This document shows positions 1 to 64,000 of a stretch of 64,000 nt of DNA, in pieces. The position numbers were made by a program, and so were the translations under genes. The notes under the pieces are model-generated. The model did no database searches and had not been told where the DNA came from. It worked only from the letters and a program-made list of their open reading frames with translations. The DNA lies in the NCBI GenBank assembly GCA_032358255.1, contig JAULBX010032257.1:62001-126000 (forward strand), written 5' to 3'. This stretch comes from Heterotrichella gracilis. Lineage: Eukaryota; Sar; Xanthophyceae; Tribonematales; Xanthonemataceae. Position 1 is the stretch's first letter. The number at the start of each line of letters is the position of its first letter.

Positions 1-3000
1 ACGCCGCCGTGCACCTGCGGGTGGGGTGGCGGGTGTGGGTGCGTGGGTGTGGGTGTGGACGTGGGTGTTGGTATTGGTGTCGGTGTCAACATCGCAGTGC
101 TTCTGCCTCAAGATGCTTATGTTACGCATGGATGCCAGTCAACAATGACCCAATGTGTTTGTGCATGCGGAGAAAGACACCTACATATGGCCAACCCCAA
201 ACCCAGCATGGCCCTCCACCCACCTTGAACGTCACTTTCACGCTAGGCCCAGCCGCTGCCCCAGAGTCCTCCCGCCTCCCAAACCCCATGCGGGAAAGCA
301 GCCCCGACCGCCGAGGGGCACCCATCCCCTCTGCCCCCTCCCCACCACCCCCGCCACCCGCATCCGGCTGCCCAGTGGTGGTGGTGGGTGTGTCGGTGTC
401 GGTGTCGGGTGGTGGTGGTGGTGGTGGTGTGTCGTTGAGTACCTCCAGGTGGAGCGATACAAGTGGCGCCTCCCCGCGAAGGCCAGCCATGGCGGTGTTG
501 AGGCCCCTGGAGAAGGGAGGGTGGGTGGGTGGGATGTAGGGTGGTGGTGGTGGTGCATGCATGCCATTCAGAGAATGGCGGGGCAAACATTACAACTAAA
601 AGGCAATAGAAGGGGCAGACTCCAACCAACGAGATACCACGTGGATGGTATTGCAATGCCTGAGATGGATGAGGCGCACATCTGTCAACTTCACATAATT
701 TCGTCTTAATCCATCTCATGACGTTGGTATCAACCCCCAGCACCCCTCACCTTGTGAAGGAATCCGACCTTGCATGCCCCCCCTTGCCCCCACTGGGCGG
801 CTTGCCAGCTATTGCCACACCATTGGCCGACCCCAGCCCCAGCTTCTTACTCAGCTGCTTCAGCACTGATTCGCCTGTGGCGGGCTGCGGGTGGGGCGGG
901 GGCAGCGGCTGCGAATTCGAGGCAAAGGGGGTGGATGGGGCTATGCCTAGGGTTTCGCCCCTGAGCCCTAGGGTTTCGCTCCGAGGCACGGCGGCGTGGA
1001 GGTGATTGGGGTCCGGGTGGGGGGGTGGCCGCGGGTGGGGTGCTGGGGCGGTGGGTAGCCCCAGGGGGGTGAAAGGGGGGGTGGCGTTGGGTGGGGAGGT
1101 GGGGATTGCGCCGTTGGGATGGGGATGGTAGTCGGGGGCGGGCGCTTCAGCGCTGCCGGGGCCTGGGAAAGGGAAACGCGGAGGGTGTTCAGCAGGGTGT
1201 AAATGAACTTCCTTGGTATATAGAGTGGTTGTCATATATGCAAGGTTTTTAACAGGTGCATAGGGTTTTGAGCAGGGTCTAATCGAGGACTCACCTGGCC
1301 CCGCTGCCGCGTGCGACCCCATCCTCCCCTCTCCATCCGCCCCTTCTCCCCCCTCCATGGCCTCCAGGGAGTCGGCAGTGTCCATGAGGGGATCACCATC
1401 ATCACCGTTCAGCACTTCAATGTACAGCATGAAGGGGGCCTTGGTCCTGCGGGGTGTGGGGGTGGGAAGAAATGTGAAAAAAGATGGTTGGGGGGTTATG
1501 AGCACCCAGATGTACAGCATGAAGGGGGCCTTGGTCCTGTGGGTGCGGGGGTGAGAGAAATGGGAGAAATGGTGGTTGGGGTGTTATGAGCACCTTGATG
1601 TAGAGCAGAAGACTTGGTCCTGCCGTGTGGGTGGGGGGAAAAGTGATAAAGAGTAATTTTACGACTCGAGTGACTGAAATTTGAGGTCCAAACTACGTCA
1701 ATATACAGCAATTCTATTTACCTACATTCCAAAACTACAGCCAGATTTGCAGTCAACCTTGCGCATGCGGCGCCAGGCAGTTCAATCCTGGCATCGAGTA
1801 TGCCTTTTGTACTTTGAAGAGGGCCGAAAATCCCCCTCCAACCACACACCTCCCCAACACCCACCATCCCACCCACCCACCTGGAATTGAGCAGCACACT
1901 CTCCTTGTGCGCCAGGCGAAGCACCCTGTCGTTGTGCCTACCCATGGGGAACCACACAGCCACACCGCTGGCAGCCGCGTGCGCAATCTCCCGGCTGATG
2001 GCCTCGAGCGACTTGCGCAGCGCCCAGCGGCGGTCCTCGGGCGCAAAGGCGGTGAGGCGGGAGGAGGCCTCGCACAGCACCTGCGGGTGGTGGTGGTGGT
2101 GTGTGTGTGTGTGGTTAAGGGTGGGCAGGTAGGTGGACATGTATGAGGACAGAGGATCGTAGAGCATTTGCTGAAAGTGTATGTGTGGCCGTGAAACTGT
2201 ATACACCCCGCTGGGTGTATACGCCCCACTTCCGCCCCCTTCCATTCATGCATGTCGGCTCAGCAAGTCGTGCACCCACCCGTCCCCCCAGCCCCCATCC
2301 ACAAAGCCCCAGCGTTGTGGTTTGTCTTCGTCGCGTCAAGGAGGGTTAAGCGGCGGGCGTGGGCTGGATTACTACATGCCCCCTCCCCACCTCCAACATG
2401 TGGCCACATTGCAATGTGTACACCCTACCCCACCCCACCCAAAAACCCATCCCCTCCCACCCACCCACCTCCACAAAGTCCAGCGTGGCGCCAAAGGTGG
2501 TTTGTCGTAGTCGGGGCGAGGAGGGGGGGGAGGCAAGGGCAGCTCGCTCATCGGAGCTCGACACAGTGCCTGGGCCCCCGCCTGCAGAGGGTGGTGGGGG
2601 CAATCAGTGGGTGTGGATGGTTGGGGGGTATACAATGGTGAATAGGCTGTGTAGGGTTTAGGGTTTAGGGAGGCAGGGTGCCAACAGTAAACGTGGAAAA
2701 AAGGGAACTCAGCCTGTACAATGTGCTCCGTCTCCATTTTGACCTAAGGAAACCTTCATACTAGTACACAAGTTTTGCCTTCATCTGTACATCGTACACT
2801 GGCACCTCCCCCCTACAAGGTACCCTCACCAGCAGGGCGTCGGGCTGCGCCCAAGCTGTCTGCTGGACCCCTCGCCCTCGCCCTAGCCCAACCCTACCCA
2901 GAACCCTACAACATACCCCATCAGCACCCCCCACCGCTCCCATCCTCCGCACCCCTAACATACCCTCGCCCTGCTAAAACATTAACCCCTTCCCCTCCCC

Positions 3001-6000
3001 TACATTCCACACCCTACCCACATGCTACCCGCCCTCGCCCAAACTGAACCCTACCAGAACCCTACAACACACCCCACGTACCCTCACCCGCGGTGAGGCT
3101 GCGCTCCAGCAGTCCACTGACCCCCTCACCCTCGCCCAGGTCGAACTTGAGGCGCCTGTAGCGGTCCTGGTGCAGGGCCATGGAGGGGGCGGGAGTGGGG
3201 CTGAGGGGCAGGGGGCGATCGGGGGACATCGGTGGGGGGCTGCGGATGGGGGGATGGGGAGGTGGTTGGTGGGTGTGGGGTGTGGAGGCGTGCGGAGGAT
3301 TGCCAATGATGCACACATCTGCTCAGCCCCATGCATTGGACAGCCTGCAGAGCAAATGATCCCCTCCAGGCCCTATCCCCCGCATGCTGGAGGTAGATGC
3401 ACACTTTAAAGCCCTCGTCAAACCCTAGCACATGCCTTCATCTCTCCCAGCAAGCAGGCAAATCCCTCAAGCCCCTTGCTCCACACACCACCTCCACTAC
3501 GCCCATCCCATCGGCACCCCCGCCCCTCCCCCTTCTATCGAAATATTACTCCACGAATACTACAGCCAGGATCCCCATGCACCCAGGAGGAAGGATGCAC
3601 ACCCTGAAACCCTCCTGGAAACGCTTCCCAAACCCTTATTCACGCACTCGACAGCCCCTGGCGCGCAAATGAGCCCCTCCAGCCCCTGGTCCCCATGCAT
3701 GCTGGAGAAGATGCCCTCGCCCAGCCCATCAGGTGACGTGGGGCGCGACAAAAAGTCGGTGGGTGAGGCGCAGCCGCTGCGGGGGTCCGCGGGGTCTGGC
3801 GACAGCCAGCGGTTGGGGGCGGAGGGGGGGCCCTGGCCGTCGGAGCTGGTCCTGGTGGGCCACCTGGGGGTGGAGTGGTGGTGGGTGGGTTTGGGTTAGG
3901 CGGTGATTGGTGGTGGCTGTGTGTGTGGGTGGACGAATGATGGTGGCTGTGGGTGGGTGGATGCTGGTGTGTACATGCGTGGGGTTGTCGGTGTTGGTCG
4001 CGGTGCCGTGTGGGTGGCTGCGGATGTTGGCATGCGCTCATGCAGGGCACTCAACACCTCAAACCCTAATCTAGGGTATGTAGCCTTGCCCTACCTCTGC
4101 GTGCGGAAGTTAGGGCTGAATGTTGGGCTGCCCAGCGGCTTGGATGGCTGGGGGCTGAGCGGCAGCAGCTTGGTGTCCCGGAAGGGGGGCTCCTGCAATC
4201 CCAGGGATGGTTCTGTGTTACTACATTTGACATGATTGATCGATTAAGGACTATTAAGAGTCGCGGGGATGGTGTGCGTACCCAGGGATGGTACCGGTAT
4301 GGTAACAATGCATGGATCCCAGGAATGGTGCATTATGATGGGGATGACTTGGGAATTCAGCAATCACAATAGGGATGGTGGTGATGCCAGAAATGATGCA
4401 CCATATCTTCAATTCCAGACATGTAGTTCTGGCACAGTGCATTACTGCTGATGGTACTGATCTCATGAGAGTAGGGTGTAGGGTCCGGGGTAGCGTGTAG
4501 GGTGTAGGGTCTTCCAAACCCTAACGAAGGGTCCTGCGCCTCACCCAGTATCCCTCCAGCGCCGCGCGCTCACACCTGTCCCGCAGGTCAGCAATGTAGC
4601 GGTTGCGAGGCTGGTCCTGGGAGATGGCCAGCAGGATCCAGTACACCTGCCACATGACAAACCCTGTCGTACACTGTGCCAAAGAACGATGGGGTGAAAA
4701 GAGACTGGCGTTCAAGATGCGCAGTGCATTCAAATGACAAGTTTGGTTGGCTTTTGAACGCAGCCGAAAGCAGCCGTGAAAGCAGCCGGGCTGGCCTACA
4801 CAGCGACAGGCAGCTCGGCGCTGACAATAGCTACACCACTTGCGGGTACTGCACTAATTTGATGGACCATCCCCTGTGGTGTGGTTTTGGTGGAGTGCAC
4901 AGTGCACCTGAATACAGCTCCGAGGAAGCCGCATTGTCTTGTTACCTCCATCACCGCCCTGCATGACCTTCTAGCCTACACCCGCCTACCCAGCCTTAGC
5001 CCATTGTCACATCTGAAAAAAAGCTAGATGTTATATTGTCCCACCTAAGGGGGTTTGGAGAGGGAGTTGAAAATTGGCAATATGCATGCATATGGGAAAT
5101 TGCCCATACATGGTAACCTGTGAGATCCGTTGGCTTCGCCGTAGGTTTTCTTCTCTTCCCTGCTGTCGTTGACCGCGCTGTGGTTACATACCTTGGGGGC
5201 GATACATGGCAACTGTGCACACATGTAAACCACCACCCGCTCCATGTAATCGGCCTGGTATCCAACCTCTCCCTTCCAAACGATGCTCTCCCATGAGGGG
5301 CTACCAGTTGCTGCAATATGCCCTTGACCCATGCATTTTCTTTGGGCTGATCCCCCCCCATTTCCTCTCCCAATAGGATGCCTTCTCACGAGGTCTATGC
5401 TAGCTCCTATGCTGCCTCAACCCTGCACTTCTCCTTGAAATCCCCCTATGCATTGCGTAGCTTGACCGCTATCCTCAGCGACTGCACGCACAAGTCCACC
5501 AGCCCGCGCTCCTTAACGCGCTCCACCATATGCCTGGCCACAATTTCTCCCTAAGGATTTCTTCCCATGAGATCTATGCGCAGCTGCTGCAGCTCCTTAC
5601 ACACGCCAATGCCGTTACATCCACCCGCCCCTAAGATTTCCCCCACCCCTACACCCCCACCCCTCCGCACCGCCTACCTTGACCGCTATCCGCAGCGACT
5701 GCGCACACAGGTCCACCAGCACGCGCTCCACCGGGTGGCCCGGCTTCTGCACCAGCAGCTGGCAGATCTGGGACAGGTACTGCTCCACGTCGGCCTCGTG
5801 CAGGCTGTACATGCGGTTGCATAGGTAGTCCTGCACCCCCGGGGAGGTGCTCTTGAACAGGTACCTGCAGAGGGTGGGCAGGGGGCATTGGCAGGTGGGT
5901 GGTGCCCGGGCTAAAGTGTGGTTGCTGGTATTGTTGGGGTGCACAGGTGTTGTTGGAACCCTGGGGAGGTGCTCTTGAACAGGTGCCTGCAGGCAGGGGT

Positions 6001-6806
6001 GTTGTTGTCGATAAGGTGGTGGTGGTGGTGGTGGTGGTTCGTTGTTTGGTGCACGGAGGTGTGGTGGTCGGCCTCTACATGCGGTTGCAGAGAGGAAACC
6101 TTTACACTGGGGAGGTGCTCTTGGACAAACGCTTGCATAGGAGGCCCTTGTGAAGGGTGATTCCCGCATGGCCAAGGGCGGCACCCTTGATTTACGGGGT
6201 GGGTGCTGGTACGGTACCATATGCACTCATGCACTTTTTGGGAGGTGATCAGGGTGCTGCAGGGAGAGAAGGTGCACAGCGTGCGTCCAGCTGGGTTGTA
6301 CTGGTGGGAAAGGGCAAGTGCTGGGCCCCAAGGGGTGTGACTAGGTAGGACTCATATATGCACCCAATATGGTATTTCTTGGTTTCCTGTCGCCAATAGT
6401 GATGGCCAGCTGGGTAGTGAGCTTGGTACAGGGTCAGTGCTGGTACTCGTGGTGCAGTGTGCAGTGGTGTCAGAGGTTGTGCTTGCTGACAAGACATGTG
6501 GATGGGTTGTTGCCATCGTGAAGTAACCTGCAGGTTGCTGCCCACATGTGACGCAGGCGTAACCTTGTTGGAAAGGTATTGCCAGTGTCTGGTGGCAATA
6601 CCAGGCGCCTGGCAAGGGTATGGGCAGCACCTCCTGATCACACCTATCAACCCTGCGCCCCCACCTGATCCATACACATGGTGTGCACAATGCTCCCACT
6701 TGCCAGCACAGGCTATGCACACTTACGTCGTGGCAATCCATGCGTCAAAGAAGTCCGAGTCGAAGAACCGAAGCAGCAAGTCTGTCTTGCCTCCCTTATC
6801 AGTCAT
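1..6806 (-). CDS. PI4KB: Phosphatidylinositol 4-kinase beta (type III), N-terminal two thirds; runs off the left edge
   Basis: Converts phosphatidylinositol to PI4P at Golgi/trans-Golgi membranes in known family members. Exons on the minus strand with matching phases: 6806-6727, 5864-5678, 4646-4545, 4192-4095, 3863-3648, 3239-3088, 2581-2469, 2080-1881, 1446-1295, 1162-751, 506-443, 367-224 (640 codons). Residues 1-123 hold the lipid-kinase accessory region: LLLRFFDSDFFDAWIATT, then SPGVQDYLCNRMYSL and WILLAISQDQP, the same order as in plant PI4K-beta. Residues ~125-316 are a serine/proline-rich linker. Residues 317-433 contain the second conserved block (GVAVWFPMGR, ESVLLNSRTKAPFMLYIEVL). 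After another low-complexity stretch GLNTAMAGLRGEAPLVSLHLE follows. The catalytic domain is not in the window, so this is an edge effect, not a truncation. The start at 6806 is the first ATG after an in-frame stop and is followed at once by conserved sequence. Introns contain several exon-edge copies. Confidence 0.9.
368..430. repeat. GGT/ACC trinucleotide tract
   Basis: Near-perfect GGT repeats with GGTGTC interruptions lie in the intron between the last two in-window PI4KB exons. Open frames reading His, Gly or Trp runs through it are artefacts of the repeat. Confidence 0.8.
1486..1640 (-). repeat. Two copies of the acceptor and start of PI4KB exon 9
   Basis: GATGTACAGCATGAAGGGG followed by GCCTTGGTCCTG at 1508-1540 is nearly identical to the acceptor side of exon 9 at 1420-1448. 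A third, more diverged version (TTGATGTAGAGCAGAAG, CTTGGTCCTGC) lies at 1596-1625. The copy at 1446 is taken as the real one because the reading frame continues from it. Confidence 0.8.
2285..2345 (-). repeat. Degenerate copy of PI4KB exon 7 end
   Basis: The minus strand carries CGACGAAGACAAACCAC and GCTTTGTGGATGGG, an imperfect copy of CGACTACGACAAACCAC and ACTTTGTGGAGGTGGG at the end of exon 7 (2510-2465). Confidence 0.65.
2845..2925 (-). repeat. Degenerate copy of PI4KB exon 6 end and donor
   Basis: On the minus strand this reads GGCGAGGGCGAGGGGTCC, then GCAGACAGCTTGGGCGCAGC, then GGTGAGGGTACC. It parallels the real exon 6 end (GGCGAGGGTGAGGGGGTC, TGGAGCGCAGCC, GGTGAGGGTACG at 3140-3080), including the splice donor. 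Confidence 0.75.
3337..3440 (-). repeat. Degenerate copy of PI4KB exon 5 end
   Basis: The segment 3339-3392 matches 3649-3707, the 3' end of exon 5 (shared CAAATGA, CCCCTCCAG, CATGCTGGAG). It lies in the intron between exons 5 and 6 and is one of the exon-edge echoes of this gene. Confidence 0.65.
5461..5532 (-). repeat. Degenerate copy of PI4KB exon 2 donor edge inside its intron
   Basis: This stretch repeats, with a few changes, the plus-strand sequence at 5679-5745 (CTTGACCGCTATCC, CAGCGACTGC, GTCCACCAGC, CGCGCTCC). It lies about 150 bases downstream (in gene direction) of the real exon end at 5678, so it is a duplicated exon end in an intron. Confidence 0.75.
5940..6150 (-). repeat. Two degenerate copies of the start of PI4KB exon 2 in the preceding intron
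   Basis: Read on the minus strand, 5990-5945 resembles the exon start (HLFKSTSPGFQQHLC against YLFKSTSPGVQDYLC). The stretch 6142-6070 is a more diverged copy that still encodes the 'LQPHVEAD' shadow of the same segment. Each copy is preceded by an acceptor-like TGCAG or GCAAG. They sit upstream of the real acceptor at 5865. Confidence 0.75.
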
Positions 6807-8678
6807 TTCGCCAACGACTGGGAAGGTCCCCGTCACATTTTGAAAACCCAAACCCACGCCCCTGCCCTAGGCTGCCATCACAAGCTCCACAAAACAAACA
6901 GGCTTAGGATAGATATGGGCAAAAGGGCCGTCGTTTTCTGAGGATCGACAAACACGTTTGGAATCGCCTGTGAGAATGCAGGTGTGCCAATAGGTTGCAA
7001 TGGGTTCAAACACGTGCGTTTTCGACCCAGTCAGGATAGCCAGCGGTGCGCACGCCAATGCCGGCGTTCTCTCCCTAAAAAAGACTTGCTGACTCCCTTC
7101 CAAAGTATGCCGCAGTTTGCCGTGTGTACTGCACGGTTTTCCTTTGGCGGTGGGGAACACCGCATCCATGACTGCAGTAAGCTGGGAGATACACCCTATT
7201 ACGGAAATGGGGAGGAAGTTACGGGCACCCCAGCACAATGCATGCATGCATCTTCGTGGATTGAACGCCCAGACGGCCTCTGGCGCTTGGTTCATTCTAC
7301 AACCTGTATATAGCACTGCCTGGTGGGTTCGAGCGTCTCAGCGTTGAGCAGAAGCGGGGCCGCGGCGCTAGCCGCCCTCTAAGTTGACAAACTATATTTA
7401 AGGTGCAGATAAAAGGCACTTGTTTTTTGGTAGTTTAGGTAGTTTCGAAACAGCACCTGCTCATAAACAGTGTAAGGCCTTTTCCATTCTCAGGCTCGGT
7501 AGTGAGTGCCTGGACGTACTTCCCGTGATGACGTGACACAACAGCTTTCACACTTTTTGTTCTTCTAGGAGTGCAATTAGCTTCTGTGAACCCTCCCAAG
7601 TCCAGGACGGCAAGGACCCCAAGCACACAGTGATGTGACTTCTCTTGCTACAAGAAGCAGCCTTTGCTGTACTGCGGCACGGGACCCTGTTCAGCGTCTA
7701 CAGCTTAAGGACTCACGCACTTGGGGTTTGGTTATCACCACCACCTTCTTGCACGATGACCCACGTTGTTTGGGCACCTTCCCATGGGCCAGCTGGCCAC
7801 TTGTGCCACTCACAATACTTGGGGGCTTTCTTCAAAATTCACGTATTACACCCACCAGTTATCCTTATGACACTGGGGCGGAATGGCTAAGCACAGCATC
7901 CCATTAACAAGGTCAAACGCACAGCCACTTACTCCGTGCGCAAGCCGAACAGGTCAGTCAACCCGCCAGTAATTAACCATGGCAAGGCAGCGTATACCAA
8001 ATTTGCAAACTCAGCAGGCATCAGCAGGCATGGAAACTTATCAGATTGAGTATCCGGTACCAGGCCCTTTGGCAAAGACTATGGTGTTTGAAAAATATGT
8101 CAGAACAGGGCTGTTGTGCATGGCCAGCACCAAGCACAGCTTTTTGATATTGCATTGCTGTTGGTGAGGCACATTGGATTCAAAGCTTTACCCACGAACT
8201 TGGGCTGTTGGAACCTGGACAAGGTTTCCGCTGCCCCCGTCCATTGAGGCAGCCTGAGGGGCAGGCCATCATCATCATCATCATCATGTTCTGGACTTTG
8301 TTTTGGCGGCAGCTGTCGGCGGTAGTTGTTGCCGCGCGCGCACAAGCCAGACAGTGGTCGTAGCAGCTACTCCCATACTGCAGGGAAACATAGGATGTTA
8401 GGGTTGCATCTGGAATACTGCTGAGGTGAACCCTCCTGCATACGCGCGCTGGCATGGTGGCAGCTGTATGTATACTACATGCTTCAAGCAAAGTGAGCAG
8501 ATGGGGTTTTCACTTTCGTCAAAATGCATTCGTTAGAGGTCAAGAAACCCATCAAAGGCATATCAAGACCGGTCGACTGCTGCTGGGGATGTGGCTGCAG
8601 GCAATAGATATTCGAATACCGACCGAATTCAACTGACTGCATGCACCTAGTTGCCATGCATATGCATGGCACACACCT
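6807..8678. other. Non-coding stretch, no gene recognised
   Basis: Upstream flank of the PI 4-kinase gene (which reads away from it) and downstream flank of the gene ending at 8679. I see only short open frames without conserved motifs or consistent splice signals, a small ATC repeat at 8266-8287, and TGCATGCA-type motifs at 7238-7252 and 8638-8668. Confidence 0.5.
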
Positions 8679-9424
8679 TCAGCTCCCTGAGCGCTTGAGC
8701 TCCTCCACGTAAAGCTCCCCACGCGCCTCACAGAAAGCGATGAACTGGGGCAGGAGCAGCCAGAACTCCCAGGTGGGCTCCTGGCCGACCAACGTCAGCA
8801 CTGCCCCCACAGACAGGACCAAGCTCAGGCAGAAGATGGCCCTCGCCGCGTCTTTGGCGGTTGCTGCGCTGTAGTCCACGATGTTTTGGACTGACTGGAC
8901 AATGGAGACCACGAGAGCTGCTTGGCCAAGCTCTGTCGCGAATGGGATGTGCAGCACGCCCAGCTCGGTGGCAAGATAGGTGCCAGCAAGTACCAGCGAC
9001 CATGTCCCACCCACCCACCACAAAGACGGAGACACCTGCAAGCGGGGCAAAGTAGTAAGTGCACTCGTGCTTCAATAGATGAGAGGTGATCACGCTGGTG
9101 AAACTGCCCTGCCTGAAGCCACCTTACCTCTTCCAGCTTCGCTGTGTCGTACGAGATGGTGAACCTGGCTGCAAGGTCCTGCTGGGAGAGGCGTAGGCGT
9201 TGGAAAGCAGCACCGATACTGTTCTGACGCCTTTCCGGCTGCCTCATGGCACACACCTTTCGAGGTGTTTGATGGGTACGTGTGAGAGAGGGTGAATGTC
9301 TTGGAACGGCTTTGACCATCGAGGTTCCTGTTGGAGTGCCCGAACGGGGCCATGCGTTGCATGCCGTCACTGTGCTCGTCTGAGCCTGCATTGTAACAAA
9401 CAAACGAGGGCTGCCAAGACCCAA
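8679..9424 (-). CDS. Small predicted membrane protein, probably plastid-targeted; function unknown
   Basis: Two exons, 9424-9128 and 9035-8679, joined in phase 0 by a clean GT-AG intron (GAG|GTAAGG ... TGCAG|GTG), give 217 residues. Residues 1-60 are rich in Ser, Thr and Arg and poor in acidic residues, as in chloroplast transit peptides. Residues ~61-99 form a charged segment (RLRLSQQDLAARFTISYDTA). The second exon has about three hydrophobic helices (WSLVLAGTYLATELGVL, ARAIFCLSLVLSVGAVLTLV, WEFWLLLPQFIAF), then a short polar tail ELYVEELKRSGS before TGA. An alternative start is the Met at residue 12. I do not recognise the family. The clean splice and contrast between charged and hydrophobic segments argue that it is real. 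Confidence 0.65.
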
Positions 9425-10201
9425 ATCAGGAAGAACCCAAATGGGTCTGCTACACCAGACTCTGATGTAAGGGGGGAAGGGATCCTCTAGTGAGGAGGCT
9501 TTGCTGAGAAGCCAAGAGGAAATATTCCTTGCTGCCTTCGCCCACTACTACTACCCACTTCAAACCAGACTTTAAAGTGGGTCCAAGAGGCTTCGATTGC
9601 CTCGTATATAGGCCGTCCTCAACAGGTTTCGCGAACAGTGACGCTGGGATATTTTAAGCGGTCGCCAAAACACAGTGCTCGCCAAAACACCTCAGTACTC
9701 ACCTCACCGCATATGACTCACCACTGCTGCTACTGCTGCAGCATGCTGGTGGCCCTGCAAGTCCCTCCGACGCAAAGGTACATATATGGCGGGTTCTCGT
9801 AGCCTATCGACGTGATGTGACAAACTTTGACCCCAAGTAACACCGCTGGATTGAAGGCGTGACCATTTAGGGCATGCATGCAACAATGCATGCATGCAAC
9901 ATTGTGTGAACCACCGTGAACCACAGTCACTGGCCCAACTATGCATCGCCGTGCTTACCAAGCTGTCAACCTTTTACGCATATACTTGGGTTGCACTGCC
10001 CGTTAGTGCACCAGTGCAGTGCCACAGCCCTTTGGCCTCACTACCAATGGAGAACTACACAAGTCTCACCTGCTGTCTTCACATATGACTGGGTAAAGGC
10101 CGCGTCAATTGCTCCTTTGCATGGTATTAAGTTGGACGCTGCCAACTCCACCTGAAGGACTTTTATCTGTAACGAAAAGCTGAACATGACAGGTGAGGCG
10201 C
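9425..10201. other. Non-coding stretch between divergent genes
   Basis: Shared upstream region of the minus-strand membrane-protein gene and the plus-strand gene starting at 10202. No coding signal was recognised. It contains TGCATGCA-type motifs at 9876-9897. It could hold an unrecognised upstream exon of the 10202 gene. Confidence 0.45.
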
Positions 10202-10933
10202 ATGGAACCCTTTGAGGAGCAGCTGCGCAAAGACAAGGCAGGCAAAACCTTGGAGAGCTACTCGCTGTTCGCACTTGGCATCGCAGCCAGGGGAGGGTGC
10301 ACACCAGCCAGGCTGCGGCTGCAGCTTATGAAAGTAGGGGTGGCTTGGATGTGTGGCATGCATGCTCACACACACCGCACATGCATGCATATGGCGCAAC
10401 CCCCCTGCCCGCATAATTAGGCTGTTCATGTCTCTCTCAGGCAACCAACATATCATAATCAGATGTAATGTTTTGTAACTTGTTTTAATTGTTTTGCATC
10501 TGTAACCCATCCCCCCAGGAGATCTCCGACTTCCCCCCCCCACCACCCACCCAGCCGCCTCGCCCTGACCCAGCACAGGTTGATATCGAGGATCAGACAG
10601 GTACAACTACCCTAACAATAAATTAACCGCAGTTTCACACATGCTTATCATGGGCAAGCAACTGACTCGCAACGCCATGCATTCGTGTAGCGCCTGCAGC
10701 AGTGCTGCAAGCGATACACATCATTAGGGCTGCTGGGGAAACCAACGTGGATTGAAGCTAAGCAAAAAGACTTGTTATCTTTAGCCTCTTGTCGGGGATT
10801 GGGTCAGTCCTGTTTGAAACGCTGGGCTGAACCCTAACTAGGGTATGGGTTTGCAGGTTCGGAGGGCGGGAGCCAGGCAGGGGGAGCAGAGGCAGGGGAG
10901 GGACAGCACCCGAACGTGGCAGAGGGGGAATAA
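10202..10933 (+). CDS. Small acidic/proline-rich protein of unknown function
   Basis: Three exons with agreeing phases: 10202-10333, 10519-10600, 10857-10933, giving 96 residues. Exon 1 encodes MEPFEEQLRKDKAGKTLESY and a short hydrophobic stretch SLFALGIAARGG. Exon 2 encodes EISDFPPPPPTQPPRP and VDIEDQT. Exon 3 encodes a Gly/Glu-rich tail ending EGE before TAA. The donors (AAA|GTAGGG, ACAG|GTACAA) and acceptors (CCCCAG, TTGCAG) are good, and the frame is open only when they are used. An acceptor-like ACAG at 10189-10192 just before the frame means the gene may have upstream exons, making this the C-terminal part of a longer protein. I do not recognise the family. The stop lies only 133 bases before the next gene's start. 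Confidence 0.55.
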
Positions 10934-11066
10934 CCCTAGGGCTTGCCGCAGCACCCACGTGCGGCCCAACTTCTGATCTCCAGTGGAAAGGAAAGGGGGC
11001 TGTTGGAAAGGAAATGAGCGTCAAAGTCGGTTATCTTTTCTAGGGTATTGACCCTCGGCCAGTGAG

Positions 11067-14000
11067 ATGACTGGGCGGGCCTCTGGGCGCAGCCTGTTTC
11101 GCCTGGCGCACCAATGGGGCACCGCAATGACCTCACCACCAGTACCAGCACCAGCGGGACCAGCAGCAGCCACCGCCACCATCGCCAAAACCCTCCAGAA
11201 GGGTATTCGCACCCTCACCGCACCCTACCGCCCATGGGCGGCGCCAGGGCGGGGCCACCCCCCCACCCCACCTCACCGCCCAGCCTTCACCACCGCCCAG
11301 CCCCCACCCCTGCCACCCCACCCACCCACCCTCCTCCAGCGCATCACCCCTGGCAGGAAGGCCGCCATCGCCACCGCCGCAGCCACCGCTGCAACCACAG
11401 GGGTGGTACTATATATCGTGGCAGCAGGGGAGGACACCGGGGCCGGAGCGGTGGTGGGTTCCATCCCGGGGACCATGCGCACGCTGGGGTGGTGCCTGGG
11501 GGCGGGCTGGGCCTACCGCCAGCTCAAGCAGAGGTACCCGGAGGGCGAGGGAGGGGAATGCAAGGTGGGACTGAAAACTCACAAATATGTTGCTTTGTAA
11601 TGAGCCCTGGCGCGGGTCTTTTGCCTGCTTTATGAGTCGCCCAGGGGAATCATGGGGACGCTGGGTGGTGCCTGGGTGTGGTCTGATCGCCAGCTGTCAA
11701 GCAGAGGTACTCGGATGGCGGAGGAGGGGAGTGCAAAGATGGGGGCAGAGCCCTGTGGTGGCATTATAAACTTGCTGAATTTCATTTTTTAAAGTACATG
11801 AATGAATGGAGTTACTTGTTTAGTGCAACAAAATTATGTGTGTGCTTGATGTTTTATACAAAAGGCAGCAACTAGTGCAGGTTTTCCTTCGACAGTAGGG
11901 ATTCGTCATAAACTCACCCATCCCCACACCCCGACACCCATCTGGGCCCGCTCCACCTCGCAGGCTGCCTACTCCGAGGTTCACCAGCGCTATGCTGCCA
12001 AGCTGCTTCAGCTGTGCTCCGCCAACGGTGGCGTGTACATCAAGGCGGGGCAGCTGGCGGTGTCCATTGCGAGCGTGCCGCTGGAGTACAGGAGGTGGGC
12101 GGGGTTTGTGCTGGGGTGCAGGTTTACCAGGCCAGGATATACATGCAGCGGTGCGGCTTTGCCTGTGTCTTCTGGGGCCTTGTTTTGGGCTGAAGTCCCA
12201 AGGGAAGGAGATAGAGGGGCGGGGCAGGGTTTGGGCTGTGGATTTCTAGGACCGCGGCCCACCCCCTCCCTCCCCTCCCTCTAATTGCGCCCCTCCCTCC
12301 CCCCATGAAACCTGGAGGTGCTCCCCGGGACCATGCCCCTCCCCAGCCTGTTTTAACCACAAACACACACCTCACCCCCTCCACACCCATTACACACAAC
12401 CCTCCTTCCCCTCCTCAGGACCCTGGAGGTGCTCCAGGACCGCGTCCCCCCCCGCCCATTCGCCGAGGTGGACCGGGTACTAGAGCGCGAGCTGGGTGCC
12501 CCCGCCCACACCCTCTTTGCGCACTTTGACCGACAGGCAACCGCAGCTGCGTCGCTGGCGCAGGTGCACCGCGCGGTGACGCATGGCGGGGAGGAGGTGG
12601 CGGTCAAGGTGGGTAGGTTATGGCGGGGGCAACATGGGGAGGGAGGTGTGGGGAAATGGAAGGACAGGGGGTAGACCATGTACTTCCAGGCGAGCTAGGT
12701 GTGCTTGCTTACCCTGGTTAGGGTATGCACTGTGGCATTAGCGACAGGCCACCCTGGCAGCGTCGCTGGCGCAGGTGCACCGCGCGGTGACGCATGTGGG
12801 GGAGGAGGTGGCGGTCAAGGTGGGGTGGTGGGGATGGAAGGGAAGGGGTGGTGGTGGTCGGGTACGATACTTACCGCCAGGTGCAGCCTCTCTTTCACAA
12901 TCCAAAGACCTCCAACTACTTTGCCTTATACTTATTTACCAATCCCCAGATGCAGCCTGGGGAGCCATAGCACGCTACACAAAAGTTTTCTTACTCCCAC
13001 TCTCCCAGTTTTCCAATCCCCAGGTGCAGTACCTGGGACTGGAAGGATCCGTGGTAGCAGACCTGGCCACCCAAGCAGCCCTCACCCAAGCAGCCAAGCC
13101 ATTTCCCCCCTGAATATGCCAAATATTTTAAAATATCTCTCACCATCCTCGTCGTGGCCTTAAGTCAGTTTTATCATATTATCTAAATTCCGAATCCTTC
13201 ATTTTCTAATATATTCAGGTGCAATACCTAGGATTGGAAGGATCCGTAGTAGCAGACCTGGCCACCCTCTCCGCCCTCACCCAAGTAGCCAAGGCATTCT
13301 TCCCGGAATTTGAACTCGGCTGGCTGGTGGTGGATCTGCGTAAGAACCTCGCCAGGGAGCTGGATTTCGCCCAGGAGGCGGACAACGCGCGGCATTTGGC
13401 GGAATTGATGGGGGCCCGGGATGACGTGGCCGTGCCTGGTGTGGTTTCGGAGCTGAGCACTGGGCGGGTGATCACTATGGAGTGGGTGGAGGGGTGCAGG
13501 GCTTCGGATGTGGAGGGGATGCGCGGGTAAGGGGATGGGGGTGGGCACGGGAAATGTGCGCCCTCTGGCGGGTTTAGTGTGCATACCCCACGCCGTACAC
13601 CACACACCACACATCCCTGCCTTTCTGATTTCAACCCTCACGCCCTCTTCACAGACTGCTAACCTATCTGCAAGTAAAACTCAGCTTGATCTGCGTTTTA
13701 CCATGTAAACCCTGCCCATAGCACAGGTACCAACTGCAGGGCTTCTTCAGGTTTTGAGGTGGCCTCCTGCTGCTGGACGTTTACCCTCCCCAAAACCCTA
13801 AAAACCCCTTCAAGAACTTAAACCCTGTCCCAAACCCTACCACTGTGCAGGTACCACCTGCGGCCCCGAGAGGTTGGTCTTTTGCTGCTGGACACCTTTG
13901 CCGAGATGACATTTGTGCACGGCTTTGTCCACGGGGACCCGCACCCGGGGAACATAATAGTGCGGCCCAGACCAGGGGGGGACAGCTGGGCGAGGCGATG

Positions 14001-16224
14001 GTTTGGAGGGGGCTTGCATGCGCCGCAGGTGGGGGAAGGAAGGGGATGTATTGTGAGCGATACGAGACCACCTTTTGAGGGGGAGAATAATTCTGGATGT
14101 CAGAGTAATTAGAATAAATGATGGGTGTCGGATGCAGCATTTCTGGCCACAGGCCACTCCGGGGATGTGCGGTTACCAGGGCACCAATAGGCGGTGCAGA
14201 GCAAATCCGCGCTTATGTGTGCCGGGGAGTACAGTCAATTTGAGTTAAAGTGGATAGCACCGCACTGTGAAGAGATATTGTGTACTCCCCAATCCCTGTC
14301 CACCTTCGGCTCGTTTCCCACCCTACCTCCCCCAACCCCCACCACCTCCACATGTTGTGCTGCTTGACCACGGCCTGTACATGACCCTAAACCCTTAAAC
14401 CCACCACCTCTGCAGGTTGTACTACTTGACCACGGCCTGTACGTCACCCTGCCCGATCAACTGCGCCTCAGCTACTGCCAGCTGTGGTGCGCATTTGTGT
14501 CGCACGACACGGCAACAGCCACACAGGTGAGGGGATGGGGGTGCCCTTGTCTAGGGTATTGTGGAAGTCACACCCATGTGCCCGTGCCTGAGGTTACGTG
14601 GTGCACTCATAGTTGTCCTATCTTGCAAAACAGGCTATAGCAAGCTTTTGTCAAAAGTTCATATGCTAATCGACTAGCACATAAAAGACTGGAGTTTAAG
14701 CTATTGAAGGGTACATCAGAACCTGTATTTAATTTGCCTAGTATACGCCTCAACACCCCTCAGCCTCATTGCCACAACCGTGTGCAAGCCCCACTCCTCC
14801 CACCCGCCCATACGACCCACCCATCCACCCCTGCAGGCCGCCACCGCCATGGCTGGGGAGCGGGGGGGGCAAATCCTGCCGCAGCTGCTGCGCCCCCGCA
14901 ATTGGGCAAAAATTTCTCGCGAGGACCGCCTTCAGATGCGCAGCGCGGCAGGTGCGTGGCCCCAGGGGCCCCTGGCCTTACCCTGTGGCTCCCCGCATCG
15001 GGCAGCAGAAATGTGTGAAATAAGGGGGGTGGCCACTCTTCTTGCATCGCACCTGGGGCACGCATGCAATTGAATGACAATTGTGTTTGTCCGCACCCTT
15101 CTTCCAACGACACAGTTCAGGGCAGTGTCAGGACAGTGCTCCGTTGCAAGGGTGGCAGGCAATGTGGTTTTGTGCTGGAATGCATGCAACGCCAACTATC
15201 TACCTGCTTCCTCCCCCTCCACCTCCTAAAACCTCCTTCTTTCATGTGCTTATTCCCTTGGTGAGACTTAACCCCAGGCCACTCCTTCCTACCCATCCCA
15301 CCCCACCCCCCACCCTTCCAGGCCTCAACTCCCTGGGTGACGTTGGCCGCCTGCTTGAGGCCTTCCCCCGCCCCCTGGTGGATGTGCTGCGCCTGTCAGC
15401 TGTGGTGCGACACACAGCCACGCTGCTGGGCACAACCATACACGACAGGCTGAGGGTCAACGCGGCGCAGGTGGGGTTAGTTGCTATGGTTTTTTATATG
15501 TAGGTTTAGGGTGTATTTAGGGTATTCAAGCTGAGGGTCAGCGCGGCGGAGGTGCAGGGCTTTGGTTGTTTTAGGATGTTTTAATTGTAGATTAAGGGTT
15601 TTTTCTAATGTTTTTTTAGGCTGAGCGTCAATGCCGCGCAGGTGGGGTGGGTCGGTGGTTCTTTTGCCCCAAGGAAAGGAGCAGGTAGTAGTGGCTGTGT
15701 GGATAATGGTGCCGTGCGGCAATCTGGCATGTGCCTGTTTAGGGTCTGATCAGGGTGCCGTATGGACACACGCTGGACACATGTGTTGGAGTTGTGGAGG
15801 ACAGGTATTTGCAATCAGGCATGCCAATAATACCATTTGTTTGGAAGTATTGAAATGGCTGCTAGAATTAGCTTTGCCCTAGCGCAAGCTGTCCAAGGGC
15901 TCATCCTTTATGCTTTTCCTACCATGCGATTGTGGATGCATCCCTCCGGGGGCCCGCACGTAATGTAATGCTGGTATGTTATGCCAGCAACTGACATGTG
16001 CCATCACCACTCAAGTCCCTCACCACCCACCACCGCAGGCGCTCCGGGGCCTGTCATTGGTGCGCGAGGGCAGCGGCGGCGTGGGGGCGGTCGAGGACAT
16101 GCGCTCCCGCAGGGTGCGCGCCATGCTCACCCTGCGCATCTACGCCATGCGCTGCCTGTTCTGGGTGGTGGGGGTGGTGGAGGGGGTGGTGGAGCGGCTG
16201 GCGGGGGAAGGGGGGCCGGGCTGA
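11067..16224 (+). CDS. ABC1/UbiB-family atypical kinase (ADCK1-like)
   Basis: Nine exons with consistent phases: 11067-11564, 11964-12094, 12419-12608, 13219-13526, 13851-14028, 14416-14526, 14837-14951, 15322-15470, 16039-16224, giving 621 residues. Residues 1-98 are a Pro/Ala/Thr-rich, basic targeting-like region, and 99-120 a hydrophobic helix ([10 protein letters not shown]). Family hallmarks follow in order: KxGQ (KAGQ, 193-196), the alanine-rich loop AAASLAQVH (252-260), the lysine of VAVK (273), [10 protein letters not shown], the catalytic loop HGDPHPGN (403-410), and LLDHG (438-442) in the metal-binding position, as in ADCK1-type members. Family members act in mitochondria or plastids on quinone/lipid homeostasis; the exact substrate is unknown. 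All core kinase motifs are intact. Introns hold copies of adjacent exon edges. Confidence 0.92.
12306..12350 (+). repeat. Copy of ABC1K exon 3 start in the preceding intron
   Basis: ACCTGGAGGTGCTCC followed by GGGACCATGCCCC copies the real exon start ACCCTGGAGGTGCTCC, AGGACCGCGTCCCC at 12420-12450. Confidence 0.75.
12745..12830 (+). repeat. Copy of ABC1K exon 3 end with donor in the following intron
   Basis: CGACAGGCCACCCTGGCAGC, GTCGCTGGCGCAGGTGCACC and GGAGGAGGTGGCGGTCAAGG repeat the end of exon 3 (12528-12608) almost base for base, including the splice donor. Translated it gives [19 protein letters not shown] against [19 protein letters not shown]. Using this donor would still place VAVK at the junction, so it is a plausible alternative exon or decoy. 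Confidence 0.88.
13015..13115 (+). repeat. Copy of ABC1K exon 4 start with acceptor
   Basis: After a CCCCAG acceptor the sequence reads [16 protein letters not shown], identical in protein to the first 16 residues of exon 4 (13219), then drifts and ends in TGA at 13112. It is a truncated exon duplicate about 196 bases upstream of the real one. Confidence 0.9.
13728..13785 (+). repeat. Copy of ABC1K exon 5 start
   Basis: CACAGGTACCAACTGCAGGG and CTGCTGCTGGACG resemble CAGGTACCACCTGCGGCCCC and TTGCTGCTGGACA at 13848-13893. The copy contains an in-frame stop. Confidence 0.65.
14355..14400 (+). repeat. Copy of ABC1K exon 6 start
   Basis: GTTGTGCTGCTTGACCACGG and CCTGTACATGACCCT at 14354-14388 copy GTTGTACTACTTGACCACGG, CCTGTACGTCACCCT at 14416-14450. 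The first copy has no clear acceptor. Confidence 0.85.
15520..15665 (+). repeat. Two copies of ABC1K exon 8 end and donor
   Basis: GCTGAGGGTCAGCGCGGCGG with AGGTGCAGGG (15529-15560) and GCTGAGCGTCAATGCCGCGC with AGGTGGGG (15620-15648) repeat the exon 8 end GCTGAGGGTCAACGCGGCGC, AGGTGGGG (15450-15476). Each retains a donor. Confidence 0.88.
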
Positions 16225-16999
16225 GGGCTGGAAGAGGTTCCTATTTCTGCCCTGTTCCTATTTCTGGATGAGGTGCAGGGGTGTTGTGGATGGTGGAGGA
16301 GGGGGACGGGTGGGGCTGAGGGTGGGTTGTTGGGGGAGGGAGGCAGCCAGTGGTGGGGGATCGATAAGGGTGTGTGGCGACTGGTCGGGGTTTGGGGGCG
16401 TCTATCCTTTCTGGTTAGTGAGGGCGTGCTTTGGGGTCTCAGGCGTGAGTGGGTGAACCCAGGAGCTTGGTAATTCCACCAACCGGGGAGGCGGTGTTCA
16501 TTTTACACCTTAGGATGGTGGTGTACCCGTATCTATCGGGATCCCAGGCGCTAGTGTTGCAGGCGCTAGTTGTTGAACTAAGTGACTGCGATTTTTTGTG
16601 ACCGTTGCCATTTCAGGATTGTTGCCAATGGAGGTGCATTGTGACCAGTACAAGTGTTTCAACACAAAATTACAATATTAGAAATAGAAATCGAATAATA
16701 ATAATAATAATACAAGATTAACTCCTTGCCACTTTTTATGCTGGGACCATTTTGTAAAAATACAGGGAGTGCATTTTCTACCTCTGTCCCTCCTTGCAAG
16801 CGAGGATGTTAAAAATGTGATACAAAGGGTGTTTGCAACCAGACTTGCAACGCTTTTGCAGACACCCAGTTCTCGACGTGAGCTTTAGTGTTGAACCATG
16901 AGAGCCTGCTTTTCGTCGTCAAGCCAATAGGGGTGGGCAAGCGCTGCTGCATCGACCCATCATCGCGAGAACACATCTGGTGGCCATCTATTTACCAAG

Positions 17000-19900
17000 A
17001 TGACGACGGTACCTGTGGCGAAGAGGGGCGAACACTACCAGTATGTCCACGAAAGACAACGAAAAATCATTACGCGTACCGGCAACTGTGTGAATAGCGC
17101 CGTTTTTAAACCGTACATGCATCTGCAGTTCGTATGTGGCATGACTGTTCACTTTCCCATCCTCCCTCCACTGGATGTTTGGCGATCAGTGGTCACGTTG
17201 CAATCATATTGCTGCCCATGTGTGTTTACACCGGGTGGTTGTTGCAGGGAGAACTCGAAAAAGCGCGATGTGAGGACCATGAACATGGAAGCCGCAAAGG
17301 CGGTAGCAGATGCTGTACGGACCTCGTTGGGACCCCGCGGGATGGACAAGATGGTGAGGCTGCGAACCTTTTCTTATGTCAAAACAAGACGACGCTGCTT
17401 TTTACGCACTCCCCATAGCCTCCGCTGCTGCGATTTGCACCCAATTTCTAATGCATGCATATTGGAATTGCCCAGGTGTGCCTGGCCGACGGCGAAGTGA
17501 TCATCACGAACGATGGCGCAACCATCCTGAACAAGATGAGCGTCACGCAACCAGCTGCAAGGATGCTGGTGGAGCTCTCCAAGTCACAGGTGCGCTGCCT
17601 GCCTTTTGCTCACTTTCCATCCCTGGGTTTGGCCAACTCAGCAACTCCCCACAGTCTGAGACACTGTGTATTGTACCTTGCCCTCTACAGGACCTTTTCA
17701 AACCCATTGCACCAACTCCCACAGGCCTGAAATCTTGTGTGTCTTGTGTCCGCACCCTGGAGGACCATATCAACTCCAATGGAGCATCCCCACCCAACCT
17801 GAAACCCTGTGTGCGCCTTGCCTTCTCCAGGACGTGGTGGCTGGTGACGGCACCACCTCGGTGGTTGTCATCTGCGGGGCGCTGCTGAAGAAGTCCCTAG
17901 ACCTGCTGGACAAGGGCATCCACCCGACAGTCATCTCAGACGCCTTTGGCAGGGCCGTGAACAAGGCCATGGAGGTGGGTGTAGGGATCTCCACGTGTGG
18001 GGCATGGCACAGTGCCCACCCCAACCGCGCTGGGAAACGTTGCATTGCTCAACCAGATCCACGCCAAAAATGCTGCCATCATAACTTCGAAGCTGGTGGC
18101 GGCGTGCGGTGGCGTCCCATCATCGCATGGGCTCCTCTTGGCAGCCGCGGGCAAAAAAATACGATGTCACTTCGCAAGGCCAAAAGCACACCACAGTGCC
18201 TCCACACCAAGTGTAGACACCACCCACGCCGCGCCAACTCTGTACTGCCACGTGAGCGCCATTGCACCACCACCACCGCCATCCATATGCCCCCCTCCTG
18301 ACCCCTGCCATGTGGCTGCACAGGTTCTTTCTGAGGTGTCCATCCCCGTGGACCTGGCAGACAGGGAGGCGCTCATCAAAGCGGCAAACACGTACGTTGT
18401 AATATAAACCCTAAGCCCTTGAAACTAAAACCCTAGACAGGGATGCGCTTATAACATCGCCAAACACACATCTGTGACATTCTGCATTCCTGGCGCGTTT
18501 GCAAACCACTTGCCTGTGCACAAAACTGTATATCATGATGGGATGTATGTGAATTTTGTTGTGTATTCCTTGTCAACTACCGGGCGCATGGTGCTCATTT
18601 TGCCTTGTGTCTTTCCCAGGTCCCTGAGCTCCAAGGTTGTGTCCCAGTACTCCTCGCTGCTGTCCCCAATGGCGGTGGACTCACTCCTCAGGGTGCTGGA
18701 CCCACAGCGGCCAGAAGTGTAAGTGGCGCAGGGTTGATGCGTACGTTCATTAGGGTTTGTGGAGGGCCTGTCGTTGATCCTCATGTTGACATGCGGACCT
18801 GCACGGCATTCCAACTCATTCCACAGGATTTTATCAGATTGTGCACAGCACTCGCTCGCATCGCGCACAACTATAGACGCATGTATGGATCACACATGTA
18901 GCTGTTCACATTCCACAATGCATCTCAACCCCTGTTCTGGCGCGATCCGTGACCCCAGCCGCCCCTTCCCCCCCTGCAGAGTGGACCTGCGGGACATCAA
19001 GGTGGTCTCCAAGCTGGGCGGCACCATCGACGACTCCGCCATCATCGATGGCATGGTGTTCGACCACAAGGCCATCAAGTCCGCCGGCGGGCCCCGGCGG
19101 GTGGAGAACGCCAAGATCGCGCTCATCCAGTTCCAAATATCGCCCCCCAAGACGGACATTGAGAACAATGTGATCATCAGCGATTACCAGCAGATGGACC
19201 GGATCCTCAAGGAGGAGCGCAACTACATCCTGCAGATTGTGAAGAAGATCAAGGCCACGGGGTGCAACGTGCTGCTCATCCAAAAGTCCATCCTGCGGGA
19301 CGCCGTCACCGACCTGTCGCTGCACTACCTGGTGAGGGAAAGATACGAGACTATGGCTAGTAGAGCAAAAACAAGTAAATTACAGTGGCCTGAATGGCCT
19401 GCTGCTGCACTGCCTGGCGAGGGCAGGAAAAACACAAGATAAGCAAATACTAGAAACACAGCATAATGGGGCAATCAAGAAGATTTTGCAGGGCATTGCC
19501 ACCTACCCCCTGGCCCCTATCTTGTCACCCTGCTGCACCCCAGTACACACACCACCATCCAACCCCCCCCACACCCACCCCCAGCCACTGAGCCAACCCC
19601 GCCACCCCGCAGGCCAAAGCCAAGATCCTGGTGGTGCGCGACATTGAGCGCGATGACATTGAGTTCATCTCAAAGACGCTCAACTGCCTGCCCATCGCCT
19701 CGGTGGACCACATGCGCACAGACAAGCTGGGCCATGCAGATCTGGTGGAGGAGCTGGATGTAAGTGGGGGTTTAGGGTTTGTAGGTGTAGGGTTTTATGC
19801 GTTGAAATTGGGCGGGAAAGAAGGGCCGGTCACATGCGCACAGACAAGCTGGGGTATGCAGGCCTGGTGGAGGAGCTGGATGTGAGTGGGGATGTAGGTT

Positions 19901-22115
19901 TGTAGCTGTAGGGTTTTATGCGTGGAAATGGGGTGGAAAGGAGTGTGGGCGCATGCGCACAGACAGCTGGGTATGCAGGCCTGGTGGAGGAGCTGGATGT
20001 GAGTGGGGGGGTGGATGGGAGTGGGGTGTAGGCTTTGTATGGGAAACTGGACAGGGGAAGTAGTGGATCACTTGCACTTGTAATCTTGGACAGGCAGGGT
20101 AGGAGCTGGAATGTTGAGGGGTGTGTAGGAGGTATCCGCCAGTGTGGCATCCACCAACCCACCCACCCCTCACCTCCCACCCGCAGGTCGGCAAGGGCAA
20201 GGTGGTGAAGGTGACTGGCATCCAGCAGCGGGGCCGCACCGCCACCGTGCTGCTGCGCGGCTCAAACAAGCTGGTGCTGGAGGAGGCCGAGCGATCCCTA
20301 CATGATGCCCTGTGCGTGGTGCGGTGCCTGGTACACAAGCGCAGCCTCATCGCGGGGGGTGCTGCGCCTGAGATGGAGGTCACGTACCGCCTGGCGCAGT
20401 GGGCCAAGACACTGCAGGTGGGTGGCGGTGGTGGTTGTGGTGGTGGGTGGAAAGGTTGGGTGCGTTTTGCGCGGTGTGGCGTGCGCTGCCTGGTGCATGA
20501 GCGGAGCCTGCTTGCGGATGGTGGTATGGCTGAGATGGAGGTCACGCACAGGCTGGTGCAGTGGGCAAAGACGCTGCAGGTGGGTGGTGGACGTGAAGTG
20601 TGGTGGGGTTGGGTGGGCAGGTTGGGGTGGTCTGTGCTGCATGCATGTGACGAACCTGGCCACGGATGGTGCTGCACCTAAGATGGAGGTGACGTTCAGG
20701 CTGGTGCAATGGAATGGGGGATACAAGTGGGCGGGGTGATGGATGGGAGGAGGGTGAGAGCACACCCAAACTGGCATTCCGCCTCCAGACACGGACCGCC
20801 TAACCCCAAGACCCTCGATCCCCAAACCCTGACCCTAAGAGGGCATGGAGAGCTACTGCGTTTGCCGCTTTGCCGAGGCGCTGGAGAATGTGCTCTAAAC
20901 CCTAAAACCCCTAACCCCTCGCCTCCCCAGGGCATGGAGAGCTACTGCGTGCGCGGGTTTGCAGAGGCGCTGGAGATTGTGCCCTACACCCTTGCTGAGA
21001 ACGCTGGGCTTGACCCAATTCAGATAGTCACAGAGCTGCGGAAGCTGCACGCAAGCGGTGAGCGCAGGGGTGGTGGGATGTATAGGCAGCTGGCTGGAGG
21101 GGGGCATGTTTTGAAGGGCAGGTTTCCTGCGTGTATGTTTTTACTATGCTAGCAGCCGATATGATCAAGTGTGGGGCCGCATTTCTATCATACTGGTCAT
21201 ACTAATCCTGTTAGCGACACCACCTTGACCGCCCCCCTGCCCTGACGAGCGCTGCCTCGGCATCAACGTGCTCAGATAACACTTGTTAATTCAGATCACT
21301 TTCTCATTCCACCCCCCTGCCCCCCCCCAGGCGAGCGCTACCACGGCATCAACGTGCGCAAGGGCCAGGTGACCAACATGCTGGAGGAGAACGTGGTGCA
21401 GCCCCTGCTGGTCACAACAAGCGCGCTGCAGCTGGCAACGGAGTGCACGCGCATGATCCTAAAGGTGGGTGGGTGGGGTAAGGTGGTGGTGTGGTGTGGT
21501 GGTGGTGGAGAGGGCGGCTGCTGCGCAAGTGGGGCCAGCATGGGCCAGAATTCGCTATGTGCTGAAGGTTTCTTTTGAATTCGGCACTTTTGTGGAGGGG
21601 TGGGTGGAGGTCCAGGGTAGAGGTGGGGGTGGTTGAGGGGCAGGCGGTGCAGCTGTTAAAGGTTTACAGTTGAGGGGCATGTGGTGTAGCTGTTTAGGAT
21701 TTAGGGTCGAAGGGCAGGTGGTGCATCTGATGCGGGTCACCACCAGTGCATGAGGGTCGGCTGGGGGAGGGGGCGGCTGCATTGTCGTGGTGGTGGTGGT
21801 GGTAGCTGATGCACAGCATGGGTGACTGTTTGAGGATACCGCACCCGTTCTCTTGGTGGCTTAGAAGTAGTTTTGATAGTATCATAGGCCATGGCAATGG
21901 CATGGCTGCTGTGTAGGGCTTCATAGGATGTTGGTATCTGGGTGACGAGGTCTTGCGCACACACACTGATATACAAACTGATTGAATTGGGTGCATACTC
22001 AAATGAATTCTTCTGAAGTCTTTTGAATTTCTCTGGAATTAGTTTCAGCGGTATAAGAATTAATGCGCATTCCCCTGCTTTTCTGCAGATTGACGATATC
22101 GTCCCCACCAGGTAA
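17000..22115 (+). CDS. CCT4: T-complex protein 1 subunit delta (CCT4), cytosolic group II chaperonin
   Basis: One of eight paralogous subunits of the ATP-driven CCT/TRiC ring that folds actin, tubulin and other proteins in the cytosol. Twelve exons in phase: 17000-17040, 17248-17353, 17476-17589, 17831-17974, 18324-18391, 18620-18718, 18980-19331, 19613-19759, 20187-20417, 20931-21057, 21331-21464, 22089-22115, giving 529 residues, the normal length. Delta-type signatures include [26 protein letters not shown] (60-65), the nucleotide-binding GDGTTSV (92-98), [61 protein letters not shown] and the C-terminal IDDIVPTR. Exon 1 is only 41 nt and its end (CCA|GTATGT) gives HYQENSKKRD across the junction. 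Nothing conserved is missing. Several introns contain near-exact copies of exon ends. Confidence 0.95.
17680..17835 (+). repeat. Repeated acceptor regions before CCT4 exon 4
   Basis: Three similar blocks (CTGAGACACTGTGT ... CTCTACAGGAC; CTGAAATCTTGTGTGTC ... CTGGAGGAC; CTGAAACCCTGTGTGCG ... CTCCAGGAC) precede the real acceptor at 17830. They read as tandem copies of one acceptor segment about 60-70 bases long. Confidence 0.65.
19830..20010 (+). repeat. Two copies of CCT4 exon 8 end with functional-looking donors
   Basis: The real exon end at 19706-19770 (CACATGCGCACAGACAAGC, CTGGTGGAGGAGCTGGATG|TAAGTGG) recurs at 19831-19892 and 19949-20008 with only a few changes. Both copies end in GGATGTGAGTGGGG, a good donor. 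Spacing is about 120 bases. Confidence 0.93.
20475..20725 (+). repeat. Two copies of CCT4 exon 9 end
   Basis: The stretch 20478-20590 repeats exon 9 from RCLVHKRSL to the donor ([27 protein letters not shown], then GTGGGTGG). The stretch 20645-20712 is a shorter, more decayed copy ([15 protein letters not shown]) lacking a clear donor. The real segment is 20318-20425. Confidence 0.93.
20836..20900 (+). repeat. Copy of CCT4 exon 10 start
   Basis: GGCATGGAGAGCTACTGCG, then TTTGCCGAGGCGCTGGAGA and a TAA stop, copy the real exon start at 20931-20990. It lies 92 bases upstream of the genuine acceptor. Confidence 0.9.
21238..21280 (+). repeat. Copy of CCT4 exon 11 start
   Basis: GACGAGCGCTGCCTCGGCA and TCAACGTGCTC match GGCGAGCGCTACCACGGCA, TCAACGTGCGC at 21331-21360. 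The copy is followed quickly by TAA. Confidence 0.75.
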
Positions 22116-23688
22116 TGACCGCACGCAAGGGCTGCCACCTGGCACCCTGGTCCCCACGCCACCTGGAAGAAGCTTCCCACACGCTCCTGCCCAACCCGGG
22201 TGTGGGGGGTACCCATGGGGGGTGGGGTGGGGGAGCGTACCTGCACCATGGCCACAGCACGAGGGCCATGGGCATGGCGTGTGTGTGGGTGCCTCAAGGG
22301 GAAGGGGTGTTACTCGGTGCCACCCCAGTGGGGGAGCAGGGGGTGGAGGGGGGTGCGCGCTGCCAATGCTCTGGTTTGGAGGGTGATGCGGCCCGCAGTT
22401 TTGGGGTTGTGACTCAGCGATTGAGATGAAGTGCATGCTTCCAGTCTCCTAAACTGGGGGTGTGATCACTGGTTATTGACCAATTGGGTGGTATGCGTTT
22501 GAGCCACGGGCCCGGGGCTTGACTTGGGTGGTACACGTTTGGGACATCACGTTGCTGTTCTCTGACACACAATGAGGAGGTCCGCACAGGGCAGCCGCTG
22601 GTGTGTGACCACGCGTTGCGCAACACAGCGCTGCATCTCAGACTGATTGGATTTGACCTTGATTGAACTTCAGACTGAGTCAGATGTGACCTTATCTAAA
22701 TCAGTGACCGGGTCATGCATGGTGGCATATGACCCGTTTACAGTGCAGTGGATGCTTGATGCTTGTAACCTACGTTCTGGAACATAATATATTATATAGA
22801 CCTACTCAAGTTGAGCAAGGTGACCCTGAGCAGCATTGATGATCATGATCGTGCACGATTTTCTGAAATTCACATGCACTGTCAGCTTTGAACCAGGCCT
22901 GCCAGCCAGTGGCTCGGGTTCAACCGAGTACTGAAAACAATAATATGAAGGCATTTACAAACCAAAAGTATTACTATGCCATTCATCCAATTTGTCAATG
23001 ATATCGCCGGGGCAATGCTGGGGTTATGTCAACAGTGCAAACTATGCAAGCAAATAGGAAATCATTTATGGTCATCAATGGCCCTCGCAAATTGGAGGGG
23101 CAATGAGTGCTATTAGAAGTTTCACATAGGCCCCGCGGCGGCCGGGGGACTCAGTCAGTGAAGTACATTCATGAACGTTCAAGTCCTTCAAGGAGCAGGG
23201 CAAATATGGTACAGGTGAACACAAGCAGAAATCACTGGCAAATGGCCGCAAACAGAATAGTATTACGGCAATCCAACAGGCTCAGTCATGGGCAATGCAA
23301 CATGCATAACCATGGCACAATGTAAAGGGGGATGTCATGTCACGGCATACCAGCTGGCGCGGCTGCCAGTATGCTCCATGTCAGGTTTGGGCAGGAATTT
23401 GGCGTGGTTATTATCCCATCAAATGCGAAGGGAAGTCTTGAAAAGTATTTTATGAAATGAATGCTTCGAGGTTTTGAAAGATATCAAGTTGTGGGCAGGA
23501 TTCGGGTGGGTGGAAATAGTTGTGGAAGATACAATTGATGCAGTTATTTGAGCTGAAATGTGACTGGTCCAGAATGGAAAGGGTGATGTACAGGAGGCCC
23601 ATGCCGTCACATGAATTCAAACATTATATCAGGTAAAATATCTCAATTGAAGTTATATGGTATCATGTCTGATGATGCCAACCAGCGA
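22116..23688. other. Intergenic region between the converging CCT4 and RCC1-gene ends
   Basis: Holds both 3' ends. No open frame here has conserved motifs or good splice sites. Sequence from about 22640 becomes AT-richer than the flanking genes. Confidence 0.5.
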
Positions 23689-26600
23689 CTAGGGCTCATT
23701 GCCCCACATCGCGTGGGCCACTGGGCTGGCAACATACCAGCCCGGCAGGCCCGCGCCGGCAATAGACGCGATTGGCACCACGGCCAGTGCAGCCAGCCTC
23801 CCTTCACGCATGGCGCGCCGCGACATCTTGGTGTTGCTCGAGTCCAGGTCTCCGTAGCTGGCGGACTTGGCGGTGATGGGCGCGTGGGTGGTGGCGGGGT
23901 AGGTGGTGTGGGCGAAGCGCGCAAAGGTGGTGGCGCCGCCCAGGATGCCGTCGGTCACCTCGTAGTCTGCGTCGCCAGCGCCCTTGAGCACGTGGGCGCC
24001 GTTCACAACCTGCACAGCGTGTGGACTCTAAAAACCACCTAAGCGCACAAGGTGCTGCACATGAGGCACGCAGCTAGGCGTGCACATGGGGGTTAAGGGT
24101 TTAGGGTTTATGGGTGCGCCAGACACCAACACCATGGGCACCACAGCAGCGATAAATATATAATGTACTTTTAGTGAACTCAAAGGGTTTTGTGCTATTT
24201 ATAATTAAAACCAAAAGTGGATTCAAGAGGCTGCATATGACACACACAGCCAGATGTGCACAGGGAGGGGCGTCAAGTCCCAACACCAGGACTACCACAG
24301 CCATGATGGCACACTATGCACACTTCACGAGTTCAAACAGGTATACTGCTGCCGGCTGCTGTCAATTATAGCAAATTAAAAATGGAAGATCAAAGGTAAG
24401 CAGTAAGGTGGGGTGTTTGACATGGAACCTTATTGTAAATGTATTGCAATTTAGACCACAAAGCAGCGGCCGCCAGGAGGACTTTAATATATCGTGATAT
24501 ATTAAAGTCATCCTGCGGCCGCTGTCCTGTCACCCACATCCCAGCTCAAATACTACCTCGCGGGTGCTATTACAATGCATTTCATTACACCCTACCTTAG
24601 GGTCCACCCCCTTGCCCCCAACCCATGTCTGCCCCACGATGCCATGCATGTCCTCCAGGTCAGCGCTGAGCAGGTCGATGCCAATGTCAAGCCATGGCTC
24701 ACCGGCAGCTGCAGAAAGGGGGGGGACATGGCAGCTCAATTGGGGTATGGGCATCATGGCAATGGCAGCAGCAACACACGGGAAAAGGAGGGTGTACCAG
24801 AATTATATAAAAAATTGATTCTTGTTTGTGATAGCCCGAGGTATTTGTAATAAACTATGATATGGCCTCCCTGTGATTCCTTTGTAGGTGACTTAAACTT
24901 GTGACCCTGGCTCTGTCAGGCCATTTTTGCTGATATTCGGGCACTTTGACATAGGTTGCATTTGCCAGAGTTGCACAGAGAGTTAGACCAACACTTCAGG
25001 GGCATGACCCCAACACATAGGGCTTTCCAAAACCTACCCAAAAATGCCCTAGAGTAGGGTATGCACTAGGGTTTTCCTGGCAGTTTCCATAAATTAAATT
25101 GATTTATGAAATTTAGCAGTGTATGTGGCTAGGAAGGGCTTGTTCCTTGTCATGCCACTGTGCCTCAATGAACTACACATTGTAAGGTTGCTTGCTGCCA
25201 AGTGGCTTAGCATGATACCCCCTGTACCATATAGCTATTGCAGCGGGATGGCATGTGGCACATGTGGCGCATTTCACGCCCATGCCACTTTCCAGCCAGT
25301 GCATGACCATGTGGGCCTAAGGCAGGTGCAACGAACCATCACATACGGTACATATATAGTGATTATACAGTCAAGAGCATATGCCTTGTCGCACATATGT
25401 GTTTTTAAAATCCAAGCAAACCGCACCGGCTCCACCAAAAGCCCCACCCCACCCACCTGTGGACACTGTGAGCGCAACGTCTTTGGAGACCAGCTTCATG
25501 GTGGTGCCTTCCTTGCCGGCGGGGTGAGAGGCAGACAGCACGACAATCATGTCAGGCGCCAGGCGGTAGGCGGTGCCGGGCTGCATCAAGGCTGCCAGGT
25601 CAACGCCCTCATTCCCCACCAGCCACACAGCCAGGCTGCCATTGCCCTCGCCCACCTCCACCACCACGCCTGTCGCCGGGGTGAGCATGCCGACCTTGGT
25701 CATATAGTTATTGACGACCCGCTCGTTGCCCAGGTTGGAAAACAGCGCGTTAATCTGGGGATGGGGATTGGGGTGGGGATGGTTGGCGCACACCAGGGGC
25801 ATGGGAAATGCATGTTCAATCATAGTAATTTGCATGCATTCCCATCATGTAGAAAGAGTAGCTGTCAGACGTGTATACAGGCACCGGGCAGTGCAGCCCT
25901 GGCACCTGCTTGTAGGTCTGAATGTGCACGCTTGAAGGTCCTGTAACCAAGTATGTTTACCTGTGTTGCCCTGGAAAGCAACCTTTCGACCCCACACTGG
26001 AAAGAAAAATGAAGTGCATTGTTTGAGATTTCCCCACCTTCACGCATTGCACTTGGCATTAGACTCAGTATAATGATTATCATCTTGCCAGATGCCTACA
26101 TTGGCGCACTACCTTATATGCTCAACAAAAACCCGACAATCTAACCAGAAATGAGCCGCAGTCACTGTGGGTAAAACCGTGGTTTTGTGCAGTGCATTGT
26201 CATGATTGGGGATTCGAAAAAGCAAGGATCGGAAATTTGTTGGCAATTTTCGTTTTGGCCAGGCTGAGCGCGCATTAGGGGAGGCTAAAGACGGGACGCA
26301 CCTGGTACCTGGCTGCTGACAGCACGTTGAACACGGCATTGTGGTAGCCAAGGAAGTCAAACCATGCGCCCCCAAAGCCACGGAAGTGGGGGTCACCTTC
26401 GCCGGTCGCAGATGGGGAAGGTGGTGGTGGCGGATATGGCGAAGGGGGCTCAGGCGATGGAGGGGTAGGCGATGGGGGTTCAGGTGATGGCGGCGATGGT
26501 AATGGCGGTGGTGCTGGTGGCGGAGGCGTTGGCGGTGGTGTTGGTGGCGGCGGTGCTGGCGGCGGTGCTGGTGGCGGTGGTGCTGGCGGCGGTGCTGGTG

Positions 26601-29600
26601 GTGGTGATGCTGATGGTGGTGATGGCGGTGATGGTGGTGATGGCGATGGTAGGGGGGCGCCCGTCAGGAGAAGTGTGGTGGATGACGATGCAAGTTCGGT
26701 GCTGGTTTTCCCCACCCCAAGCGCACCATTGGCGTTGCTCCCCACGCCATACGCACTGGTGCCGCTGAGTATGGCAAACGTCCTCAAAGAGCCAGTAGCG
26801 ATAGCTGTTGCCCCTGAATAGGTGCTGATGAGGGATGGGTACTTGACGGCAGATGTGGAAACGATAGCTAGCTGCCCGTTGTTGTTTGCCCCCAGCAGTA
26901 CACCTTGGCGTCCGCGGTCAGGCCGCACGCGTGATTGAGTGCCGCATCCAAGCTCACCCAGTTGGTAATTTGCCCCGCGTCTGGGTTATTGGCCACCGGG
27001 GTTGGCTGATAGGTTGCCGCAGCGGCAGTTCCCATCTCTCCATTAGTGTTTGATCCCCAGCAGTATGCAAGCTTGCCGGCCGAAGCAGCGCACACGGCAC
27101 AGACGGTGGAATCGCCCGCTGCCACGCTCGTGCAGCCCGACAACATGGAGGAGTCTGCAACATTGGGCCCGCCGGGGACCACGGTAGGCACGAGAAGGTT
27201 TGTACTTGCCGAGAACCCAAGCTTCCCATTGGCCCCAGCTCCCCAGCAAGCGACAACACCCGGAGCTGACGCCGAGGTGGCCACAATCCCGCATGCATAA
27301 AAGCTCCCTGCGGTGATGGCTCTCCACTCCGTGTAGCCCGTCGGCTTGGTGGCAGCAATGAAGTTTGTGTTGACGTCGGTTGCGCTGTTGATCCCGTTCT
27401 GCCCACTGCCATTACTCCCCCAGCAGTAAACCGACCATGCGGAGCGGACACTGGCATCGGAGGAGCTGGTGGCTATTGCACAAGTGTTGATAGACCCGCA
27501 CGCGATATCTATCCATGCCACCTGATTTGTCGGCAGGGCTACCAGCAGGGGTGAAAGGACGGAGGCTGTGGTGATGCTTGGCAACACCTGTCCCGCACCC
27601 CCATTCCCCCAGCAGAATGCCTTGGTGGCCACGTCGGTGCCGCTGGCCGCGGTGGCCAGGCCGCATACCTGAAAAAATAAATATATAATAAGTACAATAT
27701 CATTTTTATTATTATAATATATATATAGCATTATAATATATTATAATATTATAATAAAAATATCAACAACAATTCATTACCAAAAACGGGAATAGAAATG
27801 ACAACGAGTAGGCCGCTGTGGCTAGGCCGCACACCTGTTGGCCCCCCGAAGCGATCTTGGTCCACTTGACGATGCCGCAGTCATTGCATTGTGGGACGAT
27901 AGCTGTGGTCACAGTGGTGGTGAAGGTGGGGGAGGCATTGCCGATGCCCAGCTGGCCCTTTGCATTGCTTCCCCAGCAGAAGGCTCGCCCGCTGTCGATG
28001 GTGCACCCTGTTGATGGGTTAGCACCCCCGCCAAACTTGGAAGAGGCAATTGCCTCCCAGCCTGCGTACAACAGCAACAAGTGTAAGGCATCGGTTCATA
28101 CTTTACGAGGCTTCCCACTCCGACACGCCTTTGTACTGACTGTTACAACAACAATAGTGGATAACAGTGATAGTAATAGCATGGTAATAGCCATGATGCG
28201 GCAGGTCCTTTACTAAAGGGGCCATAGATCTGCAAATGGAAAACAGATGTGGACACTCAGGCATAGTCAAGGGCCATGAAAATACCCTTAGTTAGGGTAA
28301 CCAGTAGGGTGCGGAGTGTGCCTAACGATACTAGTATCGCGGACGGTGTTGCCGCAGGTATTTGAGATGCTCAGGTGGTCGTACATGCAAGGGGGTAGTC
28401 ACCTTGTGGCTGGAGACACCACTGGTCGTGCAGGTGAGGGGACTGTCAATCACCTAAACCCTAAACATCCCAATGCCCACGCCTGCCGCTGTGAGGACCA
28501 TAAGAACCGTTTTTATGCTGGCCTACACCCTGCACCCATAAAAGCACACCATACATGCAGCCGGTGCAACACGCACCATTTGTATCAACAACCAACCACA
28601 GCACAGCATGCCGCAGTTCTACAGGTACCCCGAGGTGTCTTGCGACAGACAGGCCTGCATGCATACGCCCGATAGGCACCTGTTATCCTAAACCATAAAC
28701 CCTAGTATTATTAAAACGAATAGCCCCCTGAACCCTATTTCAAGACCTCTGTGTGGAACCACATTGACTTGAGGCAGGCAAGGCCTGCGTGCACACTTGA
28801 ACATAGGTTTGAACCTGCTCAGCATTACCCTAAACCCTAACGAGGCCAACACACGTTGAACACAGGCACCTGCTAAAGCAACCCCCAACCCCCAATAGGC
28901 AGCTACGTCCCAGTTCAGCCCCGTTACCTACAGCGTATGTGATGCCAGTCATCGGCCCCCCAAATGGACGGGCATGCATACCAGAAATCACTTTAGAGAG
29001 ACCGAACTGCTTGCTTAGTGTTGTTTAGGCGCAATGGCATGCCATGGCAAAGTGCCCAAAAATATATGATCCGAAATTTACCGAATCCCCGATCCCCACA
29101 TCGAACCAGTCTCAACCCGATAAAAAATCGTCAGCACACCACGAACACTAAACGGTGTTAGGCGAAGTCCGTGTGCCTGGTCACCGCTTATATAACGTTG
29201 TATTGCACTGCTCCACAAGTGCAATGGATATATGATTGGGGCATATAGGGCATGAGTCCGCATGCGACGTGAGAATTTTAGAATTTAGAATTTAGAATAA
29301 TAATGTACCCGTCGCGGCTCAGAAAGCCATAGACTACACGCTGGGACAGGGGCAGCATCCCTGCAGCGGAGGTGTGCAGAGCAATGCGCGCTCACCTGCA
29401 AAAAAACGGTTCGCAAGAAAAGAAAACGATCCCCGGAAAAACAGTACATATCCCCCCCCCCCAGTAAAACCCTAGGAGCAAAACCCTACTCAACCCCCAA
29501 TAAAACCCTAAGAACCACCCCCCAATTTTAAGCAACCTCAAAACTCTCCCAACACCCAAACTGCACACTAGAAATTCAAGAAAACCTGTTTGCCAGAACA

Positions 29601-30302
29601 GAGGATAACCCCCAAAAAAAATGCTAAAGCCCCAGTAAAACCCTAAAACAAAATATTCTAAAATCCCACCAATTTAAAAAATGCGACGTGAGGTGAAACA
29701 AAAAGCGCAGCTTGGGTCCCCACCCTCAAGATCATCCGAAGCACTCAAACTTGCCAGGACAATATTGTGATTTATCAAGGCTAGTGGCCCCCACCCCTCA
29801 CTTGTAACACTTTGCAAGCATTTGCACGTCTATGGCTGGGGTTTGGGCAAGTTTGCAAGGCGGTTAACCTGCCGCGAGTGTACATTTATGCCACGTCGCA
29901 ATCGCAAAACGCTAACGACAGATCGGCAGGCTACGAGTTCGATTTTGGCTGCATTTTGCCCAGGTAGTCTTCCTGAGCATATACACTGCACACTACGTCA
30001 AACTACAAGGTCATGACGAGCGTTTGCCTGTTCGTCACAACCACTGCTACGTATACTAGTGCTGGACGAGGGTACCCTTAGGTAACCCGACCAAACACCC
30101 AAACTAAGCACTCTCTAGAGTGGCATTTGAGCCAAAGCAAAAAGGCAAAGGACGGAAGGGAAGTATTACACGCGCGGCACCTATCGCTCATGATCTAGAC
30201 CCGTCAGTGTGGGCTGACCTCACCTGCTGTCACTCGAGCCGGACCGACAGCCAGGGCCAACACCAGAACCACCAGGGAGGCATATGCATACGCGGGGACC
30301 AT
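23689..30302 (-). CDS. Secreted protein with RCC1-like repeats, proline-rich hinge and vWD-like (GDPHF) domain
   Basis: Likely exons (minus strand): 30302-30224, 28061-27835, 27668-26302, 25996-25961, 25940-25906, 25754-25457, 24708-24596, 24009-23689. Exon 1 encodes a classic signal peptide (MVPAYAYASLVVLVLALAVG, cleavage after RVTA) and its phase fits the next exon. Then come RCC1-type repeats marked by CWGSNAKGQLG, CWGSNGSGQNG, CWGAGANGKLG and CWGSNTNGEMG, presumably a beta-propeller. After a (S/A)PPP-rich hinge of ~70 residues follows GEGDPHFRGFGGAWFDFLG, the start of a vWD-like domain, with WGRKVAFQGNTGPSSVHIQ and DLEDMHGIVGQTW downstream, as in land-plant root-cap/LEA-type proteins. It ends in a hydrophobic segment. 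The junction 26302 to 25996 does not match in phase, and a single-base frameshift sits in the C-run 26888-26892. A further exon near 29370-29310 (MLPLSQRVVYGFLSRDG) is possible. Probably an extracellular or wall protein. Confidence 0.75.
24464..24524. repeat. 61-bp near-perfect palindrome with terminal NotI sites
   Basis: Two ~29-base arms, each starting AGCGGCCGC and ending TTTAATATATC, are inverted around a 2-base centre. The arms differ by one inserted and one substituted base. It lies in an intron of the RCC1/vWD-like gene. It could form a long hairpin in RNA or a cruciform in DNA. Confidence 0.9.
27669..27834 (-). repeat. Intron flanked by a 24-nt direct repeat, with AT-rich core
   Basis: On the minus strand the intron's first 24 bases (GTGTGCGGCCTAGCCACAGC GGCC) are a near-copy of the first 24 bases of the following exon (GTATGCGGCCTGGCCACCGC GGCC), both directly after CAG. 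Both encode VCGLATAA. The interior, 27690-27775, is almost pure A/T with internal inverted repeats. Confidence 0.9.
29448..29665. repeat. Degenerate telomere-motif array
   Basis: Irregular ~25-30 base units built around CCCCAGTAAAACCCTA / CAATAAAACCCTAAG recur through this stretch. It lies in the putative long first intron of the RCC1/vWD-like gene. Confidence 0.6.
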
Positions 30303-31671
30303 GCTGAGCCGAGGGGTGCGCGGGGAGACCATGGTGGCCCCGAAGACAGTCGCAGCAGTGGGCGACGTCGGTGAGAGCTGGGGTAACAGTGCCCGGAAGG
30401 CCTGCGTGATCATGAGGCCCATCATTAGACATGACTTGTCATATTTCGTTGGCGAGGCGCGCACAGGCGCAAGTACCACGACCACCCCCCGCAGCTACGA
30501 ACAAGGGGTGTACAATGTGTGTGTGCCAACGATACCAGCTGTCTTGGAGGAGCATCTGCACCTGCAAGGGTTTTCAGCTGCATACCCTGACAAACTGTGC
30601 AGCTGTCTTACTAACCACGCCCGGGAAAAACGCAATTCAACAATAATCGTGACAGGTTTGTTGACTACTCCCCACTTTGGCAGAACTGGGTGTTGTATGC
30701 AACTGATATCGCGTGATGTGCGGCCATGCAGCGTTGCTCGACAGCCTTGCCAACCTCTGCGGGATGAAACCCTTGTGATGTACAGCCAGTGCGCCTGCGG
30801 GATCCCGTGACGGTCGTACCCTTCCACAGAAGTCCCAGCTTCAGCCAGGGAAGCCGACAGCCATCAAACTGACGGTGGGCAATGCTTTACACCGCGCGGG
30901 CGATGGTCTACCACAGCAAGCCAGAAGCATCCTTTTAATGACCCCTGTTTCCGTGGTTCAAAGCCTGTCCCCGCGGCTCGCAGTGCAGCGAGCCAATCAC
31001 ACAGCCCCGCGAGTGGATCGTCCAGGGATTTGACTAATAAACCGTGGGCATGAAAAAAAGAAAAAGAAAACTTTCTGTTCTACAGGTGACCTGAACCCTA
31101 GGACCCTTGATAAGTGCTGTTTAGACCCTGATAACGTCGGGCTGTGGTTTGGCCAGCACGGCACCTGATACCGTTGGCTGCTGTTTTCACAGCATGGCAC
31201 CCCACAACATTGGCTGTCGGTTTGATAGCAACCCTCCTGAAAAATCTGCAAAGATACGTAGGGTCTGGTAGGGTGCCTGGCGCCAGGATAACGACACTCG
31301 GGCTGGCGTTTGAAAAAGCCAATAGGGTTCTTCCTCTCAGGTCACCTGACAGTGGCAGAGCCTGGTGGCCGCTGCTCAAACATTGGACTGATGCACACCA
31401 GTGCCGCGGCAACGTCAAACCTTAGTGGAATACCCACCAAACCGTGACCCGGTTTTCGCCAAATCCTACACTAGGGTTTCATAACCCTAGGGTAGGGTTC
31501 TTTGTCCAGATGGCGCACGGCGGTTGCGCAAGCTGCTTGAACACTGGGCCAGTGCCCACCAAAGAAACAACGGTGCCAAACCCTGCCCTAGGTTCTCGCC
31601 AATTTGGGGTATGAAACCCTGTGACGCGCTTCTCATCAAACCCCACGCGGGGTCCCCGCCAAATACTAACG
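30303..31671. other. Intergenic region with copies of the downstream gene's last exon
   Basis: No separate gene recognised. The segments at 31336-31415 and 31497-31610 copy the end of the last exon of the TPM gene (31680-31765), sharing GGTGGCCGCTGCT, AACATTGGACTGATGC / AACACTGGGCCAGTGC and CACCAG. Confidence 0.65.
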
Positions 31672-34639
31672 CTAGGGTTCTTTGTCCCAGGTGGCGCCTG
31701 GTGGCCGCTGCTTGAACATGGGGCTGATGCGCACCAGGGCCGCGGCGGCGCTGAATCCCGCGAAATTCCCCAGGAGGGGCACCACGTCGTCTGTCCGGGT
31801 GACAATAGGCCCTATGCCGAAGTTGACAAACAGGGATCCCCACAGGGGGAAGAACAGCGCCACCCACACCCAGCGCCGCTTCACAAACCCTGCATGGGGC
31901 AAGGGCTGGGGTAAAGGTGGGGGTTGTAAGCCCTGCATGGGGTGAATGAACCCTACTTAGGGCAAGGGCAGTCGATGCACAGCAATCCCACACGACGGGA
32001 AGTGGATGTACCATCACCACCACCACCACCGCCCGTCCACATGCCCCTCTCCCCCCCCTCCTTACCCCCCCAACAACCCCCCAACCCGCCAGCGGCAACT
32101 TTACTTGAGACACCAAACACCCTCCCCCCCTCCCCCACCGCTCACCTTGCAGCTCCAGCAAACCCTCACCCTATGCTCCCCACCCACCACCCCACCCACC
32201 ACCCCACCCACCTTGTGACTCCAGCAGAGATGCAAACCCAATCACCAATCCCCTACCCACCACCTAACCCCCACCTTGCAGGTTTAGCAACCACCCCCTC
32301 CTCTCCCACTCCCCACCCTCATCTTGCGGCTAAAGCAGTGACGCGCCGCCCCCCGCATACTCCCCCCCACACACACCACCACGCACACACACCACTCCTC
32401 ACCTTGCGGCTCCAGCAGGGACGCGAACCCAAACACCAGCCCCCCCGCTATGGACGTCCCCAGGGTGAAGTAATACTGGTCGGCAGGCAGGCCGGGTACC
32501 ACCACACACCCTTTTTCGCGTGACAGGCAGTCCTCCAGCACAGCCATGGTGCTCATCACAGCAGAAGACTCGCCCTGGGGAAAGGGGGGCGGCTGATCAG
32601 CAAAGGCACAAAAGACAATTGCTGAGTAGTCAGTACCATGCGTTTTGGCTAGTAAATAAATAAATATCTACGCAGCCTGTCCTTGAACAGGCGCGTTGGA
32701 GGATTCTGGCTAGTACAAGTGTGCACAAAGTGAACACAATAAATGTATATACATTCTTTCTTGTTACAGTATTTTTATGGTCAAGGCAAACTTGCCGCAA
32801 GGAACTCATCACAGCAGAGGACTCACACCCAGGGGGAAGATTGTCCACTCAGAAAATGCATAAATGGGCAGAAAGCTGACCTACACATGCTTGATTATGC
32901 GGGAGCAGGCAAGGCAGCCATCACCCCAGCTCCAACGCCCACAAACCCTTGTAAACCCTCCACAACCCTTCGTATCTGCACCCGCACAGCAAACAGGCTG
33001 CCATTCTCCTGGCCCAAAACCCTACAACCCCATGAGGACCCTGCAACACTCTCCAAAAACCCTCCAAACCCTAACCCATCCCTGCTCCTGCACGAAGGAC
33101 ATGTTACCTCTGTCCTAGCCATAAACCCTACATAACCCTTACCTGTTCTCTCACATAGAACATGTTGCCAAATCGCGACTGCAGCTCCGAGAAAAAGGGC
33201 CTTCTCAGAAACCTCAGGGCCCCCTCCCCATAGTCGAAATACAGGATATTTGGGGAGGTGGGGTCCACAAGCACCACCACCGTGCGGGAGTCGGGTTTAA
33301 ATGCGGCCCGGATTTGGGTCCTCAGCGCCGGGGACATTGGGCCCACATTTGTGAAGAGGCGCACACGCCAGCCGGTGCGCCTGCGGCATAGGGTTCAGGG
33401 GTTTTGCTAGGGTTTTGTGGTGGTGCATGAATTAATGAGTTGTGCGGTGAGAGCTTGTTGGCTGGCACAGGTGCCAGCTGGGTGGGGTTTAGGGTTTGCG
33501 ATAGGGCTTGTGGCTGTGCATGGTTCAGCAGGGTGTGCAGCCAGGGATTGGTGCGCCAGCAGGGGTAGGATTTAGGATTTCATAGTGGAGTTGTCATGGC
33601 TGCCTAGGGTATGGCTAGGGTTTAGTGAATTCACAGAACTCGTGCACTCATCGGCAACGTGGCTGAGGGTATTCTGGCTTATGCCTCGAACAAGTTTTGC
33701 CCAGCAACTCGCGAGAGTATGCATAGGTTTCGAGTGTAGGGTTTGGGGAAATGCAAGGGTTTTGCAACGCACTGTTCTAGGCTCTCCAGATCTGTCTTGA
33801 GCTGGTCGATCTGCCCCTTGGGCACCACTCGGGCCAGGTCTATCTAAAAAACACACAAGAAAACCCTTAAGGAAAGTCTTAGAAGGCATACAGCCAAAAA
33901 CCTATACAAGGGCTTGGGTCTAGGCCACCAGCCAAGGAGTATACGTGGCGCTCATGAGTTTTTATACAAAGACATGCAGGCGTTCACATGGTGTGTATGC
34001 TGGTGTTCTAGTTTCAGAGTACACATGACCCTAGGGTGGAGGTGGCATGCATATGTGCCAGGTCGTGGCATGCGCACGCGCTATGGGTATCACAGGCACT
34101 GCACACTGGTTTCAGAGCACACTGGATATCATCAATCGCAGTGGCATGGCATGCTCACTGCTCATGCGGGTATGTAATGCATGCATATGCGGGTGGCAGG
34201 TCGCGGGCTCGTTGCACAGATGTACGCGCACCACTGTGGCGCCCAAGGGCAGGGGCTCCAAGGGGGGTGCTGCTAGGGTGTCGGCGTGCGCAAGGGGAGA
34301 GAATAGGAGCAGCCCCGAGAGGGCTACACCCGCCAGCTTGGCCGCAAGCCGCTGCTGGCTGGTGGTGGGTGGTGGCGGCTGGCTGCTGCTGCTGGTGGGT
34401 GGTGGTGGTGAATGGTGGTGGTGGGTGGCGGTGGGTGGCGAGGCGGTGGTGTGGTGGTGGGTGGTGGTGGGTGAGGTCCTTGGCAACCCGTGGGGCGGTG
34501 CTGGCGCTTGTCGCTGCCTTCTGATGTCTTGAAAAGGGTTGGAGTGTGCAGAGGTGAGCGGCCTGGTGGCGCAGGGGCGGGGGCGGGGGGGGGTTCGGTT
34601 GCCCATGGGGCGTGAGGTGGACGTCACTGCGGACGTCAT
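31672..34639 (-). CDS. TPM-domain thylakoid protein with lumen-targeting leader and C-terminal membrane helices
   Basis: Five exons in phase: 34639-34226, 33843-33773, 33380-33143, 32574-32403, 31889-31672, giving 370 residues. Residues 1-98 are a long Thr/His/Pro/Ser-rich leader. Residues 99-119 (KLAGVALSGLLLFSPLAHA) form a hydrophobic, twin-arginine-free thylakoid signal ending in AHA. A TPM-like region follows (GQIDQLKTDLESLEQRTGWR, TVVVLVDPTSPNILYFDYGE, PFFSELQSRFGNMFYVREQ), then CLSREKGCVV and two or three hydrophobic helices (FTLGTSIAGGLVFGFASLL, VWVALFFPLWGSLFVNFGIG, VPLLGNFAGFSAAAALV). The middle block matches the TPM fold of plant thylakoid proteins, so a role near the photosynthetic membrane is likely; the exact function is unknown to me. 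Helices after the lumenal domain would anchor it to the thylakoid. Introns carry arrays of exon-edge copies. Confidence 0.8.
32140..32436 (-). repeat. Array of ~60-bp copies of the TPM exon 4 end and donor
   Basis: The plus-strand motif CACCTTGCGGCTCCAGCAGG at the real exon end (32400) recurs in decayed form near 32142, 32210, 32271 and 32319 (CACCTTGCAGCTCCAGCA, CACCTTGTGACTCCAGCA, CACCTTGCAGGTTTAGCA, CATCTTGCGGCTAAAGCA). The last copy also keeps the following GACGCG. Most units keep the splice donor (reverse complement of ACCTTG). Confidence 0.88.
32795..32840 (-). repeat. Copy of TPM exon 4 start in the preceding intron
   Basis: ACTCATCACAGCAGAGGACT with CACACCCAGGGGGAA mirrors GCTCATCACAGCAGAAGACT, CGCCCTGGGGAAA at 32551-32582. 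Translated it reads ESSAVMSSL against ESSAVMSTM. Confidence 0.8.
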
Positions 34640-35423
34640 GGTCGGTGGTGGGGCGACAACCTATCGGCTTGGTAGGTATGAGGTCTCCACAAGCGGCTGG
34701 CTGTTTACCAGGTTGTAAGAGCAGGTGACGGGTGGTGGCTCACCGTGGTCACATGGCATGGCATGCAGCATGTTGCGGGGTGCGTTAGGAGCACTACAGG
34801 CTCAGGTACCTACTAGGTGGCTGGGTGCCGTTGGTGTGCAAGGTTGGGAGTGTGCTGTCGCGAGTTCTTTTTGCAGCCACGGTGAACCACGACGTAGCAT
34901 GAAAGGAGCGGTGGGCATAGAGGAGCGGTGGGCAGCCGCACGGTGGCCTGCAGGTCCGCCTTGTATATGCATGCATTGGGTTGCATGCATGTGTTTGCTC
35001 GTGTATTGTGACCGCTTGGTTCAGGTATTTTGGTCCACGCAACAATACAAATGTCGATACGGTACCTGTAGTGCCATTGCTGGTCTTTGTGAGTGCGCTG
35101 CGTGTCGTGTTCGCTGCTGAAGGGTTTCGGAGGGTTTGCAGTGCATGCACCGTTTCGGCCACCACCACTTTAAACCTAGGTCCCTCCCAGTGGTACAGAC
35201 ACGATGCTGGCTTAGGTCAGGGTATTTATTGCAAAGTTGCTGGCTCAAGCCCTTTTGGGTCATTCTGTGAGTGGTATCTGTGGGACTGGGCTTCGCGAGG
35301 AGGTTCATGTTGCGGGGCCTTTCGAGTGTGTTTGTGGGGCAGACATGTGCTGCCAGTAGCGTAGCAACGCGGTACCTGCGAGCTGAGTTTGCTACAACTC
35401 ACTGCCGACAACCATACACGACG
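34640..35423. other. Divergent intergenic region
   Basis: Shared upstream region of the TPM gene (minus) and the HIBCH gene (plus). No gene seen. It contains a double ATGCATGC motif at 34966-34991. Confidence 0.5.
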
Positions 35424-38400
35424 ATGGCAGGGACGAATGGCACAGACGAGGTAAACTCACTGTGGGGCCATATCCCATTGGTGCTTACAGGACCCTATGT
35501 TACCAAGTCTTAGTCTCAGTCCACCATAAGACAGCTCACAGCCACCACCTCAACCACCCAAATTTATGCCGCTCAGCAGCCAGCCAATAATCCAACCAGT
35601 CACTCGCTCACTGGTGCAACCTGTGTTGTCCCAGGTTCTCTCCTCGGTGACCCCCCCAGTTGCCACGGCTACCCTCAACAGGTAGGTGATAGCCAAGCCC
35701 TGCCAGCCTGTTTCATTAAGCTTGCCCCTGCTCATATACCCGAGCTGGTATACCCTAGGGTTTTGGGTGCAACATCTTGCTGAGATCCTTCCTGGTTCTT
35801 GTGCAGGCCAAAAGCGCTCAACTCGCTGAGTACAAGCATGGTAAGATGGGGCACAACCCTAAACCCTAAACCCTAAAACCTAGTACAAGCATGGTAAGAT
35901 GGGGCACAGCCAAGCTATAACCCCCCGCCTGACACTAGACACCCTGTGGCCATGCAACCCTGTCCACTGGTGCATCCCATGCAGCTGTACCCATCGTGTC
36001 CCGTGCAACAAAACTGCCACAAAACCTATGAAACCCTAAAACCCCTAAATATAAACCTGACCCTTGTCCCAACCCCTCCCATGGTGGAGTCAGTGATGGG
36101 GGTGTACAGCCGCTGAACTGGCACAAACCCTATGGAAACCCTACACCCCTGAACAAAAACCCTAAACTCTGTACCACCTTATGTCCCAGGTGGAGTCTGT
36201 GATGGAGCTGTACAGCCGCTGGGACCAGGACGAGGCAGTACGGTGCATCCTGCTGAAGAGCAGCTCGGAAAAGGTGCATTTTCAGACCCTAAAACCCGCA
36301 ACACTCCACAGTACCAAACGTCAACAAGAACACTTATGAAGCCAGATAGAGGTGTGACATTTCGGCTGCTGCGACCACCCAACATGTTAGGTTACAGTAC
36401 ATACCCTTTTAATTATGGTATAGGCCTTTATGAAGACCATTGCCCTCCAATAAAATGGTACATGGAACATTGGCAAGCAATAAAATAGTACGTACAGTAT
36501 CAAAACGCCTGAGCATTTATGGTTTGAGTTCTCATTCTCGCCTGCGCGCAGGCCTTTTGTGCGGGAGGTGATGTGAAGACCATTGCCCAGCAGGCGCACG
36601 CAAGGGAGTATGAGCCAGCGGTCACGTGAGTGCAAGCCAACCGTTGACCCGCCTGCCTGCCTAAAGGACTGTGTTCAAATGACTGTGGTTCATGCCCTAG
36701 TTGTGAATGGGATTGAGAATGGGATCGGCACCCTTATGATGAGTATGACTCGTGCAAGTACTCAAGCTCATATGTTAACCTCAGCCTGTTTTTCAGCTCC
36801 TTGTACCAGATGAAGTACTAGCCATCTTCCAGCTCCCCCCACGTGGCCATCCTGCGCGGCATCACCATGGGAGGTGGATGCGGCATACTCCAGCGATAGA
36901 AAAAAAAACCTTTCCCCATTCAACCCCAAACAGGGCTCTTTTTCTGCATCAGAAAACCCTCTTCCCACACCAATTCCAATAGGTTTTTCAGGCGCGAGTA
37001 CCAGATGAACTACGCCATCTCCCAGCTGCGCACCCCCCGCGTGGCCATCCTGCACGACATCACCATGGGGATCGGATGCGGCATATTCCAGCCTTGGAAA
37101 AACATTCCTTACCCCATCAACCCTATAATGTTTCCGCACCATAAAACCCCCTCCCAGACACAAATTCCAATAGGTTTTTCAGGCGCGAGTACCAGATGAA
37201 CTACGCCATCTCCCAGCTGCGCACCCCCCATGTGGCCATCCTGCACGGCATCACAACGGGGGGCCGAGTGCAGCATACTCCAGTTTTGAAACAATGGCCT
37301 TCCCCATTTAAACCCAAACAGGGCTGATTTACCGCACCATAAAACTTCCTCCCACACCAATTCCCAATAGGTTTTTCAGGCGCGAGTACCAGATGAACTA
37401 CGCCATCTCCCAGCTGCGCACCCCCCACGTGGCCATCCTGCACGGCATCACCATGGGGGGCGGCTGCGGCATCTCGGTGCACGGCAGGTTCAGGGTGGCC
37501 ACAGAAAAGACGCTGTACGCCATGCCAGAGTGCGCGATCGGGCTGTTTCCGGATGTCGGGGCGTCCTATTTCCTCCCCCGCCTGACCTTCCCCCAGCTTG
37601 GACTGTACCTTGGGCTCACAGGGACCAGGCTGAAAGGTGGGGTGTGAAATCTTAGCCCTTCACTTGCTGTTTTGTGGGTGGTAAGGCAGATTTTCCACAG
37701 GGTTGCAAGCAGTGGGGGCGATGTGTGCCATGCCGGAGTGCGCCATTGGGCTTTGATGGTTGCAGATTTCAGACATTTGATGAATGAATTTCCAACCCCA
37801 AAACCACGTTTCCCTGCTACAGGCATCGCAGTGAAGGAGGCGGGCATCGCCACGCACTACATCCCCTCCTCCCGCCTCCAAACCCTGGAGCAGGGTTTAC
37901 ACGCCCTGGGCCCCTCCACAGCCCCCGACACCGCCATCGAACACCTGCTGGGATCTCTAGAAGAGCATGCGGGGCCCAGCGAGTTTGCCGAATCATTTGA
38001 GCAAATAGACCGGCATTTCTCGGGTGCCAGCGTCGAGGCCATTTACGCCTCCCTTGAGGCGGGGGTGGGGGATGATGACCCCTGGTGTGCGCATGCGCTG
38101 GATGGGCTGAGGAAGGGGTCGCCGCTGTCGCAAAAGGTGGGTAGGGAGTCGAAAAACCTTTGGCTGGACTTTCAGATAACCTCTTGACGAGGGTAGCGGT
38201 ATATCCTATGCCTTGCACGCTATGCACCCTAAGCAGAATCAATCGGCCTATCTCTAGGGGCCTTTTATGCCTCCTTTGAGGCCCTGCACCACTTGTGATC
38301 CCCCCACCCCACAACCACATGGCTCACAGCTGGAGGAGCTGCAGTGTGGTGTGGGGATCCCCACATCCGGACGGGCCTGGTGACGGTACTTAAAATTCCT

Positions 38401-39050
38401 GTGATACCCCCACCCCACCCCACCCAGCACCCCACCCCCACCTCCTTTAACCCCCCCTGCGCAGGTCACATTTTTGGAGCTGCAGTGTGGTGTGGGGATC
38501 CCCACATCCGGATGGGCCTGGTGACGGTATTTAATAATCCAAAACCCTAATAATAATATTAAAAAACTGCGCAGGTCACATTTGAGGAGCTGCAGCGAGG
38601 CGCGGGCATGAGCCTGCGGGAGTGCCTTGTGATGGAGAACCGCATCGTGAATCACATGGTGCTGGGGCCATCGGACTTCTACGAGGGGGTGCGTGCGGCG
38701 CTCATTGACAAGGACGCAAGCCCAAGGTGGGTGGGTACTGATGGTGGTGTGTGGAGTGAGTGGTGGTGGGTGGGGAAGGGCGGTGGGGTGTGGCGGTTGG
38801 TGGTGCCCTGTGATGGAGAACCGCATCGTGAACCACATCGAGCCTATTACCCTATTCCCAAGTTATGTAAACACAATGTACCTCCCGTTGCTCAACCTCC
38901 TCCTCCCCCCCCCTGTGCACCCGCAGGTGGTCCCATGGGTCTGTGGCGGAGGTACCTCCCCATGAGGTGGAACGGTTCTTCGCCCCCTTGCCCCCGCACG
39001 CTGAGCTGGCGCTGCCCCAGGCCCGCCAGCTGCCGCAGTCTCGCCTGTGA
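35424..39050 (+). CDS. HIBCH: 3-hydroxyisobutyryl-CoA hydrolase (CHY1/HIBCH type), peroxisomal
   Basis: Hydrolyses 3-hydroxyisobutyryl-CoA in valine breakdown. Nine exons in phase: 35424-35450, 35635-35681, 35807-35840, 36190-36273, 36552-36625, 37380-37636, 37823-38136, 38575-38726, 38927-39050, giving 370 residues, normal for the family. Crotonase-fold signatures include [52 protein letters not shown] (oxyanion loop, ~115-117), [14 protein letters not shown] with the family's catalytic Glu and Asp (E139, D147), then [20 protein letters not shown]. The protein ends SRL, a type 1 peroxisome signal, as plant CHY1 enzymes end in a PTS1. Exon 1 is only 9 codons (MAGTNGTDE), chosen because its donor and phase join straight to the conserved TLNRP block. 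Exon 6 is the last of four tandem copies. Confidence 0.93.
35878..35912 (+). repeat. Copy of HIBCH exon 3 end and donor
   Basis: GTACAAGCATGGTAAGATGG then GGCACA at 35882-35907 duplicates 35830-35855, which spans the exon 3 donor. The two copies are separated by CCCTAAA repeats. Confidence 0.9.
36065..36115 (+). repeat. Copy of HIBCH exon 4 start
   Basis: GGTGGAGTCAGTGATGGGGG and TGTACAGCCGCTGAACTGG copy GGTGGAGTCTGTGATGGAGC, TGTACAGCCGCTGGGACC at 36189-36224, with a stop replacing the Trp codon. Confidence 0.88.
36790..37377 (+). repeat. Three tandem ~195-bp copies of HIBCH exon 6 start plus its intron
   Basis: Units start near 36793, 36985 and 37180, before the real exon at 37380. Each contains the exon segment ([15 protein letters not shown] and [10 protein letters not shown] or a decayed version) followed by an intron piece ending in AATAGGTTTTTCAGGCGCG (absent in the first). 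Copies 2 and 3 are close to the real exon. Copy 1 has a stop (YQMKY then TAG). Confidence 0.95.
37700..37760 (+). repeat. Copy of part of HIBCH exon 6
   Basis: TGTGCCATGCCGGAGTGCGC and CATTGGGCTTTGATGG copy TACGCCATGCCAGAGTGCGC, GATCGGGCTGTTTCCGG (37517-37555), the segment encoding the catalytic-site MPE. Confidence 0.85.
38325..38560 (+). repeat. Two tandem copies of a segment overlapping HIBCH exon 8 start
   Basis: GAGCTGCAGTGTGGTGTGG, GGATCCCCACATCCGGA and GGGCCTGGTGACGGTA occur at 38335-38387 and 38478-38530. Both resemble the beginning of exon 8 (TTTGAGGAGCTGCAGCGAGG), and the second is preceded by CGCAGGTCACATTT as is the exon itself. A further copy of the exon's middle (TGATGGAGAACCGCATCGTG) lies at 38812-38840. 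Confidence 0.88.
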
Positions 39051-39059
39051 CCTGGCAAC

Positions 39060-39150
39060 ACGTGTGGTGGTGGTGGTGGTGGTGGCGGTGGTGGTGGTGG
39101 CGGTGGTGGTGGTGGCGGTGGCGGTGTGGCGGTGGCGGTGGTGGTGGGTT
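39060..39150 (+). repeat. GGT/GGC trinucleotide repeat in the HIBCH 3' flank
   Basis: About 28 GGT units with GGC interruptions start ten bases after the HIBCH stop codon, so they are probably in the 3' UTR. Confidence 0.85.
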
Positions 39151-39891
39151 TTTCACGTACTTACGGCTGTAATTACACCTGCCAGTCAGAACTGTTCATT
39201 TGTTCAACTATTCAACTGTTCAATTGAAAAGGAACAAGACAGGGGGTTTGGAAGCCTAGCAACCCAGAGTGTGTATCCTACTTGGAAGGAAAGCGTGGTG
39301 CTTTCCTGACCAGCCTATTTCCGCCCAGATGAACCCTAGAGCAATGATACGAGAACTGGGGTTTAAAAGTGCACTTCAGAACTGTTTGTGTGGTAAAAAC
39401 CTGCAGTTTATATGACAGAACCCTATGGGCTGCACCTAAAAAAGCATGCAGTGGGGATCCACAGCATGCTTACTGTCATGCTTACAGGTCAACTTCACCG
39501 GTAAATGGTGCTGTAGGCCTCAGAAGTTATCTTGTTTATGGTGCTACAAAGGAAGGCTGAACCGAAAGTACGAAGTATTGAGTGCACATGTGCCTTGACC
39601 CAAGGCATTTGTCATTGGTTCTCCCCTGTTCGCTGTCCTCTACATAACCAGCACATAACCCAGTGCAGATAAACATACAGCTAAGCTGCTCCATAAGGCG
39701 CTATCTCGCGCACATAAAACTGCTGACTGGCGCTAACCCAGCCAATTCCACGTCGCTTCTCTTGGAACCATGTCTTGTGGGTGATTCTTCTGGTGCACAT
39801 GCATGCATGCGTGTGCTGAATGTCATACGCTACAGCCATCGGCAGATACACACCTGTCGCCGCGCGAAGCGGGAAGCGGCTCATCAGCGCT
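39151..39891. other. Intergenic region before the DsbA-like gene
   Basis: No gene or clear regulatory element recognised. ATGCATGCATGC lies at 39798-39810, about 90 bases before the next start codon. Confidence 0.5.
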
Positions 39892-42107
39892 ATGGCGCCA
39901 AACGGCAGCAAAGTGGTGAAGATAGACGTTGTCAGTGACGCCGTGTGGTAAGTGACTGCTCTGAGTTTCAGCGGCATGCAACCGCTGCATACGATCATAC
40001 ACCTGTGCTCCAGTGCGTGCCTGTCGTCACCCGCCTAGGACGTGTAACCTTGGGCAGGGTTTTACAAGAAATTTGTTAGTTCTCTAGCCAGTTGGACGCA
40101 CCCCCTTGCCATCCAAGGTGGCATCCCCACCGCTTCGCATGCCTTTCTCCAGCCATCATCTCTTTTTCCCACACACCCGGTGCCCCACTAAGAGTGGTAC
40201 CTCTCGCTGTAACTCTGCACTGACTGCATACACGCTCCACTTCCAGCTCTCTGGCAGCTGACACAAGACTAGATTCCCATCACTCCCAACGCCTGTTCCC
40301 TTGCTTTTGTCCGCGTTTCTGTGTGTTTCATACTCAAACAAATATAAGCTGTCTTTTTATTTTTTCACCCCGCAGCCCCTGGTGCTATGTCGGTAAGAAG
40401 TGCTTGGGAGACCGCCATCAGCAAGTACACATTGCAAAAAATACAAAAATAAAGTACTTTCTTTTCCCCACAGCCCCTGGTGCTACGTGGGCAAAAAGCG
40501 GCTGGAGACCGCCATCAGCAGGTACACAGGGGATGCCACCTTCCAAGTGGAGTGGCACCCCTACTTCCTAAACCCTAACGCACCCGCCGAGGGTGTCAAC
40601 AAGCTGGACTACTACAAGCAGAAGTTCGGGGAAGCCCGAGTGCAGCAGATGCTACCAGCCATGACGGTGCGCATGCACCCCATACCCCCTTACACACAGA
40701 TGGTACCGCATGAGACCGCTTATCACCTCCCACTGCAACACACATGGTAGTTTGTTCCTCCATGCCCCTTCACAGGCAGATGGTTTTTGCACAAGGTTTG
40801 CATGTTATAAGCGCCCACGTGCAGTGGCACTGCACCACCCTGCACTTTACGACCACATATCCACACCCGCAGGGTACCAAAACCCTAACCGCTGGCACCG
40901 TAAACCCTAACTTTTCTCCGCAAAACCCTAATTCCAGGAGACGTTCCGCCAGGAGGGCTTGTCCTATACCATGGATGGCAAGACTGGCAGCACCCTCAAC
41001 GCGCACCGACTGCTGTCCCTGGCTGGCAAACAAGGCCTGGACAAGCAAAATGCGCTGGCTGAGCAGCTGTTCAGCGCCTACTTCACACAGGTGGGAAACC
41101 CTAGGGTAGGGTAAATGGGGATAAGGCTGCAGTGCCTACTTCGCACAGTTGGGAAACCCTAGCGTAGGGTATGTGGCGAATTGTGTGAAGCGCCTGGTTC
41201 GCACAGGTGGGAGGGTGGGAAACTTCAAGAAACCCTAGATTATGGTATATGGGGATTGGGGTTCCGCGCCCTTCCACGTCCACTTCACATTGGTAGAAGG
41301 GTGGGAAACCCTAGGGTAGGGTATGTGGGGATTGGGCTAAGCGCCCACTTTACACAGGTGAAATGGAAACCTCGGGTGCATGGGTTCAGCGCCTATTTTA
41401 CGCAGTTGTGAGGAAAGCCCTAGGGTAGTGTCCACGGACCTTGCGGTGTGCAGAGACGCCATGCATGTGTGGGTAATTCTGAGAAGTAGATTGACCCCTG
41501 CCCCCTCTCCATTCCAAGCTGTGTGGCTTTGACAATACCATTTCCCCCTTAGTCCAAGCTGTGTGTTATTGACGCTGCCGTTTCCCCCCTGCAGGGCAAG
41601 TTCATCAACGACCCCCAGGTGCTGCTGGAGGCGGCACAGGCTGCGGGGGTGGAGGGTGCGGAGGAGGTGCTGAACAACCCCCAGCTGGAGAGGGAGGAGG
41701 TGGTGCAAAGCGCACGAGATGCATCCGCTCGCAGCATCAGTGGGGTGCCGCACTTCACAATCAACAGCAGGTAGGAGGGTTTTCTTGGTGTACACTCTTT
41801 TGTCTGACCTATGTCGCTTGGTAAACAATAACTTAATAAAAAATTGAATGATAAGGAATAAATAACTGAATGGGGGTAATCAATTTAGTAAATGAATATC
41901 CTTTTACTGCCTGGTCCTGACCTACGCACCTGGTAAGGAACAGGGTGCGGGGATGCCCATTGTCACTGTCCCGCACCCTTCCCATGGGATCCCGGCAGTC
42001 CCAAGTTTCGTGTGTGGATGCTCATTCTTGCTTTTCGTGATTGCAGGTACAGCCTGTCGGGGGCGCAGGACCCCAGCGCCTTCCTCAAGGTGTTTGAAAA
42101 GGTGTAG
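39892..42107 (+). CDS. DsbA/FrnE-family thiol oxidoreductase
   Basis: Thioredoxin-fold oxidoreductase of the DSBA-like (2-hydroxychromene-2-carboxylate isomerase / FrnE) family. Five exons in phase: 39892-39947, 40474-40666, 40938-41090, 41595-41770, 42047-42107, giving 212 residues, the usual size. The active site CPWC (19-22) spans the first splice junction (GTG TG|C CCC TGG). It is followed by YVGKKRLETAI, FQVEWHPYFLNP, the helical insertion GLSYTMDGKTGSTLNAHRLL, EQLFSAYFTQGKFINDPQVL, and the cis-proline loop ISGVPHFTIN, all family landmarks. No targeting signal is evident, so it is probably cytosolic. The start is the ATG directly before the conserved KVVKIDVVSDAVCPWCY. The substrate is unknown. 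An upstream exon 2 copy and an intron 3 array of exon-edge copies are notable. Confidence 0.92.
40370..40436 (+). repeat. Copy of DsbA exon 2 start with acceptor
   Basis: CGCAGCCCCTGGTGCTATG, TCGGTAAGAAG and GACCGCCATCAGCAAGTACA copy the real exon start at 40471-40535. Relative to the real exon it has a 1-bp insertion after AAG (TGCTTGGGAG for CGGCTGGAG), so splicing to it would shift frame. It is 101 bases upstream. Confidence 0.92.
41100..41425 (+). repeat. Array of about five copies of DsbA exon 3 end and donor
   Basis: The real exon end TTCAGCGCCTACTTCACACAG|GTGGGAAACCCTAG (41070-41103) recurs near 41131-41170, 41189-41235, 41265-41320, 41338-41370 and 41387-41425 (e.g. CAGTGCCTACTTCGCACAG, AAGCGCCCACTTTACACAG, CAGCGCCTATTTTACGCAG). 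Most copies are followed by GGGAAACCCTAGGGTAGGGTA, a telomere-like motif. Confidence 0.92.
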
Positions 42108-43436
42108 GAGCCTAAGGGGGGAGTCGGCGAAGGGTGGGAGGTGGACAGAGGAGGGGTCAGGGCCGTGGTGGGGGGGTAAAATGCTGCTGCTGGATGCCAG
42201 GAGGAGGAGAGATATGCCTGCAAAAGGAGGCGGGGTTTAGGGTTTAGGGTTTAGGGTGGCGGTGTGGCTGGGGATTACCTCCTCGTTGGCGCAGCTTGGA
42301 GAGTGATGTGAGTGACTTGCTAGGCATTTGGATATAAATAAAAGTTGCGGGTGTTGGAGTGCTGTTGGACATATTGTTTTACACGAATTCCAACATAAAA
42401 GTGCAAGGGGGGCTCGCCAGCACCATTGGCGGTGGTTCCAACCCAAGGGTTGAGTGGATTGGGCTGTGGCTTTGCTTACATGATCCCTTTTCATTTGCTG
42501 TCTGGATTGTTTCTGTTATTACGTTGACGGCTGCTACTGGTCTGGAGGTACTACCTCCTCCTGAGTTGAAGGTGTGCGGTACCACCTGGCACGTTGGTTG
42601 TCATCACGTGACAAGCATCGCACTGTGCTGTTCAAACATACAATCATCGCACTGTGCTGTTCAAACATACATGTAGGCTGTTGCCTTGACAGATGGCAAG
42701 TGCGCAGAGTGCATGGCGATCACGTTGCTTTGCATGGTCGCGGGCTTTGCTACCCAGGACAAAGCCCTTGTGCTGCCCTTGTGATACAAGTGTGGAAATT
42801 TCAACCTGAGGGTCACCCTAGGGTGTTTCACCCTACTAGGCTAGGCCCTAGTCTAGGGTGCCACTAGGGTTGCCACGTAAGCCTTAGTAAGGGCCTCCAA
42901 ACTTTGGAGTCCGAAGTGTCGAGAAGCAGTGGCCGACTGCGATATAAACAGTGAAGTTGCCACGCCAAATCAGTCGGATGAGATTGGTATTTGCCACTCA
43001 AGACGTTGTACAGGTCTGTAGAGGTTTGTACCGTAAGTGTTGAGTTGGCGAGTGGTCCAAGTTCGAGACTCCGCCATCACACAGCGATCAAGTGTAATAT
43101 AGGCCACACTGGAATAGTTGGTTCACAGTTGGGCAAGCTCTATTCAGTTTTAGCTGCGGCTGGAATACAGACCTGCCTTTGCGCACGATAGCCACGCACA
43201 CAAGGTACGGTAAGGGGGGCACTAGGGTTGTGGGTTGTCTGTATGTCCGGGTTTGGTATCTTTCGAGGTGCAAGAACCGCGCTTTCTTGGGTGCCACACT
43301 TGCATGCTCTGCGTGGATCACGCTGTAGCTTTTGGAAGCTTACATGACAACTGTGCGGGTGCTGTGCCTGGGTGCACGCATTGGTTCTCGCGTCCTACGC
43401 ACCAGCTCATAAGGCGCTTTCCTGCGACAGGGCGTC
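42108..43436. other. Intergenic region with telomere-type repeat
   Basis: Contains (TTTAGGG)3 at 42236-42260 and a direct repeat around 42618-42672 (CATCGCACTGTGCTGTTCAA occurs twice). No gene seen. The last part is probably the 5' UTR and promoter of the 43437 gene. Confidence 0.55.
42236..42260. repeat. Interstitial telomeric repeat (TTTAGGG)3
   Basis: Three perfect tandem TTTAGGG units, the Arabidopsis-type telomere repeat found in many green algae, lie in the 3' flank of the DsbA-like gene. Other short runs occur at 2654-2669, 24090-24106, 35857-35880, 47103-47116, 52315-52331 and 62354-62370. Confidence 0.9.
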
Positions 43437-44719
43437 ATGGGCTCTCGAGGGAAGTCAAGCCTGGCGTTTTGCCTGGTGCTCGCGCTGCTTTGCATGCTGT
43501 GCTTGAGGTAGGCCTTATCTGCACCCTGATTCCCTGCCCATGTCGTACCATCATGGGAACCTTGTCCTGTGCGAAAGAAACAGAACGTTGTTTTGGCTAG
43601 TGCCCAGCGTTCACGCCTTGCTTTGGTAGTCCTGTCAACGTCCCTAACCGCTCTCTTTTGTGTTTGCCGCAGCTCGGTGGATGGGGCCAAGGCGAAAGGA
43701 AAGAAGGGTGGGCGTAAAGATGGGAAGATGGCGATCATGGAGAGCGCCATCAAGGAGGAGTTCCAGGGCGACGCCAAGGACATGAGCGGAATAACCACTG
43801 TCAAGAAGGCCCCTACTGGAGCCACTACCGATGTGGAGGCCATCACGAAGCCCTACCGCAGGGAGTCGGACAAGTAAGTGGCATTTCTGCAGCTGCTGGC
43901 ACCCACCACCATGCCCAACAGGCACCTGATGCATCCAGTTGCTGGTGCCATATCCGCTAAGTGGGCAGCTGTATAATACAGTTCCTGCCCTGGTGACACA
44001 AGCTTAATGCTTGGTAGAATACCAGCTTGAGGTGCACGCCCACAAAGGCTGACCCTGGCTGGCGTATTGTCTACAAACTGGCTAGCTAGTCTGGATAGTT
44101 CTGTTGGGTGCTGCTGCAAAAGTTGCTGCAACTCTGGCCGCAGAGTTAGAGCGTTACCAGCGGGTCTCTGCCCTGTGCCCAGTGGTGTTGCAGCTCTGCT
44201 GTTTTCCTGGTGCCAGCCGCGTTGCACCTGTGTATTTCCCCCGGGGGCACCTGTCCCACTATGGTCTGCTGCTACTGTTCTGTTGTTTGCTCTTCGAGAT
44301 ACCTTGGTTCCCCACCGCCTTTTCCCCGCTGCCTTTTCCCCACCGCCCTCCGCACTGTTTCCCACCAGCCTGTTAACCCGCGCCCTTTTCCCTTCCTTAG
44401 GAGCGTTGAGAAGACGTTAGAAGCGTCCGAGAGCGCCGCCCGCTCCAAGAAGAAGCGCAGCAAGGTGTCGGACCCCGAAAACCCCGCCGCCGGCCTGGTC
44501 CAGCCCAAAACCAAAAACGCAAAGTCGCTGATCCGGGACAAGCTGGCCACTGTGTCCAAGCAGCTAAAGCAGAAGCCAGGGGAGGGTGTTATTATAGGGC
44601 CTGAGGTCATGGCCATGAGCGACAAGGCAGGCAGGCAGGGCAAAAACAAGCTTGCGCACCGCCACGAGCACACCAATGTGGAGAAGCGGGCCCGCAAGCA
44701 CCGGAAGGTGCTTGAGTAG
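43437..44719 (+). CDS. Secreted lysine-rich basic protein of unknown function
   Basis: Three exons in phase: 43437-43507, 43673-43873, 44401-44719, giving 196 residues. Residues 1-24 form a signal peptide (MGSRGKSSLAFCLVLALLCM), with a likely cleavage near the SSVDGAKAKG region. The mature part is strikingly basic and lacks Cys and Trp: runs such as AKAKGKKGGRKDGK, SKKKRSKVS, KHRKVLE, alternating with acidic helices (AIKEEFQGDAKD, VEKTLEASESAA). I recognise no domain. A signal peptide is unusual for a sequence that otherwise looks nucleolar or ribosome-associated, so either it is exported/ER-resident or the hydrophobic N-terminus serves another purpose. The splice sites (TTGAG|GTAGGC, ACAA|GTAAGT, CCGCAG, CCTTAG) are good. 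Unlike its neighbours, its two introns show no obvious exon copies. Confidence 0.75.
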
Positions 44720-46314
44720 TGGGCCCGGGTTGCGCAGGAAGACCCTAAGTTACCCTAGGGGAGGCACCAGGGGCATAAGAGTGTAGGGTATGTAGGGTAC
44801 AGTACAGGCTCATACACCAGCACACCTCTGAGGGCGGCATAGGCTTAAGCCAAACCCTTGGGAAGGGCAGAGCAAGGCAGAGGAGGCGTGAGCTTGGCTT
44901 GCCTGCTGGTGAACCTTGGTCTGTGTCACACTCTGTGATTGACTTGACTCTGTTGTCAAGGATGCCTTTGTTTAGGGTTTAGAGTGTAGGGTTTTGCCCC
45001 TGTGAATATTATGGTGGGGATAGCCACCCTCACCTGGTTATAAAACCCAACAATACAACTATTTATCGTATTAGCACGTTTTTCTACAGAGTTGCGTGCA
45101 CGGCCAGCTTGCCCTTGGCAGCAGGTCCTTGTTTTTTTCCTGCCGAGGTTGGCTGCAGGCTTTGTCCCAGACCTCTGGCAAACGTCTATGTGTGTCTGCG
45201 TTTTTGTGCCATGTGCGAGATACCCCCATGCATATCAGCAGGGGCAGCTTTGTGCCCGCTTGGTCTGTTGGAGTGACGGTGGTGTCCTCAGGCTATCCTG
45301 CGGGAAGGTTGTTGCTCACACAGACAACTGTGTGTTCCTGGCTACTCTGACCACCACCACCAGTGTTGTTCTCTCCGCCAGTCATGCATGGCGGTTGTGG
45401 CTTCTGCTTCTCTGTTGAGAGGCTGTTGCTGTGCAACCACAGCAGCCTGTCCACGTGTTGCCAGCTGCTTGGAGCAAAATCCACCTTACCACAACCTGTT
45501 GTCTTAATAATAAAGTGTGCTTCACGCTTCTTACCTCCGATGTGAGGCTGCACCTGGTGAGCTGTAAGCAAAAAATGTTTTTGAGGAGGATGAGCTCGCC
45601 CACTGGACTGTTATATCGTTGAAATGCAGTGGCAAATATTCTCATTACACCCACGGCCTGTCTTGCCTGGGCATTTGACTCCTGGAGACTCTTTGAAGGA
45701 GGAGAATAAAGCAGAACATAACCCTGAACTGACTAGCATCAACCACACAGGCGGCACATTTCCAGGCGGATATAAATAGTCAATTTACGCGTTATAAAGG
45801 TACAGGCCTTAAGAGAGGGCAAGCAGTGCTGGTGGGCTGGGCAACAGGCGCCACAACCTCTGCCTGTCCTCCTGTGCCTTACAGCTGCAGTATCATGGTA
45901 GTATGTGCTGCGCGGCTGGCGGCAAAACCCCTACACCCTACTAGTGAGTGTTGGGCGGCTGTCTGCAACTCCCTGGACACTGGCTCACTGCAGATGTGGT
46001 GCAATCCCTAATGTCCCTGAATACATGAACAGGAGCATGTGTAGGCTAAAGTACTGTTACAAGGTGGTTTCGAGAAGGTTTCAAGAGCACAGGTTAATGC
46101 CGCCCATCCAAGCTTATGCCACCCATAGCATCATGACAACGCACCCAACACCACCACCCCCACTTGCAGGCACCACAAGGGTCCGCACCATAACATCACC
46201 ACCACCCGCCACCCTACCGACCCCCTCCGGAAACCAACCACACACCGCCAGCTGTCCGACGCCCACCACCACCACGCCACCACCCGCACCACCACCCACC
46301 TCAGCCACGCCGCA
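44720..46314. other. Intergenic region, no gene recognised
   Basis: 3' flank of the secreted basic protein and 5' flank of the RING gene. Open frames here have no conserved motifs. An additional 5' exon of the RING gene cannot be excluded: the stretch 46168-46310 is Pro/Thr-codon rich but repetitive. Confidence 0.45.
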
Positions 46315-49236
46315 ATGCGCAGCCTGGCGGGGGCGGTGCATCGGGCGGGGGTGGGGAGGGGGGCGCACCTGGTGGGGAGTGGGGGCCGGGGGGCGGGTGG
46401 GGGGGGGGAGGCGGGGCACCACGCCATTGCCGCTCGGTTGGAGGGCAGCATGGGGTTGGCGCGGAGGCAGCAGGTGAGCCAGCGGGTGTGTGGTGTGGGG
46501 AAGGTGGGAGGTAGGGGGTGGGTAACCCCAGATGTAGGTGCAGGGGCTGTGTGGGGGGTGGGGGGTTGTAAATTGCTGCCGGGTTGAGCATGGCATGGGT
46601 GAGCAGGATGGGGTCTTGGCCGGGGTAGTATGGGTGGACCCTATAATAGGGTTTGTGGAATGGGTTGACCTGGGTGCACCTGGTGGTAAGGAGCTACGAG
46701 GATTTTTGCTGCAATGCTAGCCCAGCCAAACCCTATGTCAGGGTTGTCCATGTGGCAGCCAATCTGCATGCGCCAGCAGAAACCCCCCACCTCCCACACA
46801 CCCCGGACACGGCGCCACCGCCCAGCAGGACCCTCCCACATACACCACCCACCTACGCCCACTTCATACCACACCTAAACCCACACCCCCGCCCCATGCA
46901 CTCCCCATCCCCATCCCCACCCTCCAACCCGCCAACCCCGCAGGCCCGGCGCCTCCAGCAGCAGGACCGCATCTCTGACCAGACGGCTTCCCTGATGTAC
47001 TGCGCGTGCAACGGCTCGGCGCTGGCCTTTGCGGTGCAGCAGGGGCAAGGGGTGCAGGTGGAGGGGTGCCAGTGCTGCGGGTCGAGGTGCGCCGCCACCC
47101 CTTAGGGTTTAGGGTTTTGCGTTGAGGCTCGGTTGAGGTTAGGCAGCAGGGGCAGGGGGTGCAGGTGGAGGGATGCCAGTGCTGCGGGTCGAGACGGGCG
47201 GACACTGTGTGGCCTGCGGGGGTGCTGTGGTGTGTGGGTTGGCAGCTACACGGACAGGTACTTGGGATGGCCCTTGCGTGCATGCCTTTCAGGTTCGCCC
47301 CGGCGTTTGCGATGCAATGAGGGCGGTGCTGGCGGGCTGCCAGTGCTGTGGGTCGAGCTGTGCGGAGGGCAAATACCCTACCTATAGGGGTTAGGGTCGA
47401 GTTTTAACCATTCCTTGCCTGTGGGTCGAGCTGTGCGGAAGGCAAATACCCTACCTATAGGGATTAGTGTAGCAGTCAGTGAAAAGGGCGGGTTGGATTG
47501 GGAATGCTCGTAACATATTACTGATATGTTACTTTTAGGGTTTGAGTTTTTGCCATCCCTTGCCCGTGCGGGCAGGGCTGCTTGGTAGGTACAGGATGAC
47601 GTCACCCTAGTCGACTGGTGGTGAGGTATGTGACATAGTGGTTGCTGACTACCCCCTCCCCTTTTGCAGCCCCGATTCGTGCCCCCTCCCCACCCCACCA
47701 GCCGGGCCCCACGCCACGCTGGGAGAGGTGGGCATGGCCACATTCACGGGAGCAGGTGCGGCCCAAAACCCTAGCATACCCTCGCTGCTCACGGGAAGCT
47801 GCATGCGCACCAGCCACATGATGTGGTTTAATCAAATTAATTAAATTTCAGTTATCGCATTCAGTATATTCTTTGCCCCCTCAGCCCCCTGCTCGCACTC
47901 TACAGCTGCATGCGACACAGGCACAGGCTATGGGTTTCATTCTCGCTCTTTGATACAGCATCCAACCTGTTGCAAGCATTTCTGGCAGCTAACATGTTGC
48001 AAATTATAAAATGGATGTTTTACCTCGATTTCCAATATGTTTTCCCTGTTGTCCCTCAGGCGCCGTCATGCTCCTGTTGCTGACCATGTACAGCTGCATG
48101 CGACTCATGCGCCACAGCAGGAGTGTGCGGAGAGGGATACCGCCCAGGGGCAGACCGCCGCCCACGGAGGCGCCGCCACTGCCAGGTGTGTGCTCTGTAC
48201 CACACATGCATGCCATGTCTGTACCAAACATGCACGCCATATGGTTGCCACGCATACTTTGTACCTATGGGTGCTCTCTAATCACACGTGGTCGTCATGT
48301 CCTGTGCTGGTGGTAGGTGCCTGTGGCTAATGCTTGCCTTATGTGGTGCATGCAGCCTCTGGGGATTATTATGGGCTTATCATAGTACCCCGTTTGTGCG
48401 TTCCTTTTTCTGTCCCTCTATCCAACCCGTCTACCAATACCCGACGCAGATACCTGGCCGGGGACGATCGAAAGTTTTACTTCATTACGTATTCACAGAT
48501 TATTTAGCGAGCAGGGTAACTTTTCATGCGCCCCCAACAGTCTTGTGGGCCTGGGTTGCCTCCCTGAATGTGACTGTCAAATAAATCTTGTAATCTTGTA
48601 ATAATTCAACACTTTAATGCCCATGTGCCCGCCCCCCTGCTTCACCCCCCTCTCCTCCCCACCCACGCAGAGCTGCCCCCCTTGGATGTGCGCGGCCCCG
48701 GCCCAGGCGTGGAGGGGATGGCAGCAGAGTGCCCCATCTGCATGGAGGAGGTCATGTGTGGCGATGCCACCTGGCGGGTGCTGCCATGTCAGCACGGCGT
48801 GTGCGCCACCTGCTACCCGCGCCTCATCACCACGCAGTACCAGCAGCAGTGGGGGGTGAGGAGGCACCAGCCGTGGGCGCAGGCAGGGACGCAGCCACAG
48901 GCGGAACCACCAGAGGAGCCACAGGCACAGGCGGGACCTCCGGCAGATTCGGAACCCCGGCCGCACGCTGAGGCGGAACCACATGCGGGACCACAGGCAC
49001 AGATGGAGCCTCAGCCAGGGGTAGGAGCAGCCTCCCCCCCTCCCGCGCCCACAACCACCAGCGGTGGTTTGGAGATCATGGACCCGGAGGTGTGGTCGCC
49101 CCCATCCCCACCCGCACCCCAACCCGTGCCGCAGCCGGTGGGGGTGCAGGGGGAGTGGGTACCCCACGGTGGGTACCGGTACACCTGCCCGCTGTGCCGC
49201 AAGGAGATACCCTATTTATCTACCCAGTTGGTGTGA
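46315..49236 (+). CDS. Membrane-associated RING-finger protein (putative E3 ubiquitin ligase)
   Basis: Five exons in phase: 46315-46473, 46944-47086, 47670-47755, 48060-48185, 48671-49236, giving 359 residues as drawn. Residues 1-53 are Gly/Ala/Arg-rich. Residues 54-100 include ISDQTASLMYCACNGSALAF and a Cys cluster EGCQCCGS. A hydrophobic segment (GAVMLLLLTMYSC, ~128-142) is followed by basic residues, so it is a likely membrane anchor. The RING starts CPICMEEV (192-195), continues LPCQHGVCATC, and ends TCPLCRKEIP, i.e. the C3HC4 pattern, which in this family binds two zinc ions and recruits E2 enzymes. Between the sixth and seventh ligands lie 124 residues, far above normal. A 279-base in-frame stretch (48856-49134) bounded by GT and CCGCAG is very likely an unrecognised intron; removing it gives a 266-residue protein with a normal loop. 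The start is uncertain. Confidence 0.75.
47155..47465 (+). repeat. Three copies of RING-gene exon 2 end
   Basis: The exon end (GGGGTGCAGGTGGAGGG, TGCCAGTGCTGCGGGTCGAG at 47050-47086) recurs at 47157-47193, 47338-47360 (TGCCAGTGCTGTGGGTCGAG) and 47420-47432 (CTGTGGGTCGAG). The last two are followed by CTGTGCGGA(G/A)GGCAAATACC, so they are also copies of each other. Confidence 0.9.
47885..47945 (+). repeat. Copy of RING-gene exon 4 start
   Basis: CTACAGCTGCATGCGACAC and AGGCACAGGC resemble TGTACAGCTGCATGCGACTC, ATGCGCCACAGC at 48087-48120. It lies in the preceding intron. Confidence 0.7.
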
Positions 49237-50377
49237 GGGGGTGCGGGTTTTGTACCCCTTGCGGATAGTTGCCACGGCTTTGAGGTCCTTGTACCCCATG
49301 GATTACACTATCTGTTGTGAGGAAGTATCCATTCCTTTTTTTGTTGATATGTGGCGTCGCAATGTGTTGCAGCACCGCAGCCGAACAGGCTGTCAGCGCC
49401 GCACAAGCGATGCCACCCAGTTTTGTCGTGACATGATGTGTACAGTATTTATTTCTTTTCTTTTATTGAGTTGATGTTGCCAATCCGTGCTATTAGGTCA
49501 GGTCATCCGTTGTGGCCTGGAGCCTACCCGCATATGTTTTTGCTTGTACCATACCAAACGTTATGTTGTGCTATGCTTTCGTCCGGCTGACTTTCTACTA
49601 GGTGCCCCCCTTCGTCCTCCACAAGGTTTTCAGACCTTCCGTAGTGTTGCAACCAAAGTCAGTGAAGTTAGGGAATAATATGTAGTGACTGTTGGGTCTT
49701 TGAAAGTTAGGTTTGCAGTACAACTTGAGGACCACAACGGACGGGACCCTCAGATTGCCTGGCGAGTGCACCTCCACGTGCTGAACAGGCCTGATTCGGT
49801 GGCTGAGCCAAGTGTGGTAAGAATTTTTTAAACACAAGTGCAAATCATCGCCGAGGTTCCCTCACCTGGCTAAAACCGTTATGACCAACAGCACCTAATG
49901 GCAATCTAACAGGGGCAGGAGGATTATAGGATATACAATTATTATTATTCTGAATACTCGCCATGAACTACCCCACTGCTTTGTTAACCCAGTCCCTGCC
50001 TTCTAAACTACCTCAACTAGTGCACACTAAAGCTTTACTTTACTTAACGCCATCCACCAGTGTCTTGAGGCGCACATTCAACAACGGATTGACTGGGTCA
50101 GGATGCATGCATGCATATATGCTACCCAGTGCCCCTTGAAACCCACACTGCTCTCGCCTCTGCAACACAGTTGTTGATTTGCTTCCCAGCATATATGCCA
50201 GTTTTCAGCTAGGTGTGGAACAAACGTGGCGTGGGTCCTATCCAATGGCAGAGCACCTCGCTTTTAGCCATCCAGCAGTTACTTCAGCAACGTCAGCCTA
50301 AGCATACAAACCACTGAGGGGTCCAACCCGGTCTTGCAAAGGTTTTGAAAGCTTTTTGTATCATTACCTTTACAGCT
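49237..50377. other. Intergenic region, no gene recognised
   Basis: AT-richer stretch between the RING gene and the F-box pair. From about 50040 it begins to resemble 52610 onward, the upstream flank of the second F-box copy, including ATGCATGCATGCATAT at 50104. Confidence 0.5.
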
Positions 50378-51956
50378 ATGGAGCAGCAGCATCCTGTCAT
50401 GGACACGCTTCGCCCAATAAAGGGTCGGGAGGACACATTCAGGACCTGCCTGAAGACGCCCTGGCACAGGTACTGCAGGCATGGATTTTTGTGGCATAGT
50501 GCACTTTGCATAGCTTACTGTGCAGCATGCCACGGGTGTCATGCCATGGGTCCACTGCCCTAGGTTGATGCTAGTCCTGGGTGGTCAAGCGCCAGGCACA
50601 GGTGCGCGTACCACACTGCAGGTGCTGCTGTGCCTGCCGCTACGTGAGCGTGCGCAGGCCACCGCCGTGTGCCAACGCTGGCACAACCTGCTCAACCGCC
50701 AGGGCGTACTGTGGGAGAGGGTAGCGCTGCCATTTCACCAGGCACAACCCCCGAGCTTGTCACCCATCTGCAGCAAACAAGAGAGCTGACCCACCCCTGG
50801 GCTGACGAGCATGGCGTGGAGATGGTGCGTGCGATGGCGCCCGGGCGCGCACAGCGCCTGCGCATGTCGGTGGAAGACGCGTCAGACACGCCGCTGCTGC
50901 AGTCCTACCAGTTGCTGCTTGCGGCGTGTGGGCGCCTGCAGGGGCAGGAGGCCCTGCACCTGGCTGTGACTTCCTACCGGGATGAATCCGTCGTGCAAGG
51001 GGTGTATGCCACCATACATGAAGACATGGCAGCTGTCACCGCTCACCTCAGCCGCCTGACAGCGCTCACCAGCCTGTCGCTGAGAATCGAGCACCAAGAT
51101 GAGGACGATGCAGACGGAAGCGCAGGCATCCCCTTCCCATTGCCCCTCCTGCCCTCCGTGGTTGATGCTGTGTTGTATGTGGAGCAGGCATATTGCTTTG
51201 TCCCCTTCCGAGCCCAGAGGCCCCTCCCTCTTGCCAGCCTGCCCCAGCTGCGCAGCTTGGAACTGACAGTAGATAGTGGTCAGCTGGTATTGGACCTGCG
51301 CCCTGCAGAGGTGCTGACCTCCCTTGTGCTCCACGTCGCACAAGGCGTTGCCAACGTCGCCGCATGGGTCCACTTGGTGGCCCTCTAGCCTGCAGAGCTT
51401 CACTCTCAGCATCGGCTGCATGGCAGAGTGGGCTGATTGGACACTCTTTCAAATGCCACCCGTGCGCAGCATGGCCAAGCTGCTGCCCCGCCTGCCAGCC
51501 ACGCTCCAGGAGCTGACTGTGGGAGCAAAGTACAGCGCCTACGCTTGTGATGCCAGCCTCCCCGCCTTGCCCAAGCTTACCTGCCTGTGTGTACGTGCCA
51601 GCATAACCACCTTGACCCTCACTGCTCCCCTGCACCCTGCCCTGCGGCTCCACGGCTCGCCCGACTTGCGAGTGGCTGGGCCCAGGTGGGAGATAGCGGT
51701 GGGGGCCACCAACATCCAGCTGGCGGAGAGGCAAGGGGGGCGCATCAGTGTGGAGGAGGTGGCAGGGCAGGCACTGGAGGCCAACACTGCTGAGCTGGCG
51801 GGTGACGGTGGCAGGCTAGCTGCCTTGCGCTGGGTGCGGGGCCATGTGGAGCAGGTGTTTGGTCGCGATTTCAAGGCTCACGATGAAGTCATGACCCGTG
51901 CCATGGCCAGGAGCATGCTTCCATACGGCATCGCGTCGTACTCCACCCAACCATAA
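50378..51956 (+). pseudogene. F-box/leucine-rich-repeat gene copy 1, several frameshifts
   Basis: An intron-split F-box (DLPEDALAQ at the exon 1 end, 50469; VLLCLPLRERAQATAVCQRW from 50622) is followed by leucine-rich-repeat-like sequence (LTALTSLSLRIE, LPQLRSLELTV, LPALPKLTCLCVR), the pattern of SCF ubiquitin-ligase substrate receptors. Compared with copy 2 at 52894, the frame changes at least three times: inside exon 1 between the ATG and the F-box, near 50720-50760 (the F-box frame stops at 50789), and near 51340-51390 (frame stops at 51388 and continues in another to 51956). Long open stretches remain in every segment, so the breaks are recent or are assembly errors. It is either a decaying pseudogene or a mis-sequenced intact gene of about 500 residues. 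Confidence 0.7.
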
Positions 51957-52893
51957 TGTACTTTCAGCTTCAGTGTGGCTTGTGCAGAACGAATATCTTC
52001 GACGAGTACATGAAGTAGTGCGAACAGCCATTGCGGTTTTTGCCTTCTCCATATGCAAACTTTGGCCGAACCGTTTGTCACACAGCACAGTGCAGCAGGT
52101 GTGTTTGATGGCTGCGCTTCTCAGCGTGACATGGGCACTGACTGTACAAACTATTTTATGGGCTAGGGAATTGTGAGCATACTGTGAGGTTTGTTTCTAC
52201 GGAGCCATTACCGGCACCGCGCCTGGCAAGTACCTACTGTAAATGCCTGTGAGGCTTTTTCTTTCTTTTTTTCGGTCTTTACAGGCAGGGAATTGACCTT
52301 CAGAGTGTGCTGTTTAGGGTTTAGGGTTTAGACCATGCCATCAGTCAGACGTGCTTGCCTTCCCATCAACCAGAGCCAGTGAGCACGTGCAAGGGGTTAA
52401 AATGAATTGTTAGTGCAGTTGAAACGATTCTTCAAGGACACTACAGCCTAGCTGGTATGCTTTCAGACCCGCCAGTGAGAGTTCCCGCGCTTTTTAGTAG
52501 GCCCAACCACCCAGAACCCTGTCGCTGAGTGCTAAAGCCCCATACTACAGCATGGTTTCACCTTTCACAGCTCGTCATTATTTTCACAGCACTTGTTGAG
52601 AAGGATATCGAGGCAACGGGTTGAACGCGGATGCATGCATGCATATGCCCGGTGGATAGTATAGTGCAATGTCTTCAACCCGCACCCGCTCCAAGTAAAT
52701 ACATTTTTATTCTATCTATCTTTGACATAGTTTCAAGTTGTGCGTGAAGTGTGGCACAAACAGGGCTTGGGTCCTTTCATTGGCAGCGCTACTCACTTCA
52801 GCCCAGCCTTAAACGTTTATACAACCCACAGAGGCCAACCCAGCCACGCAGACGTGAGGCATCCTTTGTTGCCCTACCTTCACGGTCACATAG
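51957..52893. other. Spacer between the two F-box copies
   Basis: No gene seen. TTTAGGGTTTAGGGTTTA lies at 52315-52331. The right part (from about 52620) is homologous to the upstream flank of the first copy. Confidence 0.55.
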
Positions 52894-54610
52894 ATGCAGC
52901 AGCAGCACCCTGGGATGGCCACTGCAAGCCATTTGGGGGGGGTGGGAGGACACATGGCGTCACACATCCACTGCCTGCCTGATGGCGCCCTGGCACAGGT
53001 ACTCTCACTGCCTCTTCATGCCACAGTGCACTGCGCATGATATACTGTGCAACACCCCTGAGAAAACACGGGTGTGCTTGCTGTGACTTGATATTGGGTT
53101 GTTGGTGGTGAAGCTACAGCTGGCATTGCCAGTCCAACTGCAAAACGGTTGTCCATGCGCATATGAGTGGTACACCCACAGCAGCTATGCGCACGCTGCA
53201 GGTGCTGCTGTGCCTGCCGCTACGTGAGCGCGCGCAAGCCACCACCGTGTGCCAGCGCTGGCACAACCTGCTCAACCGCCAAGGCGTGCTGTGGGAGCTG
53301 GTTGACTCAAGTGTCCACTCGTCTTTGACAAGCCTCACGATGCCAGTGAGCAGGCTGTGCAGACACCTGCACCACACAAGGGAGGCGGACCTTGGAAACC
53401 ATTGGACGTACAGCAACCTTGAGCATGGCTTACAGATGGTGACTGCAATGGTGCCCGCACGTGCGCAAGTGTTGCGCCTGGGATTGGAAATCGAGACACC
53501 AGCGCTGCAGGCCTACGAATTGCTGTTTGCAGCGTGCGGGCGCCTGCACCGGCTGAAGGCCCTGCACTTGAGCGTGCTTTCAGACCGGCAGTTGCCTGAT
53601 GGACAGGGGGAGTACGCCACAGCGTGTGAAAACATGGGGGCTGTGACCGCGCACCTGAGCCACCTCACCGCGCTCACCAGCCTTTCTTTGCGGATCAGAC
53701 ACTTTGAGATGGACATACATGGGATCAGCATCCCCTACCAATTGCCCCTCCTCCCCACTGTGCTGGACGCCGCATTGGACGTGGAGTCTTTTTTTGGAAC
53801 CCCATTCAGCTCGAGTGGCGCCTTCCTCTCACTAGCCTCCCCCAGCTGCGCAGCTTGAAGCTGAATGTGACAAACGGAATCTTTAGATTGGACCTGCGCC
53901 CTGCAACCTCGCTGACCGGCCTTGTGCTGAACGTGCAAGGGGCGATGCTGGGGCTGCCACAGGGGTCCAACACACCATGGTGGCCCAGTGCCCTGGAGAA
54001 TTTCACCCTGGAAACAAGTCAGTACCACGAGGCAGAACGGAACGACTGGGCGCTCTTCACGCTGCCGCCGGTGCGCAACATGATGCTTGCTGTTGGACCA
54101 GCCATCATGTATGAGCTATCGCCCACACTGCCCACCTCCCTCCGGGAGCTGCGCTTGGAGATGGTGCTTGATTATGATGAAGTCACCCTCCCCGCCTTGC
54201 CCAAGCTCACCTCTCTCTATGCAAATGAGAGCGTCTACATCTTGAACCTCTGCGCTCCCCTCAATCCTGGCCTGCTGCTCCGCAGCCCGCACCCCTTGCG
54301 GGTGGTTGGCCAGGGGTGGGAGATAGCGCTGGGGGCTGGCAGGGTGGATTGGCTGGTGAGGCATGCAATGGAGACGCTTCAGGCACTGCCAGTGATGATT
54401 ACGGACAAGGGTGGTGGTGGTTGCAGTTTCTTAAAGCCGGCGGTGGTTGCAGATGAGGGTGGCAGGCTAGCTGCCTTGCGCTGGGTGCAGGGCCATGTGG
54501 ATTACTTGCGTGCTTGCGAAAGCGAGCCGTATGCCGGTGTTATGATGCGTGCCATGGCCAGGAACCCTATGCATCCATTTACCGTGATATACATTGCCAC
54601 GGGATGGTAG
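52894..54610 (+). pseudogene. F-box/leucine-rich-repeat gene copy 2, one frameshift
   Basis: Exon 1 52894-52998 (MQQQHPGMATASHLGG ... HCLPDGALAQ) joins in phase 0 to exon 2 at 53202 (VLLCLPLRERAQATTVCQRW), giving a complete F-box. LRR-like sequence follows (LTALTSLSLRIRH, LRSLKLNV, LPALPKLTSLYANE). The first frame ends at 53858. The protein clearly continues in the next frame (LPQLRSLKLNVTNG) to the stop at 54610. Alignment with copy 1 at CTTGCCAGCCTGCCCCAG shows that copy 2 lacks 4 bases here (CTAGCCTCCCCCAG). Restoring them would give roughly 540 residues. Copies 1 and 2 are tandem duplicates about 2.6 kb apart. Confidence 0.7.
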
Positions 54611-55120
54611 CGGACAAATACAGCAGGTGCAAGCGGCATTTTCTGTGCGTTCATGCTGCGTAGTGGCAGTGTAACCAGGCAATGCACAAGTCGTTGAACG
54701 CCGTTGACATCCGCACGTGTATGAAGTAGGAGTATCCCTGAATATTATTGACAAGTCACCAATTGGTGTATGTATTCTTCTCTAGAGAGTCTATCATATG
54801 AATGCCTAAGTTGTCATTTGAAACGGCGCTACCCTGGAAAATAGCTCCGGCATCATAATGTTACATTAATAGCGATCATTCTTCAACACGCAACTTACAC
54901 GGGGCTGCATGTGCATGCCATATGCGCGTGGCTTTTGTCAGGATTCATTGCACCATTGATGACTCTTTAGCAATGACACGGCATGCGGAAATAAATTGGC
55001 CATGACATACCTGCAGAACATAGCACAGGAAAGGATCGAAAGGCTGCGTGTAGTGTACAAATACAATATATGATATATTCCGTCAAGTTGCACATGTAAG
55101 TGAAGCACATTGCCTGCAAA
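54611..55120. other. Convergent intergenic region
   Basis: Holds the 3' ends of the second F-box copy and of the minus-strand BTB gene. No other feature recognised. Confidence 0.5.
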
Positions 55121-57726
55121 TCACTCGCCAGGCCCTGCCTCGGGCAGCCGCGGCAGGCTGCTATGGAAGGAGCCAGGTGGGCCCAAGCAGGGCACCTTGG
55201 CAGCCCGCTCAGCCACCTCCCCCACCACCGCCTCGAGCACACGTTTCACCCCCGCTACCCCCGCCGCCCTGTGCGCCCCCGCCACCGCCTCAGCCCACAG
55301 CCGCCGCCCCTCTTGGCACTGCTCCCGCTGCCTGGCCATGACCGCGCACAGCGCCACAGGGGACAGCGCCTTGGCCACCCGCGGGCTCAGGGGGCGCTCG
55401 GAAGCAAAGGGCACAAAGCCGTGCGCCCCGCTGCAGAACTGGCCCAGTCTGTCCGCCAGCAGCATGGCGTCCTCTGCAGCCGCCGGGGGGGCGGATGCCA
55501 GCGCCTGCGGGCTCCCAAACCGCTCCAAAAGCGCCTGTGCGCGCTCCTTGAGATCCTCTGCACAGGAATTTGAGGATTCACGCATTGCAATTAGTTAAAC
55601 AACTGTAATACAATAGCAGAAAACCAAATGAAAATGATTTCGTTCTTTAGCGAAATATTGTGTAAAAGGTGTGTGCCGCAACAAAAGGTGTGCAACAAAG
55701 GGAAGCACACACGTCCAAAGGGTATTAGTTGCTTCACTACTCTTGGCCAGTTTAGGTTTTATACACAAATTTTAGGGTTTCACTCCTCACCTGCCAGCTG
55801 CGCATCAGTGGCGCGGGTCATCGCCACCACCAGGAAATCCACTGGCATGTCATCCAGGTCCACACCTTCTGTCCCCAGCAGCCCCTCCACCAGGCACCAC
55901 CGCATGTACTGCCGGCACACCTCGACTTGGTCAAGCAAGCCCCGCCGGGCCACCAGCAGGCACACCCGCTCCCTCGCCTGCTCTTCATGCAACGCCTCCC
56001 ACACAGTGTCGTTGTCGTCTGGGTGTAACAGGCCAATGAGCCCCCCATCGGAAAGCGCCTCCAGGGTGGCTTGGCTGACATTCTCCAGGGATATGCGTAG
56101 CTGGTAGTGCAGATCTGGCTGCTCAACCCCCAGCTTATCGCACCACAGGTAGAGCTGCTCGGCTAGTCCCAGCGTGCAGGACAGGATACGGTGCGAGTGC
56201 TCCAAGTTAAAGATGGTGCTGCCCAGCACATGCCTGCAGGGTCCCAGTGCGCGTGTCAAAAATGGTTCAAAGTTTAGGACTTAGGGTACACGATTAGGGT
56301 GTTTCTCAGCACATGCCTGCCCAGCCAGCATGTGTGTCAAATATGGGTTAGGGTTTAGGGTGTTTCCCAGCACAAGCCTGCGCAGCCCCAGCGCGCGTGT
56401 CAAAGAGTGTGTAGGGTTTACGGTTAAGGGTATTTCCCAGCACATGCCTGCCACCACAGCACGGGTGTCAAAGATGGGTAAGGATTTGGGGTCTGGGGTG
56501 TTTCCCTGCACATGCCTGCACATCTCCAGCACGCGCTGCACCTGGTACTTGTCGCTCAACCGCAGCGCAGCCAGCAGGCGTGGAACCTATAGGTATGTGT
56601 CGGACAAGTCCCTGCCATTTGACCGCTCTCCTTCAACAACACAACAAGTAGAAATGGATTATTCAATCAAAATGGAATTTTGTGTCCGGTTAGGAAAATA
56701 ACGCTGGAATCATTGATGGAAAGGTCATGCAAGCAGCTAATCATGAATACCAACAGGAAGTGGATCAGCACAACGGCTGCAGCTCAGAACTAAGGGAGAT
56801 ACCGACATTACCTTCAGACGTGGAAGGCTCCTCCCCCCAATGTAGCACTTCATGGTACATGCAGTCCAATGCATGCAGCCAATAGTACTGCCAATAGTAG
56901 TGACATGAAGTAAGTCAGCATAAAGGCTTCAGGACAGGAGTGAAGGAGGGTTACCTTCAGACGTGGAAGGCCCTCCCCCCCCATGTAGCACCTCATGGTA
57001 CATGCAGTCCAGCAGGATGCTCATGTCTGCCGACGTCTCATCCAGCGCCAGCCGCCCGCCAGTTGGCAGCCCAGCGGTTGTGAGCAGGTCACGCAGCACA
57101 TCCGAGCCATTGGGCGGAGCACACAGCATGAACCTGTGCATGAAAATAGCAATGAATAAAATAAAATCAAGTGGTGAGCAGGTCTCGCAGCACATCCGAG
57201 CCATTGGGCGAAGCACACAGCATGAACCTGTGCACTAAATTGAAAAATTAATGTAATAAAAAAGAGGCGAGCAGGTCTCGCAGCACATGCGAGCCATTGG
57301 GCGGAGCACACAGCACACAGCATGAACCTGTGCACCAGAAAACACCGATACATACATAAAGCGTGTTAGAACAGCCGCGTTGGTTGAAGAAGCGGCATCA
57401 GCAAAGTGATATGCATTGCCACCATATTGGAAACGAGAAATTGGCATGCCCGAGTCAAAGTTGAGGTGGCACAAGTACAAGGCAAGGCAGCTACCAGTAC
57501 CAGGCAACTCCAATTCACTTTACCTGTGTACCACGATTTCCACCCCGTTGCTGCATCCCAGGGAGAGGTCAGCCAGGCCAGGGATTCGGTCATACTTGGT
57601 GGCAGGGTTTTCAGCCGTGTCCACAGGTGGGAGGAACCTGCGGCAGAGGTTTCTCCGAGAGGCTTCATCCCCCCACCGGCAAGGGTCGAGGCCGCAGTGG
57701 ATACAACGACCGGTGGCACTTGCCAT
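55121..57726 (-). CDS. BTB/POZ-domain protein
   Basis: Exons (minus strand): 57726-57524, 57133-56955, about 56590-56535, 56233-55791, 55557-55121. Residues 1-67 contain a Cys-containing N-terminus (MASATGRCIHCGLDPCRWGD) and then DRIPGLADLSLGCSNGVEIVVHR leading into FMLCAPPNGSDVLRDLLTT, LDETSADMSILLDCMYHEV and VPRLLAALRLSDKYQVQRVLEMC, which together follow the beta-strand/helix order of a BTB domain. Such proteins commonly act as cullin-3 adaptors. The C-terminal half is helical (HSHRILSCTLGLAEQLYLWC, TLEALSDGGLIGLLHPDDND, ATDAQLAEDLKERAQALLER). The phase between 56955 and the VPRLL exon does not match, so a small exon or sequence error is missing there. The next intron (56534-56234) appears to use a GC donor (TGCAG|GCATGT). 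Introns and the 5' flank contain repeated exon edges. Confidence 0.75.
56300..56555 (-). repeat. Four tandem copies of the BTB-gene exon 4 edge
   Basis: The plus-strand motif CCCAGCACATGCCTGC ... GCGCGTGTCAAA (real edge at 56222-56263) recurs near 56308, 56368, 56436 and 56503 at about 65-base spacing (CTCAGCACATGCCTGCCCAG, CCCAGCACAAGCCTGCGCAG, CCCAGCACATGCCTGCCACC, CCTGCACATGCCTGCACATC). Each carries a CAGGCATGT-type potential splice site on the minus strand. Confidence 0.9.
56808..56880 (-). repeat. Copy of the BTB-gene exon 2 end and donor
   Basis: ATTACCTTCAGACGTGGAAGG, CTCATGGTACATGCAGTCCA and neighbours at 56809-56878 duplicate 56951-57014, the end of exon 2 with its donor. Confidence 0.93.
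57165..57335 (-). repeat. Two copies of the BTB-gene exon 2 start with acceptors
   Basis: GTCTCGCAGCACATCCGAGC and CATTGGGCGAAGCACACAG (57182-57232), and a second copy at 57271-57332, repeat the real exon start (57089-57135), each including CATGAACCTGTGCA, the reverse of the acceptor. They encode FMLCASPNGSDVLRDLL and a version with a CAPPNGSHVLRDLL core. Confidence 0.93.
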
Positions 57727-57905
57727 GGGGCCAATGAAGCTGGGCTAATCCAAGGTGTGGTTGAGTCACACCCTTACGTAGGGTTTATGCGTGGCACAAT
57801 GAACCACTGGCCATGGCGCCGATGGAGCTGGGCTACTCCAAGGTGTGGTTGTGGGGGGAGTCACACCCTGAGGTAGGGGTTAGGCGTGACCCACTGGAGC
57901 CACCT
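57713..57905 (-). repeat. Duplicated BTB-gene start region
   Basis: CCATGGGGCCAATGAAGCTG, AAGGTGTGGTTG and GAGTCACACCCT (57723-57772) recur at 57811-57870 as CCATGGCGCCGATGGAGCTG and so on. The second copy places another ATG upstream on the minus strand that opens only a 9-codon frame. Confidence 0.85.
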
Positions 57906-60353
57906 GCAGGTTCCAGGATGGTGTCATGTCAGCAGGCATAATTTGACATGAGCTGCCATTAGTGCCTGGCGTTTGGCTACTGTCGGTGGATGCACGCATG
58001 TAATGTCACTATCAGTGCAGGTTTCTGTATTGTGCCAGAGGAGGTGTTGATACCCACTCCCCACTGTTAGTGAAACCAGCTCCAACACCTCTGGTACGCA
58101 GTGCTGTAAGCAGTGCATCGATGGGCAGAAACCCGCCACCAGTAACTCGACGAAGCCTTGGCTTTTGAACAAACGTGGTAGAATAGATTTGGCTGGTAGC
58201 AACCCTTGCGCCTGGTACTGCATGAGCGTGCATCGGGAAACCTTGTGCAGCGGGTGAGTAACACGCGGTTGATGACATTGTAAAGTCCTCTAGGGCAATG
58301 CTTGGCAGCACCCGCGTAAAGAGACACCGGGGCAAAGCTATCCAAGATGCATGCATGCATGTGTCACACAATGCTTCTTTCTAACCGACCTTGTAACAGG
58401 CTTCTGCACTGTGGGCGAGAGTGATGAAATGTTGCACTATGAAAACAAAACTCCCGGTTCTGTGCAGCTCTCTAGTCGCGCTAGGAGAAGCGATCAAACA
58501 TGCATGCATTTATTCCATATGCATGCATGTGAAAAGACGCGAGCCATACGCACCGTTTGAAGAAGACGGGAGCACTATCAACACCCGTAACACTTGACTG
58601 CAGTCGTGGGAATTTGCCTTTACCTTCAGCACGCTGTGGAGTCTGATGCAAGGAAGCTCGAGAAATCCTGTATACTGAGTCAGCTGGTGAAATAACGCCC
58701 ATAGTATAGAATGTAGCTAGTCATCTAAACAGGCCTGCCCACGACTAATTGTGGGTACTTTTTGCTATTATTAACACGCGTTGTACCGGTGCTTAAGTCA
58801 ACCTTGACATAACTGGTTGCGTCATGAGTGCATACAGTATATGTACTTCAGGATTGAGATACAGTGGCAATATCAGTTATGGTGCCAAACCTCAGAAGTG
58901 TACTCAAACACCACTGCAGTCAGCGCATCAAAGGTGGCCACAACTAGTGGCACTTGGTGGGTGTACATGGTGGCCAGGTAAATTCCTTTTATTAAAGACT
59001 CAACCATGTTTCCGGAACGGTCAAATATATATGGCCAGGTACTTGCAAGTTATTAATAACTTACAACTGTCTTACAGCTCAGCAGCGCGGTGTCTCGTTG
59101 GACACACAAGTGAAAACAGTGGTTGCTATGGCGTGCTCAAAACGCATTGCCGGCAGTGTACCAATTAGGTACTTGATCCAAGGACCTGCGCACAATATTG
59201 ATACTGTCTTGAAGCTAAAACGGTTCACCTTGACGGCGTGGTGGCGACAGCCAAAAAGGGGGGCCACATCTGTGGTGGTATATAGCGTGCTATTATACAC
59301 TCTTGCGTAGCCAATTGCAGGTGAAAAACGAGGATGATGGCAGAATAGCCAATGCTTAACATGCACAGCAGTTGGGCGTAAAAATACCAATGAAAAATTC
59401 AGGGTTGTCAATACTCTCTCCCTTCCAACCATTTATACTGCCCACAAATACTCCATTATTGCAGGAAATAAATAGCTCCCAATCCCTAATCACGTCACCT
59501 GGGACAATACACCTGTGACCAGTGCCGCATGCAATACCGATCATGCGGAACAGCAGTGAAACAATGGATATGGTTAAATGCATGCTTGAAAATTGAAGCT
59601 GTGAGAAAATGCCAGAGTTTAATCATCCATATTGGATGCAAGCTTGAAGAAAGAAACAAAGACAGAAAGAGCCCCTACATGTCAGTGCTAAAATGTGCTA
59701 CATATTAATTTGCAACGCTGCTGCTGCTTTCCTTGCTTGTCCCTGGCTGCTATATAACCCCTTGCTGAATACTCCCCCAGTACCCTGCGGTTGAGAATGC
59801 CCCAAGCGCCCATAGCCTAGTACTCGAAAAGTGCACCGCCAGTCTCCACCCGGCGGAGTCTGCGGCACGTCATGAGCCGGTGCTTGGCATGGAGGCTGCT
59901 CTCAGGAATGTCGTTGCACCTTCTTGATGATCATGAAGCACCTCAGTCCAGTGGAGGATACTGACTGCTCAGCCGCACCTGTGGTCACGCCAGCCGCTTG
60001 TCCGCCTGTGTCACACCCCATGGGCGCCATGCTTTGAGCTAGGCGAACTATCCACAGCCTTGCCCTGCAGCGCACCAAATTAGTGTCAGTGCTGAACAGC
60101 GTTCGAGTGCATTATGGAGATAACACCGCCAGCCAAGCTTTTTGTGTCGCCTTCGCTTTGTGGAAGAATCATTGAGGGCCCCAGGCCAGCACACAGCAAA
60201 ATCCCCAACCCCACCAAATCCCACTCGCAGTCCCCACAAATGCCACTCCCCTGCTCGGATCCCACCCACTGCCCCAAACAACCCCTCGTCAAGGAAACAC
60301 TTGCGCGCCTTGCAGCACCCGCAACCACCCGCTGCCACTGCACGTCGATCCAG
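57906..60353. other. Long intergenic region, no gene recognised
   Basis: Upstream of the BTB gene and downstream of the nitrite/formate transporter gene. Open frames lack conserved motifs. Two ATGCATGCATGC clusters lie at 58347-58361 and 58498-58530. The part 60170-60353 contains copies of the transporter gene's 3' segment. Confidence 0.5.
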
Positions 60354-60415
60354 TCACCCACCAAGGCACAGGCCAGCACAGAGCCACGATCCCAACCCCC
60401 TCAGATCCCCCCTTG
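60175..60415 (-). repeat. Copies of the transporter-gene 3' segment
   Basis: The minus strand at 60365-60300 reads GDWIDVQWQRVVAGAARR, a decayed copy of DDWLDAQWQRLVTACAK at 60535-60483. Separately, AGGCCAGCACACAGCAAAATC (60183-60203) and AGGCCAGCACAGAGCCACGATC (60369-60390) are copies of each other about 185 bases apart. Confidence 0.7.
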
Positions 60416-63219
60416 CTGACCTAATGATCCCACAGACTACCCGCCGCCCCCCAAGGGATCTCAAAATAGTATAATTGCACACCTTTGCGCACGCAGTCAC
60501 CAGGCGCTGCCACTGCGCATCGAGCCAGTCGTCCACTGCCGCCCCCGGGGAGCCATACGCCAGGCTGTAGGCGGCTGCGTGGAAGCCGGTGCCCCCCATG
60601 ATGTTGCCGATGGTCACGGGGATGAGGTTGTGCCACAAAAAGGTCCCCACGGAAATGCCCGATCCCAGGACCATGCTCATGGGGATGAGGAACATGTTTG
60701 CCACGCAATGCTCAAACCCCATGGCCACAAAGGCCGAGATGGGCAGGAAGATGCCGATGAACTTGCCTGCGGGTGGTGATAGATACATCATTATGTATTT
60801 CCTTTATGTGTAGCCGTTTTCGTTTTCTTACTCATTTTTTCGTTTTATTTTTATCTCTCAATTTGCAGATAACTTGCGGGTACCAGTAACATGCTGGCGA
60901 CAGATCAGCGGCGTGGCTCACGTGCATTCAAGCAGTACAGCAATCAAGGGCTTGTTTAAATATGTAGAAGTGAGAGCACCATGCACAAGAATGGTCAGTA
61001 AGGCTTAATACCGATATCATTTTATTATATTTGTAAGGCTGAAGACAACCACCCACCCGCCAAGTCATAGGCCCCATTTGCCTGCCACACCGCCAGGTTG
61101 ACTAGCCAGTTGCACAGCAGGCCCTTCACCATGGCCACAGCCCAGGGGTAGTGCGTCTTCTTCAGCGCAAGGTGGACTAGAAAATCGCTCCTCCCCTTAA
61201 ATACCTCTCCAGCTGTCATGAGGCCAACCAGCATGAGGGCGCCTGCAGCACCACGGCAAATGTTGGCTAAAGACAAGGTATCACCATGCGTCTTATGTGG
61301 GCGAGGCTTTACGCCCATGACCACGATCTCATCTTGCCCTTCACCCACCTAATGGGCAGTTAAGTTAGGAGTAAAAGTGAGTTCAACCTTCCGGCGCCAG
61401 ATACCACACCATCACCACATATCACAATGGAAAAATGCACATCTGCATATCCGCATGGCCCATCAGACATTGACAACTGCTTTGCTGAGGGGGGTCTGGG
61501 CGATGCCACTCTTGAGCAGTCAAAGAGCCACCTGGTGCACAGCCAGCACAGGCAACCCACTCACCCAGTAGATTAGTGAGGTAGGACAGCACCCATGAGG
61601 AGGCCCAGCCCCAGGAGCTGACCTTGCCCTCCACCCGCCCAATCAGCATGTAGGAGCAGTTGGAGGTGAACAGGTCGGTGTACAATACAACACCGCCACC
61701 ACACAATTGAACATCTGCAACCCCGCATGGACCTGCCTAATCACCAGGAACCCCACTCACCCAGTAGATTAGTGAGGTAGGACAGCACCCATGACGAGGC
61801 CCAGCCCCAGGAGCTGACCTTGCCCTCCACCCGCCCAATCAGCATGTAGGAGCAGTTGGAGGTGAACAGGTCNNNNNNNNNNNNNNNNNNNNNNNNNNNN
61901 NNNNNNNNNNNNNNNNNNNNNNNNNNNNNNNNNNNNNNNNNNNNNNNNNNNNNNNNNNNNNNNNNNNNNNNNGGCGCCTGACACCACCACCAGCGTGAGG
62001 CCAAAGGGGAAGCCAAAGGAGGAGAAGAGCAGGTTGAACACGCCGGGCTGGGAGGTGCGGAAGTCCTCGTTCAGCTGGCCACCTGTGGGCGGAGGGTTTA
62101 AGGTCAAGTTCTGGCCTGGTTGGGGTTTGGGTTTTGGAATGGGAACAGTGTAAAATGGTGCTTGTAGGGTTTGGGAACGTTCTGAAAGGAGGTAATGGCA
62201 GAATTTAGGGTATAGGTCTGGCCAACTGCATTCAACTAGGGTTTAGGGTATATTTAAGGGTTTATTGCCTTATATCTGCCCGGGCTGCGTGCGGTTACGG
62301 CTAGGGTTTCGCCTTAGCACAAACCCTACACATACCTGCCAGGCTTTGCCCATGTGTAGGGTTTAGGGTTTTCGTGCTTGGCCAAATTGGCATACCAACC
62401 AGGGTGCAACGGGAAAACCCTAAACCCTAGCCGTGTGGCCCACCAGCTATGGTGCAGAGGGCCCCACCCTAAACCCAACAAGGGTGGCCGCACCAACCAA
62501 GCTTGCCCTCTGTAACCGTAAACCCTAGGTACACGACGTACCGACTAGGTTGCAGAGCGCAAACCCTAGGCCTATGTAGGCGCCCGCCAGCACCCCCAGC
62601 ACCACCTTGCTGGTGAACCTTGCGTGCACTTTGGTTGCTGAGATGTCCGCTGTGTGGGCGTATATGTCTGGCGGGCTGAGGAGGGAGTACACGTGGACGG
62701 GGCCTGGGTGGTCCTGGACCTGAAAAAAGTGTGGTTTTAAACTTCAAAATGGGGTTGGTTGGGGTGTAGAGGTGCAGGTGTGTGGGCAAATATCAAGCTG
62801 CCAACAACGAGATACAGTCTGCCAAGCAAGCCTCATTTCGCAGACACATTGTGTGCCAGGGCACAGATGGCAAGCCAACCAGGTCTGATTAGGAGTAAGC
62901 ACGGGGAGGGTACATGTGCGAGTTGGAGGTGGAGATCCACTTTGTCTGTTACTCTCCTTGGCCACCCAATACCCGTGAAAGATGCAAGAGGACAATATTT
63001 ACACTACAGCACCGTCCCAGACTCTCCACCTCCTAGACGTACGTGTGAATCAGCGTGGGGCTTGGAGGCGCTGGGAGGGGCGTGGTGGCGCCCTGTGGTG
63101 TTGCTTTGTATGTGCTTGCTGGTGGATACTACATGGGCAGGCTCTGTCCCTGTCTCCATGGCCTCCATAACCACGCTGTGCTCCACGGCGTCACGGCGAT
63201 GGGAGTCGTAGCCGTTCAT
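60354..63219 (-). CDS. NAR1: Formate/nitrite transporter family protein (NAR1-like), interrupted by an assembly gap
   Basis: Channel of the FNT family; algal NAR1 proteins move nitrite, formate or bicarbonate across chloroplast or plasma membranes. Exons: 63219-63043 (possible transit region, phase fits), 62719-62542, 62082 into the gap, a gap-side segment ending at 61761 or 61565, 61242-61057, 60766 to the stop at 60354. Family segments: VYSLLSPPDIYAHTADIS, VVLGVLAGAYIGLGFALC, FGFPFGLTLVVVSGA, DLFTSNCSYMLIGRVEGKVS, SYLTNLLG, KGLLCNWLVNLAVWQANGA, IFLPISAFVAMGFEHCVANM (with the conserved pore His) and GNIMGGTGFHAAAYSLAYG. The 100-N gap removes the GAE part before LFTSN. Exon 4 exists twice because of a 196-bp tandem duplication. 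If AAG|GTGTGC at 60483 is a donor rather than coding, the C-terminus differs. The first exon is the least certain. Confidence 0.85.
61565..61872 (-). repeat. 196-bp tandem duplication of a NAR1 exon next to the gap
   Basis: The segments 61565-61677 and 61761-61872 are nearly identical over the DLFTSNCSYM ... LTNLLG exon and its donor, offset by 196 bases. The second runs directly into the Ns. Confidence 0.95.
61873..61972. other. Assembly gap of 100 N
   Basis: Exactly 100 N, the usual placeholder for a gap of unknown size. It falls inside a coding exon of the NAR1-like gene and inside a tandem duplication, which probably caused the assembly break. Confidence 0.98.
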
Positions 63220-64000
63220 TGCGCTGTGGGGGTGGGTGGGTTTGCCCCCACGTGAACAGCAATGCGAGGTGACTACGGGTTACTGTGCATAGAACCGAAC
63301 AATGTGCTTTGAGACCTCGCTCCGTTCAAAAAACGTGGTGCTCATTGAGTGTGCCAACGGAGAAGGGCGGTTAGAGTGAGCTACAACACATTATGCCTTG
63401 GTGTTACGTCTCTGGAAAGGCATGTGGGCAAGTGCAAATTGCATGGCACAGCAGGGAGCAGCCAACCCATAATATACAGCAAGCTTGACCCACGATGCCC
63501 TTTTCAGCGTGCTTTAGGGTGGCATCGTGGGACTCATAAGAAACGAAAGTTGCTGCTGCCCGCGATTAACGTAACTTACGGCCGGTGACGTTATTATGGG
63601 ACATGGCCCACGTGATGACACGTGGCCGTAGAAACAGGCAGGCATGCATGCATTGCGGTCTCTACTGTGCAGGCAAGCCAACCGTGAACTTCCCAACACC
63701 ACAACCTGGGGTTGTTGCTGCACAGTTGCATGGAACAACGTGTAACGCTTGGAGCGCAGGTTGGACAAGCAGAGTGTAGAGTTACAGCTTGAAGTTGTAG
63801 CTATGAAAAAGCCTCCCTTGAAGGCTTCAAGGCTGTATACACGCTGTTTCAGGCTTCATATACTCAACTCCCTAGGAGTAGATGGAACGGCTTGCATTAG
63901 GGTGCAGGTGCCTTAAACAAGTGCACGGATAGAATATGAAACAATTATTGACACGCGCTTGGCCAAAAGCCTAGCCCTACTCCACCCCGACGTTGCCCAC
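63220..64000. other. Upstream flank of the NAR1-like gene, no other gene recognised
   Basis: Only short open frames without motifs. GCATGCATGCATTG lies at 63641-63654. Any promoter of the transporter gene should be here, but I cannot point to an element. Confidence 0.5.

What the first reader, a model, noticed from the sequence alone, without database searches (positions are those of the whole stretch)
1..63219. Introns throughout the window are filled with degenerate copies of neighbouring exon edges
At least nine of the multi-exon genes (PI4KB, ABC1K, CCT4, RCC1/vWD, TPM, HIBCH, DsbA, RING, BTB, NAR1) contain intronic copies of the adjacent exon start or end, usually including the splice site. 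Seen directly: more than 30 such copies. Known background: intron gain by tandem duplication of AGGT-containing exon segments has been proposed, since the duplication supplies both a 5' and a 3' splice site. Inference: this genome shows that process, plus continued intron growth by repeated duplication of exon-intron borders, at unusual density. It may be a lineage-specific mechanism shaping intron length and generating decoy splice sites.
Basis: partly seen in the sequence, partly recalled or inferred. Interest (0 to 1): 0.88.

Follow-up and report, generated by a model that had tools for sequence, protein, structure and literature searches.

The report
Introns growing by copying exon edges
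In this green-alga-like genome many introns carry decaying side-by-side copies of the edge of the neighbouring exon, often with its splice site, which suggests that introns here keep growing through small local duplications that splicing then discards.

Summary
Self-comparison finds 36 local direct duplications and 0 inverted in the window, 74 and 1 in 28 other stretches of the genome. With self-trained gene models, 60-base exon edges match the adjacent intron in 60/381 and 57/384 cases, against 0.3% for random introns, 0/381 and 1/384 inverted, 4/285 and 3/283 on the wrong side. In three homology-supported genes 11 of 19 introns carry a copy. Young copies include duplicated intron sequence as well (19 of 23), and copies decay like unconstrained DNA. 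They are best read as tandem duplications across existing exon borders that lengthen introns; intron-gain geometry fits 2 of 123, and no introner family was found. Borders exceed uniform models 2.5- to 6-fold, but stop-codon edges carry copies too and fast intron decay could explain much, so targeting is unproven. Unexpectedly, telomere-type repeats cluster near splice sites and in duplicated units, hinting at break repair. The mechanism is known from single cases; the density is new to me.

The parts
19613..20186 (+). CCT4 exon 19613-19759 and its downstream intron with two copies of the exon end (19831-19883, 19952-19978), spacing about 122 and 117
20187..20930 (+). CCT4 exon 20187-20417; downstream intron carries two copies of its end (20520-20579, 20668-20712) and one copy of the next exon's start (20842-20901)
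20931..21467 (+). CCT4 exons 20931-21057 and 21331-21467; copy of the latter's start at 21246-21274
36626..37636 (+). HIBCH intron 36626-37370 with three tandem copies of the start of exon 37371-37636 (array from 36788, period about 191-197)
38137..38726 (+). HIBCH intron with two old copies (38324-38383, 38465-38524) of the start of exon 38575-38726
12419..13526 (+). ADCK1-type ABC1K exons 12419-12608 and 13219-13526; the intron holds a 97% copy of the upstream exon end (12760-12819) and an 87% copy of the downstream exon start (13024-13083)
2843..3863 (-). predicted exons 3088-3239 and 3648-3863 with copies of their ends at 2843-2892 and 3339-3392
5678..6141 (-). predicted exon 5678-5864 with two upstream copies of its start (5937-5984, 6073-6127)
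40368..40666 (+). copy of the start of predicted exon 40474-40666 at 40376-40431
41069..41411 (+). five-member family of 28 nt (spacing 48-151) matching the end of predicted exon 40938-41090 and its splice site; not among the 35 copies counted
   Evidence: (families D17, D18), exon
46944..47363 (+). predicted exon 46944-47086 with two downstream copies of its end (47133-47193, 47306-47357)
56850..57335 (-). predicted exon 56992-57129 with a copy of its end (56850-56892) and an array of three units (spacing 93-94) on its start side
61313..62082 (-). predicted exon 61789-62082 of the formate/nitrite transporter gene and downstream copies of its end (61593-61652 at 98%, 61313-61358 at 74%); the exon contains the N gap 61873-61972 and its predicted end is probably about 27 nt short

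Best explanation
Short stretches of DNA (period median 158, 5-95% range 91-268 bp) are duplicated in tandem across the borders of exons. When the stretch spans an existing splice junction the outermost splice sites can still be used, so the mRNA is unchanged and the extra copy becomes intron. The copy then decays freely while the exon stays conserved, so it remains recognisable as a degenerate exon edge. Repetition gives arrays and longer introns. Shown: the copies, their direct orientation and adjacency, inclusion of the junction, homologous intron parts in most young copies, decay without coding constraint, and presence elsewhere in the genome. Inferred: that the outer sites are the ones spliced in vivo, that the process is ongoing, and what triggers it. 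A trigger linked to DNA breaks near splice sites is suggested by telomere-type repeats but not shown.
For: Direct against inverted 36:0 in the window, 74:1 in 28 other loci. Edge test 60/381 and 57/384 against 0.29% and 0.30%, inverted 0/381 and 1/384, wrong side 4/285 and 3/283, mid-exon 2/74 and 0/76 (score >=20). Adjacent intron 48/390 and 49/391 against 0 to 5 of 282-349 for the neighbouring introns one or two away. Copies >=0.93 identical: intron part homologous too in 19 of 23 (p<=0.05); all classes 50 of 90. Codon positions 182/1707, 159/1707, 294/1691 and net frameshifts in 33 of the 111 copies with a frame. CCT4 spliced without the copies aligns over residues 23-530 to solved CCT delta chains, 681 bits. 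Copy identity is spread from 0.6 to 1.0, 17 of 123 at >=0.95. No second genomic copy of three window regions beyond short matches (that search skips common words).
Against: Exact tandem contiguity is weakly shown: of 38 copies >=0.90 identical only 5 have exon plus intron extents within 15 nt of the period, 16 overlap by more (arrays, or overrun of a permissive extension) and 17 leave more than 15 nt unexplained. In 18 of 49 copies >=0.85 the intron part is not detectably homologous, and 7 of the 31 homologous ones are out of register by more than 20 nt. Most exons come from a self-trained gene finder without RNA evidence. No second strain or species was available to show gain in time. Longer introns in copy-bearing cases (mean 474 against 326) may be partly circular.
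Confidence: 0.82

Rival explanations
1. Short tandem duplications strike uniformly; borders stand out only because duplications inside exons are purged and those between intron sequences fade faster. No border preference.
For: Junction-spanning units are about as frequent as intron-internal ones in a uniform model (ratio 1.01). Predicted stop-codon edges also carry copies: 15/43, or 6/27 after removing likely gene splits; start-codon edges 4/37. Intron parts differ 16.9% against 6.8% for exon copies. If intron pairs were lost four times as fast the uniform model would not be rejected (p=0.10).
Against: 97 clusters: 75 border, 9 intron-internal, 10 intergenic, 3 exon-internal. Random shifting gives 49.3, 21.3, 21.3, 5.1; uniform units give about 36:35:23 for the first three classes. 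Simulated detection of intron pairs lasts 0.70-0.74 as long as that of border pairs; the uniform model with a factor 0.5 is rejected (p=5e-6). The excess is 2.5- to 6-fold. Ten of the 75 contain exon but no junction, and false exons may inflate the class.
Confidence: 0.4
2. Intron gain by tandem duplication of an AGGT-containing exon segment (Rogers model) made these introns.
For: Same kind of mutation; copies often carry GT or AG.
Against: The copy abuts the opposite splice site in 1 of 63 and 1 of 60 cases; many copies include intron sequence already present.
Confidence: 0.04
3. The copies are functional alternative (mutually exclusive) exons.
For: Some copies keep frame and splice sites; 34 predicted exons were dropped because they resembled a neighbouring exon.
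Against: Position 3 to positions 1-2 ratio is 1.74 and 33 of 111 copies carry net frameshifts; copies found here match exon edges.
Confidence: 0.04
4. Mobile introner or transposon insertions.
For: Some pairs have a spacer between copies.
Against: Only 9 cross-locus intron pairs with >=50 bp matches, 17 of 461 introns; only short matches elsewhere for three window regions.
Confidence: 0.02
5. Assembly duplication artefact.
For: One 97.7% pair abuts the N gap at 61873-61972.
Against: 106 of 123 copies are under 95% identical and 33 of 111 are frameshifted; the 28 loci contain no N.
Confidence: 0.02

Closest known systems
Boundary-crossing tandem duplication in a potato RdRp gene (PMC4974935; abstract and introduction read)
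   Same: A tandem duplication across an intron-exon boundary, with splice signals inherited from the parent junction.
   Different: One gene, and it created an additional intron using a donor in former exon sequence; here 88 of 461 predicted introns are affected and existing introns become longer.
Rogers AGGT model of intron gain, with the ATP2A1 example (as told in PMC4974935; two papers asked for by DOI were not held)
   Same: Local tandem duplication supplies splice sites.
   Different: Unit is exonic and makes a new intron; that geometry fits 2 of 123 copies.
Novel Drosophila intron positions by tandem duplication or sliding (PMC2891723; abstract read)
   Same: Duplicated exon sequence, one copy becoming intron.
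   Different: 25 novel intron positions there, some by duplication; not growth of old introns.
Short interstitial telomeric sequences (PMC6410037; section 2.1 and passages read)
   Same: Short internal telomere-type repeats, reported as likely results of break repair with possible telomerase recruitment.
   Different: Here concentrated near splice sites and in duplicated units; not described in the passages read.

Membership tests
Tandem duplication across an exon-intron border | Copies in direct orientation and next to the parent | tested here: met
   36:0 and 74:1 direct to inverted; adjacent intron far above neighbouring introns
Tandem duplication across an exon-intron border | Duplicated unit contains exon and intron sequence | tested here: met
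   19 of 23 young copies, 50 of 90 overall; 31 of 49 at >=0.85, 24 of them in register
Tandem duplication across an exon-intron border | Units contiguous, no unexplained spacer | tested here: inconclusive
   5 of 38 within 15 nt, 16 overlapping, 17 with more than 15 nt left over
Tandem duplication across an exon-intron border | Extra copy absent from the mRNA | not testable with these tools
   no RNA data; CCT4 homology fits splicing without copies
Rogers (AGGT) intron gain | Copy of the exon edge abuts the opposite splice site | tested here: not met
   1 of 63 and 1 of 60
Introner elements | Many introns share one sequence family | tested here: not met
   17 of 461 introns in 9 cross-locus pairs; same-locus pairs were left out
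Mutually exclusive exon duplication | Copies evolve under coding constraint | tested here: not met
   ratio 1.74, 33 of 111 frameshifted
Short interstitial telomeric sequence as repair scar | Telomere-type repeat inserted at the repair joint | tested here: inconclusive
   coverage 9-12% just outside the copies on the new-joint side; 0.191 in the intron part of units without a spacer, 0.071 in spacers, 12 of 36 spacers with any; no empty site to compare

The most novel reading that the evidence does not exclude
Splice-site-proximal DNA in this lineage is a hotspot of breakage. Repair leaves short telomere-type (TTTAGGG) tracts and tandem duplications of the exon border, so introns are built and renewed from their own exon edges, and exon-intron structure acts as a mutational landmark.
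Probability: 0.27. Interest if true: 0.86.

Novelty: new variant of a known kind. Interest (0 to 1): 0.7.

Why it matters
It points to a simple source of intron sequence that needs no transposon: local duplications that splicing makes harmless. The source can be recognised because one copy is a conserved exon, so duplication, decay and decoy-site turnover could be measured directly in strains of one species. It also warns annotators: a gene finder trained here called exon copies as exons (34 predicted exons were dropped for resembling a neighbouring exon; examples in CCT4). If the border preference or the telomere-type link holds, exon-intron structure would shape where mutations happen.

Tried and rejected
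Intron gain by AGGT duplication: geometry almost absent. Insertion-with-filler (X-filler-X) as the general rule: suggested by single alignments, but most young copies have homologous intron parts, so kept only for some events. Head-to-head telomere order inside introns: 3 introns G-before-C, 1 C-before-G, no support. Splice-site specificity by comparison with stop and start codon edges: not clean, and stop edges are not lower (15/43; 6/27 after filtering), which counts against specificity. Selection against copied splice sites: no departure. Naming the organism: no rbcL match, 18S search unanswered twice; a CP26-type protein matches light-harvesting chains best, so only green-alga-like is claimed. 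A second haplotype to compare: none found. Literature: ten searches listed no paper whose title or abstract start reports pervasive border duplication or telomere-type repeats at splice sites; some listings were cut (25 of 218, 10 of 54, 12 of 14), five papers were opened in part (PMC8226300 and PMC3488318 passages, PMC6410037 section and passages, PMC4974935 abstract and introduction, PMC2891723 abstract), and most subscription papers are not held.

Rows dropped before counts. One search gave 32 aligned blocks; I kept 22 as exons (11 of 12 CCT4, 6 of 8 HIBCH, 5 of 12 ADCK1) and dropped the weak ones. L009 was left out of the gene models. Also dropped: genes with under 200 coding bases; exons under 60 bases or without 500 flanking bases (still contained predicted exons that are copies); from then on, 34 predicted exons resembling a neighbour, introns under 60 or over 2500 bases, more than four copies per edge. 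About 3 spurious copies are expected among the 123 from the control rate.

Full report
What the sequence is. The window is 64 kb of a 68.5 Mb, 903-contig assembly (contig C902, 62001-126000). It is 55.5% G+C with one 100-base gap at 61873-61972. Genes found by profile include a chaperonin subunit, a 3-hydroxyisobutyryl-CoA hydrolase type, an ABC1 kinase and a formate/nitrite transporter. The genome has light-harvesting protein exons (43 matches), and one frame matches CP26-type chains best (262 and 259 bits; that 6kac is from Chlamydomonas is recalled). I call it green-alga-like and no more.

The duplications are real, local and direct. Self-comparison with low-complexity filtering gives 36 direct pairs and 0 inverted within 1.5 kb in the window (score >=30). 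Eight small and twenty 10-kb loci elsewhere give 74 direct and 1 inverted; most distances are 90-300 bases. Density is uneven: five of the eight small loci and five of the twenty 10-kb loci have none, among the latter the bacterial-looking L009.

Gene models. I aligned three proteins to the window with a splice-aware aligner and trained a simple gene finder on the 22 exons kept, iterating over the window and 32 loci, L009 left out. It returns 14 of those 22 exons with both ends exact, in part because it was trained on them. Some exon copies were themselves called exons. The CCT4 protein spliced without the copies aligns from residue 23 to 530 to solved CCT delta chains with 681 bits, so the copies are not needed in the protein.

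Exon edges against introns. For 60-base exon edges and 500 bases of the adjacent intron side, 60 of 381 3' edges and 57 of 384 5' edges score 20 or more; random introns give 0.29% and 0.30%. Inverted edges give 0 of 381 and 1 of 384; edges against the wrong side give 4 of 285 and 3 of 283; exon middles 2 of 74 and 0 of 76 (before predicted exons that are copies were removed). Against neighbouring introns one or two away the rates are 0 to 5 of 282-349, while the adjacent intron gives 48 of 390 and 49 of 391. In the three homology-supported genes, which do not depend on the gene finder, 14 of 38 edges in 11 of 19 introns have a copy at p<0.01. After dropping 34 predicted exons that resembled a neighbour, 88 of 461 introns carry 123 copies (63 of upstream exon ends in 48 introns, 60 of downstream exon starts in 52; 12 introns have both).

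Anatomy. The copy usually reaches the junction; GT is kept in 37 of 50 and AG in 27 of 47, in 32 of 35 and 27 of 36 when aligned to the very junction, as the divergence predicts. Identity declines away from the junction on both sides, faster on the intron side. The intron part of the unit is homologous in 19 of 23 copies at least 93% identical and 50 of 90 overall; at 85% or more, 31 of 49, 24 in register. Median extents are 73.5 exon and 49 intron bases for a period of 119.5, but only 5 of 38 copies fit within 15 bases, 16 overlap and 17 leave a remainder (permissive). So tandem duplication across an existing border is the best reading, with complex cases; because of this spread I set confidence at 0.82 rather than the 0.85 first written. 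Geometry expected from AGGT intron gain occurs in 2 of 123.

Fate of the copies. Differences between exon and copy are 10.7%, 9.3% and 17.4% at codon positions 1, 2 and 3, and 33 of 111 copies have a net frameshift. A free copy beside a conserved exon predicts roughly this (inference: all sites change in the copy, plus silent sites in the exon). Identities spread from 0.6 to 1.0 with 17 of 123 at 0.95 or above, which suggests a continuing process. Introns with copies are longer (mean 474 against 326 bases; partly circular). The median intron is 309 bases; core-Reinhardtinia algae are reported to have medians of 198-343 (PMC8226300, passage).

Is there a border preference? Of 97 duplication clusters 75 involve exon sequence (65 of them a junction), 9 lie inside introns, 10 between genes and 3 inside exons; random shifting expects 49.3, 21.3, 21.3 and 5.1. 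A uniform unit model expects border and intron-internal events about equally, and intron pairs remain detectable 0.70-0.74 as long as border pairs in simulation. The excess is therefore 2.5- to 6-fold. It would not be significant if intron pairs were lost four times as fast (p=0.10). Cautions: intron parts differ 16.9% against 6.8% for exon copies, and predicted stop-codon edges carry copies as well (15 of 43; 6 of 27 after removing likely gene splits; start edges 4 of 37). Splice-site targeting is not established. I raised the odds of the uniform rival from the 0.35 first written to 0.40 for the milder null.

Telomere-type repeats. TTTAGGG/CCCTAAA 9-mers occur 753 times in introns, against a median of 14 over 20 units of the same composition. 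They concentrate 10-40 bases from splice sites and in the last fifth of introns occur only as CCCTAAA, plausibly because TTTAG would act as a false acceptor (inference). Coverage is 9-12% just outside copies on the new-joint side and near 0 in the first 40 bases inside, 19% in the intron part of units without a spacer. One lies within 50 bases of 45 of 176 splice sites in introns with copies against 80 of 746 without (p=1.2e-6); within the former, 32 of 100 copied edges against 13 of 76 others. Intron-internal and intergenic duplications show it in 2 of 9 and 1 of 10. Short internal telomere repeats are reported as likely results of break repair with possible telomerase recruitment (PMC6410037 section 2.1). 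Whether they cause, accompany or follow the duplications cannot be told here.

Alternatives. Introners: 9 cross-locus intron pairs, 17 of 461 introns, and only short matches elsewhere for three window regions. Alternative exons: rejected by the decay pattern. Assembly error: possible for the 97.7% pair at the gap, not for diverged copies.

What is known. Tandem duplication as a source of introns is an old model with few cases; a potato gene shows a border-crossing duplication (PMC4974935, abstract and introduction), and Drosophila has cases by exon duplication (PMC2891723, abstract). My ten searches, with their limits, are in Tried and rejected; none listed a report of a genome in which about a fifth of introns carry recognisable border duplications. 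I rate it a new variant of a known kind.

Noticed in passing
window 1-64000 and sampled loci, introns: Introns are polarised: G 0.345 and C 0.198 in the first tenth, G 0.191 and C 0.367 in the last tenth of the sense strand (introns of 120-1500 bases).
   Followed up: partly
introns of window and sampled loci: Telomere-type TTTAGGG/CCCTAAA tracts are strongly enriched in introns near splice sites.
   Followed up: yes
L009 1-10000 (G000 contig C1, 894458 bp): G+C 0.357, eight reading frames of at least 120 aa, no local duplications: looks like a bacterial contig, Bacteroidota-like by recall.
   Followed up: partly
window 61549-61972: A 97.7% identical duplicated unit ends at the only N gap, so the gap may hide further repeat copies.
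   Followed up: partly
window 50612-54563: Gene-scale tandem repeat: three matching blocks at spacing 2580, 2630 and 2651, 75-92% identical; comparing its two members could show differences in copies.
   Followed up: no
window 26438-26671: GGTGATGGC-type repeat overlapping a predicted minus-strand exon (26480-26764); low-complexity coding or a false exon.
   Followed up: no
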